Of a stretch of 64,000 nt of DNA, positions 1 to 64,000 are shown one piece after another (the first letter of the stretch is position 1; each line of letters opens with the position of its first letter). The position numbers and the translations under genes were made by a program. The notes beneath the pieces were generated by a model. The model was not told the origin of the DNA, ran no database searches, and worked only from the letters and a program-made list of their open reading frames with translations. The stretch is from Catenovulum sediminis (GTDB lineage Bacteria; Pseudomonadota; Gammaproteobacteria; Enterobacterales; Alteromonadaceae): positions 2,852,001 through 2,916,000 of the forward strand of contig NZ_CP041660.1 in assembly GCF_007289895.1 (NCBI RefSeq). Reading direction: 5' to 3'.

Positions 1-749
1 CCACCAAAAACAATGAAGGCTCAGACAAAACAGTCGTCAGTAAATTTGCGGAAAGTCAGAAGCTGAACAAAAGTGAAACAGACGCACAGCAGGAACACGT
101 AAAGCCGTTGGAAACTGAATCTATCATAGGAGAGCAGGTTTTAGGTGAGCAACTACATGCAGAAGTTACACAAAAGGTGAATGAGCAAAAAGCGGCAGCA
201 GACACTCGGGTACAAAATACACAATTTACTCATCAGCAAGTTCAGCACAAACAAGAAAGTATTCAGGCTGAAAAAGTAGCAGACAAACAGAACCAGATGA
301 CTCAGCTAAAAGAGCAAATACAGCTACATAAACCTGAAGGTGCGACAGCTTTAAATGATGCTGTAAAATATATGATGAACGGACGCATTCAAGCCGCTGA
401 AATTCGGCTGGACCCGCCAGAATTGGGTAGTATGCAAATTAAAATATCATTAAATGGTGATCAAGCCAGTGTCAGTATGCTTGTACAAAACCCGCAAGCA
501 AAAGAAATGTTAGAGCAAACCATGCCGAAGCTTAAAGAAATGTTAGAGCAGCAAGGTTTACAAATGGGTGAGGCGAATGTTTCACAAAAACAGGAAGGTA
601 AAGAGCAAAATGCATCGCAATCTGGTAACGGCGGAGCAGGTGGAAACGGTCAAGGGAATGGAGATGCAGATGAAAGTGGGGATGAACAGCTTGTTGGAGA
701 ACAGAAAATCACCAATGGGCATTTGGGCGCAGTAGACTATTATGCATAA
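1..749 (+). CDS. fliK: Flagellar hook-length control protein FliK, C-terminal part (5' end outside window)
   Basis: The reading frame is open from base 3 to the stop at 749, so the gene begins before the window. FliK is the secreted ruler that measures hook length and switches the export gate from hook to filament substrates. The visible part has a Gln/Lys-rich linker followed by the conserved C-terminal FliK domain (roughly from base 340), with the typical core RLDPPELGSMQIKI and a following LVQNPQAKEMLE stretch, then a Gly/Asn/Gln-rich tail. It lies directly upstream of fliL in the same direction, the usual polar-flagellum order. The domain call is firm. The full length is unknown. Confidence 0.9.
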   Translation, partial: TKNNEGSDKTVVSKFAESQKLNKSETDAQQEHVKPLETESIIGEQVLGEQLHAEVTQKVNEQKAAADTRVQNTQFTHQQVQHKQESIQAEKVADKQNQMTQLKEQIQLHKPEGATALNDAVKYMMNGRIQAAEIRLDPPELGSMQIKISLNGDQASVSMLVQNPQAKEMLEQTMPKLKEMLEQQGLQMGEANVSQKQEGKEQNASQSGNGGAGGNGQGNGDADESGDEQLVGEQKITNGHLGAVDYYA

Positions 750-832
750 AAGCATTACGGTAGCGGCAAAATCCGTTAAACTTACAAAAATTGATATAAA
801 TACCTTTTTGCTTTTTTGATTGGAGATAAAAA

Positions 833-1372
833 ATGGCCGCAGAACAAGAAGAATTGCAGGTAGAAGAAGCCGGTGGTGGCAAGAAAAAACTGATTATCAT
901 TATTGTAGCCGTAGTACTGGTATTGGTATTAGGCGGTGTCGGTTATTTTATGTTTATGGGCGGAGACGATTCTGCAGAGGCTGAAGTTTCATTAGATGAA
1001 GCGCCAGCGGCAGCTAACAATGCTTCTGGTGGGGGCGGCAATGTCGAGATTGGTGATGCCGTGTATGTCGCAATGCCTCGTCCGTTTGTATTCAATGTAC
1101 CTGGCGCCGATCGAGATCGTTTAGTGCAAATCAAGGTTCAACTATTAGTACGCGGCTCGCAAAACGAAGAGACAGCTAAAAAACATATTCCTTTGATTGA
1201 AGGGACATTGTTAAGGGTATTTAGTGGCACCAGTGCAGATTCATTAGGCACCAGTGCAGGCAAAGAAGCATTAAAAACCAGTTCGTTAAAAGCAGTACAA
1301 GATGAACTATTGAGTATTGCAGGTAGACCTGTAATCGAAAAAGTACTTTTTACCGGTTTTGTAATGCAGTAA
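833..1372 (+). CDS. fliL: Flagellar basal-body associated protein FliL
   Basis: A 179-residue inner-membrane protein that supports stator function around the MS ring. The N-terminus is acidic, followed by GGGKKK and one hydrophobic transmembrane segment (about residues 21-42), then a periplasmic domain with the family pattern YVAMPRPFVFNV and a C-terminal VLFTGFVMQ ending typical of FliL. The ATG follows a GGAG-like ribosome site (tggagataaaaaATG). It sits between fliK and fliM in the flagellar operon. Confidence 0.93.
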   Translation: MAAEQEELQVEEAGGGKKKLIIIIVAVVLVLVLGGVGYFMFMGGDDSAEAEVSLDEAPAAANNASGGGGNVEIGDAVYVAMPRPFVFNVPGADRDRLVQIKVQLLVRGSQNEETAKKHIPLIEGTLLRVFSGTSADSLGTSAGKEALKTSSLKAVQDELLSIAGRPVIEKVLFTGFVMQ

Positions 1373-1388
1373 TAGAAACGGCTGAAAC

Positions 1389-2462
1389 ATGACAGATTTA
1401 TTATCTCAAGACGAAATTGACGCGCTACTTCACGGGGTAGATGACGTTGAAGAAGAGGACGTTGAAGAAAGCGCCAGCCGTTCAGGCAGTGCAGTGTCAA
1501 TGGCGTCTGAGTATGACTTTTCATCGCAAGACAGAATTGTTCGTGGGCGAATGCCTACCCTTGAAATTGTAAACGAGCGATTTGCCCGTCACATGCGTAT
1601 CAGTTTATTTAATATGATGCGCCGCACCGCTGAAGTGTCAATCAACGGTGTACAAATGATTAAATTTGGTGAGTACATACATACCTTGTTTGTCCCGACA
1701 AGCTTGAATATGGTGAGGTTTAGACCGTTAAAAGGAACCGGTTTGATCACCATGGAAGCTAGGTTGGTCTTTATACTGGTTGATAACTTTTTTGGTGGTG
1801 ATGGACGTTATCATGCAAAAATAGAAGGTCGTGAGTTTACCCCAACAGAGCGCCGTATTATTCAAATGTTGCTCAAGCTGGTTTTTGAAGATTACAAAGA
1901 AGCATGGGCACCCGTTATGGATGTGTCATTTGAGTATCTGGATTCTGAAGTAAACCCTGCGATGGCCAATATTGTTAGCCCAACTGAAGTCGTGGTTATC
2001 AGTTCTTTTCATATAGAACTGGACGGTGGCGGGGGCGACTTCCACATCTGTCTGCCATATTCTATGTTAGAGCCGATACGTGAATTATTGGATGCAGGCG
2101 TACAAAGTGACAAGGAAGATACAGACTTAAGATGGAGTAAAGCACTTCGCGATGAAATTATGGATGTTGAAGTGAATATCATGGCTAAACTGCTTGAATT
2201 TGAATTGTCGCTTGAGCAAATTATGGAGTTGCAAGCCGGAGACGTTATACCCGTTGAAATGCCGGAACATCTGACTGTTTTTGTCGAAGACTTACCTACT
2301 TATCGCGCTAAAATGGGGCGTTCTAAAGATAACTTAGCCATAAAAGTCATAGAAAAAATTAAACGTCCGGCGTCCGTTAAATCTGAATTGCAGATGGTGA
2401 CTCGTGGCGGCCGAAGAATTGACGCTGAAGCAGAGTTGAGAGAACTAGAAGATTTTGATTAA
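1389..2462 (+). CDS. fliM: Flagellar motor switch protein FliM
   Basis: A 357-residue C-ring protein that binds phospho-CheY and sets rotation direction. The N-terminal LLSQDEIDALLHG segment is the family's CheY-P binding motif. It is followed by an acidic linker, the CheC-like middle domain (about 50-240) and a C-terminal SpoA domain (about 250-330) that pairs with FliN. The length matches the family. The start lies 16 bases after the fliL stop, consistent with one operon. Confidence 0.97.
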   Translation: MTDLLSQDEIDALLHGVDDVEEEDVEESASRSGSAVSMASEYDFSSQDRIVRGRMPTLEIVNERFARHMRISLFNMMRRTAEVSINGVQMIKFGEYIHTLFVPTSLNMVRFRPLKGTGLITMEARLVFILVDNFFGGDGRYHAKIEGREFTPTERRIIQMLLKLVFEDYKEAWAPVMDVSFEYLDSEVNPAMANIVSPTEVVVISSFHIELDGGGGDFHICLPYSMLEPIRELLDAGVQSDKEDTDLRWSKALRDEIMDVEVNIMAKLLEFELSLEQIMELQAGDVIPVEMPEHLTVFVEDLPTYRAKMGRSKDNLAIKVIEKIKRPASVKSELQMVTRGGRRIDAEAELRELEDFD

Positions 2463-2500
2463 TCGTTGTTGTGAAATGATTATAGAGAAGAGTGTAAATT

Positions 2501-2902
2501 ATGAGTGATGATATGGACGATTGGGCAGCAGCAATGGCTGAGCAAGCCGAAGCTGAAGGTGCCGAAAACCCAGCCGATGAAGCACAAGTTGCAGAGCTCG
2601 AAGAGCTGACTGACGAAAAACCGCAGATCACAGCTGAAGAAAAGCGTAAATTAGATACGATTTTAGATATTCCGGTAACCATAGCGATGGAAGTTGGGCG
2701 GAGTAAGATCAGTATCCGTAATTTATTGCAATTGAATCAAGGCTCAGTGGTAGAATTAGACCGAGTCGCGGGTGAGCCATTAGATGTATTGGTAAATGGT
2801 ACGCTTATCGCGCATGGTGAAGTGGTTGTTGTGAATGATAAATTTGGTATTCGATTGACTGATGTTATCAGCCAAATTGAACGTATCAAGAAACTTAAAT
2901 AA
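2501..2902 (+). CDS. fliN: Flagellar motor switch protein FliN
   Basis: A 133-residue C-ring protein. An acidic N-terminal extension (residues 1-50) precedes a canonical SpoA domain, with DIPVTIAMEVGR, the LLQLNQGSVVELDR core and the final IRLTDVISQIERIKKL. It forms the base of the C-ring with FliM and docks FliH. Its stop overlaps the fliO start by one base (TAATG), which suggests translational coupling. Confidence 0.97.
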   Translation: MSDDMDDWAAAMAEQAEAEGAENPADEAQVAELEELTDEKPQITAEEKRKLDTILDIPVTIAMEVGRSKISIRNLLQLNQGSVVELDRVAGEPLDVLVNGTLIAHGEVVVVNDKFGIRLTDVISQIERIKKLK

Positions 2903-3291
2903 TGGCACGTTTAAGTATGTTAGCACTGTGCATGCTGTGCTTAAGCACAAGTGCATTGGCTGAATCAGCATCTATTACTTCATCGATTACCAGCTTATTA
3001 CTGGCTTTGGTTTTTACTATTGCAGTTATATTTGCACTTGCAGCAGTGGCAAAGAAAACCAATATAGGTCAGATGCGAGCCGGTGCACTAAAAATAGTGG
3101 CTGTGCTACCCATCTCAAATCGTGAAAAACTCATCTTGCTGGATGCAGGGGAAAGTCAATTGTTGTTAGGGGTAACGGCAAATTCGATCAATTTACTAAA
3201 AGAATTTTCGCCACCACTGGATGTAAAACAAGCTGATTTTAAACAAACACTTGCCGGCTTTATGCAAAAGAAAACAACTCATGAATCGTAA
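2902..3291 (+). CDS. fliO: Flagellar biosynthetic protein FliO
   Basis: A 129-residue membrane protein that helps assemble the FliP ring of the flagellar type III export gate. A signal-like N-terminus is followed by one strong transmembrane segment (about residues 30-48) and the conserved cytosolic part with [21 protein letters not shown], the FliO signature. It overlaps fliN by one base and fliP by eleven bases, as is usual in this operon. Confidence 0.92.
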
Positions 3292-4024
3292 TTGGTTACT
3301 GTTACTTTTATATTTTTTTACACCTTTGGTTGCGGCCGACGCGGGTATCCCGGCACTGACTGTTTCTGATAACCCAGAAGGTGGGCAGGATTATACCGTA
3401 ACCCTTCAAGTTCTCGCATTGATGACGATGCTGAGCTTTTTGCCCGCAATATTGGTGATGATGACGTCGTTTACGCGAATTGTAATTGTGTTGGGTATTT
3501 TACGTCAGGCTATTGGTTTACAACAATCACCGTCAAATCAGGTGTTGGTTGGGCTCGCACTGTTTTTAACTTTTTTTATCATGGCACCCGTATTTGAAGA
3601 GATAAATGACACAGCAATTCAGCCCTACATTAACGAAGAGATGACGGCGCGAGATGCGTTTGATGTCGCACAAGAGCCGATGAAAGCGTTTATGTTGCAA
3701 CAAACCCGGGTTAAAGACATCGCGACTTTTGCTGAAATAGCGGGCTTTGAAACCTTAGATGGGCCAGAAGATGTTCCGATGCGCGTTTTGATCCCGGCAT
3801 TTGTCACATCTGAGCTAAAAACGGCATTTCAAATTGGTTTTATGTTATTTATCCCTTTTTTGATACTCGATCTGGTTGTTGCTTCAGTTTTAATGGCGAT
3901 GGGTATGATGATGTTGTCTCCCATGATGGTTTCACTGCCGTTTAAACTCATGTTATTTGTCTTAGTCGATGGCTGGAATTTAACTATGGGCACACTGGCA
4001 ACCAGCTTTGGAGTTGGCACCTAG
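3281..4024 (+). CDS. fliP: Flagellar type III export gate protein FliP
   Basis: A core pore subunit of the export gate. I place the start at the ATG inside the fliO 3' end (3281), giving 247 residues, because this begins a clean cleavable signal peptide (residues 1-20, ending AADAG). An upstream in-frame start would add residues that spoil it. Hallmarks are [40 protein letters not shown] and the final [13 protein letters not shown]. Four hydrophobic segments fit the family. Confidence 0.96.
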
Positions 4025-4040
4025 CTCACGCGGAGGATGT

Positions 4041-4310
4041 ATGCAACCAGAAGTGTTTGTCGATATTTTGCAAGAAGCCATGTTTATGGTGATTTTGCTG
4101 GTGAGTATGGTTATTGTACCCAGTTTGATAGTGGGTTTAATTGTTTCTATCTTTCAGGCTGCAACATCTATTAACGAACAAACCTTAAGCTTTTTACCGC
4201 GTTTAATCGTTACGCTGGCGGCGATTATTTACGGTGGCCACTGGGGTATTAATCGTGTAATGGAATATACCATTAGTATGTTTGCTCGAGTACAGCAGGT
4301 GGTCGGCTAA
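4041..4310 (+). CDS. fliQ: Flagellar type III export gate protein FliQ
   Basis: An 89-residue two-helix membrane protein of the FliPQR export gate. The ATG at 4041 has a strong ribosome site (cggaggatgtATG) and gives the normal FliQ length and N-terminus (MQPEVFVDILQEAM). Both hydrophobic helices are clear, and SIFQAATSINEQTLSFLPR is the family signature. The fliR start follows one base after the stop. Confidence 0.96.
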   Translation: MQPEVFVDILQEAMFMVILLVSMVIVPSLIVGLIVSIFQAATSINEQTLSFLPRLIVTLAAIIYGGHWGINRVMEYTISMFARVQQVVG

Positions 4311-4311
4311 C

Positions 4312-5088
4312 ATGAACTTTACAACAACCATGCTAATGCAGTGGATTGCAGATATTATGCTGCCGTTTGTCCGCATCTCAGCGCTGTTGGTTGTAATGAT
4401 TGGGTTTAGTGGTAAAGGTGTTCCTAAACGCGTTAAAGCGTTACTCGCGTTATCAATTGCCTTGCTTATCAGTCCGACTATTCCTTCCAGCGGTTTTAAC
4501 GAGCTTTTTTCTTTAGCTGGTTTTTTAGTGGTCATTCAACAAATCTTAATTGGTGTGGCCATCGGCTTTATCTCGCAAATTTTTTTAAACACCTTTGTAA
4601 TGGCCGGTCAAACAATTGCAATACAAAGTGGTTTGGGTTTCGCAACCTTGGTTGATCCGGTCAATGGCATCAATACCGCTGCTATTGGTCAGTTTTACGT
4701 TATTTTGGCCACTTTAATATTTTGGGCTGTTGATGGTCATTTAATGATGATTAAAATGATTGCGCTGAGCTTTGAAGCGATGCCTGTCAATTCAGGTTGG
4801 TTAGGTGTAGATAAAATATATAAAGTCGTTGAGTGGGGTAAATGGTTATTTCTTGCCACCATCACGATTGCACTGACACCCATCGCTGCAATGTTAATGG
4901 TCAATTTAACCTTTGGGATCATGACGCGCGCAGCACCTCAGTTAAATATATTTTCAATTGGTTTTCCGATTACCCAAATCACAGGGTTATTAGTGGTTTG
5001 GGTCAGCCTATCTGTCTTTATGTTGCATTTTAATACTATCTGGGAAAGTGCGGCGAATTTAATGTGTGATATCGCGGGGTGCAGTTAA
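4312..5088 (+). CDS. fliR: Flagellar type III export gate protein FliR
   Basis: A 258-residue polytopic membrane protein completing the FliPQR pore. The ATG at 4312 lies immediately after the fliQ stop, and I prefer it to an upstream in-frame start inside fliQ. Conserved stretches include FVRISALLVVMIGFSGKGVPKRVKALLA without its flanks, QSGLGFATLVDPVNG and MTRAAPQLNIFSIGFP. The stop codon abuts the flhB ATG, indicating coupled translation. Confidence 0.95.
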   Translation: MNFTTTMLMQWIADIMLPFVRISALLVVMIGFSGKGVPKRVKALLALSIALLISPTIPSSGFNELFSLAGFLVVIQQILIGVAIGFISQIFLNTFVMAGQTIAIQSGLGFATLVDPVNGINTAAIGQFYVILATLIFWAVDGHLMMIKMIALSFEAMPVNSGWLGVDKIYKVVEWGKWLFLATITIALTPIAAMLMVNLTFGIMTRAAPQLNIFSIGFPITQITGLLVVWVSLSVFMLHFNTIWESAANLMCDIAGCS

Positions 5089-6222
5089 ATGGCAGCAGAT
5101 GCAGAAGGTCGCACAGAAGACCCCACATCGAAAAAATTGTCGGATGCTCGGAGTAAAGGGCAAATTCCACGCTCGCGTGAATTAAGCACTATGATGGTGT
5201 TAGTTGGCGGTGGATTGGGGTTTCTTTTATACGGTCATTATTTAGCAACGGCTATGTTCGGTATGCTGAAAAACGCTCTGACACTTGAGCGGGAAGATGC
5301 ATTTGATATTTCCCGCATGTTTGTACAAATGGAAAGTGCATTAGACGCAATAGCCTGGCCGGTTTTAGCCATTAATATTGTACTTTTGATATTTGCCGTT
5401 ATCGGCAATATTGCAATTGGTGGCTATAATTTTTCTGCTAAAGCGATGCGACCTAAGTTTAGTAAGATGAACCCAATTACGGGGTTTAAACGTATTTTTG
5501 GCATTCAGGGTTTAGTTGAGCTGGTTAAGTCTATCGCCAAAGTCGCGGTTGTTGTTATTTCGGCTTACGTTTGTTTTAAAATGTTTTATCAAGAATTATT
5601 GCATATCAATGTTGAGTCTATGCCTGGCGGTTTATTTAAAGCGCTGGAAATTATGATTTGGGTATTTTTAATTCTGTCAGCCTCATTAATTGTCATTACC
5701 CTGATTGATGTACCGTATCAAATTTATAATCACAACGAACAGCTCAAAATGACAAAACAGGAAGTTAAAGATGAGCACAAAAATGCAGAAGGTGATCCGC
5801 TGATCAAAGGGAAAATTCGTCAGGCGATGTTTAAGGCTTCGCAACGTCGTATGCTGCAGGAAGTGCCCAAAGCGGACGTGGTTGTGACTAACCCGACGCA
5901 TTTTGCCGTTGCGCTTAAATATGATCCTTTAGGTACAGGTGCACCTATGCTAGTGGCGAAAGGCGTCGATGAGATGGCAGGACATATTAGAGACATTGCA
6001 ACAGCACATGAAGTCCCCATTTTAACGGCACCCATGTTGGCACGTGCGATTTATTATACAACTGAGTTTGAAGAAGAGATACCAGAAAAGTTGTTTGCTG
6101 CGGTGGCTCAAGTATTGGCTTATGTATTTGCGCTGCGCGATTATAAAAAAGGCAAAGTCAAAAAACGACCTAAACAGTTTAGATCTTCAAACTTACCGAT
6201 TCCGCCGGATATGTATTACTAA
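5089..6222 (+). CDS. flhB: Flagellar export switch protein FlhB
   Basis: A 377-residue autocleaving protein that switches export specificity in response to FliK. It has four transmembrane segments (within residues 30-220) and a cytosolic domain carrying the autocleavage motif NPTH, with Asn at residue 268. The N-terminal EDPTSKKLSDARSKGQIPRS is characteristic. It is the last gene of the flagellar operon here. The next gene is convergent (TraB-like), so flhA does not follow as it commonly does in related bacteria. Confidence 0.97.
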   Translation: MAADAEGRTEDPTSKKLSDARSKGQIPRSRELSTMMVLVGGGLGFLLYGHYLATAMFGMLKNALTLEREDAFDISRMFVQMESALDAIAWPVLAINIVLLIFAVIGNIAIGGYNFSAKAMRPKFSKMNPITGFKRIFGIQGLVELVKSIAKVAVVVISAYVCFKMFYQELLHINVESMPGGLFKALEIMIWVFLILSASLIVITLIDVPYQIYNHNEQLKMTKQEVKDEHKNAEGDPLIKGKIRQAMFKASQRRMLQEVPKADVVVTNPTHFAVALKYDPLGTGAPMLVAKGVDEMAGHIRDIATAHEVPILTAPMLARAIYYTTEFEEEIPEKLFAAVAQVLAYVFALRDYKKGKVKKRPKQFRSSNLPIPPDMYY

Positions 6223-6261
6223 GCCGTTAACAGTTACAAGCGAATTAACGCAGCTTGGCGT

Positions 6262-7158
6262 TTAGTCCAGCTTGGTATGCACCACCGAGATGCCCTGCGC
6301 TGTTAACAGCTTAGTTAAACTATTTTGCCCAGTCATATGCATCAAACCCACTGCAATAAATACATTGCCTTGTTTGATTTCAGGCAGTAGTTTTTGCAGC
6401 CATTTTTTATTGCGCTTATCAAGCAGAACCTGTTGTGTAAATTGATGACTTGGATATATTTTAGCCGTCTCTTGCATCAAATTTTCAAGCGCGAGATGAT
6501 CACCGCTCGACCACAGTGAAACCAGATGCGTCAGGGTCATTTTTGTATCTTGCTGCTGAACAAATACATCCAGCAATAGATCTTTGCCACCGTTTTCAGC
6601 TTCATTAAAATAGCTAATTTGCTGTTTTGCAGATTCTAGGCCTAATATCTCAACCTTTAATTTATGCGCGGTATCCATTAATTCTTTGTCGATAGATTGT
6701 GCAAAACTGAACCCTTCAGTTTGTGTTTGTAAAATATTGAGTTGCAGTGCAATAAACCAAGGTTTGTAGGAGGAGAGCTGTGCGATATCTAAGCCATGTT
6801 CGGCCAATAGAGTTTGTAGTTTTGTGAGCTCATTTTCCGTCAAAAAGCTTTGCAATTTCATCTGCTTGGGCAATTTAGCCAGTTTTAACATTGTGTCGCG
6901 AATATACCCAGCTTGGTAATCAAAAAGGTTAAGCTCGGTAATGAGTAAGCGCGCATCTTTTAGTTTATTTTTGGCAGGTGTTACCATTTCAAGCATTGGC
7001 GGGGTGGTTGCATGTACTGTACCCATCAGCCATGATGTTTTTCCTTGATAACTTAATTGCCAAAGCGAGGGGCCCGCTAGTGCTGAATAAGATAGACAGC
7101 ACAGCAGTATGGTTAAAATTAAGTTTTTAAGCTTTACTAAAATCATACTAGCGATCAA
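6262..7158 (-). CDS. TraB/GumN family protein
   Basis: A 298-residue exported protein with a signal peptide (hydrophobic run, then ALAGPS). The TraB/GumN signature is present near the mature N-terminus (WLMGTVHATTP, the GTxH motif) and the C-terminal partner motif is VGLMHMTGQNSL. Relatives are thought to be metal-dependent proteases or chaperones of uncertain substrate, so function remains general. Its start overlaps the 3' end of the S41 protease gene by 11 bases, so the two are probably co-transcribed on the minus strand. A shorter start at the second Met is possible. Confidence 0.85.
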   Translation of the reverse strand: MIASMILVKLKNLILTILLCCLSYSALAGPSLWQLSYQGKTSWLMGTVHATTPPMLEMVTPAKNKLKDARLLITELNLFDYQAGYIRDTMLKLAKLPKQMKLQSFLTENELTKLQTLLAEHGLDIAQLSSYKPWFIALQLNILQTQTEGFSFAQSIDKELMDTAHKLKVEILGLESAKQQISYFNEAENGGKDLLLDVFVQQQDTKMTLTHLVSLWSSGDHLALENLMQETAKIYPSHQFTQQVLLDKRNKKWLQKLLPEIKQGNVFIAVGLMHMTGQNSLTKLLTAQGISVVHTKLD

Positions 7159-8563
7159 TTAACATGCCGGGTAAAGTTTTTCTTGGAATGTTGACGGTTC
7201 GCTGGTTTTGTCCGTTTATAATCGGTTTATGAGCTGTTTTCTCCGCTGTCTCATCAAGTTTACATACGCCCGATTGCAAATAATTAATCGAAGCATGGAC
7301 GATAGGATCGTCTGTACTGCCCCAAGGATACGGCATATTAGAATCAGTCACATCGCATCCGCTATCAACTGGAATACCATTTAAATAATCACCAAAACCC
7401 AGTGCATTATTGGTTTGAAAATTTAAAGCCAATAGGGTTTCGTCGCAGTATTCGTCTGGATAAAAACCAACCGGTTTGCCAAAGGTTTGCTCGCCGATAA
7501 CCGTGACGTCTAAATATGCCTCAATGTCTAAACTATTGATCAAGGTTTCGCTGGCGGATGCGGTTGATTTGTTTGTTAGCACAATCAGTGAATCTAAATT
7601 TAAACTGTTGTTCAGGACATTTTGGTAATCCTGAAATTGGTCTGAATTGTTTAAATTTGACCAAATGAGATCTTCGGCAGTGTAGCTCGCGTTAAACTCG
7701 GCATTGTTGGCATTGTGTTCTATTTCAATAAAGGTTTGTCGATCAATTCGCTCGCCCGCTAGATAAAGCGCTAAACGCGCGGATGCAGATAACAAACCGC
7801 CTGTATTGTGGCGTAAGTCTAAAACAAAGTGGTCGAAGTCTTGCTGTTTAATGTTGGCAAATACGGCATCTAATTCATCCGCCGTACTTTCCAAAAAACC
7901 GTTCGGAAAAGCGAGGTAAGCCACGGTGCCGGCATTGGTCTGAATTAGTTTATTGTCAGCTAAACTGTTTACCTTAAATGCCGATTTTTCCAATACGGCA
8001 ACTTGTTCCTGCTGGTTTAGATCACGCCAGCTAAAGGTTAATTGGTACCCAGCTTGATCTGGTCCAAATGCTTGATGATAACTTTGTATATCAGCATTAT
8101 TGAGCCAATTGACAAAAGTAGATGCGGGAATATCACCAATTGAAATGATTTCTTGTCCACGTTGAATGCCGGCCAGATGAGCAGACGAGCCAGTGAAAGT
8201 TTGAAAGACAAATAACTTGTCGTCTGACACGCTAAGCTGAATGCCAAAACCAAATTCACTGCCGCTGATTAAACCATCCCAATCATCAGTTGATAACGCG
8301 ACACTGAACCTATCTTTAACGGGTAATACATCGGCTAACAAAGTATTGGTTGTGGGGTATTGTGAAAACGCATTTTGTGGGGTTTGCAGTTCTTCTAACC
8401 ACAAATAATCATTTTGTAGAGTTTGATACCAATGTTGATTTATCGCAGCCCGACTACAACTGCTATTTGCAAGCTTGGAATTGTCTGTGTTATCCGAGCC
8501 CCCGCAGGACGCTAATAAACTAGACGAGAGTATCCATACACCTAATCTGAATTTTTGAAACAT
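7148..8563 (-). CDS. S41 (tail-specific) peptidase lipoprotein with PDZ domain
   Basis: A 471-residue protein with a lipoprotein signal (LLASCGG lipobox), predicted to be anchored in a membrane facing the periplasm. An N-terminal helical part is followed by a PDZ-like segment (about 100-190) and a C-terminal S41 protease domain. The catalytic region reads TNKSTASASETLINSL, as in C-terminal processing peptidases. The VLDLRHNTGG strand motif upstream is also typical. It overlaps the TraB-like gene. The substrate is unknown. Confidence 0.88.
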   Translation of the reverse strand: MFQKFRLGVWILSSSLLASCGGSDNTDNSKLANSSCSRAAINQHWYQTLQNDYLWLEELQTPQNAFSQYPTTNTLLADVLPVKDRFSVALSTDDWDGLISGSEFGFGIQLSVSDDKLFVFQTFTGSSAHLAGIQRGQEIISIGDIPASTFVNWLNNADIQSYHQAFGPDQAGYQLTFSWRDLNQQEQVAVLEKSAFKVNSLADNKLIQTNAGTVAYLAFPNGFLESTADELDAVFANIKQQDFDHFVLDLRHNTGGLLSASARLALYLAGERIDRQTFIEIEHNANNAEFNASYTAEDLIWSNLNNSDQFQDYQNVLNNSLNLDSLIVLTNKSTASASETLINSLDIEAYLDVTVIGEQTFGKPVGFYPDEYCDETLLALNFQTNNALGFGDYLNGIPVDSGCDVTDSNMPYPWGSTDDPIVHASINYLQSGVCKLDETAEKTAHKPIINGQNQRTVNIPRKTLPGMLIDR

Positions 8564-8588
8564 AAATCTACCGTGAATCGTTCAATCA

Positions 8589-9185
8589 TTAAAAATGAAA
8601 ACTACCTTGTACACCATAAATGCGACTCTCGGCAACTATTTGCGCGTGAATTGTTGCAGAAACATTGTCTGAAAAATAATATTCCCCTTTTAATTTTACG
8701 CCTAGTTTTTTATTTTCCGGTGTTTTTGTTGTTTGCAAGTATTCCTCCGGTACTTTATATACCAACGCACTGTATATTCTAAACGCTGAAGTTAGATTGA
8801 TTTTTGAACCCGCCTCTAAAGCCAGTTGTGAGTTTCTGTTGGCCGCACGATGTTGATAATTAGCTTGTTTATCGTTTAGTGTATTTGTTTGCATCAACAA
8901 GCTAGCGTTTAAGGCAACGTCAGAATTTAAATTGAGTTGATAACCCGTGCCCGCTTGAATACGATTTTGCGGTTGTGTCGAATCAATTTCAGCAGTAAAA
9001 AACAATTGGCTTTGTTGCTGCGGCTGGTGAATATGTAAATAATTTTCATTTTTAGCGTCTAACGAAAAATAGGCTTGCGTTGATTGCATAAAAAAGGATT
9101 CTGTATCAATTGCATGTGCCAATTGAATGCTAGGTAATAGTATCAACACAGACACTATTATTTGCAGTGCTTTTTTTGATTCCAT
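8589..9185 (-). CDS. Secreted hypothetical protein, beta-strand rich
   Basis: 198 residues with a clear signal peptide (hydrophobic residues 9-22, cleavage after AHA). The mature part alternates polar and hydrophobic residues in short strands and ends in Phe (GVQGSFHF), a pattern compatible with a small outer-membrane barrel. I do not recognise the family. It lies 25 bases upstream of the S41 protease gene on the same strand and could be its operon partner. The ribosome site upstream is ordinary. Confidence 0.6.
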   Translation of the reverse strand: MESKKALQIIVSVLILLPSIQLAHAIDTESFFMQSTQAYFSLDAKNENYLHIHQPQQQSQLFFTAEIDSTQPQNRIQAGTGYQLNLNSDVALNASLLMQTNTLNDKQANYQHRAANRNSQLALEAGSKINLTSAFRIYSALVYKVPEEYLQTTKTPENKKLGVKLKGEYYFSDNVSATIHAQIVAESRIYGVQGSFHF

Positions 9186-9363
9186 GTGTTTATGCTCCGC
9201 CCGCTAAACGAGTCTTGCCGCTCGTTACTAAAGTTTAGACGAAGAATTTAAAAAATGACGGAAAAATGAGCAGAAAAATAAAAAAATTTATGTGAAAGGG
9301 AACTATTTAGCAAGCCCACGAAAATATCGAAAGGCTTGCTGACAGAATGGCAGTTATAACTAA

Positions 9364-9909
9364 TTAAACTTTAAAGAATTCTTTTTTATAACGCGCCAGC
9401 TCTTCAATAGATTCGTGGATATCTTGCAACGCTAAATGAGTGCCTTTTTTCTTGTAGTCACTCACAAGCTCAGGTCGCCATCTACGTGCCAACTCTTTCA
9501 CTGTGCTTACATCTAAGTTTCGATAGTGGAAATAAGCTTCCAGTTCTTGCATATGAATATACATAAAACGTCGGTCCTGACTGATGCTGTTACCGCACAT
9601 AGGCGATTTACCCGCAGGGACATATTGTTTTAAAAATTCAATAGTACGCTTTTGAGCTTCGATGATATCGATGTCGCTTTCACGACATCTCTGCGTTAAT
9701 CCTGATTTACCGTGCTGATTAATGCACCATTCATCCATATTATCCAAAACTTCATCTGGTTGATGAATCGCAAACACCGGGCCTTCTGCAATGATATTGA
9801 GTTCACTATCAGTGACTATCGTCGCAATTTCCAGTACCTTATCGCGCTCTGGTTCAAGACCCGTCATTTCAAGATCAAGCCAGACAAGATTATTTTCGCT
9901 AAATGACAT
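9364..9909 (-). CDS. orn: Oligoribonuclease
   Basis: A 181-residue DEDD-family 3'-5' exonuclease that degrades 2-5 nt RNA fragments and pGpG from c-di-GMP turnover. The DEDDh motifs are present: [16 protein letters not shown] (Exo I), [12 protein letters not shown] (Exo II) and the terminal [14 protein letters not shown] (Exo III). Length and ending match the family. It is divergent from rsgA, the common gammaproteobacterial arrangement. Confidence 0.97.
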
Positions 9910-10040
9910 ATAGTATTCCTACTCAACCCTTTCTTTGATACATAGTTAGAAAAGAAAGTATTCATTGCTGCAACTTGAATATAGTGTAAAGTTGCGCTCG
10001 TTTGATCAGTCTATCGTTATTATTTATTAAAAGTAGCATT

Positions 10041-11084
10041 GTGGCAAAAAAAAAGAAACTAACCAAACAACAACTTAGACGCATGCGATCTAATCGTAGC
10101 AGAAAATTGGAGCAAACAGAAAATAATCCTGACAATTTGCCGGATGATTCTAATTTGGGTCCAGCCCAGCACGGTCAGGTGATTAGCCGATATGGCCAGC
10201 ATGCAGATATTGAAGATGAAAGTGGCAATTTAATTCGTTGTGACTTACGTCGCACTATTGGCTCATTGGTCGCAGGTGATAAAATAATCTGGCGCGAAAA
10301 TTTAACCGGTGGTGACAGTCAAGGCGTGGTAGAAGCAGTGCAAGAGCGGAGCTCTGTGCTGACTCGGCCTGATTTTTACGACGGGGTTAAACCTGTAGCG
10401 GCTAATATTGAGCAAGTTGTTATTTTATCCTCCATCAAACCCGAGCTGTCTCTGCAAATTATAGATCGCTACCTAGTGGCGGTTGAAACCATGGGCGCAG
10501 AACCTGTGGTGGTTATTAACAAGTCTGATTTGTTGCCAGAAGCGGAAAAGCAAAAGATTGACCAAGAACTGCAATATTACCGAGATATTGGCTATCAAGT
10601 GCACTGGCTCAGTGTTAAAGCTGAAGAGGGAATTGAGCTCATTCATCAAATTTTGAAAAACAGAATTTCTATCGTGGTCGGTCAATCAGGTGTTGGCAAA
10701 TCTTCTTTGGTTAATCAGTTATTGCCAGATACCGATGCAGCCGTGGGGGATATTGATACCATCGGCTTGGGAACGCATACCACAACGGTTGCCCGCTTAT
10801 ACCACTTGTCGCATGGCGGAGATTTAATTGACTCACCGGGGGTGCGAGAGTTTGCACTATGGCATTTAAGTGCTGAGCAAATTTTTGATGGTTTTATTGA
10901 GTTTGCGCAATACAGTGCAAGGTGTAAATTTAGAGACTGCAAACATTTGGAAGATCCGGGCTGCGGTTTACGCAAAGCGGTCGAAGCAGGGCAGGTAAAA
11001 CCACACAGGCTAGAGCATTATCATAAAATTTTACAGTCTGTAGTAGAGAATAAACCCGCTTATAAATTAGATATTCATAAATGA
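10041..11084 (+). CDS. rsgA: Small ribosomal subunit biogenesis GTPase RsgA
   Basis: A circularly permuted GTPase that checks 30S maturation. I place the start at GTG 10041, giving a 347-residue protein starting VAKKKKLTKQQLRR, which matches RsgA N-termini. A longer frame from 10002 adds an unlikely hydrophobic lead. Domains in order are an OB fold (about 40-110), the permuted GTPase with NKSD (G4) before GQSGVGKSSL (G1) and DSPG (G3), and a C-terminal zinc site CKFRDCKHLEDPGC. Confidence 0.95.
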   Translation: MAKKKKLTKQQLRRMRSNRSRKLEQTENNPDNLPDDSNLGPAQHGQVISRYGQHADIEDESGNLIRCDLRRTIGSLVAGDKIIWRENLTGGDSQGVVEAVQERSSVLTRPDFYDGVKPVAANIEQVVILSSIKPELSLQIIDRYLVAVETMGAEPVVVINKSDLLPEAEKQKIDQELQYYRDIGYQVHWLSVKAEEGIELIHQILKNRISIVVGQSGVGKSSLVNQLLPDTDAAVGDIDTIGLGTHTTTVARLYHLSHGGDLIDSPGVREFALWHLSAEQIFDGFIEFAQYSARCKFRDCKHLEDPGCGLRKAVEAGQVKPHRLEHYHKILQSVVENKPAYKLDIHK

Positions 11085-11209
11085 TGTGAAGCCTGTAGAG
11101 CCTGATACGCTATTTGCTTCTACAAAATTTATACAGAAAAGTTTAACAGGCTTTAGTATCATAGCCGCCATAAAATTTTAGCTTTCTGATTGTTAGTAAA
11201 GGAACAGCA

Positions 11210-12064
11210 GTGTCATTAGAAAAATTTAAAGTAGCATTACAGTACATTACACCACAACATGCATTGTCTAGAGTTGTAGGGATGTTAGCCGCTAGCCAGA
11301 ATAAACTCATTAGTCAGGCATTTATCCGTTGGTTTGCTGGCGCCTATCATATTCGCTTGGAAGAGGCTCAGGTTAAAAAGCTAAGTGATTTTGCATCTTT
11401 TAATGATTTTTTCACGCGTGCTTTAGAAATTGATGCACGTCCCATCGAAACGAGTGAGTGGGTGTCACCGGTCGACGGTGAGGTCAGTCAGTGTGGGAAA
11501 ATTGACGGCGATAGCATTTTTCAGGCTAAGGGGCATAATTATAGTCTGACGACTTTGTTAGGTGGCGATGAAGAAAATGCTGCAGTATACAAAGATGGGT
11601 GTTTTTCAACTATTTATTTATCACCGAGTGATTATCATAGAATCCATATGCCCTGTACAGGTCGGCTGAAAAGAATGGTTTATGTACCGGGCAAATTATT
11701 TTCAGTGAATCAAGCGACAACCCGTAACGTAAATGGTTTGTTTGCACGCAATGAACGAGTCGTTTGTTTTTTTGATACTGAATATGGTGAGTTAGCAATG
11801 GTTTTGGTTGGCGCCATGATAGTTGCCAGCATTGAAACCATTTGGTCAGGCGTTATTACGCCGCCGACAGGTAGACGTCCATTTACTTGGCACTATGATA
11901 ACCAGCCTCCAATTATTATCGAAAAAGGTCAGGAAATGGGGCGTTTTAAATTGGGCTCAACGGTTGTTATGACCTTTGCCAATCCGCACCTTGACTTTGC
12001 CGATGGCGCGCAAGCAGGCAAAAAAGTGCGTTTAGGTGAAGTATTGGCTAACCGCTCAAAATAA
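11210..12064 (+). CDS. psd: Phosphatidylserine decarboxylase proenzyme
   Basis: A 284-residue inner-membrane enzyme converting phosphatidylserine to phosphatidylethanolamine. The LGST self-cleavage motif (FKLGSTVVMTF), which generates the pyruvoyl prosthetic group, lies near the C-terminus. SPVDGEVSQ and LSPSDYHRIHMPC are further family motifs. The ATG is preceded by AAAGGAACAG. It is close behind rsgA, a frequent neighbour in gammaproteobacteria. Confidence 0.96.
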   Translation: MSLEKFKVALQYITPQHALSRVVGMLAASQNKLISQAFIRWFAGAYHIRLEEAQVKKLSDFASFNDFFTRALEIDARPIETSEWVSPVDGEVSQCGKIDGDSIFQAKGHNYSLTTLLGGDEENAAVYKDGCFSTIYLSPSDYHRIHMPCTGRLKRMVYVPGKLFSVNQATTRNVNGLFARNERVVCFFDTEYGELAMVLVGAMIVASIETIWSGVITPPTGRRPFTWHYDNQPPIIIEKGQEMGRFKLGSTVVMTFANPHLDFADGAQAGKKVRLGEVLANRSK

Positions 12065-12065
12065 A

Positions 12066-12947
12066 ATGAGTTCATTAAAATCGACTGCAGCAGAGCAAAA
12101 GGTTGCTTTGTTGCAGGTGCATATGGGCGTCTTGCTGTTAGGCGGGACGGCGCTATTTTCAAAAATTGTTCCGCTAAGTGGCTCTGCAATATCGTTGGCC
12201 CGCGCGGCAATCGCAGCCCTGTTTTTGGCGATGATTGTTAAAGCGACCGAAGGGCGATTATCACTGAATAGTTTTCGGGATTATCGCAACGGCGTTATTT
12301 TAGGTGTTTTTATGGCCATCCATTGGGTGACCTATTTTTATGCCATGCAATTATCATCCGTTGCTACAGGTATGATAGCCTTGTATACCTACCCTGTGAT
12401 GATAGTGTTAATCGAACCTTTGCTACACAAACAGTTGCCCAAGTTGATGGATGTGGTAATGGCGATGTTTGTATTGGCTGGCGTGGCCTTAATGGTGCCC
12501 AACTTATCATTGGAAAGTGATTATACCTTGGGTATTTTACTCGGTGTGTTGTCTGCCGTATTTTTTGCCGCCCGAAACATTATGAATCATAAAGTGTTTG
12601 CCCATTATTCCGGGACAAAAAACATGATGTTTCAATCCTTTGTTATTGCTTTGGTATTAATGCCTTTTGAAATCACTTCATTTTCTGAGATTAAAGATTC
12701 AACTATCGCTTGGTTGCTATTGCTTGGCGTTGTGTTTACCGCTTTACCCCATTCTTTAATTGTTAATGGCCTGCGCTCGATTCGAGCAAAAACCATGAGT
12801 TTAGTTTCCTGTCTGTCTCCCTGTTATGGAACCGCTTTTGCTGCTATATTTCTGACCGAGTATCCAAGCTGGCAAACTTTGCTTGGGGGCGCAATGGTTG
12901 TCTCGGCAGCCGTTTTTGAAACATGGTCGGTGAACCGTCAAAAATAG
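12066..12947 (+). CDS. EamA/DMT family transporter
   Basis: A 293-residue polytopic membrane protein with about ten hydrophobic helices arranged as two EamA repeats. The first includes HMGVLLLGGTALFSK and HWVTYFYAMQLSSVATGM, the second AVFFAARNIMNHKVF onward. Drug/metabolite superfamily members export or import small metabolites, and the substrate cannot be read from sequence. The ATG at 12066 lies just after the psd stop; an upstream in-frame start inside psd is less likely. Confidence 0.85.
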   Translation: MSSLKSTAAEQKVALLQVHMGVLLLGGTALFSKIVPLSGSAISLARAAIAALFLAMIVKATEGRLSLNSFRDYRNGVILGVFMAIHWVTYFYAMQLSSVATGMIALYTYPVMIVLIEPLLHKQLPKLMDVVMAMFVLAGVALMVPNLSLESDYTLGILLGVLSAVFFAARNIMNHKVFAHYSGTKNMMFQSFVIALVLMPFEITSFSEIKDSTIAWLLLLGVVFTALPHSLIVNGLRSIRAKTMSLVSCLSPCYGTAFAAIFLTEYPSWQTLLGGAMVVSAAVFETWSVNRQK

Positions 12948-12956
12948 GAAAAGGGT

Positions 12957-13670
12957 ATGTTTATTTGGGCGCATCGGGGTGCCAGTAGTATTGCACCTGA
13001 AAACACGATAAAAGCTTTTGAACAGGCAATACAAGCTCAAGCTGATGGTATTGAACTTGACGTACAAGTTGTAGAAAACATTCCTGTTGTATTACACGAT
13101 GCGTGGTTACAGCAAACAACCAATGGAATAGGGCATGTCACTCAAGTTGCTTTTGGTTATTTACAATCGTTAGATGCGGGCGATGGGCAAAGCGTACCGA
13201 CCTTAAGAGATGTGCTGATGCATATCAATGGGCGCTGTAAGATTAATATTGAATTAAAAGCAGCAGATTGTGAAGCATTGATTCTGGCTGATATTGAATA
13301 TGCGCTAGAACATAGTGCAGTGACTGCGGACGATATTTTGGTATCTTCTTTTAATCATCGGATGTTGGCTCGTTTTGCTAAATTAGCACCGGCCATACGT
13401 TTGGGTGCATTAACCGCAAATTTGCCACTGAGCTTAGCAGAGTTTGCAACTGAGCTTGGCGCTTGGTCGGTGCATTGTGCTCGTGATTTTATTGATCAGG
13501 ATTTTGTGCAGGATGCTCATCAGCGAGGGTTAAAAGTTTTTGTTTACACCATCAATCATGCTGAAGATATGGAAAAAATGCACCAGTTGGGCGTTGACGG
13601 CATATTTACCGATTACCCAACGCGCGCAAGGCAGTTATTTTCAGTTGTAGAGCCAAGTTCAGCATCGTAA
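12957..13670 (+). CDS. Glycerophosphodiester phosphodiesterase family protein
   Basis: A 237-residue TIM-barrel enzyme that hydrolyses glycerophosphodiesters to glycerol 3-phosphate and an alcohol. Diagnostic motifs are the N-terminal AHRGASSIAPENTIKAF, with the catalytic His/Arg, ELDVQVV with metal-binding Glu/Asp, and the second His in VVLHDAWL. No signal peptide is visible, so it is cytosolic, like UgpQ. The start follows the EamA stop by ten bases. Confidence 0.92.
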   Translation: MFIWAHRGASSIAPENTIKAFEQAIQAQADGIELDVQVVENIPVVLHDAWLQQTTNGIGHVTQVAFGYLQSLDAGDGQSVPTLRDVLMHINGRCKINIELKAADCEALILADIEYALEHSAVTADDILVSSFNHRMLARFAKLAPAIRLGALTANLPLSLAEFATELGAWSVHCARDFIDQDFVQDAHQRGLKVFVYTINHAEDMEKMHQLGVDGIFTDYPTRARQLFSVVEPSSAS

Positions 13671-13706
13671 CTATCCATAACTATCCATAACTATCCATAA
13701 CTATCC
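13668..13706. repeat. Short tandem repeat, about four copies of a 10-mer
   Basis: The decamer TAACTATCCA occurs three times in direct succession, followed by a nine-base fourth copy. The first copy contains the stop codon of the phosphodiesterase gene. The tract lies between two convergent genes. It looks like slippage-type expansion; no function is evident. Confidence 0.9.
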
Positions 13707-13737
13707 TAACCTTCACTAAAATCAACTTTCGCTAAAA

Positions 13738-14307
13738 TCACGTTGCGGGGCGACTGTTCGTGTCATTTTGGGGCGTGATAAATGCGCTTGAAAAACTTGG
13801 GTGTTGTCGAATTTGAAATAAAGCTTTTTGCGCTTCTTCTACTGTTTTGAATGGACCTGCCAAAATTTTAATCGAAAAGACTTGTGTTATGTGCTGTTTT
13901 ATTTTGAAACTCAAAGTATTTGTATTTGCTAAATAATTGGCAAAATTGACCAGCCATTCAGCTTGTTTTCGATTCGATTGATGGCCTAAATCTAAATATA
14001 CCAAATCAGCAATATCATGCATTTTTGCACTAACACGCACCCGTTTGTCTGTATTGATTGTCGTTAAATAGGCTTGAGCTGCCTTAATGTTTTTGGTTGG
14101 ATTGGAAACAATATTAAAGCTTTCTTTTGTTTGCTGGGTATATTTAACCTGACTGTTAAAGCCCAAACCTTCTATTTGCTGGCGATAGGTTTCAACACAT
14201 TTTTGTTTTAGACATGCTGCGGCTTGAATATACAGTGTATTTTGATCCGCCCAGCTTTTGTTTTGGGCGATTAAAATTAAAATGAGCGGAAATAGAAAAC
14301 GCAACAT
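13738..14307 (-). CDS. Secreted SPOR-like domain protein
   Basis: 189 residues with a signal peptide (hydrophobic residues 3-15, AQNKSWA). The mature protein contains two stretches resembling SPOR repeats: TLYIQAAACLKQKCVETYRQ, and near the C-terminus FSIKILAGPFKTVEEAQKAL. SPOR domains bind glycan strands lacking stem peptides at division sites. The match is by pattern only, so I rate it moderate. Its start overlaps the tmcA stop by one base, so it is translated from the tmcA transcript. Confidence 0.6.
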   Translation of the reverse strand: MLRFLFPLILILIAQNKSWADQNTLYIQAAACLKQKCVETYRQQIEGLGFNSQVKYTQQTKESFNIVSNPTKNIKAAQAYLTTINTDKRVRVSAKMHDIADLVYLDLGHQSNRKQAEWLVNFANYLANTNTLSFKIKQHITQVFSIKILAGPFKTVEEAQKALFQIRQHPSFSSAFITPQNDTNSRPAT

Positions 14308-16406
14308 TACGACGACTCTTTCAAAATGAGTTGATCGATGAGTTGGCGTAAATATTTAATCATCGCTTTTTGTCCAGTAAAGGCAAATTGATCACAGACC
14401 GTTGTGATAGGTGTTTGCCGTAATATCGTGCTCGCTAAAATATCCATGTCTTTTGTATCTAACGTCAATACATCATTTGCTTGTTGTAAGCAATAATAAA
14501 GGAGTGCGCTGTGCGCCGCAAAAAAATTTGTATTTGCATAGGCAAAGCTTTTAACAAATGATTTTTGCACAGGGGGGAGTGAAAACGGTAAATGCGCAGC
14601 CCATAGCCATAGCGATTCAGAAGGGACATGAATATAGCGGGTTGTTAGATTAATGAGATAGTTTTGCAGTGCCAGAGGTTTTATTTGATCTAGCAAATTA
14701 TCACAGCTCGAACTGATTGCATTGATATAAAGTACTGAATGTAAGCCGCTGTGATGCTCGGCAGTTGTACTAATGCGAACAAGATGATAATCGTTTTTGT
14801 GCCAAAATTTCAGGACATGGGGCGAGGCTGCAAAACTGGCGGATAAAAAATCAATTTTTTCAGCTATTGCTTGTTCCTGTAACCAGTTCAGTAATCGACT
14901 CCCAACCCCTGAATGTTGCATGTCGGGTTGTACTGCAATACGTACAATGCGCCAACCCAGTAATTTGCAAAATTCAGGTGTGCCTAATTGAGCGGCTATG
15001 ATCTGACTGGTTAAATGTCCATTTGGACGTCTTGTGCCGTCCATACAGTCCAAAGCGAGCTGTTCTGGGAGTTGTCCTTCCTGACTTAAAAGCACAATAG
15101 CTAGTATATTGCTGCTGGCTGAAATTATAGCGGCTAACTTCAAAAAAGGGCTATCCAACATGTACTTTAAATCATTGGGAGTCGTTTTGTAGTGTGCCTG
15201 CATAAGCAAGGCGAAACAGCTTTTGAGTTGTTGCTCGTTGTTGGTTAAGTCTGCTGGTTCAAGCCATTTTATCGAAAACGGAATCGGTGCGACTTCAGCT
15301 AATTGCTTGCTTTGCTTTAGCTTAGGTTGTGGACAATCAAGATCCAGTAAAAATACCGTGTTTAACCACTGCTCTAAATGATCGGATGGTGCCCAGCGTA
15401 TTGGCCGCTGCAATTGGAAGTGGTTATGAGTTGCTGTACGTTGGTTAAGTGTTTTTATGAAATGTTGTTTAAACCCTTTTCCAGAGCCTTCATAGCCATG
15501 TATGGTGGTCGCGTAAATGACAAATTCACAAGCAAGCGATATGTTATGCAATAGTTGGCTTGGCAGTGCGGCTGCTTCGTCAACGATTAAAAGATCGCAC
15601 GCTAGCTCTGCATTTTGTAATTGGTCGGGTGGCTGAAACCTTAGATTTTCGCTATTTACACTGCTACCAGCCCACTGATAAAAAATTTGTAAACAGCGTT
15701 TCGCTGGTGCTGTAACAATGATGCTTTTTCCTTGCTGTAAATAGTATGCAGCAACAGAGCCTAGTAAGGCTGATTTGCCCCGTCCGCGATCGGCCGATAA
15801 TGTAAAATGGCCTGATGCGACTTGCTTGAGCTGGTTTAAGATTGATTGTTGTTCAAGTGTAAGTCCATTCGGTTTTTGCCAGTGCGTTGCAGCGATTTGA
15901 TTTAACACCGGCCACTGACCACTAACCTTATTACCCTGTTGGCGAAAATACAGCGTTTGCTCGCTTTGTTCAGTCAGTTTTACCAGTCTTTGATTAAAAT
16001 GAGAGTGGGTTGCAGTCGTATTAGTGCTCCAAGGGAGCGCTTGTTGCATAATGTTATCATTGCTATAACAGTCGTCAGCTAAGGTTAAAATGAATAACCC
16101 GCCAACTTTAATTGTGCCCGCTAAGGCACAAATTAAGTCAGGGTGAAGGCCAAAGTCACTGTCGATATAAATGTAGTCAAACTCTTGCCCTAAATATTGC
16201 TGAAAATGAGGTGGTTTTTGTATACTGCTGAACGATAAACCTTTTGACCAACTCTGCTTTTTAATCAGGTTGTTGGCAATTTGACTGCGCCAATTTGTCT
16301 CGCCTTGCAAAATCAAAATACTGCGCCATCCCCAATCGGTTAGCACTTTTTGGTAAGCTGAAAATGTAGAATAGAAATTTAAAGTAGACTGAATATGCAT
16401 GGGCAT
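14307..16406 (-). CDS. tmcA: tRNA(Met) cytidine acetyltransferase TmcA
   Basis: A 699-residue enzyme making N4-acetylcytidine at the wobble position of elongator tRNA(Met). Domains in order are an N-terminal DUF1726-like part (1-170), a RecD-type ATPase with Walker A ADRGRGKSALLG and Walker B LLIVDEAAALP, a GNAT acetyltransferase with VQPDMQHSGVGSRLL, and a C-terminal tRNA-binding tail. Length fits the family. It lies on the minus strand downstream of the Spo0M-like gene. Confidence 0.93.
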   Translation of the reverse strand: MPMHIQSTLNFYSTFSAYQKVLTDWGWRSILILQGETNWRSQIANNLIKKQSWSKGLSFSSIQKPPHFQQYLGQEFDYIYIDSDFGLHPDLICALAGTIKVGGLFILTLADDCYSNDNIMQQALPWSTNTTATHSHFNQRLVKLTEQSEQTLYFRQQGNKVSGQWPVLNQIAATHWQKPNGLTLEQQSILNQLKQVASGHFTLSADRGRGKSALLGSVAAYYLQQGKSIIVTAPAKRCLQIFYQWAGSSVNSENLRFQPPDQLQNAELACDLLIVDEAAALPSQLLHNISLACEFVIYATTIHGYEGSGKGFKQHFIKTLNQRTATHNHFQLQRPIRWAPSDHLEQWLNTVFLLDLDCPQPKLKQSKQLAEVAPIPFSIKWLEPADLTNNEQQLKSCFALLMQAHYKTTPNDLKYMLDSPFLKLAAIISASSNILAIVLLSQEGQLPEQLALDCMDGTRRPNGHLTSQIIAAQLGTPEFCKLLGWRIVRIAVQPDMQHSGVGSRLLNWLQEQAIAEKIDFLSASFAASPHVLKFWHKNDYHLVRISTTAEHHSGLHSVLYINAISSSCDNLLDQIKPLALQNYLINLTTRYIHVPSESLWLWAAHLPFSLPPVQKSFVKSFAYANTNFFAAHSALLYYCLQQANDVLTLDTKDMDILASTILRQTPITTVCDQFAFTGQKAMIKYLRQLIDQLILKESS

Positions 16407-16440
16407 AGTATAGCGAAATATGTCCGCGAAGTTACGCGTT

Positions 16441-17193
16441 TTATTCGTTGATTTTTTTTAGAATAAAGCGTCTAAGGTGCTCTGTATAGAGATCACCTTG
16501 TTTTAAATCTATCGTAAATCTATTTTCCAGTGGCGTTGATTGGATTGAGGCACTGAACAGTCCGGTCGAAATATCTATATAGACATCTAAATAATCTTCA
16601 AAAGACTCCATCCAAAAAATTAAATCTAAGTTTTTGTTTGGAATAAGGGTTTTGCTTCGAAACCTATATTTTTGCAAAAAGTTAGTATTTAAATAAGACT
16701 GATTGTCGTTTTTGGTATTCCAAGCTGATTCTTGTTTAAACCCCAACATATGTAAACATTCAAACCAGGCATTTTGATGGGCGGTAGCAACTATTGTAAG
16801 GGGGCATACTTGGATGCTTTTACCCTTGCTCGAGTGTGGGTTTATAGTCACCTGGAGCTGGCTGGCACTCTGCTCGTTAGATATAGGCATAAATTGGGGC
16901 AGGTTGATGTTGTATAGTTTTTCAACCTTTTCATTTGCTGGAATATATATTTCACGCTCTAGCTCAATGCGAGTTAGGTTTGTTGTCAGTTCACCTGAGG
17001 GATTAGAAAATGCAGTTAGATGACTGTTGAGCTCGACAATTATGCCGCAAATATGTTGTTCCACTGCACCTCCGGTTAAAGAGATGGTTAGGTGTATCGT
17101 GTCGCCTGGGCTATATGTTTTGCTATCCAGCGTGTATTGAAAATGACTAGAGGTGGGGGATAGTTGTTCTAACCAGGATTTAAAAAAGCTCAT
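16441..17193 (-). CDS. Spo0M-like (arrestin-fold) protein
   Basis: I chose the ATG at 17193 because it begins MSFFKSWLEQL, like known Spo0M proteins. A longer frame to 17262 is open. The N-terminal half has the family's pattern (YSPGDTIHLTISLTGGAVEQHICGI), an arrestin-like beta sandwich, and the C-terminal half continues with beta-rich sequence ending RRFILKKINE. Spo0M homologues are cytosolic, of unclear function outside Bacillus. The family assignment rests on motif similarity and is moderately sure. Confidence 0.65.
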   Translation of the reverse strand: MSFFKSWLEQLSPTSSHFQYTLDSKTYSPGDTIHLTISLTGGAVEQHICGIIVELNSHLTAFSNPSGELTTNLTRIELEREIYIPANEKVEKLYNINLPQFMPISNEQSASQLQVTINPHSSKGKSIQVCPLTIVATAHQNAWFECLHMLGFKQESAWNTKNDNQSYLNTNFLQKYRFRSKTLIPNKNLDLIFWMESFEDYLDVYIDISTGLFSASIQSTPLENRFTIDLKQGDLYTEHLRRFILKKINE

Positions 17194-17296
17194 CTTATCC
17201 GGCTCAGGTCCATGCTTGGATAAAAAATATTCTAACAAGTGGTAAATTGAATGCAATACCACTTGTTAGTTCGTGTCCATTAAAAAGCGGTCTAAC

Positions 17297-18001
17297 TTAT
17301 AAGCCTAATTCATCTAACAGGTTATCTGAGTCAGAATCTGGTTTTTTATTTCGCTGTTCTTCCTCTTCTTCCATTTGAATTGACGCGCCGCGTATGATTT
17401 CATCCGGGTCGAATTCTTCTGGAACAAAGTCATGAAGCTTAATAAATTCAGTTCGATCCATTGCCATTTCTAAATAAAAGATATTGCCTTTTTGAGTGGT
17501 AAATGTCACTCGTCTAGCTTGCGGCCTGTCTAAATTAGTATCTATTGAAATAATAAGCTGTTTGTTGGTTGTCAGCATTTTGGGCTGACTTTGTGTAATG
17601 GATGTCTGCAGCTCTTTGCCAACAAGACCTGTGAAGTCACCTAAAATTTGGTTAAGCAGCTCACCCATCACGTTTCCGACATCATCAGAGGTGTGTTGTG
17701 TGGACAATTCTTCAATTGGGATGCCCATATTGGTCATATATTTCTGATAAATTTCAATTGCCGCAGCAGCGCTGAAATTAATAACAACCAGGCCTGAAAA
17801 ACCACCATCAAATAAAACAAAAGAGCCAATATCTGGCTTTAAACTGGTTTTGGTTATTTTCTGTACCAAAGCTGAGTACGTTACTTGGTTTGCATTTGCG
17901 CTGGCTAAAACATCTGTAACAGACTTACATAACATAACTAAGATGTCGTCAGTGGTTACCACGGTTGTTTTTTTATTAGGCTTAGAGGCCGGTTTGTTCA
18001 T
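17297..18001 (-). CDS. DUF3334-type protein, CheC/CheX-like
   Basis: A 234-residue cytosolic protein. The middle part (about 60-190) resembles the chemotaxis phosphatase fold: FSGLVVINFSAAAAIEIYQKYM and DDVGNVMGELLNQILGDFTG carry the CheX/CheC-like helix with Glu and Asn (GELLNQ). A strongly acidic C-terminal tail (EEEEE, then DSDSDNLLDELGL) follows. This resembles the DUF3334 family common in Alteromonadales and Vibrionales. A role in CheY-P dephosphorylation is inference from the fold pattern. Confidence 0.7.
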   Translation of the reverse strand: MNKPASKPNKKTTVVTTDDILVMLCKSVTDVLASANANQVTYSALVQKITKTSLKPDIGSFVLFDGGFSGLVVINFSAAAAIEIYQKYMTNMGIPIEELSTQHTSDDVGNVMGELLNQILGDFTGLVGKELQTSITQSQPKMLTTNKQLIISIDTNLDRPQARRVTFTTQKGNIFYLEMAMDRTEFIKLHDFVPEEFDPDEIIRGASIQMEEEEEQRNKKPDSDSDNLLDELGL

Positions 18002-18177
18002 GTGGTTGGATTCCTTTATAACTTAAAGAGTAAATCTACAAAATCTTAATTTATAAATAAATGTAACTAGGTATAAAGGTAGGTGTTCGTTTCATGAAAG
18101 GCAAGCAATTATCTTGTTTATCTAGTTTTGCGCGAAAACACCGCCGGTAAACAAGGTAATTGCTTTAGTCAGAGACG

Positions 18178-19917
18178 TTACCCCCTGAAATTGGTTAGCC
18201 ATACCGCTTGGTACGGTGCCAGTGTCAACGTTGAGCGCAAATCCTCAACTTTGCTGTCAGCGATTAAATCAAACCATTCTTCGGTGTCAATTAAGTTGAT
18301 TTCAGCCATCGCAATGGTTTGCTCTTTATCTGTCATGTTAAAAATACAGAATATACTTTGTTTTCGGTTTTGACTTTGCCGCCAAAAACCAAGCAACTCT
18401 TCACCTAATTGTAAGGTGAATTGCACTGCATTTGGATGAAACGCTGGTTGCGTTGTGCGAATTTTAATCAGTTTTCGCATGCGGTTAAATACTTTATGAT
18501 GGTGACTGTATTTATTATCTAGCTGCGCATCTAATTCATCTGCCTGCCATTGATGGCGATTAATGCTGCGGTTTTGGCTGGTGTTGTTGACCCGCTCGTA
18601 ATCATTTGTTGTACCAAACAAGCTGTGTAGATAAATACCGGGAATACCCTCTAATGCCAGCATTACGGCATGCGCACAGATAAATCGGTCAATTTGGTAT
18701 TTATCTGGCCCTTTATAGGTCCCCTGTAGCGCATCAAATAAACTAATATTCATTTCATACGGTTTGTTGATACCATTTGCACTTCGCCAAGAGATTTTTC
18801 CGCCAAATTGACTAATGGTATTAACCAATGTCGCCAATTCGTCTTCATCTAGTAAACCTTCTGCTGGGCGCAAACCAATGCCGTCATGTGATGCGATAAA
18901 ATTAAAGTAAGCAGTCCCAACTTGCGAGGGCGGCATGGTCATTAACCAACGTTTTAAGTGCTTGCAACTGCCGCTGATTAAACTATTAACCAGTAGTGGA
19001 GGGAGTGAAAAGTTGTAAACACAGTGCGCTTCATTACCATTGCCAAAATAACTCAGGTTCTCGTGATTGGGTACATTGGTTTCGGTAATAATGATGGCAT
19101 CTGGCACAGCATGTTCGACTAGAGTTCGCATCAGGCGAATCAATTCATGTGTTTGCGGCAAGTGAATACTGGGTGTGCCGGGTTCTTTCCATAAAAAAGC
19201 AACGGCATCAAAGCGAAATATTTTAACCCCTCGGTCTAAATACAGGCGGATGATTTTGATAAATTCGTACAGTACGTCAATTTCTCTAAAATCAAAGTCG
19301 ACCTGATCATGGCTAAAGGTACACCAAACGTATTTTGTGCCTTCCGGTGTAGGGACTTCTCTTAATAAAGGGCTGGTACGCGGCCTGACAACCTGAGAAA
19401 TGTCATCTTCAGGCGTTGCAGTGTAGAAGTAGTTTGTGCCAGGTGATTTACCCTGTTTAAAATTTTCAAACCAAATACTCCGGCTTGAACAGTGATTGAT
19501 AACCAGATCGGACATAAGGCGAAAATCTTGGCTAATCGCCTCAATGTCAACCCAATCACCCAAAGAGTCATTGACTTTTGAGTAGTCCATCACGGCAAAA
19601 CCATCATCGCTGGAATACGGATAAAAGGGCAGAATATGCACGCTATTCACAACCCCTTTTAAATGCTCATTAAAAAAACGATGTAGGGTGTGAAGTGGCT
19701 TCTCACCCTCTTTAATAACACTGCTGCCATACGTGATGACAACGACATCTTCCTGCGACCAATGGTTTTGGTGATTGGGTGGGCTTGGGGTATTTTCTTC
19801 CAACTGCATAATGTGCAGCAGGTTTTGACAAATGCTTTGAATATCATGTTCCGGATAAATCAGCTGCAAATGTGTCTTTACTCTATGTATGAGCTCTGAA
19901 CATGTCGTGTCTGTCAT
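18178..19917 (-). CDS. GH13 sucrose-phosphorylase-like enzyme, probable glucosylglycerate phosphorylase
   Basis: A 579-residue alpha-amylase superfamily enzyme. Conserved regions visible are VINHCSSRS (region I), [13 protein letters not shown] with the nucleophile Asp, IITETNV with the acid/base Glu, and [12 protein letters not shown] with the transition-state Asp. This layout matches GH13 subfamily 18, which includes sucrose, glucosylglycerol and glucosylglycerate phosphorylases. The neighbours gpgS, a HAD phosphatase and a glycerate kinase make 2-O-glucosylglycerate the most likely substrate, yielding glucose 1-phosphate and glycerate. Substrate choice is inference. Confidence 0.8.
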
Positions 19918-19939
19918 AAAAATGCCCCGTTTGTAATGA

Positions 19940-21172
19940 TTACTTTGAACTAAACTCTTCCATATCTTTTTCTACCGCGTCCATCATGCGTGGGAAAATA
20001 TCCGGTACTGCACTGGTAACCCGGTTCCAACTTGGAATAAAAGGTGTCTCCATTGGATTGTCTAAGAAGTGCAGACCTGCCTTTAAAATATTATGAGCAA
20101 ACAGTTCTACCGCCTGTTCTTCGCTGTGAATATCAAACTTTAAGCCGTTGATGGTTGCATCGTTGCGATAAGTTTCAACAAAATCTAGTGCAATTCGGTA
20201 GTAAGTTGCTTTGATAGAACGAAACGTTTCTGTGTTAAATACGACACCATTGGTTGCCAGTTTGCGGAAAATCGCTTTTGAAATGTCAATGGACATTTTC
20301 GACAAACCACCATTTTCGTTGTCAACGGATAAAGACTGATGCTTATGGTCATATGTATCAGCGATGTCGACCTGGCAAAGGCGGTTGTTAGAGTAGTTTC
20401 TGTCCATCTCTGACAATACGCCTATTTCCAATCCCCAGTCGCTGGGAATGCGAATATCATTAATGACATCGGTTCTAAACGAAAATTCCCCAGCCAATGG
20501 ATAGCGGTAGCTATCAAGATATTCTAGGTAATCTAGATTACCGAAAATCTTTTTGAGTGCGCGCAGCAGTGGGGTAACTAATAATCGGCTGACGCGACCA
20601 TTTATTTTTCCATCGGCAACTCGGGCATAATATCCTTTGCAAAATTCGTAGTTAAAATTGGGGTTAGCAACCGGATATAATAAACGCGCCAACATATGGC
20701 GGTCATAGGTTAAAATATCACAATCGTGCAAGGCAACCGATTCAGCTTGCCCTGAGCCCAACACAAAGCCAAGGCAGTACCATACATTTCGGCCTTTACC
20801 CAATTCTTTGGGCGCTAAGCCTTGCTCTTGTAACTCGGCATCTAAGGCTTGTAATCTAGGGCCATCGTTCCACAATACTTTAATTTTTTGCGGTAGCTTT
20901 GAGAAAAATTCAAGGGCATGACGATATTCGTCTTCAGTTGCTCTGTCTAAGCCGATGACAATTTGATTCAGATAAGGCACTTCACACAAATGCTCAACGA
21001 TGTTTTTAAGTGCAGGGCCTTGAAGTTCGGAATATAAAGAGGGCAGTACTAATGATAAGGGTCTTACTTTGGCAAATTCGGTTAATTCTTTTTCCATAGA
21101 TTCAATTGATACTGAATCCCGCGATAAATTGTGTAACGTCGTTATTACACCGTTCTGGTAAAAATCACCCAT
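19940..21172 (-). CDS. gpgS: Glucosyl-3-phosphoglycerate synthase
   Basis: A 410-residue GT-A glycosyltransferase (GT81-like) transferring glucose from a nucleotide sugar to 3-phosphoglycerate. Visible motifs include the donor-site region [12 protein letters not shown], the metal-binding ALHDCDI (DxD-like) and [13 protein letters not shown] with [13 protein letters not shown], which are typical of GpgS. The ribosome site AGGAGACAAAATG marks the start. It stands between the phosphatase and GH13 genes in one minus-strand operon. The product is dephosphorylated to the compatible solute glucosylglycerate. Confidence 0.88.
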
Positions 21173-21188
21173 TTTGTCTCCTAAAAGT

Positions 21189-22010
21189 TTAAAGTAACTC
21201 TAACTGTCCTGCTGAAAAGCTCTGCAATATGTGTTCCATGCTTTCATTCCAACCAGCCGGACCATATGCATTGCTGTGATAAACTTGCTTTTTTCTAGCC
21301 AATTTAGGGGCTGGTTTATGACGTTTAATCCATACCGAGACGTCTGCTTCTTCTAACATTGCACAATCATTTTCACTATCACCCAATGCAACCGTTAAAA
21401 CCGGACAGCCCCACTTTTGACTATAATGCGATTTTAACCAGGCTAACGCGATACCTTTATTACACTGGCCTTGAATCGACAAAAAACGGCCGCCTTGGAG
21501 CGCCATTAGGTTTTGTTTTTGTAAATTTGTAATAAACTGTTGTTTTTCCTGTTCACTACCTTGCCAAATGATCGGTTCCGAAAAATCTCTTTTTTTACTG
21601 AGCAACGCTTCGCTTGCGGATAGCCCCGTATGTTGAATAACTTGTTCCACTGTCCAGTCATTAAAGCCTTCAAATTGATAATCCCATGATTTTTGTTTTG
21701 TTAATAAATCCAGAATATCTGCACGCCTTGCACCAATTAGGTGCATTAACTGGGTTTTTCCATTCTCCGCTGGTTGATAGATGGCAGAACCGTTTTCTAC
21801 GATGAAGGGATCTCCTAAATTAATCTGTTCATGCAATTGGCAAACTTCTGCTAAGGTTTTGCTGGTATTACATATTATCGGCACATCCATTTTTTTTAGA
21901 GTGTTTATACTAGGTAGAGCAGCTTGCCAATCGTAAGTATCATGATCTAACAAGGTGCCGTCCATATCAGTAAAGACTAATAATCTCATGTTTGTATTTG
22001 AGTTCATCAA
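21189..22010 (-). CDS. HAD phosphatase, MpgP/GpgP family
   Basis: A 273-residue haloacid-dehalogenase phosphatase. Motif I is FTDMDGTLLDHD, motif II ICNTSKTLAEV, and motif III/IV VALGDSENDCAMLEEAD. The cap domain resembles mannosyl-3-phosphoglycerate phosphatase (YedP type). Next to gpgS it most likely dephosphorylates glucosyl-3-phosphoglycerate. The start overlaps the kinase stop by four bases. Several Met codons at the N-terminus (residues 1, 2 and 8) leave the exact start open. Confidence 0.82.
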   Translation of the reverse strand: MMNSNTNMRLLVFTDMDGTLLDHDTYDWQAALPSINTLKKMDVPIICNTSKTLAEVCQLHEQINLGDPFIVENGSAIYQPAENGKTQLMHLIGARRADILDLLTKQKSWDYQFEGFNDWTVEQVIQHTGLSASEALLSKKRDFSEPIIWQGSEQEKQQFITNLQKQNLMALQGGRFLSIQGQCNKGIALAWLKSHYSQKWGCPVLTVALGDSENDCAMLEEADVSVWIKRHKPAPKLARKKQVYHSNAYGPAGWNESMEHILQSFSAGQLELL

Positions 22011-22906
22011 ACGGATAATCCTGTTACTTGTTGAAAATGTTGATCACTGCCCAGTTCAAAAACAATATCAGCTTTTGCTGGCAGGGTTGTAAACGCATGT
22101 TCGGTCAATCTTTGGTAGTGTTGAATGAAACGGCCTAATTCCGCGTCATTCATTACATGTGTACCCAGTTTAGCGGTTTGCCTGAGCTTTTCTTCCTGTT
22201 TACGACGCCATTGATATACGCATTCAAACGAAGGGGCTTTTAACATAATTAAGGTATCAAACATTTGAAATAGATCCGGGTAGTGCTCGCAAAGCTGTTC
22301 GTTTACATAGTTACGCCATTTGCCATTGGCATCTTCACTGCTTTCAAGTTCGTTAATCGGAGAATAAAGTGCCTGTGGACTTTGCGCTTCTAGCCCCATA
22401 CACCAACCTTCTAAAATAACTACGTCCATCGGACCGTTAACTTTATGCCAGGATGATTTATCCGCTCTATCATCAATGGCTTTGTTAAATCGCACTAATT
22501 CGATAGCGGCATGATCAGTCGCTAACTTTTTTAATGTTTTAATGGCCAGTGGAATGTCGTGCGTGCCTGGTACACCCCGGGTAATCAACAATGGATGTAT
22601 ATGCTTTGCCATGTTTTTACGTTCTTTTCTCGTTAAATAAAAATCATCTATCGAGAGATTTGCTACTTTAAGCTCAAACATTTTCGTTAAAATCTTTTCG
22701 ATAAAAAGTGCCATCGTTGATTTGCCGCTTCCTTGGCAGCCATTTATTGAAACATATAAGGTTTGTTGCTTGTTGTGATGTTGTTGTACAAGGTTTTCGC
22801 ATAACGGCAAATACCATTTATGTACAATCTCAATGAAATGCGAAGGTAAGTTTTGTTGAGCTATTAAGTCATTGATTATTGTGTCTGTACTTGAACGGTT
22901 TTGCAT
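22007..22906 (-). CDS. P-loop kinase, probable D-glycerate 3-kinase
   Basis: I place the start at 22906 because AAGGAG lies just upstream of that ATG, giving 299 residues; the open frame extends 13 codons further. The P-loop is SINGCQGSGKSTMALF, and SIDDFYLTRKER plus VVILEGWCMGL match the GLYK/phosphoribulokinase-like family of glycerate kinases. In this operon it would rephosphorylate the glycerate released by the GH13 phosphorylase, closing a cycle with GpgS. Reaction specificity (3- versus 2-phosphoglycerate) is inferred from family likeness. Confidence 0.75.
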   Translation of the reverse strand: MQNRSSTDTIINDLIAQQNLPSHFIEIVHKWYLPLCENLVQQHHNKQQTLYVSINGCQGSGKSTMALFIEKILTKMFELKVANLSIDDFYLTRKERKNMAKHIHPLLITRGVPGTHDIPLAIKTLKKLATDHAAIELVRFNKAIDDRADKSSWHKVNGPMDVVILEGWCMGLEAQSPQALYSPINELESSEDANGKWRNYVNEQLCEHYPDLFQMFDTLIMLKAPSFECVYQWRRKQEEKLRQTAKLGTHVMNDAELGRFIQHYQRLTEHAFTTLPAKADIVFELGSDQHFQQVTGLSV

Positions 22907-23116
22907 TTCCGACTCCTTGTAATATTTTGAGGCATAGTTTGGCAAATAACCTGGGTCAATCTAATGTAAGCAATAATGTTGCCAGCTCTACACTCTGCAA
23001 ATAGGTTCCAATAAAAAGCTTAGCAAAAAAATTGGGTATGCGTTTATTAATTGCCATGTTGAATTGTTTTCAACTTAGTGTTGGATAAAAAGGTCAATAA
23101 TGCGAGTTAGTTTCTG

Positions 23117-23122
23117 TATAAT
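23117..23122 (+). promoter_or_regulatory. Probable -10 box upstream of the dienelactone hydrolase gene
   Basis: A perfect TATAAT hexamer lies 44 bases before the ATG at 23167, preceded by CTG. No good -35 hexamer is visible at the right distance. It is the only promoter-like element I see in the 260-base divergent gap between the kinase and hydrolase genes. Confidence 0.4.
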
Positions 23123-23166
23123 GCGGCCAGATTAGCGCACTAAGCTAAGCTTTAACGGGAGCAGAA

Positions 23167-23910
23167 ATGATTATTCAAACAGAATTTGTTGATTTAAAAA
23201 CCCCAACGGGTGAAATGAGAACCTATATATACCGTCCCAAAGAAGCAGGGCAGTATCCGGCAATTATTTATTATTCTGAAATATTTCAGCAAACTGCACC
23301 GATAGCCCGCTCAGCAGCCATTATGGCAGGTCATGGATTTGTGGTTTTAGTACCCGAAGTGTTTCACGAATTAAATCCAATTGGCACTGTACTCGGGTAT
23401 GACGATGAAGGTAAAGATAAAGGCAATGCAGATAAGTTTGCCAAACCCTTAGAAGCGCATGACTCTGACACGCAAATGATGGTTGATTTTTTACAGCAGC
23501 AAAGCTATTGCACAGGACACATTGGTGCAATGGGCGTATGTATTGGCGGTCATTTAGCTTATCGTGCGGCGATGAATGAAAATATAAAAGCTGCATCTTG
23601 TTTGTACGCAACAGACATTCATTCAAGTACTTTGCCAAGTCAGGCGGGTGCCGATTCATTATCGCGTACCAAAGACATTAAAGGTGAGTTGATGATGGTA
23701 TGGGGTAAACAAGACCCACATGTACCAGATGAAGGCCGCTTTAAGATCCACCACAACCTGATTGATTCGGGTGTTAAATTTACCTGGTTTGAATTTAATG
23801 CCGCGCATGCATTTATGCGTGATGAAGGACTCGACAGATACGACCCGGCACTAGCAATGCAGGTGTACCGTATGTCAGTTGACTTGTTTAAACGAACTTT
23901 GGTTGTATAA
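23167..23910 (+). CDS. Dienelactone hydrolase family protein
   Basis: A 247-residue alpha/beta hydrolase. The nucleophile elbow is MGVCIGGH, with Cys as in dienelactone hydrolases. The acid lies near WGKQDPHVP and the catalytic His in FNAAHAFMRDEG. No signal peptide. The ATG follows GGGAGCAGAA. The MetF-like gene follows 14 bases downstream, so the two probably form an operon. The substrate is unknown. Confidence 0.87.
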   Translation: MIIQTEFVDLKTPTGEMRTYIYRPKEAGQYPAIIYYSEIFQQTAPIARSAAIMAGHGFVVLVPEVFHELNPIGTVLGYDDEGKDKGNADKFAKPLEAHDSDTQMMVDFLQQQSYCTGHIGAMGVCIGGHLAYRAAMNENIKAASCLYATDIHSSTLPSQAGADSLSRTKDIKGELMMVWGKQDPHVPDEGRFKIHHNLIDSGVKFTWFEFNAAHAFMRDEGLDRYDPALAMQVYRMSVDLFKRTLVV

Positions 23911-23924
23911 GTTAGGAAATTTTA

Positions 23925-24674
23925 ATGAATATCTCGTTTGAAATTGTACCTCGCACGGCTGAGGCTACAGAACAACAAATGGACTTTGTTAAACAGCAAT
24001 TGCCGTTTATTAACACCATTAATATCCCCGATTTATTGCGTTTACCGATCCGCAGTTGGGAAGGCACTGATTATGTTGACCGTAGCCAGTACAGTTATAT
24101 TCCACATGTGCGCTCGATTGATTTTGATATTAAATCAAACCGCTTACAGGAGATTATTGAAGCGCGGGAACTGGATAAAATACTGATTGTAACAGGCGAT
24201 CCCCCGCCGGACCGCTCGCATCAGGTCTATCGTACTCATGTTGTCGATTTGGTTCGAAAAATTCGTGCAGACTTCCCGGATATTGAAATATTTTGCGGTT
24301 TTGACCCATACCGCTATGGGGTAAAACAAGAACGTGATTATATTCTGGATAAGTTTGATGCAGGCTGTGACTATATATTATCGCAACCGTTTTTTGATAA
24401 ACGTTTGTTAGATGTTTACGCAGATTTTCTGCCGGCAGATAAAGTGTATTGGGGGGTTTCACCTGTGATCACTGAAAAAAGCCAGGCGTATTGGGAAAAT
24501 GTAAATAAAGTTGTTTTTCCTAAATCATTCAGACCAGATTATGATTGGAATACCGACTTTGCTGTTGAAGTGTTAGAGCACTGTCAAAAAACAGGCTCGC
24601 ACTGTTATTTCATGCCGATTAGAATTGATCTTGAACGTTATTTTTTACCGATTCGCGAAAAATTAGGCTGGTAA
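23925..24674 (+). CDS. Methylenetetrahydrofolate reductase-like (MetF superfamily) protein
   Basis: 249 residues, shorter than MetF (about 295). It begins MNISFEIVPRT, like the SFEFFPP start of MetF, and carries ILIVTGDPPPDRS, equivalent to the MetF ALRGD segment, plus an FDAGCDYILSQPFFD motif like the family's GADFAITQFFFD. The TIM-barrel fold and flavin site therefore seem likely, but the folate specificity is not assured. It is paired with the upstream hydrolase. A one-carbon or related redox role is inference. Confidence 0.65.
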   Translation: MNISFEIVPRTAEATEQQMDFVKQQLPFINTINIPDLLRLPIRSWEGTDYVDRSQYSYIPHVRSIDFDIKSNRLQEIIEARELDKILIVTGDPPPDRSHQVYRTHVVDLVRKIRADFPDIEIFCGFDPYRYGVKQERDYILDKFDAGCDYILSQPFFDKRLLDVYADFLPADKVYWGVSPVITEKSQAYWENVNKVVFPKSFRPDYDWNTDFAVEVLEHCQKTGSHCYFMPIRIDLERYFLPIREKLGW

Positions 24675-24708
24675 CACAAAAAAAAATCAAAAAATTTCAC
24701 ACTTCCCC

Positions 24709-24737
24709 CTTGTGTTGTCTTTTCCAAACCCCATTTA
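24709..24737 (+). promoter_or_regulatory. Sigma-32 (heat-shock) promoter of groESL
   Basis: CTTGTGT at 24709-24715 and CCCCATTTA at 24729-24737 are separated by 13 bases. This is close to the RpoH consensus (CTTGAAA, 13-15 bp, CCCCAT-T). It lies about 95 bases upstream of groES. An imperfect GC-rich stem (about 24759-24783, loop AAGC) lies in the untranslated leader. Confidence 0.85.
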
Positions 24738-24831
24738 TTGCATCAACTTAAGAATTTCCCGGCGCCGCTAAGCAGCGTCGGGTTTTACTAACAAACCATA
24801 GTGTAATTAATTTCTCAGGAGATTAGAGAAG

Positions 24832-25122
24832 ATGAATATTCGTCCTTTAAATGATCGCGTTATCGTTAAGCGCTTGGAAGTTGAAACTAAGTCAGCTGGC
24901 GGTATCGTTTTAACTGGAAGTGCAGCCGAAAAATCATCTAAAGGTGAAGTATTGGCTGTCGGTAATGGCCGCACTTTAGATAATGGTCAAGTAAAAGCTG
25001 TCGATGTAAAAGTAGGTGAAACTGTGTTATTTGGTAACTACATCGAAAAATCTGAAAAGATTGACGGCGAAGAAGTATTGATCATGAAAGAAGAGAACAT
25101 CTTGGGTGTGGTTGAAGGTTAA
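24832..25122 (+). CDS. groES: Co-chaperonin GroES
   Basis: A 96-residue cap of the GroEL cage. [15 protein letters not shown] at the start and the mobile loop with [11 protein letters not shown] are canonical, as is the ending [10 protein letters not shown]. The ribosome site is CAGGAG. It is followed by groEL after 63 bases. Confidence 0.98.
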
Positions 25123-25164
25123 TTTTTATAACCAGATATAAAAACCATATTGAGTAATAAGTAA

Positions 25165-26832
<1,668 letters not shown>

Positions 26833-26870
26833 TCTGAAAAAGACATCATCCTCCAGAACACTTGTTCGTT

Positions 26871-26896
26871 AAAAACCCAGCTTCGGCTGGGTTTTT
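26871..26896 (+). terminator. Rho-independent terminator of groESL
   Basis: A stem AAAAACCCAGC / GCTGGGTTTTT with a TTCG tetraloop-like centre, followed by further T-rich sequence. The same structure recurs in the right-hand repeat at 48694. Confidence 0.93.
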
Positions 26897-26934
26897 GCTT
26901 TTTAATGATAGAAAATACCGTTTTGCTATAGGGT

Positions 26935-27534
26935 GTGAACAGCTTAGTGAAAATTTATATTAAAAACATGGTTTGTGACCGGTGTATTCTGGCGGTAGAA
27001 AATATACTGCAAGAGATGCAGTTAAGTTATGTCACTGTTGGTTTAGGTGTGGTGGATTTTTCAAACCATCTAGGTGAGCAACTACCCGATCTTATTCATA
27101 CTCAATTAAGCCAGCGATTAGAAACGCTGGGCTTTTCACTGCTTAATAATTCAAAAAGTAAGTTAATTGATGCGGTAAAAAATTCGTGCATTGACTATCT
27201 TAAAAGCACCATAGAAGGTGAGCAGGCGCCAACCCATGTGCGCTTGTCTGAGCATATTAATCATTATGTTGCGCGGGAATATAAATATCTAAGCAATTTG
27301 TTTTCTGAAGTAGAAGGCATCACGATTGAGCAATACTTTATAAAACTTAGAGTTGAAACAACAAAAGAACTACTGGTCTACGGTGAGTTATCGCTGGCGG
27401 AAATTGCATCTTTGTTAGGCTATAGCAGTGTTGCGCATTTAAGCGGGCAATTTAAAAAAGTGACCGGGTTAACGCCAAGTTATTTTCGCACGGTAAAAGA
27501 TCAAAAACTCAGAAATGCTTTAGATAAACTGTAA
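26935..27534 (+). CDS. AraC-type regulator with N-terminal HMA-like domain (left copy)
   Basis: 199 residues from a GTG start (another GTG at 26947 is possible). The N-terminal part has IYIKNMVCDRCILAVENIL, a CxxC metal-binding pattern like heavy-metal-associated domains. The C-terminal third is an AraC helix-turn-helix (ELSLAEIASLLGYSSVAHLSGQFKKVTGLTPSYFR). This architecture suggests a metal- or redox-responsive regulator, which is inference. It lies between the groESL terminator and the DUF4396-like gene. A near-identical copy is at 48758; differences include Thr/Ala in the QRLE.LGF region, Pro/Gln, Tyr/His, Thr/Lys and Thr/Ser. Confidence 0.85.
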   Translation: MNSLVKIYIKNMVCDRCILAVENILQEMQLSYVTVGLGVVDFSNHLGEQLPDLIHTQLSQRLETLGFSLLNNSKSKLIDAVKNSCIDYLKSTIEGEQAPTHVRLSEHINHYVAREYKYLSNLFSEVEGITIEQYFIKLRVETTKELLVYGELSLAEIASLLGYSSVAHLSGQFKKVTGLTPSYFRTVKDQKLRNALDKL

Positions 27535-27621
27535 ACTCTATAACAAAAACAAATAATCCTGTAACGAGCATCGGGCGCAACTGTTTTAAACTATTGGCCA
27601 GTCAATAGTATGGAGTCTCTA

Positions 27622-28050
27622 ATGGGTATGAATTGGAACAACAAAACAAACTGGATTAAAAGTGCACACAATACAAAATGGTGTTTATTGGGTTGTGCGA
27701 TTGGTGATTTTGGTACAATTGCCTATTTTCAATTTAATGAGCACAACCTTTCAACTTTAAGTGTAATGTTATTCGCAATGTTTAACGGGTTGCTCACCAG
27801 CATTATGCTGGAAACGATTATTTTGTATCGTGCACATTTTACGTTGAAAGCGGCGCTTAAAACCGCTTTTGGCATGAGTTTTATTTCTATGCTGGCGATG
27901 GAAGCGGCGATGAATTTAACCGACTATGCGTTAACCGGCGGGGCAATCTTAACCTGGTGGGTGATCCCTTTGGCGCTGCTTGCAGGCTTTTTAACCCCTT
28001 GGCCATATAATTACTGGCGATTAGAAAAACACGGTAAGTGTTGTCACTAA
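27622..28050 (+). CDS. DUF4396-like small membrane protein (left copy)
   Basis: 142 residues from the ATG at 27622, chosen because GGAG lies seven bases upstream; an in-frame ATG at 27610 lacks a site. Four hydrophobic segments are visible. The C-terminal pattern MEAAMNLTDYALTGG, then GFLTPWPYNYWRLEKHGKCCH, is that of DUF4396 proteins, with terminal Cys-Cys-His and other His/Cys residues that could bind metal. It follows the HMA-AraC gene, so metal handling is a reasonable but unproven guess. Its 3' end overlaps the convergent dehydrogenase frame. Confidence 0.7.
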   Translation: MGMNWNNKTNWIKSAHNTKWCLLGCAIGDFGTIAYFQFNEHNLSTLSVMLFAMFNGLLTSIMLETIILYRAHFTLKAALKTAFGMSFISMLAMEAAMNLTDYALTGGAILTWWVIPLALLAGFLTPWPYNYWRLEKHGKCCH

Positions 28051-28474
28051 CCTGTATTTTTGGGCCGCAGGCGATAAATTTTTCCGTTGTCACTGGAAAA
28101 GTAAAGGTAACCATCTGGACCCGTGATAACGGCGCGTATTCTTTGCTCAAGTGATTCTAACAAGCGTTCTTCGGTTGTGATATGACCGTTTTCATCAATC
28201 TCAACACGGTTTAGATGTTTTAATTTCATCGCACCTGAAAATAAACTGCCTTGCCATTTTGGGAAGGCTTTTCCTTGGTATAAAGTTAATCCACCCGGCG
28301 CGATGGAGGGGGTATACACTTTTTTCGCTGCTTGCATACCGGGCATTTTTTCTTCACCAACGGAAATCGGTCCCCAGTATTCTTTGCCTTGCGAAACGAG
28401 TGGCCAGCCGTAATTTTTGCCTTTTTCGATGAGGTTAATTTCATCACCACCACGCGGACCATGCTCAATCGACC
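28047..28474 (-). pseudogene. Sugar dehydrogenase C-terminal fragment, interrupted by IS66 (left copy)
   Basis: The frame corresponds to about residues 251-392 of the intact dehydrogenase at 49870-51048 (EKMPGMQAAKKVYTP through YRLRPKNTG). It is cut at 28474 by the IS66 element, then continues at 30868 for about 79 bases before homology stops. No start codon or N-terminal half exists, so it is a dead fragment left by the duplication. Confidence 0.92.
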
Positions 28475-28556
28475 GTAAGCGCCTAATGAACTAACGTTCT
28501 TACTTTCGAGATCTCAGAGCCGCATAATTTCCTCATCATTCACGCGAGGAAATAAC

Positions 28557-28865
28557 ATGCTCACCGCTAAACAAGAATACTGGCAAACACATATCGAACA
28601 ATGGCAAGCATCAGGGCTTACTCAAGCGGCTTATTGTCGTCAGCATAATTTATGTCAAAACGGCTTAAGCTATCATAAGCATAAATTGGCTAACTTACCC
28701 AGCCATGTTAATTCCGTGACCAACGGATTTGCTCGTGTCCAAGTCATGGAAAGCTATACAACCAGTCAACCACTGAGCGTTCATCTGAATAACGGCCTCA
28801 AGGTCAGTGGTATTACACACCAAAACCTTGAGCTGGTTAAACAGTTGGCCCAGGTGTTGTCATGA
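28557..28865 (+). CDS. tnpA: IS66 family TnpA (accessory protein)
   Basis: 102 residues with an N-terminal helix-turn-helix-like WQASGLTQAAYCRQHNL typical of IS66 orf1. It overlaps tnpB by four bases (ATGA), the usual coupling in this family. It is required with TnpB for transposition in studied IS66 members. Confidence 0.93.
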   Translation: MLTAKQEYWQTHIEQWQASGLTQAAYCRQHNLCQNGLSYHKHKLANLPSHVNSVTNGFARVQVMESYTTSQPLSVHLNNGLKVSGITHQNLELVKQLAQVLS

Positions 28866-29227
28866 ACCAAGTGATGCGCCCCAACATCTCACTGACACAA
28901 GTCTACCTTTATTGTCAGCCCGTTGATTTTAGAAAATCCTTTCGCGGGTTATCTGCCATTATTGAATGTGAGCTTGGCCACAATCCATTTGAAGGTCACT
29001 TATACGCCTTCACCAATCGCCAGCGTAATAAAATAAAGTGCCTCTTTTGGGAAAACAACGGTTTCGTGCTCTATTACAAGAGTTTAGCCGAAGAAAAATT
29101 CCAGTGGCCACGCAACAATGAAGAGATGATAACTTTAACCGGACAGCAGATAAATTGGTTACTCGATGGCTATGATATTAGTGCTATGCAAGGCCATAAA
29201 AAACTTCATTATGAGGCTGTTTTTTAG
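28862..29227 (+). CDS. tnpB: IS66 family TnpB (accessory protein)
   Basis: 121 residues. The family signature VDFRKSFRGLSAIIE and the YAFTNRQRNKIKCLFWENNGF block are present, with FQWPRN towards the C-terminus. Function is accessory to the transposase. Confidence 0.96.
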   Translation: MNQVMRPNISLTQVYLYCQPVDFRKSFRGLSAIIECELGHNPFEGHLYAFTNRQRNKIKCLFWENNGFVLYYKSLAEEKFQWPRNNEEMITLTGQQINWLLDGYDISAMQGHKKLHYEAVF

Positions 29228-29262
29228 GGCTTTTTGACGCTCACTTTGCTATAATACCCGCC

Positions 29263-30834
29263 ATGAAAATGTCGCCCAAAGCTCAATCAAATCAAGCTTC
29301 TACATCTGTCGAAACTACGACTGAGATGGCAGCCTTGCTGTCTGAAAAAGACGACATTATCGACAAAAAATCAGAAGTGATTGCTTGGCAACAACAGCGT
29401 ATCGCTTTGTTAGAAGAATACCTCAACCTTGCTAACCAAAAACGTTTTGGGTCTAGCAGTGAACAAACCACAGCTGAGCAAGGTAACTTGTTTAACGAAG
29501 CTGAAATCACCGCAGAGCCAGAGCAAGAAGAACTGCTTTTACCTGATACCGCTTCAAAAACCAAAACAGGGCGTAAACCTTTCTCTGATAAATTACCACG
29601 CGAACAAGTATTCGCTTATTTATCTGAAAAAGACAAAGCCGGTGCCATTGATACCTTCTTTGTAAAAGTCCGAGAAGAGCTAGACATCATCCCTGCTCAA
29701 GTGCGTGTGCTGGAATACATGCAAGAAAAAGCCGTGTTTAAAGATGAACAAGACAAGCGCATTATCAAAGCCGCTGAAGTCACATTACACCCTGTAGCCA
29801 AAGCGATGGGCAGTGTGAACTTAATGACCTACGTGATTGTGTCGAAATACGCGGATGGTATGCCACTGTATCGTTTAGAAAATATCATCCGCCGTTATGG
29901 TGGTGATATCTCAAGGGCGACCTTAGCGAATTGGGTTATCGCGTTGGCAAGGCAAGTTCAACCACTTATTCATTTACTCCGTGAGTATCAACATAACGGC
30001 CCACTGATAATGGCGGATGAAACTCGCATTCAGGTACTCAAAGAACCAGGCGCTTCCCCAACGGGTGATAAATACATGTGGGTCACTCTAGGCGGAGAGC
30101 CTAATCGACAATCAGTGCTGTTTGAATATGATCCTTCGCGTAGTCAGGAGGTACCCTTGCGCCTGCTGGATGGATTCACGGGAGGTTACCTGCAATCTGA
30201 TGGATATGCTGGATATAATGCGGTCTGCAAAGAATATAAACTGACCTCATTAGGGTGTTGGGATCATGCAAGGCGTAAATTTAAAGAAGCTCAGATCGTG
30301 CAACCGAAAAGTAAAAAGACCAAAGTCAGTAAAGCGGATATGGCACTCAGCTATATCAACAAGTTGTATGTGATAGAGCGTAATATAAAATCATTGAGTG
30401 CTGATGGGAAATACCAAGCGCGTCAAGCGCAAAGCGTGCCTGTTCTGAACAAGTTGAAAAAGTGGTTAGACGTGCAGCGCCCCAAAGTAGTCAAAGACAG
30501 TTTAACGGGCACAGCAATGACTTACTTACACAACCAATGGGACAAATTAACGGTTTACTGTAAAGATGGCCGATTAAATATCAGCAATATCCTAGCAGAA
30601 AATGCGATCCGCCCGTTTGCTGTTGGCAGAAAAGCTTGGTTATTTGCAGATAGTCCCGCTGGTGCGCATGCGAGTGGAATACACTATAGCTTGATAGAAA
30701 CGGCTAAGCTTAATGGACTTGAGCCGTATCACTATTTAAATGCGGTATTCAAAGCCTTACCATACGCAGATACGGTTGAAAAGTTAGAAAGGCTCCTGCC
30801 ATGGAATTTTAAAGCCGAAAATAAAGAAAGCTAG
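29263..30834 (+). CDS. tnpC: IS66 family transposase TnpC
   Basis: 523 residues. An N-terminal coiled coil (about 20-60), then a region with HPVAKAMGSVNLMTYVIVSKYADGMPL shortened here to its core PLYRLENIIRRYG, then the DDE domain: LIMADETRIQVL (D), YLQSDGYAGYNAV (D) and ENAIRPFAVGRKAWLF (E). The C-terminal SSG-like end ADTVEKLERLLPWN is typical. It appears intact and potentially active. Confidence 0.96.
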   Translation: MKMSPKAQSNQASTSVETTTEMAALLSEKDDIIDKKSEVIAWQQQRIALLEEYLNLANQKRFGSSSEQTTAEQGNLFNEAEITAEPEQEELLLPDTASKTKTGRKPFSDKLPREQVFAYLSEKDKAGAIDTFFVKVREELDIIPAQVRVLEYMQEKAVFKDEQDKRIIKAAEVTLHPVAKAMGSVNLMTYVIVSKYADGMPLYRLENIIRRYGGDISRATLANWVIALARQVQPLIHLLREYQHNGPLIMADETRIQVLKEPGASPTGDKYMWVTLGGEPNRQSVLFEYDPSRSQEVPLRLLDGFTGGYLQSDGYAGYNAVCKEYKLTSLGCWDHARRKFKEAQIVQPKSKKTKVSKADMALSYINKLYVIERNIKSLSADGKYQARQAQSVPVLNKLKKWLDVQRPKVVKDSLTGTAMTYLHNQWDKLTVYCKDGRLNISNILAENAIRPFAVGRKAWLFADSPAGAHASGIHYSLIETAKLNGLEPYHYLNAVFKALPYADTVEKLERLLPWNFKAENKES

Positions 30835-30867
30835 CCCCGTAGGTTCATTGAGCGCTTACAATCGACC

Positions 30868-30946
30868 ACAGTCGTTTGTGGGTTTTATCAAATACCAGAC
30901 CTTGAGGGTTTCTGTGGCCGTATGACCATATTTCCGCTAATGCTTA
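30868..30946 (-). repeat. Left direct repeat, remainder after IS66 (dehydrogenase fragment)
   Basis: About 79 bases matching 50298-50376, that is the dehydrogenase codons around residues 225-250. Homology fades after the CATATTTCCGC tract; beyond that the sequence is island-specific. This marks the left junction of the insert. Confidence 0.88.
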
Positions 30947-31001
30947 CTTTATTCCTAAAAGTGGAGCGGAAGATCGGATATAAAATTAATATTAAAAAAA
31001 A

Positions 31002-31029
31002 TTGAATTTTTATGTTTTTGGTCTACAAT
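31002..31029 (+). promoter_or_regulatory. Sigma-70-like promoter at the head of the peptide cluster
   Basis: TTGAAT (31002-31007) and TACAAT (31024-31029) are separated by 16 bases. The element lies in the AT-rich segment just inside the left repeat and about 75 bases before the first cluster gene. It fits a housekeeping promoter for 31106 onward. Confidence 0.6.
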
Positions 31030-31105
31030 GCTGATTCAATTAAATATTATTAGTTGTGCAAGGGAATTATGATTTTTAGCCGAAGGGCTAATACAAGGAA
31101 TTAGT

Positions 31106-31618
31106 ATGCAAATTAACTTAATAAAAAATGATACACAGATCAATTCGGTCGCTTCTTCTAGTATTATTTCAATATTATCTAATGATAAATACATAAAAAG
31201 CAGTTACTTTTTATTTGATGGCTATTTTCGCAAATCTTCATATGAATCGAGATATGAAATTGAGCAACAACTGAACCAAACTGAGTTTATTTTAACTTCC
31301 GCGGCTACTTCACTGGCTTTATTTAAAGTAACGTCTTTCGACCCAGACAATGAGGTCATCAGTTTTAAGCTATTGCAATTATTTGATAATACCAATACGA
31401 CTTGTCAGCACACAATAAAGCATATTTTTAACAGTATTATTCAGTTCTTAGAAGAGCATTTTAAGGTCTCAAGGTTTTGCACAAGCCTTTTGTTAAATGA
31501 AAAATCAGGTACACCAGTGATTACTGAAAACATGGCGCTTGAAGCAACGCTTTCTGGGCAAGTTTTCTTAGATGGTCAATATAATGATTTATGTTTGTTT
31601 GGATATAACAAAAGGTAA
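31106..31618 (+). CDS. Hypothetical protein, possibly a degenerate GNAT-fold protein
   Basis: 170 residues, ATG preceded by AAGGA. I do not recognise it confidently. The C-terminal third (MALEATLSGQVFLDGQYNDLCLFGY) resembles the end of GNAT acetyltransferases, where an E..L..G...DG.Y.D...YG pattern recurs, but the acetyl-CoA loop motif is not evident. It is the first gene of the island cluster and sits three bases before a clearer GNAT gene. Low GC, like the rest of the cluster. Confidence 0.45.
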   Translation: MQINLIKNDTQINSVASSSIISILSNDKYIKSSYFLFDGYFRKSSYESRYEIEQQLNQTEFILTSAATSLALFKVTSFDPDNEVISFKLLQLFDNTNTTCQHTIKHIFNSIIQFLEEHFKVSRFCTSLLLNEKSGTPVITENMALEATLSGQVFLDGQYNDLCLFGYNKR

Positions 31619-31621
31619 CCC

Positions 31622-32158
31622 ATGGAGTTTTCAGGTTTATTCGTATCTTTTAGAAAAATTGAACCAGACGATATTGAGCGAGTAGCTGACTGGCTTCATT
31701 CTGATGTTTTTCGTGAAAATTTATATGCTATCCCTTTAGACAAAGGGATGTCTAAAAAAGATATCGTTATTGATTTTATTAAAAAGAATTCTGATGACTA
31801 TCACCCTGACAAGTATTTTGTGATTGAAGAAAAAAAGAATAAAAACTTAGTTGGTTTAACGTTATTTAATAATCTTGACTGGAAAAACAGAACGGTTGAA
31901 TACAACTACATTATAGGTGATCCCGCTAGAAGAAATGGTATTTATGGCTCAGATATATCACTGGCAATCTGTAATTATGCTTTTAATTCGCTGAACTTAA
32001 ATAAAGTGATTGGTTATACCTACGAATTTAATAAGCAAGCTCAACGTGTTAATAATTTTATTGCTGATGTTGAAGGGGTTTTAGTTGCTCACCATAAACA
32101 TCAGGGGCGCTATATTGATGTCATTATTCATAGCCTGAGTAAACGGAAGTTTTCGTGA
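31622..32158 (+). CDS. GNAT (RimJ/RimL-like) N-acyltransferase, C-terminal tail replaced by IS66 B
   Basis: 178 residues as read. VSFRKIEPDDIERVADWL opens the fold, the acyl-CoA loop region is IIGDPARRNGIYGSDI, and the C-terminus EGVLVAHHKHQGRYIDVII is typical of RimJ-like enzymes. The final Ser and stop codon come from the end of the IS66 element. Joining across one target copy (32154 to 34718) restores a frame with about 22 further residues that ends at 34784, overlapping the CPBP gene start. In a peptide cluster such an enzyme could acylate the precursor or give self-protection; both are inference. Confidence 0.78.
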   Translation: MEFSGLFVSFRKIEPDDIERVADWLHSDVFRENLYAIPLDKGMSKKDIVIDFIKKNSDDYHPDKYFVIEEKKNKNLVGLTLFNNLDWKNRTVEYNYIIGDPARRNGIYGSDISLAICNYAFNSLNLNKVIGYTYEFNKQAQRVNNFIADVEGVLVAHHKHQGRYIDVIIHSLSKRKFS

Positions 32159-32238
32159 CCTTACGGCAACATAGCGCAAATAATTAAAATCAACTTGGCA
32201 TACTTGATTGCAACCTAAACAAACCAAGGCGCAATCAA

Positions 32239-32628
32239 ATGAACACCACCTTATCGTTAGAACAAACCAAAGCACAATTTGCCCACTGGCGCGACAACAA
32301 AGAAACTTTAGGCACAATCACACCAGATAAATTACGCAGGCAAGCTGTTGAGCTGACACAACACTATTCCACCACTAAAGTCGTGACAACTCTAGGATTA
32401 AGTGGCTCAGTGATTAAACGTTGGCAATCAGACTTAAAACTCACTCAAACAACCGACGCCCCCATTGACGCATTTGTTGCTTTGCCAAACAGCCAGGCGG
32501 TTTATTCAACTATTGCACAAGCATCAATTGTATTAAACGATGGCTCTAGCATTGTACTCAATGGCGGTGCCAGTACTCAGTTATTGTCCGTTATCGCACA
32601 AGCTTGTAACACTGCCAATCAACTTTAA
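32239..32628 (+). CDS. IS66 B first accessory protein (TnpA-like)
   Basis: 129 residues with a helix-turn-helix region (LTQHYSTTKVVTTLGLSGSV followed by IKRW) and a C-terminal ASIVLNDGSSIVLNGG segment as in IS66-family orf1 proteins. It precedes the TnpB-like gene by 11 bases. Confidence 0.8.
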   Translation: MNTTLSLEQTKAQFAHWRDNKETLGTITPDKLRRQAVELTQHYSTTKVVTTLGLSGSVIKRWQSDLKLTQTTDAPIDAFVALPNSQAVYSTIAQASIVLNDGSSIVLNGGASTQLLSVIAQACNTANQL

Positions 32629-32639
32629 CAGGTGCGTTT

Positions 32640-32969
32640 ATGTTACAACTCTCTGCTCAAACCGCCATATTGTTAGCCACCCAGCCGCAAGACTTCCGCA
32701 AAGGCATTGATGGCTTTGTTGCCGTATGTCGTGATTCATTACAACAAAACCCCAGGGCGGATATTCGCTTTGTGTTTATTAACAAAAGTCGAACCATGCT
32801 ACGGGTATTAACCTATGATGGCAGTGGCTATTGGCTGATGACTAAACGTTTGTCTAAAGGACGCTTTCAAAACTGGCCAAATTCACAAAATAAAGTATCG
32901 CCCATGTTGGCGACTGAACTTAGGGTGCTGTTAAAGGGTGAAGCCAACCCAACTTATAAAAAAGTATAA
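32640..32969 (+). CDS. tnpB: IS66 B TnpB-like accessory protein
   Basis: 109 residues with the IS66 Orf2 signature QPQDFRKGIDGFVAVCRD and a FVFINKSRTMLRVLTYDGSGYWL block, ending shortly after LSKGRFQNWP. Intact. Confidence 0.92.
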   Translation: MLQLSAQTAILLATQPQDFRKGIDGFVAVCRDSLQQNPRADIRFVFINKSRTMLRVLTYDGSGYWLMTKRLSKGRFQNWPNSQNKVSPMLATELRVLLKGEANPTYKKV

Positions 32970-33071
32970 AATAAATTGAACTAAATGAAATGCCTGTGAT
33001 CTGATCTGGCAACTAAACAAAATAACCATGCAAAATAACCATGCAAAATAACCATGCAAAATAACAAGATA

Positions 33072-34652
33072 ATGACTCAAACTTTTACCGACATCAGTAG
33101 CCAAGCATTGGATGCATTGATTGAGCGGGTGACACAAGCCAAAGAGCACCAATTAACACTTTCATCAGAAGATTGTGCATTACTCTTAGATGCCTTAGTC
33201 ACCCTAGCCAGTATGCAAGAGCGGCTCAATGACAATGACATCACCATAAATAAGCTAAGAAAACTGGCAGGCATGGTTCAATCATCCGAGCGTTTAAAAT
33301 CGAACTTAACGAAAAGCAAAAAACCTAAACAGCATGGGCGAAAAAACAAAGTCCAACCGACACAAATAAAACCAGAAGTGATTCACCACAAACACACCGA
33401 TTTACAAAAGGGTGATAGCTGCCTTGAATGCCCAACGGGCAAACTATACAAATTTGAACCTGCAACCTTTTTAAGAATTACCGGACAAAGTCCATTCAAA
33501 CCAGAGCAACACGTCATGGAGCGCCTGCGCTGTAATGCCTGTGGCGCTTATTTTACTGCCGCGGTCACTGACGATGTACTGGCCGATGGTGATGTACACC
33601 AAAAGTATGGTTACACCGCGCGCTCGTTAATGTGTCTATATAAATATTTTGCAGGCTCACCTTTTTATCGCCAAGGCAGCATGCAAGATTTATTAGGGGT
33701 CTCTATCAGCGCATCGACCATCTTTGACCAAATAGAGCATGTCGCGAATGCAATTTACCCAGTACACAAATATTTAACCGAGCTGGCAGCGACAGCCGAA
33801 CATTACCATTTGGACGACACAACGAATCGAATTTTAAACCAAACCTCAGTGATGAAAAAATCACGAGATGGTAAAACCAGAGCGCGCACAGGCATTTATA
33901 CATCAGGGTTAATTGCCAAAGTAGCAGAGTACAACATCGTGCTATTCCAAACCAACATAGGCCATGCTGGTGAATTTATCGATGAGATATTACAAAAACG
34001 GCCAAACGATTTAGCTGAGCCCATATTAATGAGTGATGCACTTTCGGCCAATCAACCGAGCAAAGTAAAAGTTAAAATGAGCTTGTGTAATAGTCATGCT
34101 AGGCGGCAATTTTATGATGTACACAGTCATTTTCCAGAAGAAGTGGCTTGGGTCATAGAAGAGTATGGCAAAATCTGGCATCACGAAAGCATAGTTCAAC
34201 AACAGAACATGTCAGCACAACAACGGCTTGTTTATCACCAGCAACACTCGTTGCCAGTGATGTACAGTATTGCCAATTGGGGGAAAGCGCATTTAGACAA
34301 GGGCACAGTAGAAGCCAATAGTGGTTTAGGTAAAGCAATTAATTATTACTTAAAACATTTTGCTGGACTGAGTGCATTCTGCAGCACAGAAGGTGCACAA
34401 CTAGACAACAACAAAATAGAAAACCAATTAAAGTTAATTATACGCGATAGAAAAAATGCGATGTTCAAAAAAACGCAAGTGGGCGCAGACATTGGTGATG
34501 TATTAACCTCACTCATTGCAACCTGTGTTGAAGCAGGCGCCAATGCGCTAGAGTATTTGACTGTGCTGCAGCGCGAAAGTGAACAAATTAGATTAACGCC
34601 AGAGCTTTACTTACCTTGGAATTATACGGCTCAAAACCAAAGCTCAGATTAA
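33072..34652 (+). CDS. IS66 B transposase
   Basis: 526 residues from the ATG at 33072 (an in-frame ATG at 33054 lies in the triplicated 13-mer). It has an N-terminal coiled-coil/HTH region, a zinc-like CLECPTGK...CNACGAYF segment, and a DDE domain with HLDDTTNRIL, ILMSDALSANQP and NKIENQLKLIIRDRKNAMF. It appears complete. Confidence 0.93.
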   Translation: MTQTFTDISSQALDALIERVTQAKEHQLTLSSEDCALLLDALVTLASMQERLNDNDITINKLRKLAGMVQSSERLKSNLTKSKKPKQHGRKNKVQPTQIKPEVIHHKHTDLQKGDSCLECPTGKLYKFEPATFLRITGQSPFKPEQHVMERLRCNACGAYFTAAVTDDVLADGDVHQKYGYTARSLMCLYKYFAGSPFYRQGSMQDLLGVSISASTIFDQIEHVANAIYPVHKYLTELAATAEHYHLDDTTNRILNQTSVMKKSRDGKTRARTGIYTSGLIAKVAEYNIVLFQTNIGHAGEFIDEILQKRPNDLAEPILMSDALSANQPSKVKVKMSLCNSHARRQFYDVHSHFPEEVAWVIEEYGKIWHHESIVQQQNMSAQQRLVYHQQHSLPVMYSIANWGKAHLDKGTVEANSGLGKAINYYLKHFAGLSAFCSTEGAQLDNNKIENQLKLIIRDRKNAMFKKTQVGADIGDVLTSLIATCVEAGANALEYLTVLQRESEQIRLTPELYLPWNYTAQNQSSD

Positions 34653-34767
34653 ATTCTGGGCTTAAACACATTTCTACGGCTAAGTTGCGCTAACTTGCCG
34701 TAAGGTCACAAGTTTTCTAGTTTTATAAAAGAAAACAAGGAATTAATGTTAAGGAAGTATTATAAAT

Positions 34768-35358
34768 ATGGAATTTTTCAATAATATTTCTACCTTCTAC
34801 CTTATTAGCTTTTTGATGTTATTCCGAGCTTTCTTATATCAATTGCCAGGCTATTTGCTTGATGCCGTGGTTTTAGTCTTAGGTCTTGGGCTTTTGGGGC
34901 AGGTATTTAAATTGACAGAACTTTCGTTATATCAGTTTGCTTTATTTCCAGTGTTCGGCGTTGTGATGTTTTTAATTTCGACAGGGATTAGTTCTCATCT
35001 TAAGTTAACACTTCAGGCGATGATAAATAATCTAACGAGGTTAGATCGCGATATCTATTGGCTTACTTTATTGCATTTAGCCACTGCCATTTACGAAGAA
35101 ATAATATGGCGTGGAATTTTTTTGATAGCAATGTCGAATATTGCAGGTGCGAGTTTGTCGGTTATCGTGTCTTCTGTGTTTTTTGTGGTGTGGCATAAAA
35201 GCCAATTAATATCATGGCGTCATGTTACTGAGATGTTTTTATTTAGTATCGTGCAGTGTGTTTTGTATTTTATTTTTGAGAATATTTTTCTAATTATTAC
35301 GATTCATTTCATCAGAAATATTTTTGTCGTTATAACAAATTATGGGTTAAAAAGATGA
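34768..35358 (+). CDS. CPBP family glutamic-type intramembrane protease
   Basis: 196 residues, strongly hydrophobic with about six helices. All three catalytic motifs are present: E110-E111...R115 (EEIIWR), F139...H143 (FVVWH) and H180...N184 (HFIRN). Family members prenyl-process in eukaryotes and in bacteria occur in bacteriocin and quorum-peptide loci as processing or immunity proteins. Its stop overlaps the next ATG (ATGA), so it is coupled to the MacA-like gene. A role in leader removal or self-protection is inference. Confidence 0.85.
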   Translation: MEFFNNISTFYLISFLMLFRAFLYQLPGYLLDAVVLVLGLGLLGQVFKLTELSLYQFALFPVFGVVMFLISTGISSHLKLTLQAMINNLTRLDRDIYWLTLLHLATAIYEEIIWRGIFLIAMSNIAGASLSVIVSSVFFVVWHKSQLISWRHVTEMFLFSIVQCVLYFIFENIFLIITIHFIRNIFVVITNYGLKR

Positions 35359-36374
35359 AACTTGTGGTGTTGCTGTTTGTTACATTAATTGTTGGTGCTT
35401 TATATATGCAGTTAGGCTGGAGTAGAAATACAACGCCGAATGCTTATGAAACATACCGTGTTAAATCTGGCGACTTAATTATTACTCATACGGTTAGCGG
35501 TATTTTTGAGAGTAAAAATAAGTTTATTGTGCGTAGTGGTATGACAGGTAAAGTCGAAGAACTTTTAATTAATGAAGGCGATACAGTTAATAAAGGTCAA
35601 CCAATTGTTAAGTTAGATTGCCGCAAACATAACTTAGAAATAGAGGATATTAAATTATCTATTGAGCGAACAAACTACTCATTAAATCATTTTAAGAAAG
35701 AAGAGCAAGCTTTAGAAAGCCTTTACCAGGCTGGTGGTAAGTCTAAACAAGAGGTTAGTGAATTAACTTATAAAATAGCTGAACTGGATTTTGACCATAA
35801 GCGACTAATTAATGAATTAAAGCAAAAGCATCTTATGGCTGAACATTGCTTAGTTCATAGTGCTACTAATGGGGTTGTTTCTGATGTGTTGGTGAAAGAA
35901 GGGCAGATAGTAAATAGTGGTGAAAAATTTGCTCAACTTATTGATACCAGTGATATCAAGTTAGTTTCTTATGTTAATGAGTTTGATGTTAAAAGTTTTG
36001 AAGTGGGTCAAAAAATTAAAGTGTCTTTAGGCGAATATGACAAAACCAGCTTTGATGGCCAAATTACTTATATTAGTGAGCTAGTTGTTAAACATGAGGG
36101 AGCAAATGCTGTTGAAGTTGAGTTCAGCCTTGACAATATGACTCAGGGTATAAAGGTTGGTCAGCAGGCTATCGTGAATGTTGAAACCAACTCATACCTT
36201 AATGTGAAAATCGTACCGCAAGAATTTTTGAAATTTACTGAACAAGGTATTTTTATCAACTTTCTGGACGGAGACGAAATAGCAGCAAAGCAAATAACAC
36301 CCGTAGGCGGTGATTATATCAATGTTGGCGTGCGTGATGAGCTTATTGAAGGAATGCAATTAATTAAGCATTAA
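35355..36374 (+). CDS. HlyD/MacA-type periplasmic adaptor protein
   Basis: 339 residues with one N-terminal transmembrane anchor (about 4-16). The biotinyl-lipoyl-like halves are split around a coiled coil: GMTGKVEELLINEGDTVNKG and ATNGVVSDVLVKEGQIVNSG flank the hairpin at about 85-160. A beta-barrel follows with VNEFDVKSFEVGQKIKVSLG. It links an inner-membrane ABC pump to TolC. It is followed after 16 bases by the ATPase gene. Confidence 0.9.
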   Translation: MKLVVLLFVTLIVGALYMQLGWSRNTTPNAYETYRVKSGDLIITHTVSGIFESKNKFIVRSGMTGKVEELLINEGDTVNKGQPIVKLDCRKHNLEIEDIKLSIERTNYSLNHFKKEEQALESLYQAGGKSKQEVSELTYKIAELDFDHKRLINELKQKHLMAEHCLVHSATNGVVSDVLVKEGQIVNSGEKFAQLIDTSDIKLVSYVNEFDVKSFEVGQKIKVSLGEYDKTSFDGQITYISELVVKHEGANAVEVEFSLDNMTQGIKVGQQAIVNVETNSYLNVKIVPQEFLKFTEQGIFINFLDGDEIAAKQITPVGGDYINVGVRDELIEGMQLIKH

Positions 36375-36390
36375 ACCAGGTATTGTTTTT

Positions 36391-37056
36391 ATGATCGAGC
36401 TACAGGATGTCAATAAACATTATGCAATTTACCGGGATAAATTACCCGTTATTAACAATATCAATATGGTTATTGGTAGCGGCGAAATGGTAAGTATTAT
36501 CGGTCGATCTGGCTCGGGTAAATCAACATTACTTAATTTAATTGGTTGTTTAGATACGGTGTCATCCGGAAAAATTATGGTGAATAACCAAGATGTGTCC
36601 AGTTTAGACTCAAATGGTATGGCAAATTTAAGAAATGAGCGCTTTGGTTTTGTATTTCAGTCGTTCAATCTCATTGCTAGAAGCAGTGCGATTAAAAATG
36701 TAGAAGTGCCAATGATTTATAAAGGAATACCAAAGAAGGAGCGGATTGAACGAGCGGAAAAAACGTTAGCTAAATTAAATATGTTTGACAGGAAAGAGCA
36801 TTACCCTCGTCAGCTTTCTGGAGGTCAACAGCAACGGGTTGCTATTGCCAGAGCACTAGTTAACAAGCCTGATATTATTTTGGCGGATGAGCCAACAGGC
36901 GCACTTGATTCAAAAAATGCCAATGAAATTATGCAAATATTTCGTGAGCTTACCCAAGAAGGGAAAACAGTCATTATAGTGACTCATGACCCTAAAGTTG
37001 CAGAGCAATCTGATCGTGTTTTTGAAATGGAAGATGGTTATTTAAAAGGGCAGTAA
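36391..37056 (+). CDS. MacB/LolD-type ABC transporter ATPase
   Basis: 221 residues. Walker A GRSGSGKSTLLN, Q-loop VFQSFNLI, signature LSGGQQQRVAIARAL, Walker B IILADEPTGALD and the switch His in VTHDP are all intact. It is a stand-alone ATPase paired with the following permease, the split form of MacB. Its stop codon overlaps the next ATG. Confidence 0.95.
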   Translation: MIELQDVNKHYAIYRDKLPVINNINMVIGSGEMVSIIGRSGSGKSTLLNLIGCLDTVSSGKIMVNNQDVSSLDSNGMANLRNERFGFVFQSFNLIARSSAIKNVEVPMIYKGIPKKERIERAEKTLAKLNMFDRKEHYPRQLSGGQQQRVAIARALVNKPDIILADEPTGALDSKNANEIMQIFRELTQEGKTVIIVTHDPKVAEQSDRVFEMEDGYLKGQ

Positions 37057-38306
37057 TGGATACTTACATAAAATTGAGAGCGCTTATTACTACAGCTGTT
37101 GAGGCGCTTTCCGAAAATAAATTAAGAAGTTTACTTAGTTTGTCCGGCATCATGATTGGCATTGCTTCTATTGTATTAGTGGTTAGTGTGAACGAGTCTG
37201 GCCGACAGCTGATTTTTAAAGAGCTGGAAACATTTGGCTTAACATCTATATGGATTTCAAGGGACTGGACTGATTATTATGACCAAAAATATGGTGCTGT
37301 ATATGGTACAGGGTTGTTTAATGAAGATTATCAGTATATTCGTCAACAGTGTTGTGCCAGCTTAAAGCGACTATCTCCCATTATTACGCTTTTATCAGAT
37401 AAGTCAGTGAGCTTTCGAGGGAAAGATATTCGGGCCAATGTGATTGGTGTTAATGAAGAGTTTGACCTTATTAATAATGAAACTTTGGCCCAAGGACGGT
37501 TTATCTCCAGTACTGATATAAAACAAAAAAACTTTGTCACCGTGATCAGCCAAGATGTCGAGAAAGTATTAATGGAATCGGGCGTAAAATACCCTATCGG
37601 TGAACAAATAAATATTGCTGATAATTGGTTCACTATTGTAGGTGTGATTAAAAATAAAAGCCGAGATTTTATTTCCAGCATAGGAGCCAATAAAACTGAC
37701 CCAAATATAAGAATGTTGACTCCCTATACGACCATTCAAAATATTAAGGGAAATAATAGAGAGATTAGCTATTTCCAAGGGCAGGCGAAGGATATAGATG
37801 CTGCTGAACTTGCTGTTTATCAAGTTAAAAATTACTTAACTAAAAAGTATAAAAATCACTTTAGTTATAAAGGGGAAACCATGGTTCAGTACATAGATAC
37901 TGCCAACAATATTTTAAAGAATATTTCACTTGTCGGTTTAGTTACCGCGCTTGTCTCACTGGTTGTCGGTGGCCTGGCGGTATTGAATGTTATGTTTATG
38001 TCAGTGGTTGAAAGAACCAGAGAAATCGGTATTAGAAAAGCAATAGGAGCCAAAAATCGGGATATTCTGACTCAGTTTGTTTTAGAGTCGGTATTAATAA
38101 CCATTATTGGTGGTGTACTGGGTATAAGCTTAGCTTACTTAAGTATTACATCAGTCAGCCTGATTTATCATTTTGATGTTTCAACATCACAGTTCGGTGT
38201 TTTAATCGCACTGATTAGCACATTAACTGTTGGTTTTTTCTCCGGTTTATATCCCGCGATAAAAGCGGCGAATTTAAAACCTATTGAGTCGTTGCGGTAT
38301 GATTAA
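37056..38306 (+). CDS. MacB-type ABC transporter permease
   Basis: 416 residues. One N-terminal helix (about 25-48), a large periplasmic domain (50-290) and three C-terminal helices, with ERTREIGIRKAIGAKNRDIL, the FtsX/MacB signature. It uses ATP hydrolysis to move substrates, often peptides or lipopeptides, from the periplasm through TolC. It overlaps the TolC-like gene by eight bases. Confidence 0.93.
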   Translation: MDTYIKLRALITTAVEALSENKLRSLLSLSGIMIGIASIVLVVSVNESGRQLIFKELETFGLTSIWISRDWTDYYDQKYGAVYGTGLFNEDYQYIRQQCCASLKRLSPIITLLSDKSVSFRGKDIRANVIGVNEEFDLINNETLAQGRFISSTDIKQKNFVTVISQDVEKVLMESGVKYPIGEQINIADNWFTIVGVIKNKSRDFISSIGANKTDPNIRMLTPYTTIQNIKGNNREISYFQGQAKDIDAAELAVYQVKNYLTKKYKNHFSYKGETMVQYIDTANNILKNISLVGLVTALVSLVVGGLAVLNVMFMSVVERTREIGIRKAIGAKNRDILTQFVLESVLITIIGGVLGISLAYLSITSVSLIYHFDVSTSQFGVLIALISTLTVGFFSGLYPAIKAANLKPIESLRYD

Positions 38307-39630
38307 GTATTTAGGGTTTGCATTATTCGTTTTGTTATATAGCTATCGGGCGGAATCTTGTCCTGAAGCTAATACTGTAACAATTGTTGAAAATAGCCAC
38401 TTAACTGAATTGGTAAAATTAATTTTGGTGAACAGTTATGATGTTAAAAAGGGTCTGATTGATTTACAAATTTCAGAGCAAAATATTCAAACTAAACTGA
38501 GTGAGTTTTACCCTAAAGTCGATGTCGCTTTAAGTATTGATAATATTAAAAAGTATGGCACTTTGCCAGGTATCGATTCGGTGTTATTACAAGGGCAGGA
38601 TGATATCGATTCGTCAACATTTACCACATCATTAAGTGTTAACCTCTATAGTGGAGGATATCACTGGAATAACTATAAAAAATCACTTTTGGAAAAACAA
38701 TTAACGGAAAGTGAAAATCAATTTGCCCGATTTACTATTGCACAAAAGGCAATCCAACTTTATCACAACCTCAAAGTTGCAACATTGAATTACCAAAAGT
38801 CACAGCTTAAATTGAGGTTAGAGCAAAATTACTTAACTGTGCAAACGACGTCTTTTCGAGCTGGTTTAATTAATGAAGCTGAACTTCATGATCAGCAAAA
38901 AAGTGTTTGGGATCTTGAGCAGGAGGTAGCGTATTTTGACTATGAAACCAAGATATATGAAGCTATTTTGCTTGAGTTACTAGATGAGGATGTCGTTAAA
39001 TTTAATCATCAAATTGCTGTATACCTGAAAGCCGAAGATTATGTCAAAGTATTTGCCGACCTGGGTGTTAAATTAGAGAAAAATATTGATGTGCTAAAAG
39101 CTGAAAGCCATTACCAGCAATCAAAGTACGATATTGAATTAGCTAAAAGTCGCTATCGGCCTAAGTTCGATTTATCTGTTAACCAAATTTATTTTAACTT
39201 AAGTAAAAATGGTTCATTTGATGCCTTTGATCACATGCAACAGGATAGACGCCAAATAACCTTATCAATGAGATGGAATTTATTTGAGGGTTTTGCTGCT
39301 GACAGTAAATATAAAAGTGCTGTTTATCAGTCGGCAAAATTAAAAATGGAGTTGTTAGATACTCAGCGTGAGATTAAAAATCAAAATAAAGAAATACATT
39401 TGAAAATGAGCCTTATTAATAAGGAAGTTAATCAATTACAACGAAAGCAGAAAATGCTGGAAAGAGAATTTACGCTATTGGAAGCTGAAAATAATCAAGG
39501 GTTGATTGAAGATCTGGCGGTAGCTAATCAAGCCAATAAATTAAAAATAATTGATATTGAATTGTTAGAAAAAGCCAGTCAAATCGCTTTATTAAAAGTT
39601 GATGAGTTTAGTTTAGTGGTTAAACAGTAA
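38299..39630 (+). CDS. TolC-family outer membrane efflux protein
   Basis: 443 residues from the ATG at 38299, overlapping the permease stop; this start gives a clean signal peptide (MIKYLGFALFVLLYSYRAES). Long amphipathic helices dominate, with paired repeats typical of TolC, and short barrel-like strands (SLSVNLYSGG and LSMRWNLFEGF). It completes a tripartite pump with the three preceding genes. Confidence 0.87.
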   Translation: MIKYLGFALFVLLYSYRAESCPEANTVTIVENSHLTELVKLILVNSYDVKKGLIDLQISEQNIQTKLSEFYPKVDVALSIDNIKKYGTLPGIDSVLLQGQDDIDSSTFTTSLSVNLYSGGYHWNNYKKSLLEKQLTESENQFARFTIAQKAIQLYHNLKVATLNYQKSQLKLRLEQNYLTVQTTSFRAGLINEAELHDQQKSVWDLEQEVAYFDYETKIYEAILLELLDEDVVKFNHQIAVYLKAEDYVKVFADLGVKLEKNIDVLKAESHYQQSKYDIELAKSRYRPKFDLSVNQIYFNLSKNGSFDAFDHMQQDRRQITLSMRWNLFEGFAADSKYKSAVYQSAKLKMELLDTQREIKNQNKEIHLKMSLINKEVNQLQRKQKMLEREFTLLEAENNQGLIEDLAVANQANKLKIIDIELLEKASQIALLKVDEFSLVVKQ

Positions 39631-39644
39631 GGTAGTAAAAAGTT

Positions 39645-41309
39645 ATGATGTTCCAGTCTATTAATAAATGCTTAAAAGAAAATGCGCTGTTTTTTGCTAT
39701 CTCTTTGCAATTTAAAAAAGAGTTTGTATTACTCTTTATCTTTTCTACCTCAAGCATGCTTGCTTATTTACCTAGCCCTCTGATTATTCAACGGTTAATT
39801 GATAATCTTGAGCAAGGAAGGTTTGAGGATAAAAATGAACTGTATCTTCAGATCACTATTTTGCTTGTTGTTATGTTAGGGGCGATTATTCTGGGGTACT
39901 TTCTTGCTATTTATATTGCCAAAGTTGTCAAACGCTATAATTCGAGCATTAAAACGAACATTTATAAAGCGGTTGTTTATGCTAAGTATCAAGAGTTAAG
40001 TAAAATCTCGGAAACTGATATTCAGGCAAGAGCAACACGAGATGTTGACTCCATTGGTTATTTAACGCCCGTAGGTTTAAGTACTTTATCTGTTGAGTTG
40101 TTAAAATTAATTTTTCTTATTGGGCTCTTATTTTACACCAATTTGTATTTAACACTCTCACTATTAATAATGTTGCCTATCTCCTTCTTTATTTTTAAAT
40201 ACTTTAGTGCACCGTTATATAACCTTTCTAAAAACAGTCACGAAACTTTTTCTGATTATAATTCAAAAATTTTGGAAGCTTTTTCAAGTGTCAGAGAATG
40301 TCAGGTCGACAATTCTTTTGAATATCATACCCAAAAAGTTCAGGAACGTATTGATGAGAGTGAAGGGGCTAAGTTTAATTGGACCATAGTTAATCGAAAA
40401 ATTAATGTGCTGATGAGCTCTCTACCTATTATTGTTTCAGTTTTAGTCTGGGCAATTGGTGGTAGCAAAGTGATTGATAGCACCATGACATTAGGTGAAG
40501 TGATGGCCTATATGATTTTTTTATCCATGTTATATACGCCTGTTGCTGCTTTTTATAATTTTATGGCTGAATTTCATTTTGATATTTCTGCGATAGAAAG
40601 AATTGAACAGATATTATCAATTAGTCAAATACCGTTAACCGTACCAGGTCGATTAAACCAATTTACCCAGCAATTAGAAGCAAGAGATATTTCATTATTG
40701 TATGGAGAAAAGCAGGTTTTAGACCAGGTGAATTTTTCTATAAAGCCCGGAGAAGTTATTTGTATCGATGGCATCAATGGTAGCGGTAAAACAAGTTTTA
40801 TCAATATCCTGTTGGGGTTAATTAGCCCTGATAAAGGAAAGTTATACCTTGATGATGTCGAATTAAAGCTTGAGGATGTGCAGTTTTTTCGTGAATCGAT
40901 TGGCTTCGTGCCGCAAGATGTTTTTATTTATAACGATTCACTGATTAATAATATTACTCAGGGTAAAACCTACTCAGACGATAGGATTATATCGGTCATT
41001 GAACAAGTTGGTTTGACTGATATGTATCAAAATTTGGAGACTGATCAGCTATTGTTACTGACACCTAAAACGCTTTCTGGCGGCATGAAACAAAAAATAG
41101 GATTAGCAAGGGCGCTAATTAAATTACCTGGCATCTTAATTTTAGATGAACCAACTAATCATTTAGATCCTGAAACCAAACAGCAAATTAAAAATGTTAT
41201 TTGCCAGTCGGGTGATGTTTCAGTGATTTATATTTCTCATGATCCGGATATGCAAGTAGCTGCTGATCGTGTTTTAACGCTTTCACTAGGGAAATTAACT
41301 AATGGATAA
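39645..41309 (+). CDS. ABC exporter (fused membrane and ATPase domains, no C39 peptidase)
   Basis: 554 residues. Six transmembrane helices (about 25-330) are followed by an ATPase with GINGSGKTSFIN, VPQDVFIYNDS, LSGGMKQKIGLARAL and ILILDEPTNH. The protein starts almost directly with the membrane domain, so the N-terminal C39 peptidase seen in many bacteriocin exporters is absent. It likely moves the peptide or a lipid intermediate across the inner membrane. It overlaps the ketosynthase start by eight bases. Confidence 0.9.
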   Translation: MMFQSINKCLKENALFFAISLQFKKEFVLLFIFSTSSMLAYLPSPLIIQRLIDNLEQGRFEDKNELYLQITILLVVMLGAIILGYFLAIYIAKVVKRYNSSIKTNIYKAVVYAKYQELSKISETDIQARATRDVDSIGYLTPVGLSTLSVELLKLIFLIGLLFYTNLYLTLSLLIMLPISFFIFKYFSAPLYNLSKNSHETFSDYNSKILEAFSSVRECQVDNSFEYHTQKVQERIDESEGAKFNWTIVNRKINVLMSSLPIIVSVLVWAIGGSKVIDSTMTLGEVMAYMIFLSMLYTPVAAFYNFMAEFHFDISAIERIEQILSISQIPLTVPGRLNQFTQQLEARDISLLYGEKQVLDQVNFSIKPGEVICIDGINGSGKTSFINILLGLISPDKGKLYLDDVELKLEDVQFFRESIGFVPQDVFIYNDSLINNITQGKTYSDDRIISVIEQVGLTDMYQNLETDQLLLLTPKTLSGGMKQKIGLARALIKLPGILILDEPTNHLDPETKQQIKNVICQSGDVSVIYISHDPDMQVAADRVLTLSLGKLTNG

Positions 41310-42540
41310 AAGAAAGGTTGTAGTTACAGCAGTTAATGCCTGTTGTTCACTTGGTCATGATATTGATACAGTTTGGCATAACCTTAAGCAAGGGAATAGT
41401 GGTATCAAACCCATCTCTAGGTTTAATGCTGAGCGCCACTTTACAAAAATAGGCGGCGAAATAGATGATGCTTACCGAGATATATTGGACTTAACGGGAC
41501 AAAGTGCTGTGTCTAAGAATGGAGAATTGTCACTGTTATGTGGTCAGGGCTTGTTTTTACAAGAAAATGCTAAGGGTATTTTTGAATCTTATCCTGATAT
41601 TGGTCTTATATTGGGGTCTGGCTTGGGAGGCCTTTATTTTTCAGAAGATAACCTGAAAAAAATGTATGAAACTGGTGGCAAACGGATTCACCCGATGACA
41701 GTGCCCAATGTTGACCCTAATAGCATTGTTAGCGCCTTAAGTCGACGCTGGCAAATACATGGGCATCAATTTTCAATTAGTACCGCTTGTTCGTCAGGTG
41801 CTAATGCAATTGGCACCGCATTAGATCTTATTCGCAATGGTCGTTTAGATTGTATTGTTACTGGTGGTGTTGAATATACCTTTACGACGTTATTGTATGC
41901 AGGCTTTGATCAATTAAGAGCAATGTCACGCTGTAATGATACCCCAGAAACTAGCTGTAAACCTTTTTCTCAAGGCCGTGATGGCTTTATTATGGGAGAA
42001 GGAGCAGCAATGCTGGTGTTAGAAAGTGAAGAAAGGGCTTTGTCCAGAGGAGCAACTATTTTAGCTGAATTGACAGGTTATGGGGTCACTGGTGGTGCTT
42101 ACCATGTTGTAAAACCGATAGAAGATGGCTCTGATGGTAAAAAAGCTATGGCGTTGGCATTAAGCGATGCTGGAATTGACAGTGATAATATTGATTTTAT
42201 TAGTCCACATGGCACCGGCACCGCATTAAATGATCAGGCTGAATACAATGCGATGGCTGCATTATTTGGCCCTAAAACGTCAGATATTCCTGTTGTCCCG
42301 ATTAAACAGCTTACCGGACATATGTTAGGAGCCAGTGGCGCGCTTGAAGCTGTTCATACGGTCAAATGTATTGAAGACCAGATTGTTACGCCCATTGCCT
42401 ATTATCAAGCTGAAGCCAACCAGAAACTCAACATTTCTGTTGGCGAGGCAAATCAACACTCAATCAAACATGCAATGTCAAATTCTTTTGGTTTTGGTAA
42501 TAACAATGTATCGCTCATTATGAGCCAATACCATCATTAA
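41302..42540 (+). CDS. FabF-type beta-ketoacyl-ACP synthase
   Basis: 412 residues with thiolase-fold ketosynthase features throughout. The catalytic triad is intact: Cys163 (STACSSGAN), His303 (SPHGTGT) and His340 (KQLTGHMLGASGA), the same numbering as E. coli FabF. GEGAAMLVLE and FGFGNNNVSL are further signatures. The primary-metabolism FabF is expected elsewhere. Placed between an exporter and an ACP it is likely dedicated to making or extending an acyl group for this cluster. Confidence 0.92.
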   Translation: MDKRKVVVTAVNACCSLGHDIDTVWHNLKQGNSGIKPISRFNAERHFTKIGGEIDDAYRDILDLTGQSAVSKNGELSLLCGQGLFLQENAKGIFESYPDIGLILGSGLGGLYFSEDNLKKMYETGGKRIHPMTVPNVDPNSIVSALSRRWQIHGHQFSISTACSSGANAIGTALDLIRNGRLDCIVTGGVEYTFTTLLYAGFDQLRAMSRCNDTPETSCKPFSQGRDGFIMGEGAAMLVLESEERALSRGATILAELTGYGVTGGAYHVVKPIEDGSDGKKAMALALSDAGIDSDNIDFISPHGTGTALNDQAEYNAMAALFGPKTSDIPVVPIKQLTGHMLGASGALEAVHTVKCIEDQIVTPIAYYQAEANQKLNISVGEANQHSIKHAMSNSFGFGNNNVSLIMSQYHH

Positions 42541-42557
42541 ATTAATCGGGAAATAAC

Positions 42558-42818
42558 ATGAAAATTACTGTAATAGAACTTAAAAATATCCTTAGTTCTG
42601 AGCTGGAAAAAGGCGCTTTAGATCATATTGACGAATCAACCAATTTAGAACATTTTGGCCTGGATTCAGTCGGCTTTTTTACCATGATTTATAAAATTGA
42701 AGATGCCTGCAATATTGAATTTGATGAAGAAACGCTGGACCAGCTGACATTAAAAAGCACCTTAGGTGATTTACTTTCCGTGATCACTGCCAAAGGCGTA
42801 GAAGTGGTGCCTGCTTAA
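42558..42818 (+). CDS. Acyl carrier protein
   Basis: 86 residues. The phosphopantetheine attachment Ser37 sits in HFGLDSVGF, and the acidic helix II (YKIEDACNIEFDEE) is characteristic. It starts 17 bases after the ketosynthase stop. It likely carries the acyl chain handled by the ketosynthase and a cluster acyltransferase. Confidence 0.92.
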   Translation: MKITVIELKNILSSELEKGALDHIDESTNLEHFGLDSVGFFTMIYKIEDACNIEFDEETLDQLTLKSTLGDLLSVITAKGVEVVPA

Positions 42819-42832
42819 TGTGAATAAATTTA

Positions 42833-42855
42833 TGTACATCTCGTACTTGATGTAA
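42833..42855 (+). repeat. Conserved leader motif upstream of the decayed precursor
   Basis: A 23-base element (TGTACAT, three variable positions, then GTACTTGATGTAA) matches 43108-43130 in 20 or more positions. It begins 63 bases before the lost start codon, the downstream copy 65 bases before its ATG. It is either part of the duplicated unit or a shared control element; the near-palindromic GTAC arms are suggestive. Confidence 0.65.
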
Positions 42856-42895
42856 TCCCTGTCATTTTGGGAAATATTATAAAAAGGAAAAAGAA

Positions 42896-43045
42896 ATAGA
42901 AAACTTACATTTAAATATTTAGAAAAAAACACTAGGCCCAACATTAGCCAAAGGTAACTTTAGAGGGCTTATTGCTACTCCGGCACCTTTCGAACCAGCT
43001 ATAACACCTGTTTGTGGTTGTGTTCCACCTAAGGTTATTAAGTGA
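42896..43045 (+). pseudogene. Decayed precursor-peptide gene (start lost, internal stop)
   Basis: Reading from 42896 in the frame aligned to the intact precursor gives ATA for ATG, ENLHLNI, a TAG stop at codon 9, then KKTLGPTLAKG, matching the intact leader KKALGPTLAKG. The core after codon 20 is different and Pro-rich, with a CGC motif (VCGCVPPKVIK), ending in TGA. The ribosome-site region AAAAAGGAAAAAGAAAT is identical to the downstream gene. This is a sister precursor with a shared leader and divergent core, now inactive through at least two mutations. Confidence 0.85.
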
Positions 43046-43071
43046 GAGAAATAGAGTAACTGATATATGGT

Positions 43072-43099
43072 TTGACACATTGTTTGTGTTAGATGTAAA
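43072..43099 (+). promoter_or_regulatory. Possible promoter between the two precursor genes
   Basis: A perfect TTGACA at 43072-43077 is followed after 16 bases by TGTAAA, a weak -10. It lies about 75 bases before the intact precursor ATG. The -35 is good and the -10 poor, so this is tentative. Confidence 0.35.
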
Positions 43100-43107
43100 C
43101 GAATTCT

Positions 43108-43130
43108 TGTACATGTTGTACTTGATGTAA
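43108..43130 (+). repeat. Conserved leader motif upstream of the intact precursor
   Basis: Second copy of the 23-base element described at 42833. It begins 65 bases before the precursor ATG and is followed by ATATTATAAAAAGGAAAAAG, also shared with the decayed copy. Confidence 0.65.
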
Positions 43131-43172
43131 CCCTCCCGTGATAAATGGGAATATTATAAAAAGGAAAAAGAA

Positions 43173-43388
43173 ATGCAAAATTTGAATTTAAATATTAAGA
43201 AAAAAGCGCTAGGTCCAACATTAGCAAAAGGTGGAAAAACGACTGTAGAAACAGATAATCCAAATCCAAATTCGGACATAGACATTTGCTACGGTGGAAG
43301 TTCAAGAATTTGTGCAGGAGGAACTTATGATCCTAATACAGGCAATGCAGGCGGAGCTGTTACATATAAAAATGACTCATGTTGCTAG
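43173..43388 (+). CDS. Putative ribosomal precursor peptide (Cys/Gly-rich)
   Basis: 71 residues. Basic leader-like N-terminus (NIKKKALGPTLAKGG, double Gly at 20-21), then an Asn/Pro-rich linker and a core with Cys39, Cys47, Cys70 and Cys71, Gly pairs at 41-42, 49-50 and 60-61, ending in Cys-Cys. No signal peptide or similarity to housekeeping proteins. An AAAAAGGAAAAAG ribosome site precedes the ATG and a stem-loop follows the stop. The sister copy with identical leader and unrelated core strongly supports a precursor role. The modification type is unknown. Confidence 0.75.
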   Translation: MQNLNLNIKKKALGPTLAKGGKTTVETDNPNPNSDIDICYGGSSRICAGGTYDPNTGNAGGAVTYKNDSCC

Positions 43389-43409
43389 ACAACAATAAAT
43401 TTTAATTTT

Positions 43410-43440
43410 AAAAGTAGTGCTTTCGATAGCGCTACTTTTA
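43410..43440 (+). terminator. Stem-loop after the precursor gene (terminator or attenuator)
   Basis: AAAAGTAGTGCT and AGCGCTACTTTTA pair around a short TTCGAT loop, 22 bases after the precursor stop, with T-rich sequence on the right arm. Such structures between a precursor and its enzymes often limit read-through so that the peptide mRNA is in excess. Confidence 0.75.
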
Positions 43441-43470
43441 TTAGTAAGAACTAGGCTTCGATGGATTAAG

Positions 43471-44391
43471 ATGTTAGCTATAATTAATAAACTAAAGTGT
43501 TATATAAATAAAATATTTTCTTATATTTTTTTACTTCCTATTCAATACTCTAAGAAAAAAAAGCGTCGCTCTAAATTTGCTCATCTTATAGTTCAGTTTA
43601 TTGCTGTTGCTTTGAATATAAAAAATAGAGAAGCGTGCTTGATATATAAGAAGGGAATTAAAAGTGCAGTAACATTTCACTATAACTATTCTTATTTAGC
43701 TAATTTATCAGTAAATGATATTGCAAAAGAAATTAGCAAAGTCAAAATTATTAATGAGGAATATGTTCGTACTGCTGAAGTTGAAAAACGCCCTATAATT
43801 TTAGTTTCGATTAAAAGTGGAGATTTTTATAGAGGGTTTCTAAGGCTCGCCGAAATAACAACCTTAAATAAGGAATTAAATATTATCAAAGTATCAGGTA
43901 AGTCTGATAATGAAGACAAATTGTATGCAAAATTAAAACGCTACTGTAAAAGATTAAATATTATTAGATTTGATGATGATATCGCTAAAAAATGTTTTTA
44001 TCAGCTAAGAAAGAATAATATAGCAATATTTATGAATGATATGGAAGTGAGGGTTAATAAGCGAGTTACTGTCGACTTTATGGGAAAGGATACTCATTTT
44101 CAATGTGGTATTGCTGAATTAGCTGTTATCACAAAATCTGTTGTTGTCCCCGTTGTGAATTATAAAGATGATAAAAATCAACATACCTTAAAAATCGAAG
44201 AGCCGATTGATGTTGAATTACTTCAACATGAGGGGATGGCAGGTAAAGTACATTATATAACCCAGCGCCTAGCGAGCGATATGCAAGACTGGCTGAGAAG
44301 TTATCCTGAGCAAATTCATTATTGGGATGAAATTGCTGATACTTTTTATGCATCAAAAGATAGAAAGGTGAATGATGTTATTAAATATTAG
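43471..44391 (+). CDS. LpxL/HtrB-like lysophospholipid acyltransferase relative with non-canonical motif
   Basis: 306 residues from the ATG at 43471; an earlier in-frame start at 43417 would lie within the stem-loop. The C-terminal half (IFMNDMEVRVNKRVTVDFMG, then FQCGIAELAVITKSVVVPV) follows the pattern of lipid A acyltransferases. At the position of the catalytic HX4(D/E) motif the sequence reads IKSGDFYRG, with Lys115 for His and Tyr120 for the acid. It may be a non-acyltransferase relative or use other residues. It overlaps the S9 peptidase gene by 20 bases. Confidence 0.65.
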   Translation: MLAIINKLKCYINKIFSYIFLLPIQYSKKKKRRSKFAHLIVQFIAVALNIKNREACLIYKKGIKSAVTFHYNYSYLANLSVNDIAKEISKVKIINEEYVRTAEVEKRPIILVSIKSGDFYRGFLRLAEITTLNKELNIIKVSGKSDNEDKLYAKLKRYCKRLNIIRFDDDIAKKCFYQLRKNNIAIFMNDMEVRVNKRVTVDFMGKDTHFQCGIAELAVITKSVVVPVVNYKDDKNQHTLKIEEPIDVELLQHEGMAGKVHYITQRLASDMQDWLRSYPEQIHYWDEIADTFYASKDRKVNDVIKY

Positions 44392-46309
44392 ATTAATTAT
44401 TGTATTAACTTTATCTAGTTTTATCTTATCTTGTTCAACGACAAGCTTTCCTATTTTTAAGCGGATTGATGCACCTGATAGCTATGAGCTCATTCCTCTA
44501 AGGAAACTTTTTGCCAATATTGATACTAAGTTAGGCTATAAAATAAGCCCTGATGGTACAAAGTTAGCATGGGTTGAGGTAATAGAAGATCGTTTAGAGT
44601 TAAAGATTAAGGATTTATCTACGGACAATACAAACATTATAAAAACTCCTTTTATCGATCAAAATTTTTATTGGGGAGATGAATCGCGATATATATTATT
44701 TCCTATTTATTCTCAACAAGTTAAAGAATCTAAAATAGCATTAATTGATACCTATGAAAGAGAAAAAATAAATACTAATCTATTATTATCAAATCTTTCT
44801 GGCAGTTTAAGAATACACCGTATTATTTTACAGCCTAGCGTTACTTTAGTATTGAAAAGAAATGTTTTGAACGAATTACCCGAATATTACCTAATGGAGT
44901 TATCGGAAGGTGCCCCTCAGAAAATTGACTTAAATGAAAAACATATTGTTGATTTAATTGTAAAAGATAAGAAGATTGTTGCTCGTATTCGGCAAAAAGA
45001 TAATCAACGTTTTATTGAAAAGCAAAGTAACAGTGGGTTTATTACGATATCTGAGTGTAGTGATATTAATGCAAATATAAAGTTATTAAGCCTTGATAGC
45101 GATGGCTTTCTTAATTACACCTCTAATTGTGAATCAGATAAATTACAGCTAATTCGAGCTAAAAATAAGCTTTATAAACATTATACTTGTAATGCAATTG
45201 AAGAATGTAATTCTGATGTTGCTCAAGTGGTGGTAAATCCTGTCAATGGCATACCCTACTTTTCTTTATATCATGAACAAAATTCAATAACTTTTAACTT
45301 ACAAAACGATAGTGCTTTTCAAAAACTGACCAATGAGCTTCAAGGTAAAATAAAAATTATCAGTATGGATCGAGACTTTAATCGGTTAACACTCGAAAAC
45401 TCATCTCATTTAGGTGAGCGTTACTATTTAGTTGATTTAGAGCGAAATAACATCGCAATGTTATCTAAAGGGCAACTTTTTGATTATCAATCTTTTATCA
45501 AACCCGCACAGTTTATTCAAATTCATAATGAAAGCAATACACCTTTATATGGCTATTATTACCCGGCTCAAGTCCAATTTTCAGAAAAGAAATCCGCTAT
45601 GATCTTATTACATGGCGGGCCTGAAGAAAGGAGTTACCCTGATTATGACAGAGAAGCGATATTATTATCTAACAGGGGCTATGATGTGATATCGCTGAAT
45701 TATCGAGGGTCGAAAGGATTTGGGCACCAATACCAGCAACAAGCCTATAACAATATCGAAGTGATGTTGAATGATATTGAATCAGCAAGCCAATGGTTAA
45801 TTAATGTTAAAAATGTTGATAAAAGCGCTATTGGACTTATGGGCGGCAGTTATGGTGGTTATTTAGCGTTATTAGCTAGTAAATACCAACAAAATAAGTG
45901 TATTGTCTCGATTAATGGTATTTATGATTTATATCAAACCGCGCTAACTTTTCAGGATAACCCGGTTAATTTCTTTATTCGCTATTATGGCGGTATTGAT
46001 AATATCAGGCAGGGTAAATTTGATGAGTATTCACCAATTAAATATAGTAATTATCAGGACAACCACTATTTGCTAGTTCAGTCTGAATATGATAGCAAAG
46101 TCCCTTTTCAAACTGCTGTTGATTTTTATGATTTAGTTCAAGCAAATAACGATGTTGAATTCATTGTTATTAAAGATGTTCATGATATTCGTAAGTGGTA
46201 TAACCGACTTGAAAGCTACCGTAATATTGAGGTGTTTTTACGGCAATGTTTGGGAGGGGGCGATGCGGGCTTCGAATACTATCTACTAGCAAAACCGTTT
46301 TATGAATAA
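44372..46309 (+). CDS. S9 family (prolyl oligopeptidase-like) peptidase, predicted lipoprotein
   Basis: 645 residues. The N-terminus is a lipoprotein signal (LSSFILSCST, Cys21). A beta-propeller-like region (about 50-390) precedes the alpha/beta hydrolase domain. The catalytic triad is visible: Ser493 (GGSYGG), Asp574 (SEYDSKVPF) and His604 (DVHDIRKW). HGGPEER is the oxyanion-hole region. Envelope location suits processing or clearing of an exported peptide. A second ATG at 44375 has better ribosome-site spacing. Confidence 0.87.
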   Translation: MMLLNIRLIIVLTLSSFILSCSTTSFPIFKRIDAPDSYELIPLRKLFANIDTKLGYKISPDGTKLAWVEVIEDRLELKIKDLSTDNTNIIKTPFIDQNFYWGDESRYILFPIYSQQVKESKIALIDTYEREKINTNLLLSNLSGSLRIHRIILQPSVTLVLKRNVLNELPEYYLMELSEGAPQKIDLNEKHIVDLIVKDKKIVARIRQKDNQRFIEKQSNSGFITISECSDINANIKLLSLDSDGFLNYTSNCESDKLQLIRAKNKLYKHYTCNAIEECNSDVAQVVVNPVNGIPYFSLYHEQNSITFNLQNDSAFQKLTNELQGKIKIISMDRDFNRLTLENSSHLGERYYLVDLERNNIAMLSKGQLFDYQSFIKPAQFIQIHNESNTPLYGYYYPAQVQFSEKKSAMILLHGGPEERSYPDYDREAILLSNRGYDVISLNYRGSKGFGHQYQQQAYNNIEVMLNDIESASQWLINVKNVDKSAIGLMGGSYGGYLALLASKYQQNKCIVSINGIYDLYQTALTFQDNPVNFFIRYYGGIDNIRQGKFDEYSPIKYSNYQDNHYLLVQSEYDSKVPFQTAVDFYDLVQANNDVEFIVIKDVHDIRKWYNRLESYRNIEVFLRQCLGGGDAGFEYYLLAKPFYE

Positions 46310-46350
46310 GTTGTTTATTTATTTCATATCAGAAAATAAGTAGGACGTTT

Positions 46351-46902
46351 ATGTATAAATTTGTATCTTTTTTTACCTTATTATTCTTTTCTGTCACCTC
46401 AAGTGCTCAAGTTATTTTAGAAGATAAAACCATTTATTTGTCTGTATTGGAGGGGCTGGAAGGTAAACAAAGGCATTATGTTGCGGGTATCCAATTTCCT
46501 AATAGAAAAAACCTTGGTTATCTTGAAGTTGGGGTTTTAGATAGCTTAAACACTGAGACTGAGTTTAATGGTTTTATTACTTTAGGCGCAGGCTATAACT
46601 GGAATCTTTATCATCATAAGTATTATGATTTTTATTTAGGTGGTGGTGCTATTGCAGCTTTTCAAGGAAAGTGTAATCAAAATACAGTGGATATTCAAAA
46701 GCGTGAATTTTGTGCAGATGATAAAAATAAAGATGGGGTTTATGGTGATACTGATTTATTACTATACCCAGAGCTTAGGTTAACTTTTAATATGACCAAA
46801 AGTTTTGTTATTGAATTAAACGCGAGAAAATATTTTTCAGTAAATAAAGATTTTACGCCTGATAATGCTTTTGTAGGCGTTTCTTTTACTTTTGAATTGT
46901 AA
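46351..46902 (+). CDS. Small secreted beta-barrel-like protein
   Basis: 183 residues with a signal peptide ending SSAQ. The mature part has alternating strand-like segments (NLGYLEVGVLDSL, GFITLGAGYNWNLY, DFYLGGGAIAAFQG) and ends in a strand with terminal FTFEL, consistent with a small outer-membrane barrel. A DDKNKDGVYGDTD loop looks like a calcium-binding turn. The family is not recognised. Position suggests an envelope or immunity role. Confidence 0.6.
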   Translation: MYKFVSFFTLLFFSVTSSAQVILEDKTIYLSVLEGLEGKQRHYVAGIQFPNRKNLGYLEVGVLDSLNTETEFNGFITLGAGYNWNLYHHKYYDFYLGGGAIAAFQGKCNQNTVDIQKREFCADDKNKDGVYGDTDLLLYPELRLTFNMTKSFVIELNARKYFSVNKDFTPDNAFVGVSFTFEL

Positions 46903-46963
46903 GTACTGAAGTAGATATAGCCGTCGCTATATTAAGAATAATATTAAAAAAGATAATGTAGAT

Positions 46964-48355
46964 ATGGATATTAATAATATTAAACGATTATTTGGAATGA
47001 CTTATGGTTTGGTGATGCTGGCAGCTTGCGACTCTTCAGAAACAATTGAAGCAGAATATGTTGGTAACTATGATACCCCTCCTTTAATTCAGGCCTTAGA
47101 TGCACCTTTAACAGAATGCCCTGAGCGTGTATGGGCAAGTGCCAGTCAAAATTTTAAGCAATCTGAAGTATTGGTTATTGACCGACCTAGAGGGATAAAA
47201 AATGCCTTTCACTGGCAGGCAATTGATAAGAGTGTCAACAATGTTGAACTTGAATTTTTAGATCCACAATGGTTTCTTCTTTATAACTTTGGCTATTACT
47301 TTGGTAAGAAAACAGTAGGGCTAAATGCGTTAGAAATTAGTCATCATCTTCGTAGCGATGGTTCTACATATTGGAAACATGATGTGCATTTACTTTTTCA
47401 TGAGCTTTTTCATTACTTTGCTCAGGAAAACTGGCTAATAGATTCTCACGAACGTGGTGATGTCTACCCATTACACTGGCAACCTCGTTATCTACGCACT
47501 AAGTTAATTTATGCCTTACAAGAAGCATTAAGCAATAAGTCAGATTTATCAGAAGCCAAATACTGGTACAGGCGTTACTTGCAGGAACACCCAGAAGAAG
47601 CTGTTGTTACTAACGTTTTCGACAACATTGAAGGAACTGCCGAATATGCCGGCTATGTGATGCTTGCTTTGGCTGAATACGGCTGTAACATTTCTGAGGA
47701 GCAATTAATTAAAAATATCAATGATAATATCATTGCTTTTGATTATACCTTAACTTCAAACCTTGAATCTTATCGACTGGGGTTATTGTCAGGTTTATTA
47801 TTAAGGGAAAGAAGTAATGAAAACTGGCAAGTACAAGTGGAAAATGGTGTGCCATTGGTTGGTATATTACTAAAAAACATTCCTGAAAAGTATGTTAGCT
47901 ATGATACAGAACTTGCTAATAAAATAAGTGAAGACGTTGCTTATGAGAATGGTTTGTTACATATGAAATTTTCTCCAGCTATAAATACTTTTAAAAACCC
48001 AGAATATTACCGCTTATCTTTGAGTGCTGAATCGCTGAATTTCTTTCAAATGTCGGGTGCTTATTTTATTAATAATGAAGCCAATATTAATAAAATTACT
48101 GCGGATTTTGAAGGGGATTTAATGTTGGGGGGAGATGTTATTATAGAAGCTAACGGGATACAGCTCATAGAAGTTAAAAACACTCCATGTCGTGAAGGTT
48201 TTGATATAAATCAGTTTATTTTCCCTATTCATAAAGATGAAATTAAATTTGATGAGCTGGAACGTGTTGCTTTTTCTAACTCTGCTTTAACTTTTAAAGA
48301 TCTTAAAATTGATAAAGTTAACGTGGATGGATATCAATGGCTTTGTATTAACTAA
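46964..48355 (+). CDS. Predicted lipoprotein with HExxH metallopeptidase motif
   Basis: 463 residues. Lipobox LAAC with Cys22. The zinc-protease motif H146-E147-x-x-H150 appears in LLFHELFHYFAQ, and a downstream NIEGTAEYAGYVMLALAE could provide the third ligand Glu. The C-terminal third is beta-rich. I do not recognise the family. It lies at the end of the cluster, before the small hypothetical frame and the right repeat. A peptidase acting on the exported product is possible but unproven. Confidence 0.65.
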   Translation: MDINNIKRLFGMTYGLVMLAACDSSETIEAEYVGNYDTPPLIQALDAPLTECPERVWASASQNFKQSEVLVIDRPRGIKNAFHWQAIDKSVNNVELEFLDPQWFLLYNFGYYFGKKTVGLNALEISHHLRSDGSTYWKHDVHLLFHELFHYFAQENWLIDSHERGDVYPLHWQPRYLRTKLIYALQEALSNKSDLSEAKYWYRRYLQEHPEEAVVTNVFDNIEGTAEYAGYVMLALAEYGCNISEEQLIKNINDNIIAFDYTLTSNLESYRLGLLSGLLLRERSNENWQVQVENGVPLVGILLKNIPEKYVSYDTELANKISEDVAYENGLLHMKFSPAINTFKNPEYYRLSLSAESLNFFQMSGAYFINNEANINKITADFEGDLMLGGDVIIEANGIQLIEVKNTPCREGFDINQFIFPIHKDEIKFDELERVAFSNSALTFKDLKIDKVNVDGYQWLCIN

Positions 48356-48383
48356 TAAATCTATTTTATTGGTTGCAGGAGTT

Positions 48384-48515
48384 ATGGTTGATCGTTATTT
48401 TTCTGCTAACTATAGCCTGCTGTTAGCGAATCTAAGTGTATTTGTTCAATCTTATTTTTATTTTTCTTGGTTCAAGAAAACAGAACACATTTATAAAGGA
48501 ATCAATTTAGATTAA
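48384..48515 (+). CDS. Short hypothetical reading frame at the island's right end
   Basis: 43 codons from an ATG with AGGAG only two bases away, overlapping no other gene. It is moderately hydrophobic (SLLLANLSVFVQSYFYF). It may be chance. The remaining sequence to 48637 shows no gene; it ends at the right repeat. Confidence 0.25.
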   Translation: MVDRYFSANYSLLLANLSVFVQSYFYFSWFKKTEHIYKGINLD

Positions 48516-48693
48516 AAAACTATAATGAACTGAAAAATTAAGTATTTTTATAGCTCATTAAAATCCAGGGGGTAAAGTGAGGGTTATGAAAAACTCCCAT
48601 GCAAATAATTCAATAAAAACAAATGGATAACTATCACATGGGCGGCATGATGTAGTCTGAAAAAGACATCATCCTCCAGAACACTTGTTCGTT

Positions 48694-48719
48694 AAAAACC
48701 CAGCTTCGGCTGGGTTTTT
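48694..48719 (+). terminator. Duplicate of the groESL terminator
   Basis: Same AAAAACCCAGC/GCTGGGTTTTT stem as at 26871. Here it follows the 18-base groEL remnant and so may end transcripts coming from the peptide cluster. Confidence 0.88.
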
Positions 48720-48757
48720 GCTTTTTAATGATAGAAAATACCGTTTTGCTTTAGGAT

Positions 48758-49357
48758 GTGAACAGCTTAGTGAAAATTTATATTAAAAACATGGTTTGTG
48801 ACCGGTGCATTCTGGCGGTGGAAAATATACTGCAAGAGATGCAGTTAAGTTATGTCACTGTTGGTTTAGGTGTGGTGGATTTTTCAAACCATCTAGGTGA
48901 GCAACTACCCGATCTTATTCATACTCAATTAAGCCAGCGATTAGAAGCGCTGGGCTTTTCACTGCTGAATAATTCAAAAAGTAAGTTAATTGATGCGGTA
49001 AAAAATTCGTGCATTGACTATCTTAAAAGCACCATAGAAGGTGAGCAGGCGCAAACCCATGTGCGCTTGTCTGAGCATATTAATCATCATGTTGCGCGGG
49101 AATATAAATATCTAAGCAATTTGTTTTCTGAAGTAGAAGGCATCACGATTGAGCAATACTTTATAAAACTTAGAGTTGAAAAAACAAAAGAACTACTGGT
49201 CTACGGTGAGTTATCGCTGGCGGAAATTGCATCTTTGTTAGGCTATAGCAGTGTTGCGCATTTAAGCGGGCAATTTAAAAAAGTGACCGGGTTAACGCCA
49301 AGTTATTTTCGCTCGGTAAAAGATCAAAAACTCAGAAATGCTTTAGATAAACTGTAA
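48758..49357 (+). CDS. AraC-type regulator with N-terminal HMA-like domain (right copy)
   Basis: 199 residues, intact, differing from the copy at 26935 at five residues. The CxxC (MVCDRC) and helix-turn-helix parts are unchanged. Both copies have the same start context (GTG). Two active paralogues may therefore be expressed. Confidence 0.85.
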   Translation: MNSLVKIYIKNMVCDRCILAVENILQEMQLSYVTVGLGVVDFSNHLGEQLPDLIHTQLSQRLEALGFSLLNNSKSKLIDAVKNSCIDYLKSTIEGEQAQTHVRLSEHINHHVAREYKYLSNLFSEVEGITIEQYFIKLRVEKTKELLVYGELSLAEIASLLGYSSVAHLSGQFKKVTGLTPSYFRSVKDQKLRNALDKL

Positions 49358-49444
49358 ATTCTATAACAAAAACAAATAACCCTGTAACGAGCATCGGGCG
49401 CAACTGTTTTAAACTATTGGCCAGTCAATAGTATGGAGTCTCTA

Positions 49445-49873
49445 ATGGGTATGAATTGGAACAACAAAACAAACTGGATTAAAAGTGCACACAATACTAA
49501 ATGGTGTTTATTGGGTTGTGCGATTGGTGATTTTGGTACAATTGCCTATTTTCAATTTAATGAGCACAACCTTTCAACTTTAAGTGTGATGTTATTCGCA
49601 ATGTTTAACGGGTTGCTCACCAGCATTATGCTGGAAACGATTATTTTGTATCGTGCACATTTTACGTTGAAAGCGGCGCTTAAAACCGCTTTTGGCATGA
49701 GTTTTATTTCGATGCTGGCGATGGAAGCGGCGATGAATTTAACCGACTATGCGTTAACCGGCGGGGCAATCTTAACCTGGTGGGTGATCCCTTTGGCGCT
49801 GCTTGCAGGCTTTTTAACCCCTTGGCCATACAATTACTGGCGATTAGAAAGACACGGTAAGTGTTGTCACTAA
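49445..49873 (+). CDS. DUF4396-like small membrane protein (right copy)
   Basis: 142 residues, differing from the left copy at one residue (Lys/Arg near the C-terminus). Same ribosome site and ending HGKCCH. Its stop overlaps the convergent dehydrogenase stop by four bases. Confidence 0.7.
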   Translation: MGMNWNNKTNWIKSAHNTKWCLLGCAIGDFGTIAYFQFNEHNLSTLSVMLFAMFNGLLTSIMLETIILYRAHFTLKAALKTAFGMSFISMLAMEAAMNLTDYALTGGAILTWWVIPLALLAGFLTPWPYNYWRLERHGKCCH

Positions 49874-51048
49874 CCTGTATTTTGGGGCCGCAGGCGATAA
49901 ATTTTTCCGTTGTCACTGGAAAAGTAAAGGTAACCATCTGGACCAGTGATAACGGCGCGTATTCTTTGCTCAAGTGATTCTAACAAGCGTTCTTCGCTTG
50001 TGATATGACCGTTTTCATCAATCTCAACACGGTTTAGATGTTTTAATTTCATCGCACCTGAAAATAAACTGCCTTGCCATTTGGGGAAGGCTTTTCCTTG
50101 GTATAAAGTTAATCCACCCGGCGCGATGGAGGGTGTATACACTTTTTTCGCTGCTTGCATACCGGGCATTTTTTCTTCACCAACGGAAATCGGTCCCCAG
50201 TATTCTTTGCCTTGCGAAACGAGTGGCCAACCGTAATTTTTGCCTTTTTCGATGAGGTTAATTTCATCACCACCACGCGGCCCATGTTCAATCGACCACA
50301 GTCGTTTGTGGGTTTTATCAAATACCAGACCTTGAGGGTTTCTGTGGCCGTATGACCATATTTCCGCCAATACTTCTTTTGAATCGACAAAGGGGTTATC
50401 GGCGGGCGTTTTGCCATCTAGTGTTAAGCGTATAATCGCACCCGCGTGATTTGATAAATTTTGTGCATTGTCCCGCTCTGCTCGATCGCCTATGCTGAAA
50501 AATAAATGTCCTTGTCCGTCAAAAGTGATACGACTGCCGAAATGCCGTGTGTTGTCATTGGCTGACTGCGTAACCAGTATATCTTGCCAGTTAATCAGGT
50601 GCTGACCAACAAGCTCAGCGCTTGCTAATGTGGTTGCCAACCCGGCTTCTGTTGATTTGCTGTAGGTAAAATAGAGCCGAATTTTATCTTGATAATTTTC
50701 AGGTTTAACCGAGGGCAGGGCAACATCCAGTAAACCACCTTGTCCGGAACTTTCAATTTTGGGATGTCCGGATATTTGCTTTTGATTTTTTGCTTTGAGG
50801 TCTAACAGAAAAATATCACTGTCTCTTTCTGTCAATATCAGTTTATTGGGTGTGATAAACGCCAAACCCCAAGGCGTATCAAAGCCAGAGGCGATTTCAT
50901 CCAGATAAAAATCATGTTTTTGACTGCTAAAAGATTGTGCTGCATCGGCGTTTTTTAGAAAAATACTGACGGAAAATAAACAGCTGACAAGCAAGGTAAG
51001 CGCAGGTAAAAAAACTGAATTTGCGATATATCGATGTTTGTTTGACAT
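49870..51048 (-). CDS. PQQ-dependent sugar dehydrogenase-like protein (intact)
   Basis: 392 residues with an N-terminal signal/anchor (hydrophobic residues 11-30). It is a six-bladed propeller of the soluble aldose dehydrogenase (YliI-like) family: TPWGLAFITPNKLILTER, SGQGGLLDVAL, FGSRITFDGQGHLFFSIGDR, SYGHRNPQGLVFD and IEHGPRGGDEIN are all characteristic, with the catalytic His in FGSR's preceding TRHFG. It oxidises aldoses in the periplasm with PQQ. The left repeat holds a dead fragment. It is followed upstream by a TetR gene on the same strand. Confidence 0.9.
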   Translation of the reverse strand: MSNKHRYIANSVFLPALTLLVSCLFSVSIFLKNADAAQSFSSQKHDFYLDEIASGFDTPWGLAFITPNKLILTERDSDIFLLDLKAKNQKQISGHPKIESSGQGGLLDVALPSVKPENYQDKIRLYFTYSKSTEAGLATTLASAELVGQHLINWQDILVTQSANDNTRHFGSRITFDGQGHLFFSIGDRAERDNAQNLSNHAGAIIRLTLDGKTPADNPFVDSKEVLAEIWSYGHRNPQGLVFDKTHKRLWSIEHGPRGGDEINLIEKGKNYGWPLVSQGKEYWGPISVGEEKMPGMQAAKKVYTPSIAPGGLTLYQGKAFPKWQGSLFSGAMKLKHLNRVEIDENGHITSEERLLESLEQRIRAVITGPDGYLYFSSDNGKIYRLRPQNTG

Positions 51049-51061
51049 ACATAACTCCGCG

Positions 51062-51679
51062 TTAAAATTTGTCTCCGTCCGAGTTTATTCCAATCCCTTT
51101 TAAACAATGTTCAATGACCGTTTGTAATTCAGCAAAAGTAACTTTTGCACGCGCCATTGAGGCTGTACCACGCAAGGTTGTTGCTATGCTAAGGGCAGCA
51201 CTACTTGCCTGATGATTGAGGCCCAACCGTATCGCTTGCGGATCGTTTAGAAAGAGTTCTGTCAGTAGCTTTTGAATATATTGTCCGGCTTCGTTAAGCA
51301 GTTCAGTAGGCGCTTGCGGCATATCGCCTCCGGCGATTTCAGACTGGCATAAAATAACGTAGCAGCCCTTAGGATCGTCTGATTCACATTGGCTTTTAAC
51401 AATCGATAACATGTAATTTTTTACACGTTTTTCCAATCTAGTACCTTCTTCAAATAGCCATTGTGTATGAGGCTTGGCTATTTTTTCGATATACAAACTG
51501 GTCGCTTTAACAAACAGAGCTTCTTTGTTACCAAAAGTAGCGTACATACTGGGTTTGTTGATACCCATGCTTTGTGTGAGTTCAGACAAAGAAGCGCCTG
51601 TGTAGCCTTTTCGCCAAAACACATCCATTGCAGCCTCTAATGCTTGCTCTTCGCTAAATGTACGTTTTCTACCTACCAC
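51062..51679 (-). CDS. TetR family transcriptional regulator
   Basis: 205 residues. The N-terminal helix-turn-helix runs EEQALEAAMDVFWRKGYTGA into SLSELTQSMGINKPSMYATFGNK. A C-terminal ligand domain (about 80-190) carries CESDDPKGCYVI, typical of the AcuR/YcdC-like (TetR_C) type. Divergent from the SDR gene, with two palindromes between them, so it probably represses that gene and itself. Confidence 0.93.
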   Translation of the reverse strand: MVGRKRTFSEEQALEAAMDVFWRKGYTGASLSELTQSMGINKPSMYATFGNKEALFVKATSLYIEKIAKPHTQWLFEEGTRLEKRVKNYMLSIVKSQCESDDPKGCYVILCQSEIAGGDMPQAPTELLNEAGQYIQKLLTELFLNDPQAIRLGLNHQASSAALSIATTLRGTASMARAKVTFAELQTVIEHCLKGIGINSDGDKF

Positions 51680-51700
51680 AATTTTATCTCTTTATTTATT

Positions 51701-51727
51701 TTGACATATTGTACCGAACGGTATAGA
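51701..51727 (+). promoter_or_regulatory. Promoter of the SDR gene overlapped by an operator
   Basis: TTGACA at 51701-51706, a 15-base spacer, then TATAGA at 51722-51727. The first TetR palindrome covers most of the spacer and the -10, so binding would block polymerase. Confidence 0.6.
51710..51725. promoter_or_regulatory. TetR-type operator 1
   Basis: TGTACCGAACGGTATA, a 16-base inverted repeat with one mismatch. It overlaps the SDR promoter. Confidence 0.8.
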
Positions 51728-51737
51728 GTTGGTCAAG

Positions 51738-51753
51738 TGTACCTATCGGTACA
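51738..51753. promoter_or_regulatory. TetR-type operator 2
   Basis: TGTACCTATCGGTACA, with perfect six-base arms around TATC, 28 bases centre-to-centre from operator 1. Two sites of one design argue for cooperative repression. Confidence 0.82.
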
Positions 51754-51795
51754 AAATAGAAAGTATTATCCATCAGTTAACCATAAGGAAGTTTT

Positions 51796-52530
51796 ATGAG
51801 TCATATTATTGAGAACAAAGTTGCATTAGTGACGGGCGCAAACCGGGGAATTGGCAAAGCAATTGTTGAATCTTTTATTGCACACGGAGCGAAAAAGGTT
51901 TATTTGGCCGTGCGTGATCCTGAATCTACCGTAGAGTTAGCCACTCAATTTAAAGATAAAGTGGTGACACTTAAAGCGGACGTATCGGATGCGGATTCAA
52001 TTAAAACCCTAGCAGAACAAACGAAAGACGTAGATATTCTGGTTAATAATGCTGGCATCATGCAGTTGGGCTCACCTTTGGATGACAATGCGCAGGCGTC
52101 ACTACAGCAGCAATTTGATGTGAATGTGTTTGGACTGATGCGTGTTGCGAGTGCCTATGAAGAAATATTGGCGCAGAACAAAGGTGTTTTGGTGCAACTT
52201 AATTCAATTGCCTCAATTAAGACGTTTGCTGACATTGCGACTTATTGCGCTTCTAAATCTGCGGCCTATTCTATTACACAAGGTTTGCAGCAAAAGTTTG
52301 CAGCAAAAGGGGTTGACGTACTGAGTGTTCACCCAGGGCCTATTGGCACAGATATGGGGGATTCTGCTGGTTTTGAAGGGGCGCCGGAGCCAAGTGTTGT
52401 CGCGGAAGGGATAGTCGAATCGTTAAAAAATGGAGATTATCATTTATTTCCAGACCCGGTTGCTAAACAATTTGAAAGTGCCTATCAGGGCTTTTCTGAT
52501 GCAATTATTACTTCTGAACTGGCGTTATAA
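51796..52530 (+). CDS. Short-chain dehydrogenase/reductase
   Basis: 244 residues. The Rossmann motif TGANRGIGKAI, NNAG (VNNAGIMQLG), catalytic Ser (LNSIAS) and YxxxK (YCASK) are all present. This is a classical NAD(P)H-dependent oxidoreductase, probably induced through the adjacent TetR. The substrate is unknown. Confidence 0.92.
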   Translation: MSHIIENKVALVTGANRGIGKAIVESFIAHGAKKVYLAVRDPESTVELATQFKDKVVTLKADVSDADSIKTLAEQTKDVDILVNNAGIMQLGSPLDDNAQASLQQQFDVNVFGLMRVASAYEEILAQNKGVLVQLNSIASIKTFADIATYCASKSAAYSITQGLQQKFAAKGVDVLSVHPGPIGTDMGDSAGFEGAPEPSVVAEGIVESLKNGDYHLFPDPVAKQFESAYQGFSDAIITSELAL

Positions 52531-52548
52531 GCTGCGAAAATCGAAAGA

Positions 52549-52859
52549 GGGTCGTCCCTTTAGGCGACAAATGTTCATTGCAGAATTTGTCGGCGTAAAC
52601 ACCGACCTACCTGTAGCTTATAGCTTATAGCTTATTGCTCAAAGCTCAAAGCTCAAAGCTTGAAACTTGAAACTTGAAGCTCGAAGCTCATAGCTCAGAT
52701 GTGAGTCGTCCCTTTAGGGCGACAAATGTTTATTGCAGAATTTGTCGGCGTAAACACCGACCTACCTAAAGCTCGTAGCTCAAAGCTCAGATGTGGGTCG
52801 TCCCTTTAGGGCGACAAATGTTAATTGCAGAATTTGTCGGCGTAAACACCGACCTACCT
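52549..52859. repeat. Three copies of a 64-65 base double-hairpin unit
   Basis: Units at 52549-52612, 52703-52767 and 52795-52859. Each starts GGGTCGTCCCTTTAGGGCGAC (first copy lacks one G and the second has GAG), an inverted repeat, and ends GTCGGCGTAAACACCGAC, a second inverted repeat, followed by CTACCT. They are separated by runs of AGCTCNN-like heptamers. This is a REP-like mobile or structural repeat in a 470-base non-coding gap. Confidence 0.92.
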
Positions 52860-52861
52860 GT

Positions 52862-52952
52862 AGCTCGAAGCTCGAAGCTCGAAGCTCGAAGCTCGAAGCT
52901 CGAAGCTCGAAGCTCATAGCTCATAGCTCATAGCTCATAGCTCATAGCTCGA
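52862..52952. repeat. Heptamer satellite (AGCTCGA and AGCTCAT)
   Basis: Seven perfect copies of AGCTCGA (52862-52910), then five of AGCTCAT (52911-52945), then another AGCTCGA. Shorter, more varied heptamers separate the double-hairpin units upstream. Confidence 0.95.
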
Positions 52953-53001
52953 AGCTTAAAGTTCGGTGTTTTTCAAGATAGTTGTCGCCTAAAGTTAAAT
53001 T

Positions 53002-54066
53002 TTATGCTGCCTTCTCATCTTCATTTTTTGTCGGGTTTAAATGTACCTGTTCGATGGCAGACCAGTCTCGTGTTTTGCCTGACCAACGAGTCGGGTGCTT
53101 CATCTTAGCTTCTGTATTAATTTTATGGCGATGAGCCAGTATCTCTTTATCCAATCCAGCGTGGCGCTGATTGGGTGTGACAAACTTAATTCCACTGTGC
53201 AAATGTTCATCGTTGTACCAGTTTACAAATCCACTCACCCACGCTCTAGCTGTCGTTATACTTTCAAATGCTTTTTCTGGGTATTCCGGTCTATATTTCA
53301 ATGTCTTAAACAACGACTCAGAATAAGGATTATCGTTACTCACTGACGGGCGGCTAAACGAGGGCATAATCCCCAGTTCTTGCAGTGTCGCCAGCATAGT
53401 CGCTCCTTTCATCGGGCTGCCATTGTCCGAATGCAATGTGACTTGGTCACGCTTAATTTGTTCTCTTTGACAAATATCCGTCATTAAATCAGCTGCTAAT
53501 TCGCTCAACTCGGTTTCATGTATCTGCCAACCCACTATTTTTCGGCTATAAATATCCATCACTAAGTACAAGTATAAAAACAGTCCTTTCACCTGGGTCG
53601 GTAAGTAGGTGATGTCCCAAGTGTATATCTCATTTGCCTGTGTCGCTGTTAAAGCCTGAGGTTTAGCGACTGTTTTTGCTGGCTTGCTTTTTTCTCGGTG
53701 CGTCAGTAGGTTATGGTTTTTCATGACCCGGTTAAATGAACTCACCGATGCAATCCAAATGCCTTTATCTAACAGTTTCGGCACAATTTTACTGGCGGAT
53801 AAATCTGCATATTCATCACTGTTTGCTATCTGTATTATTTTCTGGCATTCAATGTCAGTCAGTCGATTAGCTGGTGTTTTAATTGCCTCTATCCGGCCAT
53901 CTTGCATATTTTCCTTTTTTATCCACCGTTGTATGCTTTTTTCACTCAACCCCAGTAAACGACAGGCTTTGGCCTGACTGGCTCCGGAAGATTGCGCCTC
54001 CTGAACCCATTTGATTAACTGTCTGCGCTCTTCCATTGGTGTTAATCGTCCTCGCTGGAACCCCAA
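53002..54066 (-). CDS. IS3 family transposase OrfB (DDE)
   Basis: 354 residues. An N-terminal HTH_21-like region precedes the integrase core: EIYTWDITYLPT (D), TLHSDNGSPM (D) and PYSESLFKTLKYRPEYPE (E). Its frame is -1 relative to orfA and normally expressed by slippage at the A9 run. The listed start is a TTG inside the overlap, so independent translation is uncertain. Confidence 0.9.
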   Translation of the reverse strand: MGFQRGRLTPMEERRQLIKWVQEAQSSGASQAKACRLLGLSEKSIQRWIKKENMQDGRIEAIKTPANRLTDIECQKIIQIANSDEYADLSASKIVPKLLDKGIWIASVSSFNRVMKNHNLLTHREKSKPAKTVAKPQALTATQANEIYTWDITYLPTQVKGLFLYLYLVMDIYSRKIVGWQIHETELSELAADLMTDICQREQIKRDQVTLHSDNGSPMKGATMLATLQELGIMPSFSRPSVSNDNPYSESLFKTLKYRPEYPEKAFESITTARAWVSGFVNWYNDEHLHSGIKFVTPNQRHAGLDKEILAHRHKINTEAKMKHPTRWSGKTRDWSAIEQVHLNPTKNEDEKAA

Positions 54067-54557
54067 ATGGCATCCACTTTTTTTTTGAGTACTAATAATG
54101 CAGCTGTTTCTGCTAAGGCTTTATCTTTACGATTCAATTCTTTTTGCAGTTGTTTAATTTCGTTTTTTAATTGCTTTGTGTGCGTGGCAGACGCTTTCGT
54201 GGTGCTTGGCTAGTTTCTTTGGGTTATATCTTGTTTCCACTGCTGTATATGATGTGGGTATATCCCTTGGGCACGGCAATATTGATTGAGACCTTCATCG
54301 TCTAATGATGCACAGGCAATGATGGCGTTTAATCGAGCTTCTGCGCTCCAATCTTGAGGTCGTTTTTCTTTTTTCATTTTATTGCCGTTGTCGGTAAATT
54401 CCAGTTGATGGTTTTTAGCAAGTACAATCCATTTTTGCAATGTTGAATAGCCAACATTTAGCTCAAGTGCGATATCTTTTAAATTAACATCACTTCGGCG
54501 ATTCAAAGCTTTTTCGACCGCTTGGATTTTAAATTCTTCAGTAAATTTATAACTCAT
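54042..54557 (-). pseudogene. IS3 family OrfA with in-frame amber codon
   Basis: The first 115 codons encode the helix-turn-helix part (EEFKIQAVEKALNRRS, then GYSTLQKWI). A TAG at 54210-54212 interrupts the frame. Beyond it the same frame continues with KQLQ-type coiled coil and LVLKKKVDAIWGSSEDD, the usual OrfA ending. The break blocks OrfA and the OrfAB fusion unless the codon is suppressed. Confidence 0.85.
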
Positions 54558-54686
54558 TTTTATTTGCCTCTAATTAAAGTTAGAGGCGACATCTATCCTG
54601 ACACAGGGGGAGTTAGACATATCTTTTTCATCTAAAGGGCGTAAGATTGAATGTGCTACCCATAATCCTTTATTGTGAGGTGTTAC

Positions 54687-55481
54687 ATGTGGTTGAAAAC
54701 AGGTTGTCAAATCGCTTTTGATATTAATATTCCGACCCCTTTTATGCTGATGTTGCGTCCCAGAAGTGGTGCGCAGCAATGGATTGAACTTGAAAAGTAC
54801 ATTTTAACGCCCAGTACGCCTATTGTTGAGTTTACCGATATTTACGGTAATTTGTGCCAGCGCCTGATTGCCCCGGTTGGCCTTTTTTCGATTAATACTT
54901 CGGTGCAGGTCAAAACACCTGAGGTGATAGATATTGCGCCCGGTGCACCTTTTGTTCCTGTGCAATTTTTGCCTGATGCGGTGCTTTCATATTTATTGCC
55001 GAGTCGTTACTGCGAATCAGATGTGTTAGTGAACGTTGCCTGTGAAATTACAGATGGATATTTACTGGGCTATGATCAGGTAGCCGCTATTTCTCAATGG
55101 ATAAATACCAATATACGTTATGAAACACAGATTAATGATTATTTAGTTTCAGCAACTGATGTTTATCAGCGCCGTTGGGGAGTATGTCGCGATTTTGCGC
55201 ATCTGGGAATTGCCCTTTGCCGGAGTTTATGTATACCCGCACGTATGGTCGTGGGCTATCTACATGGTTTATCACCGATGGATTTTCACGCGTGGTTTGA
55301 AGCTTATATTGATGGGCGTTGGTATACATTTGATGCCACTCAGCAAACCTTAAAACCTGGTTATGTGGTTATCGCTTATGGCCGGGATGCCGCTGATGTG
55401 GCAGTTTTTAATCAATTCGGACCCGCGATATTTCCGATTTCGCAAAACGTTTTTGTTGAACAATTGGGAAACAATTGCTGA
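54687..55481 (+). CDS. Transglutaminase-like protein 1
   Basis: 264 residues from the ATG at 54687 with TGAGG seven bases upstream. The transglutaminase core shows Cys in RRWGVCRDFAHLG, His in FHAWFEAYI and Asp in YTFDATQQ. An N-terminal beta domain comes first (about 1-130). Likely a cytosolic papain-fold protease or amidase. Its stop overlaps the next ATG (TGATG). Confidence 0.9.
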   Translation: MWLKTGCQIAFDINIPTPFMLMLRPRSGAQQWIELEKYILTPSTPIVEFTDIYGNLCQRLIAPVGLFSINTSVQVKTPEVIDIAPGAPFVPVQFLPDAVLSYLLPSRYCESDVLVNVACEITDGYLLGYDQVAAISQWINTNIRYETQINDYLVSATDVYQRRWGVCRDFAHLGIALCRSLCIPARMVVGYLHGLSPMDFHAWFEAYIDGRWYTFDATQQTLKPGYVVIAYGRDAADVAVFNQFGPAIFPISQNVFVEQLGNNC

Positions 55482-56338
55482 TGAAACGATACTCAATTAC
55501 CCATAGTACGCACTACCAATATTCAGGATTCGTTGAACTTGGATTGCATTATATGCTGCTCAGACCAAGGGAAGATCATGAGTTGAGAATAGAATCATTT
55601 TCGCTAAATATAACACCGGATTACAATTTGTTGTGGCACAGAGATGTAGAAAATAATTCGGTTGCGGAAGTGTCTTTTAAGCAAAATACAGCTAAGTTAA
55701 CGGTTGAGAGTGAGGTGATTATTCAGCAATTTAATGAGTCACCATTGGATTTTTTAGTAGCTGATTATGCGGTTTATTACCCGTTTAAATATCGCCAAGG
55801 GGATCAGGTTTTATTGCAACCTTATATGAGGCTCACGCAACCAGAAGACAAAAATATTATCCAGCAGTGGCTAGCCAGTATATGGCAAGCAGATGAGAAA
55901 ATACAAACTTATACTTTATTAAAACGTTTGGCCGAAAGTATTCATAATCAGTTTACTTACCGAATTCGCGAAGAAGCCGGTGTGCAGAGTCCTTCTTTTA
56001 CACTCACCCATAAAACCGGCTCTTGTCGTGATTTTGCAGCATTATTTATTGAAGCTGCGCGATTTTTAGGTTTGGCGTGTCGTTTTGTCAGTGGTTATTT
56101 GTATGCACCCGCACTTGCTGATATGGCGGGGGCCACTCATGCGTGGGCTGAAGTCTATTTGCCAGGTGCGGGTTGGAAAGGCTTTGACCCTACGGTGGGC
56201 TGCATTGTAGGGGCTGATCATATTGCGGTTGCAGTTGCGCGTTTACCAGAGTCAGTACCGCCTGTGCAGGGGTGTTATACCGGAAATCAAAGTTCGGTGA
56301 TGGATGTTGGGGTTTGGGTTAAATTGATAGAAAGTTAA
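55481..56338 (+). CDS. Transglutaminase-like protein 2
   Basis: 285 residues. The N-terminal bacterial transglutaminase domain opens YSITHSTHYQYSGFVELGLH, then the core with Cys in KTGSCRDFAALF, His in ATHAWAEVYLPG and Asp in GFDPTVG. Translationally coupled to the first. The alpha-E and ATP-grasp partners often found with this family are not in the window. Confidence 0.92.
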   Translation: MKRYSITHSTHYQYSGFVELGLHYMLLRPREDHELRIESFSLNITPDYNLLWHRDVENNSVAEVSFKQNTAKLTVESEVIIQQFNESPLDFLVADYAVYYPFKYRQGDQVLLQPYMRLTQPEDKNIIQQWLASIWQADEKIQTYTLLKRLAESIHNQFTYRIREEAGVQSPSFTLTHKTGSCRDFAALFIEAARFLGLACRFVSGYLYAPALADMAGATHAWAEVYLPGAGWKGFDPTVGCIVGADHIAVAVARLPESVPPVQGCYTGNQSSVMDVGVWVKLIES

Positions 56339-56473
56339 CCTTTTAAACGGTTCATTGAGATATTTTCATCATCAGCTTGCAATAAAAGCCTGATCAAACA
56401 GTAGGCATCGAGCGTAGTTCATACTACAATACGCGACTTTAAAACTTTACTGTGCTTTCTAACAGGAGAAACC

Positions 56474-57730
56474 ATGTTAACTCGTGACATGAACATTGCT
56501 GATTTTGACCCCGATCTGTGGCAAGCCATTCAACAAGAGACTGTTCGGCAAGAAGAACATATCGAATTGATCGCCTCTGAAAACTATGCCAGCCCACGCG
56601 TTTTAGAAGCGCAAGGCTCTCAATTAACCAACAAATATGCTGAAGGTTACCCTGGCAAACGCTATTATGGCGGTTGTGAGCATGTCGATGTTGTCGAACA
56701 ATTAGCAATTGATCGTGCAAACGAGTTGTTTGGTAGTGATTATGCGAACGTTCAACCTCATTCTGGCTCTCAAGCCAATGGTGCGGTTTTTCAGGCGCTT
56801 TTACAACCGGGTGATACGGTTTTAGGTATGAGTTTAGCGCACGGTGGTCACTTGACGCACGGTGCACATGTAAACTTTTCTGGTAAAACCTACAATGCGG
56901 TTCAATACGGTTTGAATGAAGAAACCGGCGAAATCGACTACGATCAAGTTGAAGCATTAGCTTTAGAACATAAACCAAAAATGATTATTGGTGGTTTTTC
57001 GGCGTATTCATTGGTTGTTGATTGGGCACGTTTCCGTGAAATAGCGGATAAAGTTGGCGCTTATTTATTAGTTGATATGGCGCACGTTGCTGGTTTGATT
57101 GCCGCAGGTGTTTATCCTTCTCCGGTTCCATTTGCCGATGTGGTTACAACCACAACGCATAAAACTTTAGCGGGCCCGCGTGGTGGTTTGATTATTTCTG
57201 CTAAAGGCGAAGAAACTTTATATAAAAAGTTAAACAGCGCTGTATTCCCAGGTGGTCAGGGTGGTCCTTTATGCCACGTTATCGCCGCTAAAGCCGTTGC
57301 ATTTAAAGAAGCGATGCAACCAGAATTTAAATCATACCAAGAGCAAGTTGTTAAAAATGCTCAGGCAATGGTCGCTGTTTTACAAGAACGTGGCTATAAA
57401 GTGGTTTCAGGACGTACTGAAAACCACTTATTCTTGGTTGATTTAATTGACAAAGATATTACCGGTAAAGATGCAGATGCCGCTCTAGGTCGTGCAAATA
57501 TTACGGTTAATAAAAATTCTGTACCCAATGACCCTCGATCTCCATTTGTAACTTCAGGTCTGCGTATCGGTACACCTTCAATCACACGTCGTGGTTTTAA
57601 AGAAGGTGAAGCTAAAGAATTGGCTGGCTGGATTTGTGATGTATTAGATAATTTAGAAGATGATTCTGTTATCGCATCAGTTAAACAGAAAGTTCAGGAC
57701 ATTTGTAAAAAATTACCTGTATACGCTTAA
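56474..57730 (+). CDS. glyA: Serine hydroxymethyltransferase
   Basis: 418 residues, PLP-dependent, converting serine and tetrahydrofolate to glycine and methylene-THF. The PLP lysine is in [16 protein letters not shown], and [17 protein letters not shown] and YPGKRYYGG are canonical. ATG after AACAGGAGAAACC. Confidence 0.98.
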
Positions 57731-57763
57731 ATTTCAGCGTTTGTAATTGTCCAAATAATCCAA

Positions 57764-57783
57764 CAGGCCGCTCTTGCGGCCTG
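57764..57783 (+). terminator. glyA terminator
   Basis: CAGGCCGC / GCGGCCTG stem with TCTT loop, followed by CTTTCATTA. Lies between glyA and nrdR. Confidence 0.85.
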
Positions 57784-57807
57784 CTTTCATTATAAGGTTG
57801 CTTCTGT

Positions 57808-58269
57808 ATGCATTGTCCGTTTTGTGCAGCACAAGATACTAAAGTTATCGACAGTCGATTGGTTGCCGTAGGCCATCAGGTTAGACGGCGTCGTGAATGT
57901 TTTGAATGTCACGAACGATTTACTACTTTTGAGACAGCAGAGCTTGTGATGCCTCGTATTATTAAGAACGATGGTACACGAGAACCTTATAATGAAGGCA
58001 AACTCAGGACCGGATTAATGCGTGCGTTGGAAAAACGACCGGTTAGTACTGAGCAAATCGAAACTTTAATCACCCAGTTACAATCTGAATTACGTGCAAC
58101 CGGTGAGCGCGAGGTTGAAAGTAAATTGCTTGGCAATATTTTGATGGAAAAGCTTAAAGAGGTTGATGAAGTTGCATACGTGCGTTTTGCTTCTGTTTAT
58201 CGTTCTTTCCAAGATATTCGAGAATTTGGCGAAGCAATTGCCGGATTGGGTGATAAATCAATCAAATGA
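57808..58269 (+). CDS. nrdR: Transcriptional repressor NrdR
   Basis: 153 residues. An N-terminal zinc ribbon (CPFC...CFECHERF) is followed by an ATP-cone domain ([18 protein letters not shown]). It represses ribonucleotide reductase genes. It heads the conserved rib-nusB cluster. Confidence 0.98.
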
Positions 58270-58311
58270 GCTAAGCTGAAATAACACTTAATGTTAGAGT
58301 TAGAGAATACA

Positions 58312-59415
58312 ATGAGCGTATGCACACAGCAGGATTACCAATATATGGCACAAGCCATTCGTCTTGCTGAACAAGGTTTATATACAACCAGCCCAAATCC
58401 CAGAGTGGGTTGTGTTATTGTTTATGACGATAAAGTCGTTGGTAAAGGATTTCATATAAAAGCCGGTGGCCCGCATGCCGAGCGTCATGCGTTAGTGGAT
58501 GCCGGTGAATTGGCGAAAGGGGCGTGTGTTTATGTCACACTCGAACCTTGTAGTCATACCGGACGTACTTCCCCTTGTGCAGATGCACTAATAGCGGCCG
58601 GTGTTACGCGTGTTGTTGTTGGTATGGTTGATCCGAATCCTAAAGTCAGCGGCCGCGGAATCGAAAAATTAAGACAAGCGGGCATTCAGGTGGTTGAAAA
58701 TTGCCTGACTGATGCATGTGAAAAGTTAAATCCTGGGTTTATTAAACGTATGCAGCTAGGCAAACCATATGTGCGCTTAAAGCTTGCTGCGAGTTTAGAT
58801 GGAAGAACGGCTATGCAAAGTGGTGAAAGTCAATGGATCACCAGTGCAGATGCCAGGCGAGATGTGCAAACTTACCGAGCGCGCTCCTGTGCGATTATCT
58901 CTGGCGCAGGTACAGTATTAGCCGATAACCCCAGTTTAAATGTTAGAATTTCAGACTTAAACTTTGAGTATCTAGGTGAAGTTAGACAACCTGTTCGTGT
59001 TGTTATCGATAACCAATTACGATTGTCAAATGAACTGAAATTATTTTCACTCCCTTCGCCAGTCTATTTAGTTGCAAATAAAAAACGTAGCGGAGATTGG
59101 CCACCGCATGTGGAAATGCTTGAGTTGTCGCAGACTGGCCAACATATTGATTTAGAAGAGTGTTTAGTTGAATTAGCAAAGCGTGAAATCAATGAAGTTT
59201 GGGTTGAAGGTGGTGCTGCGCTAGCAGGTGCTTTTATGCAAGCAGGTTTAGTGGATGAATTGATTATTTATCAGGCGCCTATATTTATGGGCGAGAATAC
59301 GCGCGGTTTATTAGATATGCCCAATATAACCGAATTAAAACAAGCTGTGCGTTGGCAATTTGAATCGCATACCCGTGTTGGACAAGATTTAAAATTAATA
59401 CTAAGAGCGTTATAA
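58312..59415 (+). CDS. ribD: Bifunctional deaminase/reductase RibD
   Basis: 367 residues from the ATG at 58312, the usual RibD length; an ATG at 58291 adds seven residues without a good ribosome site. N-terminal deaminase: HAERHALVDAG and LEPCSHTGRTSPCADALI (zinc ligands). C-terminal reductase: KLAASLDGRTAMQSGESQWI. Second and third steps of riboflavin synthesis. Confidence 0.96.
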   Translation: MSVCTQQDYQYMAQAIRLAEQGLYTTSPNPRVGCVIVYDDKVVGKGFHIKAGGPHAERHALVDAGELAKGACVYVTLEPCSHTGRTSPCADALIAAGVTRVVVGMVDPNPKVSGRGIEKLRQAGIQVVENCLTDACEKLNPGFIKRMQLGKPYVRLKLAASLDGRTAMQSGESQWITSADARRDVQTYRARSCAIISGAGTVLADNPSLNVRISDLNFEYLGEVRQPVRVVIDNQLRLSNELKLFSLPSPVYLVANKKRSGDWPPHVEMLELSQTGQHIDLEECLVELAKREINEVWVEGGAALAGAFMQAGLVDELIIYQAPIFMGENTRGLLDMPNITELKQAVRWQFESHTRVGQDLKLILRAL

Positions 59416-59418
59416 AAA

Positions 59419-60069
59419 ATGTTTACCGGAATCATAGAAAGTGTTGGCAAGATTAAAACAATAAATGCAAAATCCGGCGATTTTGAAATCGTTATAGATA
59501 CAGCCGATCTAGATTTATCAGATGTGAAACTGGGTGATAGCATTGCCGTGAGCGGTGTTTGTTTAACGGTCACTCAAATACAACCACAAGCATTTTGTGC
59601 AGATGTCTCTGCTGAGACCATTAAACGCACTAAGCTTTCACAGTTAAACGTTGGCAGTGATGTAAACTTAGAAAAAGCCTGTACGCCTAATACGCGATTA
59701 GGTGGCCATATCGTCAGTGGTCATGTTGATGGGGTTGGACACGTTGTAAATGTTTATGCAAACGCAAATGCAACCGATTACTGGATAGAAGCACCAGATT
59801 CTCTTGCGCATTATATTGCCGAAAAAGGATCGATTACCGTAGATGGCATTAGCTTAACGGTTAATGAAGTGCAAGGAGCTCAGTTTCGATTAACCATTAT
59901 TCCACATACAACAGAAAAAACAGCAATTCATGATTGGCAGAGCGGTGCGCGGGTTAATCTAGAAGTTGACGTAATAGCTCGCTATTTAGAACGATTAATG
60001 CAAGCCCACACCGCACCTAAAGGCGGTGTTACATTAGAGCTATTAAAAAATAGCGGCATGATTAAATAG
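59419..60069 (+). CDS. ribE: Riboflavin synthase alpha chain
   Basis: 216 residues made of two homologous barrels: [12 protein letters not shown] / VSGVCLTV and [13 protein letters not shown] / [11 protein letters not shown]. Catalyses lumazine dismutation to riboflavin. Directly behind ribD. Confidence 0.97.
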
Positions 60070-60079
60070 GGTAAACAAG

Positions 60080-61192
60080 ATGAAGTTAAACAGTGCAGCA
60101 GAAATCATAGACGATATTCGCCAAGGTAAAGTTGTCATTTTAATGGACGACGAAGATAGGGAAAATGAAGGTGATTTAATCGTGGCTGCAGAACATTGTA
60201 CGCCACAGGTGATAAACTTTATGGCGACCCATGGTCGTGGATTAATTTGTTTAACCTTAACCCGGGAGCGTTGCCAGCAACTTGATTTACCACTAATGGT
60301 AGATCGCAATAAAGCGCAATTTGGAACGAATTTTACCTTGTCAATTGAAGCGGCAAATGGGGTGACAACGGGTATTTCTGCTGCAGATAGAGCGACGACT
60401 GTGCGCGCTGCTGTCGCAAGAGATGCGAAACCAGAAGATATCGTACAACCTGGTCATATTTTTCCAATTATGGCGCAAGATGGTGGGGTATTAAACCGTG
60501 CTGGACACACTGAAGCAGCTTGTGATTTAGCTCGCTTAGCAGGCTTGCAAGCGGCCGGTGTTATTGTAGAAATATTAAATGAAGACGGCACCATGGCGCG
60601 TCGTCCTGAACTGGAAAAATTCGCAGAAAAACACCAGCTAAAAATTGGCACAATTGCTGACCTTATTGAATACCGCAATAACACAGAAACGACGATTGAA
60701 AAAATTGCCGAGTGTAAACTACCGACCAGTTTTGGTGAGTTCGATTTAATGACTTTTCGCGATACGATTGATGGGCAAGTGCACTTTGCACTTAAAAATA
60801 CTGAAATAGAACATGAAAAACCCACCTTAGTACGTGTTCATGTCACGAATATATTAAGTGATCTGTTGCGCTCAGCACGTGAACCTTCTAAAGGATGGGA
60901 GCTGAGCTGTGCGCTCAAACGCATCTCTGAAGAGGGGGGGGTATTGGTTTTACTGGGTAAAAACGAAACGCCTGAAGAATTAATAGCCCGAGTAAAAGCT
61001 TATCAGGCCGAAGATGAAGGTAAGCCGGCGAGAGTGACTTCTAATTGGCGAGGTACTTCAAGAACGGTTGGTGTCGGCTCGCAAATATTATCTGCGTTGA
61101 ATGTTGGCAAAATGCGATTATTAAGTTCGCAGAAAAAATACCATTCATTAAGTGGTTTTGGTTTGGAAGTCGTTGAATACGTCGAAGATTAA
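60080..61192 (+). CDS. ribB: 3,4-dihydroxy-2-butanone 4-phosphate synthase with degenerate RibA domain (RibBX type)
   Basis: 370 residues. The N-terminal RibB domain is complete ([25 protein letters not shown], and [13 protein letters not shown]). The C-terminal half keeps the GTP cyclohydrolase II scaffold ([27 protein letters not shown]) but lacks the Cys-rich zinc site and the catalytic stretch. This is the RibBX variant known from proteobacteria, so a separate RibA should exist. Confidence 0.92.
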
Positions 61193-61261
61193 AATACCCT
61201 GTTGGTCTATTTTTTGTTAGAATCCAGCGCAATTTATTTAGATAGTTAAAAGGTTATTAAA

Positions 61262-61726
61262 ATGCAGGTTATAGAAGGTGCATTTCCAGCGCAAGGTAAA
61301 AAATTTGCAATTGTTGTCTCTCGTTTTAACAGCTTTGTTGTTGAAAGTTTAGTTGAAGGCGCAATTGATACGTTAAAGCGTCACGGCTTAGTAAACGATG
61401 AAGACATTACGATTGTGCGATGTCCAGGGGCTTATGAATTACCCTTGGTTGCAAAAAAAGTTGCTGAGTCAAAAAACTATGACGCAATAATTGCATTGGG
61501 TGCAGTTATTCGAGGTGGTACTCCACACTTTGACTTTGTTGCAAACGAGTGTAACAAAGGGTTAGCCCAAGTATCCTTAGAGTATTCTATACCACTTGCG
61601 TTTGGCGTTTTAACGACAGATTCTATTGAACAAACAATTGAGCGTGCTGGCACGAAAATGGGCAATAAAGGCGGCGAAGCTGCTTTAAGCGCGTTGGAAA
61701 TGGTTAACGTTTTATCTCAGTTATAG
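61262..61726 (+). CDS. ribH: Lumazine synthase
   Basis: 154 residues. [35 protein letters not shown] and [19 protein letters not shown], with the catalytic His, are family hallmarks. Condenses the RibB and RibD products. Confidence 0.98.
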
Positions 61727-61736
61727 GAGCTGTAGA

Positions 61737-62156
61737 TTGAAACCTTCACATAGACGTCGGGCTCGTGAGCTGGCAACACAGTCAGTTTACGCATGGCAAG
61801 CTTCTGAAAACCGAGTCGATACCATCATTGATGGTACGTTAGAAGAAGTTGATAACAAATCATTTGATGTTAATTTTTACCGTCAGTTGGTTCAAGGCAC
61901 AGTCAAAAATGCTAAAGCTTTAGATGCAGCATATTCTGATTATTTAGATCGTAATTTAGAAGAGCTGGATATGGTTGAGCGCGCTGTTTTACGCGTAGCT
62001 ACCTATGAATTAACGCATTGTCTTGAAGTGCCTTATCGTGTTGTTATTAATGAAGCGATTGAAATTGCCAAAACTTTTGCAGCAGATGAAAGCCATCGTT
62101 TTATAAACGGGGTTTTAGATAAAGCTGTTAAGAAAATTCGCCCCCACGGAAAATAG
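61737..62156 (+). CDS. nusB: Transcription antitermination factor NusB
   Basis: 139 residues from a TTG start with AGGAG ten bases upstream. RRRARELATQSVYAWQ and LDMVERAVLRVATYEL are typical, as is the ending VLDKAVKKIRP. Acts with NusE on rRNA antitermination. Confidence 0.96.
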   Translation: MKPSHRRRARELATQSVYAWQASENRVDTIIDGTLEEVDNKSFDVNFYRQLVQGTVKNAKALDAAYSDYLDRNLEELDMVERAVLRVATYELTHCLEVPYRVVINEAIEIAKTFAADESHRFINGVLDKAVKKIRPHGK

Positions 62157-62159
62157 TCG

Positions 62160-63137
62160 GTGGCTGAATTTGATATCATTTCTAGGTTTTTCACTTTTGG
62201 TGAAAAACCTGATTCTGTTGTTCTGGACAAAGGTGATGATTGTGCGTTAGTGCGCAGTGGTAATGCTACTGAGCTATTAGCCATCACCACAGACACCTTA
62301 GTATGCGGAACGCATTTTCTGCAAGATATCCCACCTCATGCGCTAGCGTACCGATGTTTAGCGACAAACTTAAGTGATCTAGCGGCAATGGGGGCAATGC
62401 CTAGATGGTTTAGTTTAGCGCTCAGTTTGCCCAAAGAAATTGCTCAAAACCAAGATTGGTTGGCGGAATTCAGTCAGGGCTTGCAGGTGCTCAGCGCCGA
62501 GCATAATATTTACCTGATCGGCGGTGATACGACTTCGGGCCCTTTAAGTGTCACTATTAGTGCGGTAGGGCAGGTTGCTGAGAATCGTTGTTTGTTGCGT
62601 AAAAATGCTAAAGTCGGCGATTTGATCTGTGTTTCAGGTACGCTTGGTGATGCTGCCGGCGCTTTAAAGATAATGTTGGATCAGTCGACACCTTGTGACA
62701 TTGAAACCAGAGATGCCTTGTTTTCACGTTTTAACTACCCGTCCGCTCGGGTTCAGGTTGGGTTGGCATTATTAGCGTTTTCAAGCTGTGCGATTGATAT
62801 TTCAGATGGTTTATTAGCCGATCTCACCCATATTCTAAAAGCTTCCAATTGCTGTGCAACAATTGATATCGATAAATTACCTCTGTCGCCAGCTCTGGTT
62901 CGTCAATTCGGTCAACAAGCTGCTCAGAGAATGTCATTGTCGGGCGGAGATGATTACGAATTATGCTTTACCATAAAGCCAAGTGATATAGATAAGTTAC
63001 GAGCTACAGCCGAGAAACTCGATATTCCATTGCATGTCATTGGGCAGATAGTGGAAGGTGAAGGTGAAGGACTTAAAGTTGTTCAGCAAGGGCAAATTAT
63101 AGAAATTTCAGATATGGGGTATCAGCATTTTGCTTAA
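62160..63137 (+). CDS. thiL: Thiamine-monophosphate kinase
   Basis: 325 residues, GTG start four bases after nusB. GDDCALV, TDTLVCGTHF, LSDLAAMGAMP and IDISDGLLADL are ThiL motifs. Last step to thiamine diphosphate. Overlaps pgpA by eight bases. Confidence 0.96.
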   Translation: MAEFDIISRFFTFGEKPDSVVLDKGDDCALVRSGNATELLAITTDTLVCGTHFLQDIPPHALAYRCLATNLSDLAAMGAMPRWFSLALSLPKEIAQNQDWLAEFSQGLQVLSAEHNIYLIGGDTTSGPLSVTISAVGQVAENRCLLRKNAKVGDLICVSGTLGDAAGALKIMLDQSTPCDIETRDALFSRFNYPSARVQVGLALLAFSSCAIDISDGLLADLTHILKASNCCATIDIDKLPLSPALVRQFGQQAAQRMSLSGGDDYELCFTIKPSDIDKLRATAEKLDIPLHVIGQIVEGEGEGLKVVQQGQIIEISDMGYQHFA

Positions 63138-63642
63138 GTATTTTTCAATTCGGCCAGAACTTAAATGTTTGTCACTTAAAAATCCGATTCATTTTTTGTC
63201 GTTAGGTTTTGGCAGTGGGTTAGCACCCATTGCACCGGGTACTTTTGGCAGCTTGGCGGCTATTCCTGTGTATTTGTTGTTGATGTTCGCTGGGATGCCG
63301 ATATATATCGCTGCTACTGTGCTTTTTGCTATTTTAGGCTTTTGGTTTTGTGGTTATACAGCTCAAGCGTTAAAAACACACGATCACCCAGCGATAGTAT
63401 GGGACGAAGTGGTTGGTATGTTGATCACGCTGTTTTATTTCCCATTAAGTTATTCTACCGTGATAATTGGATTTTTATATTTTAGGGTTTTCGATATCAT
63501 TAAACCTTGGCCGATAAAATGGTTAGATCAAAAAGTGCATGGTGGTATTGGTATTATGCTGGATGATATGTTGGCTGGTGTGTTTGCATGGTGTGCTTTG
63601 TATCTCACTCATCAGTATATTTATGATTTATCGAGTTGGTAA
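63130..63642 (+). CDS. pgpA: Phosphatidylglycerophosphatase A
   Basis: 170 residues from a TTG start inside the thiL 3' end. GFGSGLAPIAPGTFGSL, VWDEVVGML and FRVFDIIKPWPIKWLD define PgpA. Dephosphorylates phosphatidylglycerophosphate. The start is uncertain but coupling to thiL is usual. Confidence 0.94.
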   Translation: MLKYFSIRPELKCLSLKNPIHFLSLGFGSGLAPIAPGTFGSLAAIPVYLLLMFAGMPIYIAATVLFAILGFWFCGYTAQALKTHDHPAIVWDEVVGMLITLFYFPLSYSTVIIGFLYFRVFDIIKPWPIKWLDQKVHGGIGIMLDDMLAGVFAWCALYLTHQYIYDLSSW

Positions 63643-63644
63643 AG

Positions 63645-64000
63645 ATGTTTGAGGCGATAGATTTTAAAGCAAAAGATGCAGCGCAAGCTTTTGTCAGTTC
63701 ATTAAAAGAAACGGGGTTTGCCGTTCTCAAAAATCATCCACTTAATAAAACTTTAGTCGATAACTTGTATCAAGCTTGGCTCGATTTTTATCGCTCTGCT
63801 GAAAAATACCAGTTTGCATATACCCAAGATAAGCAAGATGGTTACTTTGCTAAAAATAAAGCGGAAAAAGCTAAAAACGCCACACAGCAGGATATCAAAG
63901 AGTATTTTCATTATTATCCTTGGGGACAGTGTCCAGATGTTCTTAAAGTGCAAACCCAAGCCTATTTTGAACAGGCGAGTCAACTGGCGCAAACTTTATT
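63645..64000 (+). CDS. 2-oxoglutarate/Fe(II) oxygenase family protein, N-terminal part (3' end outside window)
   Basis: The frame runs open from the ATG at 63645, two bases after the pgpA stop, to the window end, 118 codons. The start MFEAIDFKAKDAAQAFVSSL, then ETGFAVLKNHPL, is the N-terminal domain of isopenicillin-N-synthase-like oxygenases, and QDGYFAKNKAEKAKN and KEYFHYYPWG continue it. The catalytic HxD...H lies beyond the window. Confidence 0.8.
   Translation, partial: MFEAIDFKAKDAAQAFVSSLKETGFAVLKNHPLNKTLVDNLYQAWLDFYRSAEKYQFAYTQDKQDGYFAKNKAEKAKNATQQDIKEYFHYYPWGQCPDVLKVQTQAYFEQASQLAQTL

Follow-up and report, generated by a model that had tools for sequence, protein, structure and literature searches.

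The window, by which we mean the whole 64,000-nucleotide stretch of DNA analysed, carries between positions 31106 and 48355 a gene cluster whose probable role is to produce a small gene-encoded peptide, attach a fatty acyl group to it and export it. The best explanation of the locus, to which we give about even confidence, is a RiPP-like pathway that yields a lipidated peptide. Such an acylated-peptide pathway had been proposed in a first-pass annotation. Its peptide part is well supported, whereas the predicted acylation step is plausible but less certain, neither of the transferases named for it having its family's hallmark motif. Our explanation is supported by a collinear gene set in a second genome (G750), the leader/core split of the precursors, an intact ketosynthase (KS) and acyl carrier protein (ACP), the clade formed by the KS, a NodF match and a hairpin. 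The missing P-loop and HX4D/E motif, an unrecognised GNAT-A and the finding of only two nearly complete loci count against it.

Gene order and precursor peptides

All listed cluster genes were found on the forward strand, many of them abutting or overlapping, which bears out the collinear, largely overlapping arrangement first described. In G750, a genome from the same taxonomic order as the source, the proteins from GNAT-A to the S9 peptidase are collinear on contig 168 (12/12, the precursor being left apart; the contig stops within S9). The order common to both genomes is GNAT-A, GNAT-B, CPBP, MacA, two MacB parts, TolC, ABC exporter, KS, ACP, LpxL-like protein and S9, with identities of 32-66% across the 12 proteins. 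Besides these two nearly complete loci, one fragment was found; the G250 assembly holds only the 3′ end of the cluster (LpxL remnant, S9, barrel). The gene set is genuine, and it is conserved. Its recurrence in a distant relative, with the order kept and peptides that differ strongly, points to a family of peptide natural products that is as yet uncharacterised.

Using tblastn against plasmids, no match was obtained with the HExxH, LpxL-like, TolC and G750 LpxL-like queries, and nothing at or above 60% identity with the KS, S9 and ABC queries (24-38% among the matches listed). Three of four viral sequence scans gave no relatives; the fourth gave five pattern matches, none with a second cluster gene. 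Rfam gave no match, and none of the titles and abstract openings returned from the open-licence PMC literature describes this gene set.

The intact precursor (43173..43388, + strand) has 71 residues, with the leader MQNLNLNIKKKALGPTLAKG and a core containing 4 Cys and 8 Gly. A relic precursor gene (42896..43045, +) reads ATA where the start codon would be, its ninth leader codon is TAG, and no in-frame ATG, GTG or TTG was seen by eye past this stop codon. It encodes a copy of the leader followed by a different core containing Cys and Pro. In both genomes precursors occupy the gap between the ACP and LpxL-like genes, where G750 has two. When the four precursors were compared, relic included, the first 20 residues were conserved (9-16 identical; z 11.5-18.2 over the six pairs), whereas the remainder gave z values of -1.0 to +1.9, with similarity no higher than in shuffled sequences in five of the six pairs. 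Since the leader is conserved while the cores resemble shuffled sequence, the precursors bear, as far as sequence can tell, the hallmark of a RiPP-like family guided by its leader. Conserved leader, variable core and conserved neighbouring enzymes, the features by which a RiPP is recognised, occur together in two genomes. Thus, both the gene set and the 71-residue frame, whose conservation had been left to be checked, have relatives. The same comparison rules out the precursor being a chance open reading frame.

The leader pattern was matched twice in the window (mean 0.00 in 100 shuffles). A relaxed pattern had two matches in the 4.87-Mb genome, both at this locus, and its reversed control none. 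The leader pattern gave no match in the genome contigs set, where, demanding L-N and K-K, it would detect neither G750 precursor. The four precursors have a single lysine in common, Lys19, which lies where leader and core meet; in G750 precursor 2, no Lys occurs beyond residue 20. Because one core has no lysine, only Lys19 could accept an acyl group on its side chain, as in selidamides, in every precursor. The precursor gene is followed by a hairpin (43409..43440, +; 13-bp stem, z -3.5), possibly an attenuator, which is not among the calls of a simple terminator scan. Promoter-like sites are not enriched: 55 were counted, and shuffles gave a mean of 74.9.

Acyl supply and candidate transferases

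The FabF-type KS (41302..42540, +; Pfam ketoacyl synthase; 64% identical in G750) has an intact FabF-type Cys-His-His/Lys335 set, Cys163, His303, Lys335 and His340 being common to the window and G750. In a tree with 32 FabF-type sequences, the pair forms its own clade (100/100, branch 2.34). It carries PHGTGTxLND and GFGNNN; among the 32, AHGTST is found in 28, VHGTST in two and neither form in two, and GFGNNN in none. Its own long-branched clade and distinct motifs indicate that the KS is, judged on sequence, a dedicated enzyme, and they rule out a recent copy of the host fabF. A KS scan of the genome contigs set returned at least 591 matching stretches, of which 589 were confirmed; the best 80 of these are at most 39% identical. 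The ACP (42558..42818, +; Pfam PP-binding) contains Asp36-Ser37-Val38. Its catalytic residues are intact in both genomes and its top PDB match is NodF, a weak one (E 0.004). The Cys163-His303-His340 triad and Ser37 had been correctly read at first pass, and both proteins look functional by their residues.

The transferases are less clear-cut. GNAT-A (31106..31618, +; 32% identity in G750) is a small protein with no significant Pfam, NCBIfam or PDB match. Its single-sequence AlphaFold model (pLDDT 39.9) is too poor to use, as is a second model made without an alignment (35.8), and direct comparison with GNAT-B shows no real similarity (E 0.47). GNAT-B (31622..32158, +; 55% identical in G750) does contain a GNAT domain (Acetyltransf_3, E 5.7e-14), so that one of the GNAT-type proteins originally named is recognised by Pfam. 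The P-loop [QR]xxGx[GA] was looked for in GNAT-B of both genomes and was not found. The LpxL-like protein (43471..44391, +) has a Pfam Lip_A_acyltrans match, but HX4D/E is absent. In an alignment spanning 43474-44391, the site reads K-SGDF-Y in the window and H-SGDF-N in G750, as compared to HX4E or HX4D in 10/10 other homologues. Its start is likelier at ATG 43471 than at the listed GTG 43417, which falls inside the hairpin. Hence neither named transferase retains its family hallmark motif. LpxJ and PatA are described as active without HX4D in the portion of PMC6148475 available to us, and loss of the motif is therefore compatible with activity of the LpxL-like protein.

Export, proposed pathway and alternatives

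Five export genes follow a CPBP/Rce1-like membrane protease (34768..35358, +; Pfam; EExxxR, FxxxH and HxxxN intact; 40% identical in G750). They encode a MacA-like periplasmic adaptor (35355..36374, +; HlyD-type Pfam; 43%), a MacB-type ATPase (36391..37056, +; Pfam ABC ATPase; 66%), a MacB-type permease (37056..38306, +; MacB_PCD, FtsX; 66%), a TolC-like outer-membrane efflux protein (38284..39630, +; Pfam OEP; 40%) and an ABC exporter (39645..41309, +; ABC_membrane and ABC_tran; 49%). No Peptidase_C39 match was found in the ABC exporter with Pfam, so that a separate protease is needed. The S9 peptidase (44372..46309, +; Peptidase_S9; GGSYG; lipobox-like N-terminus) is 50% identical in G250 and 37-38% identical in G750 over the part present. 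A small secreted protein (46351..46902, +), beta-barrel-like by eye and without profile match, is 71% identical over 146 residues in G250. The HExxH lipoprotein (46964..48355, +; HELFH; lipobox-like N-terminus) has no profile match and was found, among 295 family genomes, in its own genome only; the G750 contig ends before the position of this gene. HExxH-like proteins occur in four f187 genomes (25-33% over part), with other neighbour genes at L154, L156 and L157, the loci covered by the neighbour listing, which left out L155. Pfam thus upholds the CPBP, MacA/MacB/TolC, second ABC exporter, KS, ACP and S9 assignments, and the motifs and N-termini agree with two lipoproteins. As first noted, no radical-SAM, YcaO or lasso enzyme, nor any ThiF-type one, was matched by Pfam in 20 proteins (15 cluster, 5 flanking), and no lanthionine enzyme was matched in the cluster.

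In the pathway that we propose, the dedicated KS would elongate an acyl chain bound to the dedicated ACP, with host FabD, FabG and PPTase presumably supplying the rest. NodE and NodF likewise make a special chain, for Nod-factor synthesis. The adjacent GNAT-A/GNAT-B pair would move the chain to the peptide, the LpxL-like protein perhaps acting as an acyl-ACP handler. The acceptor might be the invariant Lys19 or a new alpha-amine; Lys19 would become residue 1 if the leader were cut after LGPT[LM]A, a guessed site. The peptide would cross the inner membrane through the ABC exporter, be trimmed by CPBP and/or the S9 lipoprotein, and be expelled by MacA-MacB-TolC in a second export stage. The HExxH lipoprotein and the small barrel may be accessory or immunity factors. 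Tentatively, the cluster could represent a new class of lipidated RiPP in which a dedicated type II KS and carrier protein build the lipid in situ, with ACP instead of CoA as donor, a boundary lysine or N-terminus as acceptor, divergent transferases and an LpxL-like fold repurposed for peptide acylation. If true, such a cluster, compact and provided with an acyl supply of its own, a conserved leader and cores that are free to vary, would offer a route to lipopeptides that can be engineered, and would be a test case for acyl-ACP as a donor in peptide lipidation.

A less likely explanation is a bacteriocin- or microcin-like precursor, unmodified or disulfide-bonded, with KS, ACP and LpxL-like protein producing a lipid unconnected with it or adjusting the membrane lipids, for example in self-protection. 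It would account for the 2-4 Cys of all four cores and for the S9, HExxH and barrel proteins as immunity factors, and a KS adjoins an LpxL-family gene at 4/10 other LpxL-like loci (L003, L005, L007, L011; 44 loci examined). However, the precursor genes sit within the KS-ACP-LpxL block in both genomes and the LpxL hallmark residues are lost. Moreover, the exporter C39 domain and Gly-Gly site of class II microcins are not found together here, C39 being unmatched and a boundary Gly-Gly present in just one of four precursors.

We consider it improbable that KS, ACP and GNAT act on the peptide beyond simple lipidation, for example by joining a beta-keto chain to it through a carbon-carbon or other unusual acyl linkage. 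This is proposed because no dedicated reductase is encoded: the KS has a full condensing active site, and no KR, DH or ER was found among the 15 cluster proteins profile-scanned. Host FAS reductases could nevertheless act in trans.

Equally improbable is a decaying mobile island, that is, a former peptide pathway now non-functional in this genome. The locus had been taken for one collinear gene set with one precursor; the genes are indeed present, but an insertion with IS66-type ORFs (32239..34652, +; named by eye), lying within the cluster and outside the pathway, sets both GNAT genes apart from the other cluster genes, and the first of two precursors is broken. In G750 the insertion is absent and GNAT-B overlaps CPBP. 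With the GNAT genes split off and a precursor disrupted, the pathway is possibly inactive in this genome. Decay would also fit the G250 assembly with only the 3′ end of the cluster, the low G+C (32.5-37.0% over 34-48 kb versus 38.8-43.9% in 1-30 and 50-64 kb) and the 1.7-kb direct repeat bracketing the cluster. The left copy (26815..28474, +) is 98.5% identical to 48638-50297 and resumes at 30859-30950 past an insertion whose ORFs look IS66-type by eye; the right copy (48638..50379, +) contains AraC, DUF4396 and the end of a GSDH gene. Against decay, the other reading frames are open, and one precursor, the KS and the ACP keep their key residues.

Finally, despite a GNAT, an acyl supply, a leader peptide and the invariant Lys19, a cluster of the already named selidamide or lipolanthine/goadvionin type is very improbable, as no lanthionine synthetase, peptide arginase, hydroxylase or modular PKS was matched in the cluster and the leader matches neither proteusin nor Nif11 models.

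Comparison with known systems

RiPP lipidation is termed very rare in the consulted sections of a 2022 review (PMC9505594). According to the available part of PMC13060382, GNATs lipidate RiPPs at Lys1 (nostolysamides) or at the N-terminus (microvionin, goadvionins, lipoavitides), and the nostolysamide enzyme NpuN, which acylates Lys1, is a tandem GNAT with one domain without a clear P-loop. None of the lipidated RiPP clusters described in these portions of the two papers has the present gene set. Selidamides and nostolysamides resemble it in their leader-bearing precursor, GNAT gene and exporters, but there the acyl group comes from primary metabolism or acyl-CoA (same portions of PMC9505594 and PMC13060382), as compared to a dedicated KS and ACP here. 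The present cluster also differs by two separate small proteins (one recognised GNAT), a different leader and no lanthionine synthetase; the lanthionine synthetase and/or arginase of selidamide clusters, as described in the portions seen, were not found by profile scans. Lipolanthines and goadvionins are polyketide hybrids which, like lipoavitides, carry a GNAT-attached N-terminal lipid (PMC9505594, PMC13060382, in part). All three are class III lanthipeptides, whereas here KS and ACP stand alone, and profile scans found neither a class III lanthipeptide synthetase nor a modular PKS. A RiPP lipidated by the lipoprotein pathway, as presented in the accessible part of PMC12636315, also bears a lipid on a ribosomal peptide, but, to judge from the title, by a different route.

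Microcin/bacteriocin-CPBP and darobactin-type systems share the CPBP protease, MacAB/TolC and small precursor with our cluster, in which, however, no C39 peptidase transporter or radical SAM enzyme was matched. Peptides linked to MacAB-TolC include darobactin, and CPBP proteins accompany microcin/bacteriocin export. In aryl-polyene-type clusters a KS lies beside an LpxL-family gene, and we know of no peptide precursor in them. The KS at LpxL-neighbouring loci, likened to this type, are 25-29% identical to the cluster KS over the matched part. A dedicated FabF-type KS, an ACP and an acyltransferase are also combined in NodE/NodF/NodA, where NodA acylates a chito-oligosaccharide and not a peptide.

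Gene content and conservation

The cluster lies at positions 31106-48355 on the plus strand. Pfam and NCBIfam profiles identified GNAT-B (31622-32158; Acetyltransf_3, E 5.7e-14), the CPBP protease, MacA, the MacB ATPase and permease, the TolC-like protein, the ABC exporter, the FabF-type ketosynthase (KS), the ACP, the LpxL-like protein and the S9 peptidase. No significant match to either collection was obtained with GNAT-A (31106-31618), the small barrel-like protein, the HExxH protein or the precursor. The GNAT-type assignment made in the first-pass annotation therefore holds for GNAT-B and lacks a significant profile match for GNAT-A. Between the GNAT-B and CPBP genes lies an insertion whose ORFs are, by eye, of IS66 type.

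Five window proteins, joined into one query, were searched against 394 genomes of the order. Ten genomes were recovered at E <=0.01: the window's own; G750, a second genome of the order, which matched strongly twice; four containing HExxH-like proteins; and four that matched weakly. On G750 contig 168 (24,314 bases), tblastn matched each of the twelve proteins, GNAT-A through S9, with gene order preserved, so that the gene set the first-pass annotation had proposed to look for is indeed conserved elsewhere. Identities were 32% for GNAT-A, 55% for GNAT-B, 40% for CPBP, 43% for MacA, 66% for both MacB parts, 40% for TolC, 49% for the ABC exporter, 64% for KS and 42% for the LpxL-like protein. 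The ACPs were 46% identical over 57 residues, and 36.5% over 85 in a separate comparison. The S9 gene (37%) is cut by the contig end, past which the barrel and HExxH genes would fall. G750 carries two precursor genes in the same gap between the ACP and LpxL-like genes, the first being 65% identical over residues 1-20 (E 1.2e-4, tblastn).

Searched with a profile built from the two LpxL-like proteins, the eight remaining genomes of the G750 family yielded no match. The same profile recovered the window's own genome and G250 from 295 genomes of the window's family, and the window's own genome plus two weak matches from 256 of the phylum; the short loci (3.7 kb) of these two contain no further cluster gene at E 0.01. 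When a single LpxL-like sequence served as query, 369 genomes of the class yielded 10 additional, weak matches (22-29% identity). The order, family, class and phylum samples overlap, and these counts are not additive. What remains on the 3009-base G250 contig is the C-terminal end of an LpxL-like protein together with S9 (49.7% identity over 632 residues) and the barrel protein (71% over 146). The sole G250 KS at E <=1e-60 is an ordinary FabF, and GNAT-B was not found there in a search run without a positive control. Repeats of TCTAGAATTC stand directly before the LpxL-like remnant (L162:1-225, G250 contig 55); these look like an assembly or linker artefact, and the missing upstream genes may therefore reflect assembly.

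The HExxH protein alone was detected only in its own genome among the 295 of the family. Four loci (L154, L155, L156, L157) encode proteins, HExxH-type or related, that share about 25-33% identity with the cluster lipoprotein over part of their own length; in L154, L156 and L157 they are surrounded by unrelated-looking genes.

Signs of acquisition

G+C content is 32.5-37.0% over 34-48 kb of the window, as compared to 38.8-43.9% on either side (1-30 kb and 50-64 kb). A direct repeat of 1660 bases (98.5%) brackets the cluster, with its left copy at 26815-28474 and 30859-30950 and its right copy at 48638-50379. An element with IS66-type ORFs interrupts the left copy, which resumes for 92 bases beyond it. 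This 1.7-kb repeat begins at the groEL 3′ end and carries AraC, DUF4396 and the end of a GSDH gene; it suggests that the cluster entered by recombination and could be lost by the same route. Seven further genomes of the genus were compared: five have only 30-213-base pieces of this stretch and two have none; in two of those five, the best piece is the first 30 bases, including the last 18 of groEL. Overall, low G+C, the bracketing repeat and near-absence from the genus make the cluster look acquired.

Imperfect tandem repeats of about 92 bases each (52517-52944) directly follow an SDR gene, and a pair of transposase-like genes (53002-54557; IS3-like by eye) lies near the right side of the cluster. 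Upstream of the G750 cluster, L152:3035-11561 contains helicase-like and nuclease-like genes and IS110-like transposases, named by eye from ORF translations, and is possibly a defence or mobile island.

Precursor genes, leader and core

Two related segments, 42815-42955 and 43089-43232 (81.5% identical), occupy the gap between the ACP and LpxL-like genes. The intact 71-residue frame begins within the second. In the first, the corresponding frame, from 42896, shows ATA at the ATG position and TAG at leader codon 9, then runs through an unrelated core to 43045; judged from its sequence, 42896-43045 is read as a relic precursor gene. A 13-bp hairpin (z -3.5) directly 3′ of the intact gene is absent from the list of a simple terminator scan. 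Totals of terminator-like (11 vs shuffle mean 10.5) and promoter-like sites (55 vs 74.9) are at or below chance level.

The 4.87 Mb genome contains two matches to a relaxed LGPT-x-AK pattern, and both lie at the cluster (reversed control, 0). Over the six pairs formed by the four precursors, leaders share 9-16 of 20 residues (z 11.5-18.2 against shuffles), and core comparisons give z -1.0 to +1.9. Only the G750-2 and relic cores exceed their shuffle mean, with 29/500 shuffles equally good. Cores of the window, G750-1, G750-2 and relic precursors contain 4, 3, 2 and 2 cysteines and 2, 3, 0 and 2 lysines, respectively; Lys19 is the sole lysine position common to all four. The frame proposed in the first-pass annotation thus has leader relatives in G750, and a leader-guided peptide system is very probable.

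Candidate pathway and known systems

KS Cys163, His303, Lys335 and His340 are invariant between the window and G750; these include the three residues annotated as intact (Cys163, His303, His340), and the annotated ACP Ser37 is likewise present. The best PDB match of the ACP is NodF (E 0.004). In a tree with 32 FabF-type sequences (31 from collected loci and that of G250; midpoint root for drawing only), the window and G750 KS group together as a 100/100 clade, their branch measuring 2.34. In the host itself, the best FabF match reaches 38% identity.

At the LpxL-like motif site, 10/10 aligned homologues have HX4E or HX4D, the window K-SGDF-Y and G750 H-SGDF-N. The missing motif is no proof of inactivity, because LpxJ and PatA are described as active without HX4D (PMC6148475). 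At His208 and Cys211 (first sequence of the LpxL-like alignment), the pair carries HFQCG vs GTxRS in 5/10 homologues; HFQCG might possibly form an alternative active site, the evidence from two sequences being weak. The P-loop [QR]xxGx[GA] is absent from GNAT-B in the window and G750. Since the nostolysamide GNAT has a tandem architecture in which one domain has no clear P-loop (PMC13060382), GNAT-A and GNAT-B may be a split pair. Compared directly, they show no sequence similarity. CPBP motifs are intact in both genomes.

KS and ACP would build a chain, which would then be placed on the peptide. This is our best reading, at about even chances, because KS/ACP adjoin precursor genes in the window and G750 alike and no alternative substrate suggests itself. 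As one core has no lysine, both Lys19 and a new N-terminus are candidate acceptors. MacB picks up substrates from the periplasm, and the separate ABC exporter has no matched peptidase domain; export is therefore proposed to occur in two stages, by the ABC exporter and then by the MacB system.

In the available text of PMC9505594 and PMC13060382, selidamides, nostolysamides, lipolanthines, goadvionins and lipoavitides are presented mainly with lanthipeptide enzymes. In contrast, such enzymes are missing from the cluster, in agreement with the first-pass annotation. GNAT-related clusters without lanthionine synthetase are also noted in PMC13060382, and a preprint describes RiPP lipidation via the lipoprotein pathway (PMC12636315). 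The gene set was not found in searches of open-licence literature. The cluster is possibly a lipidated RiPP-like pathway, a known kind in a new form, with novelty at the class level also possible.
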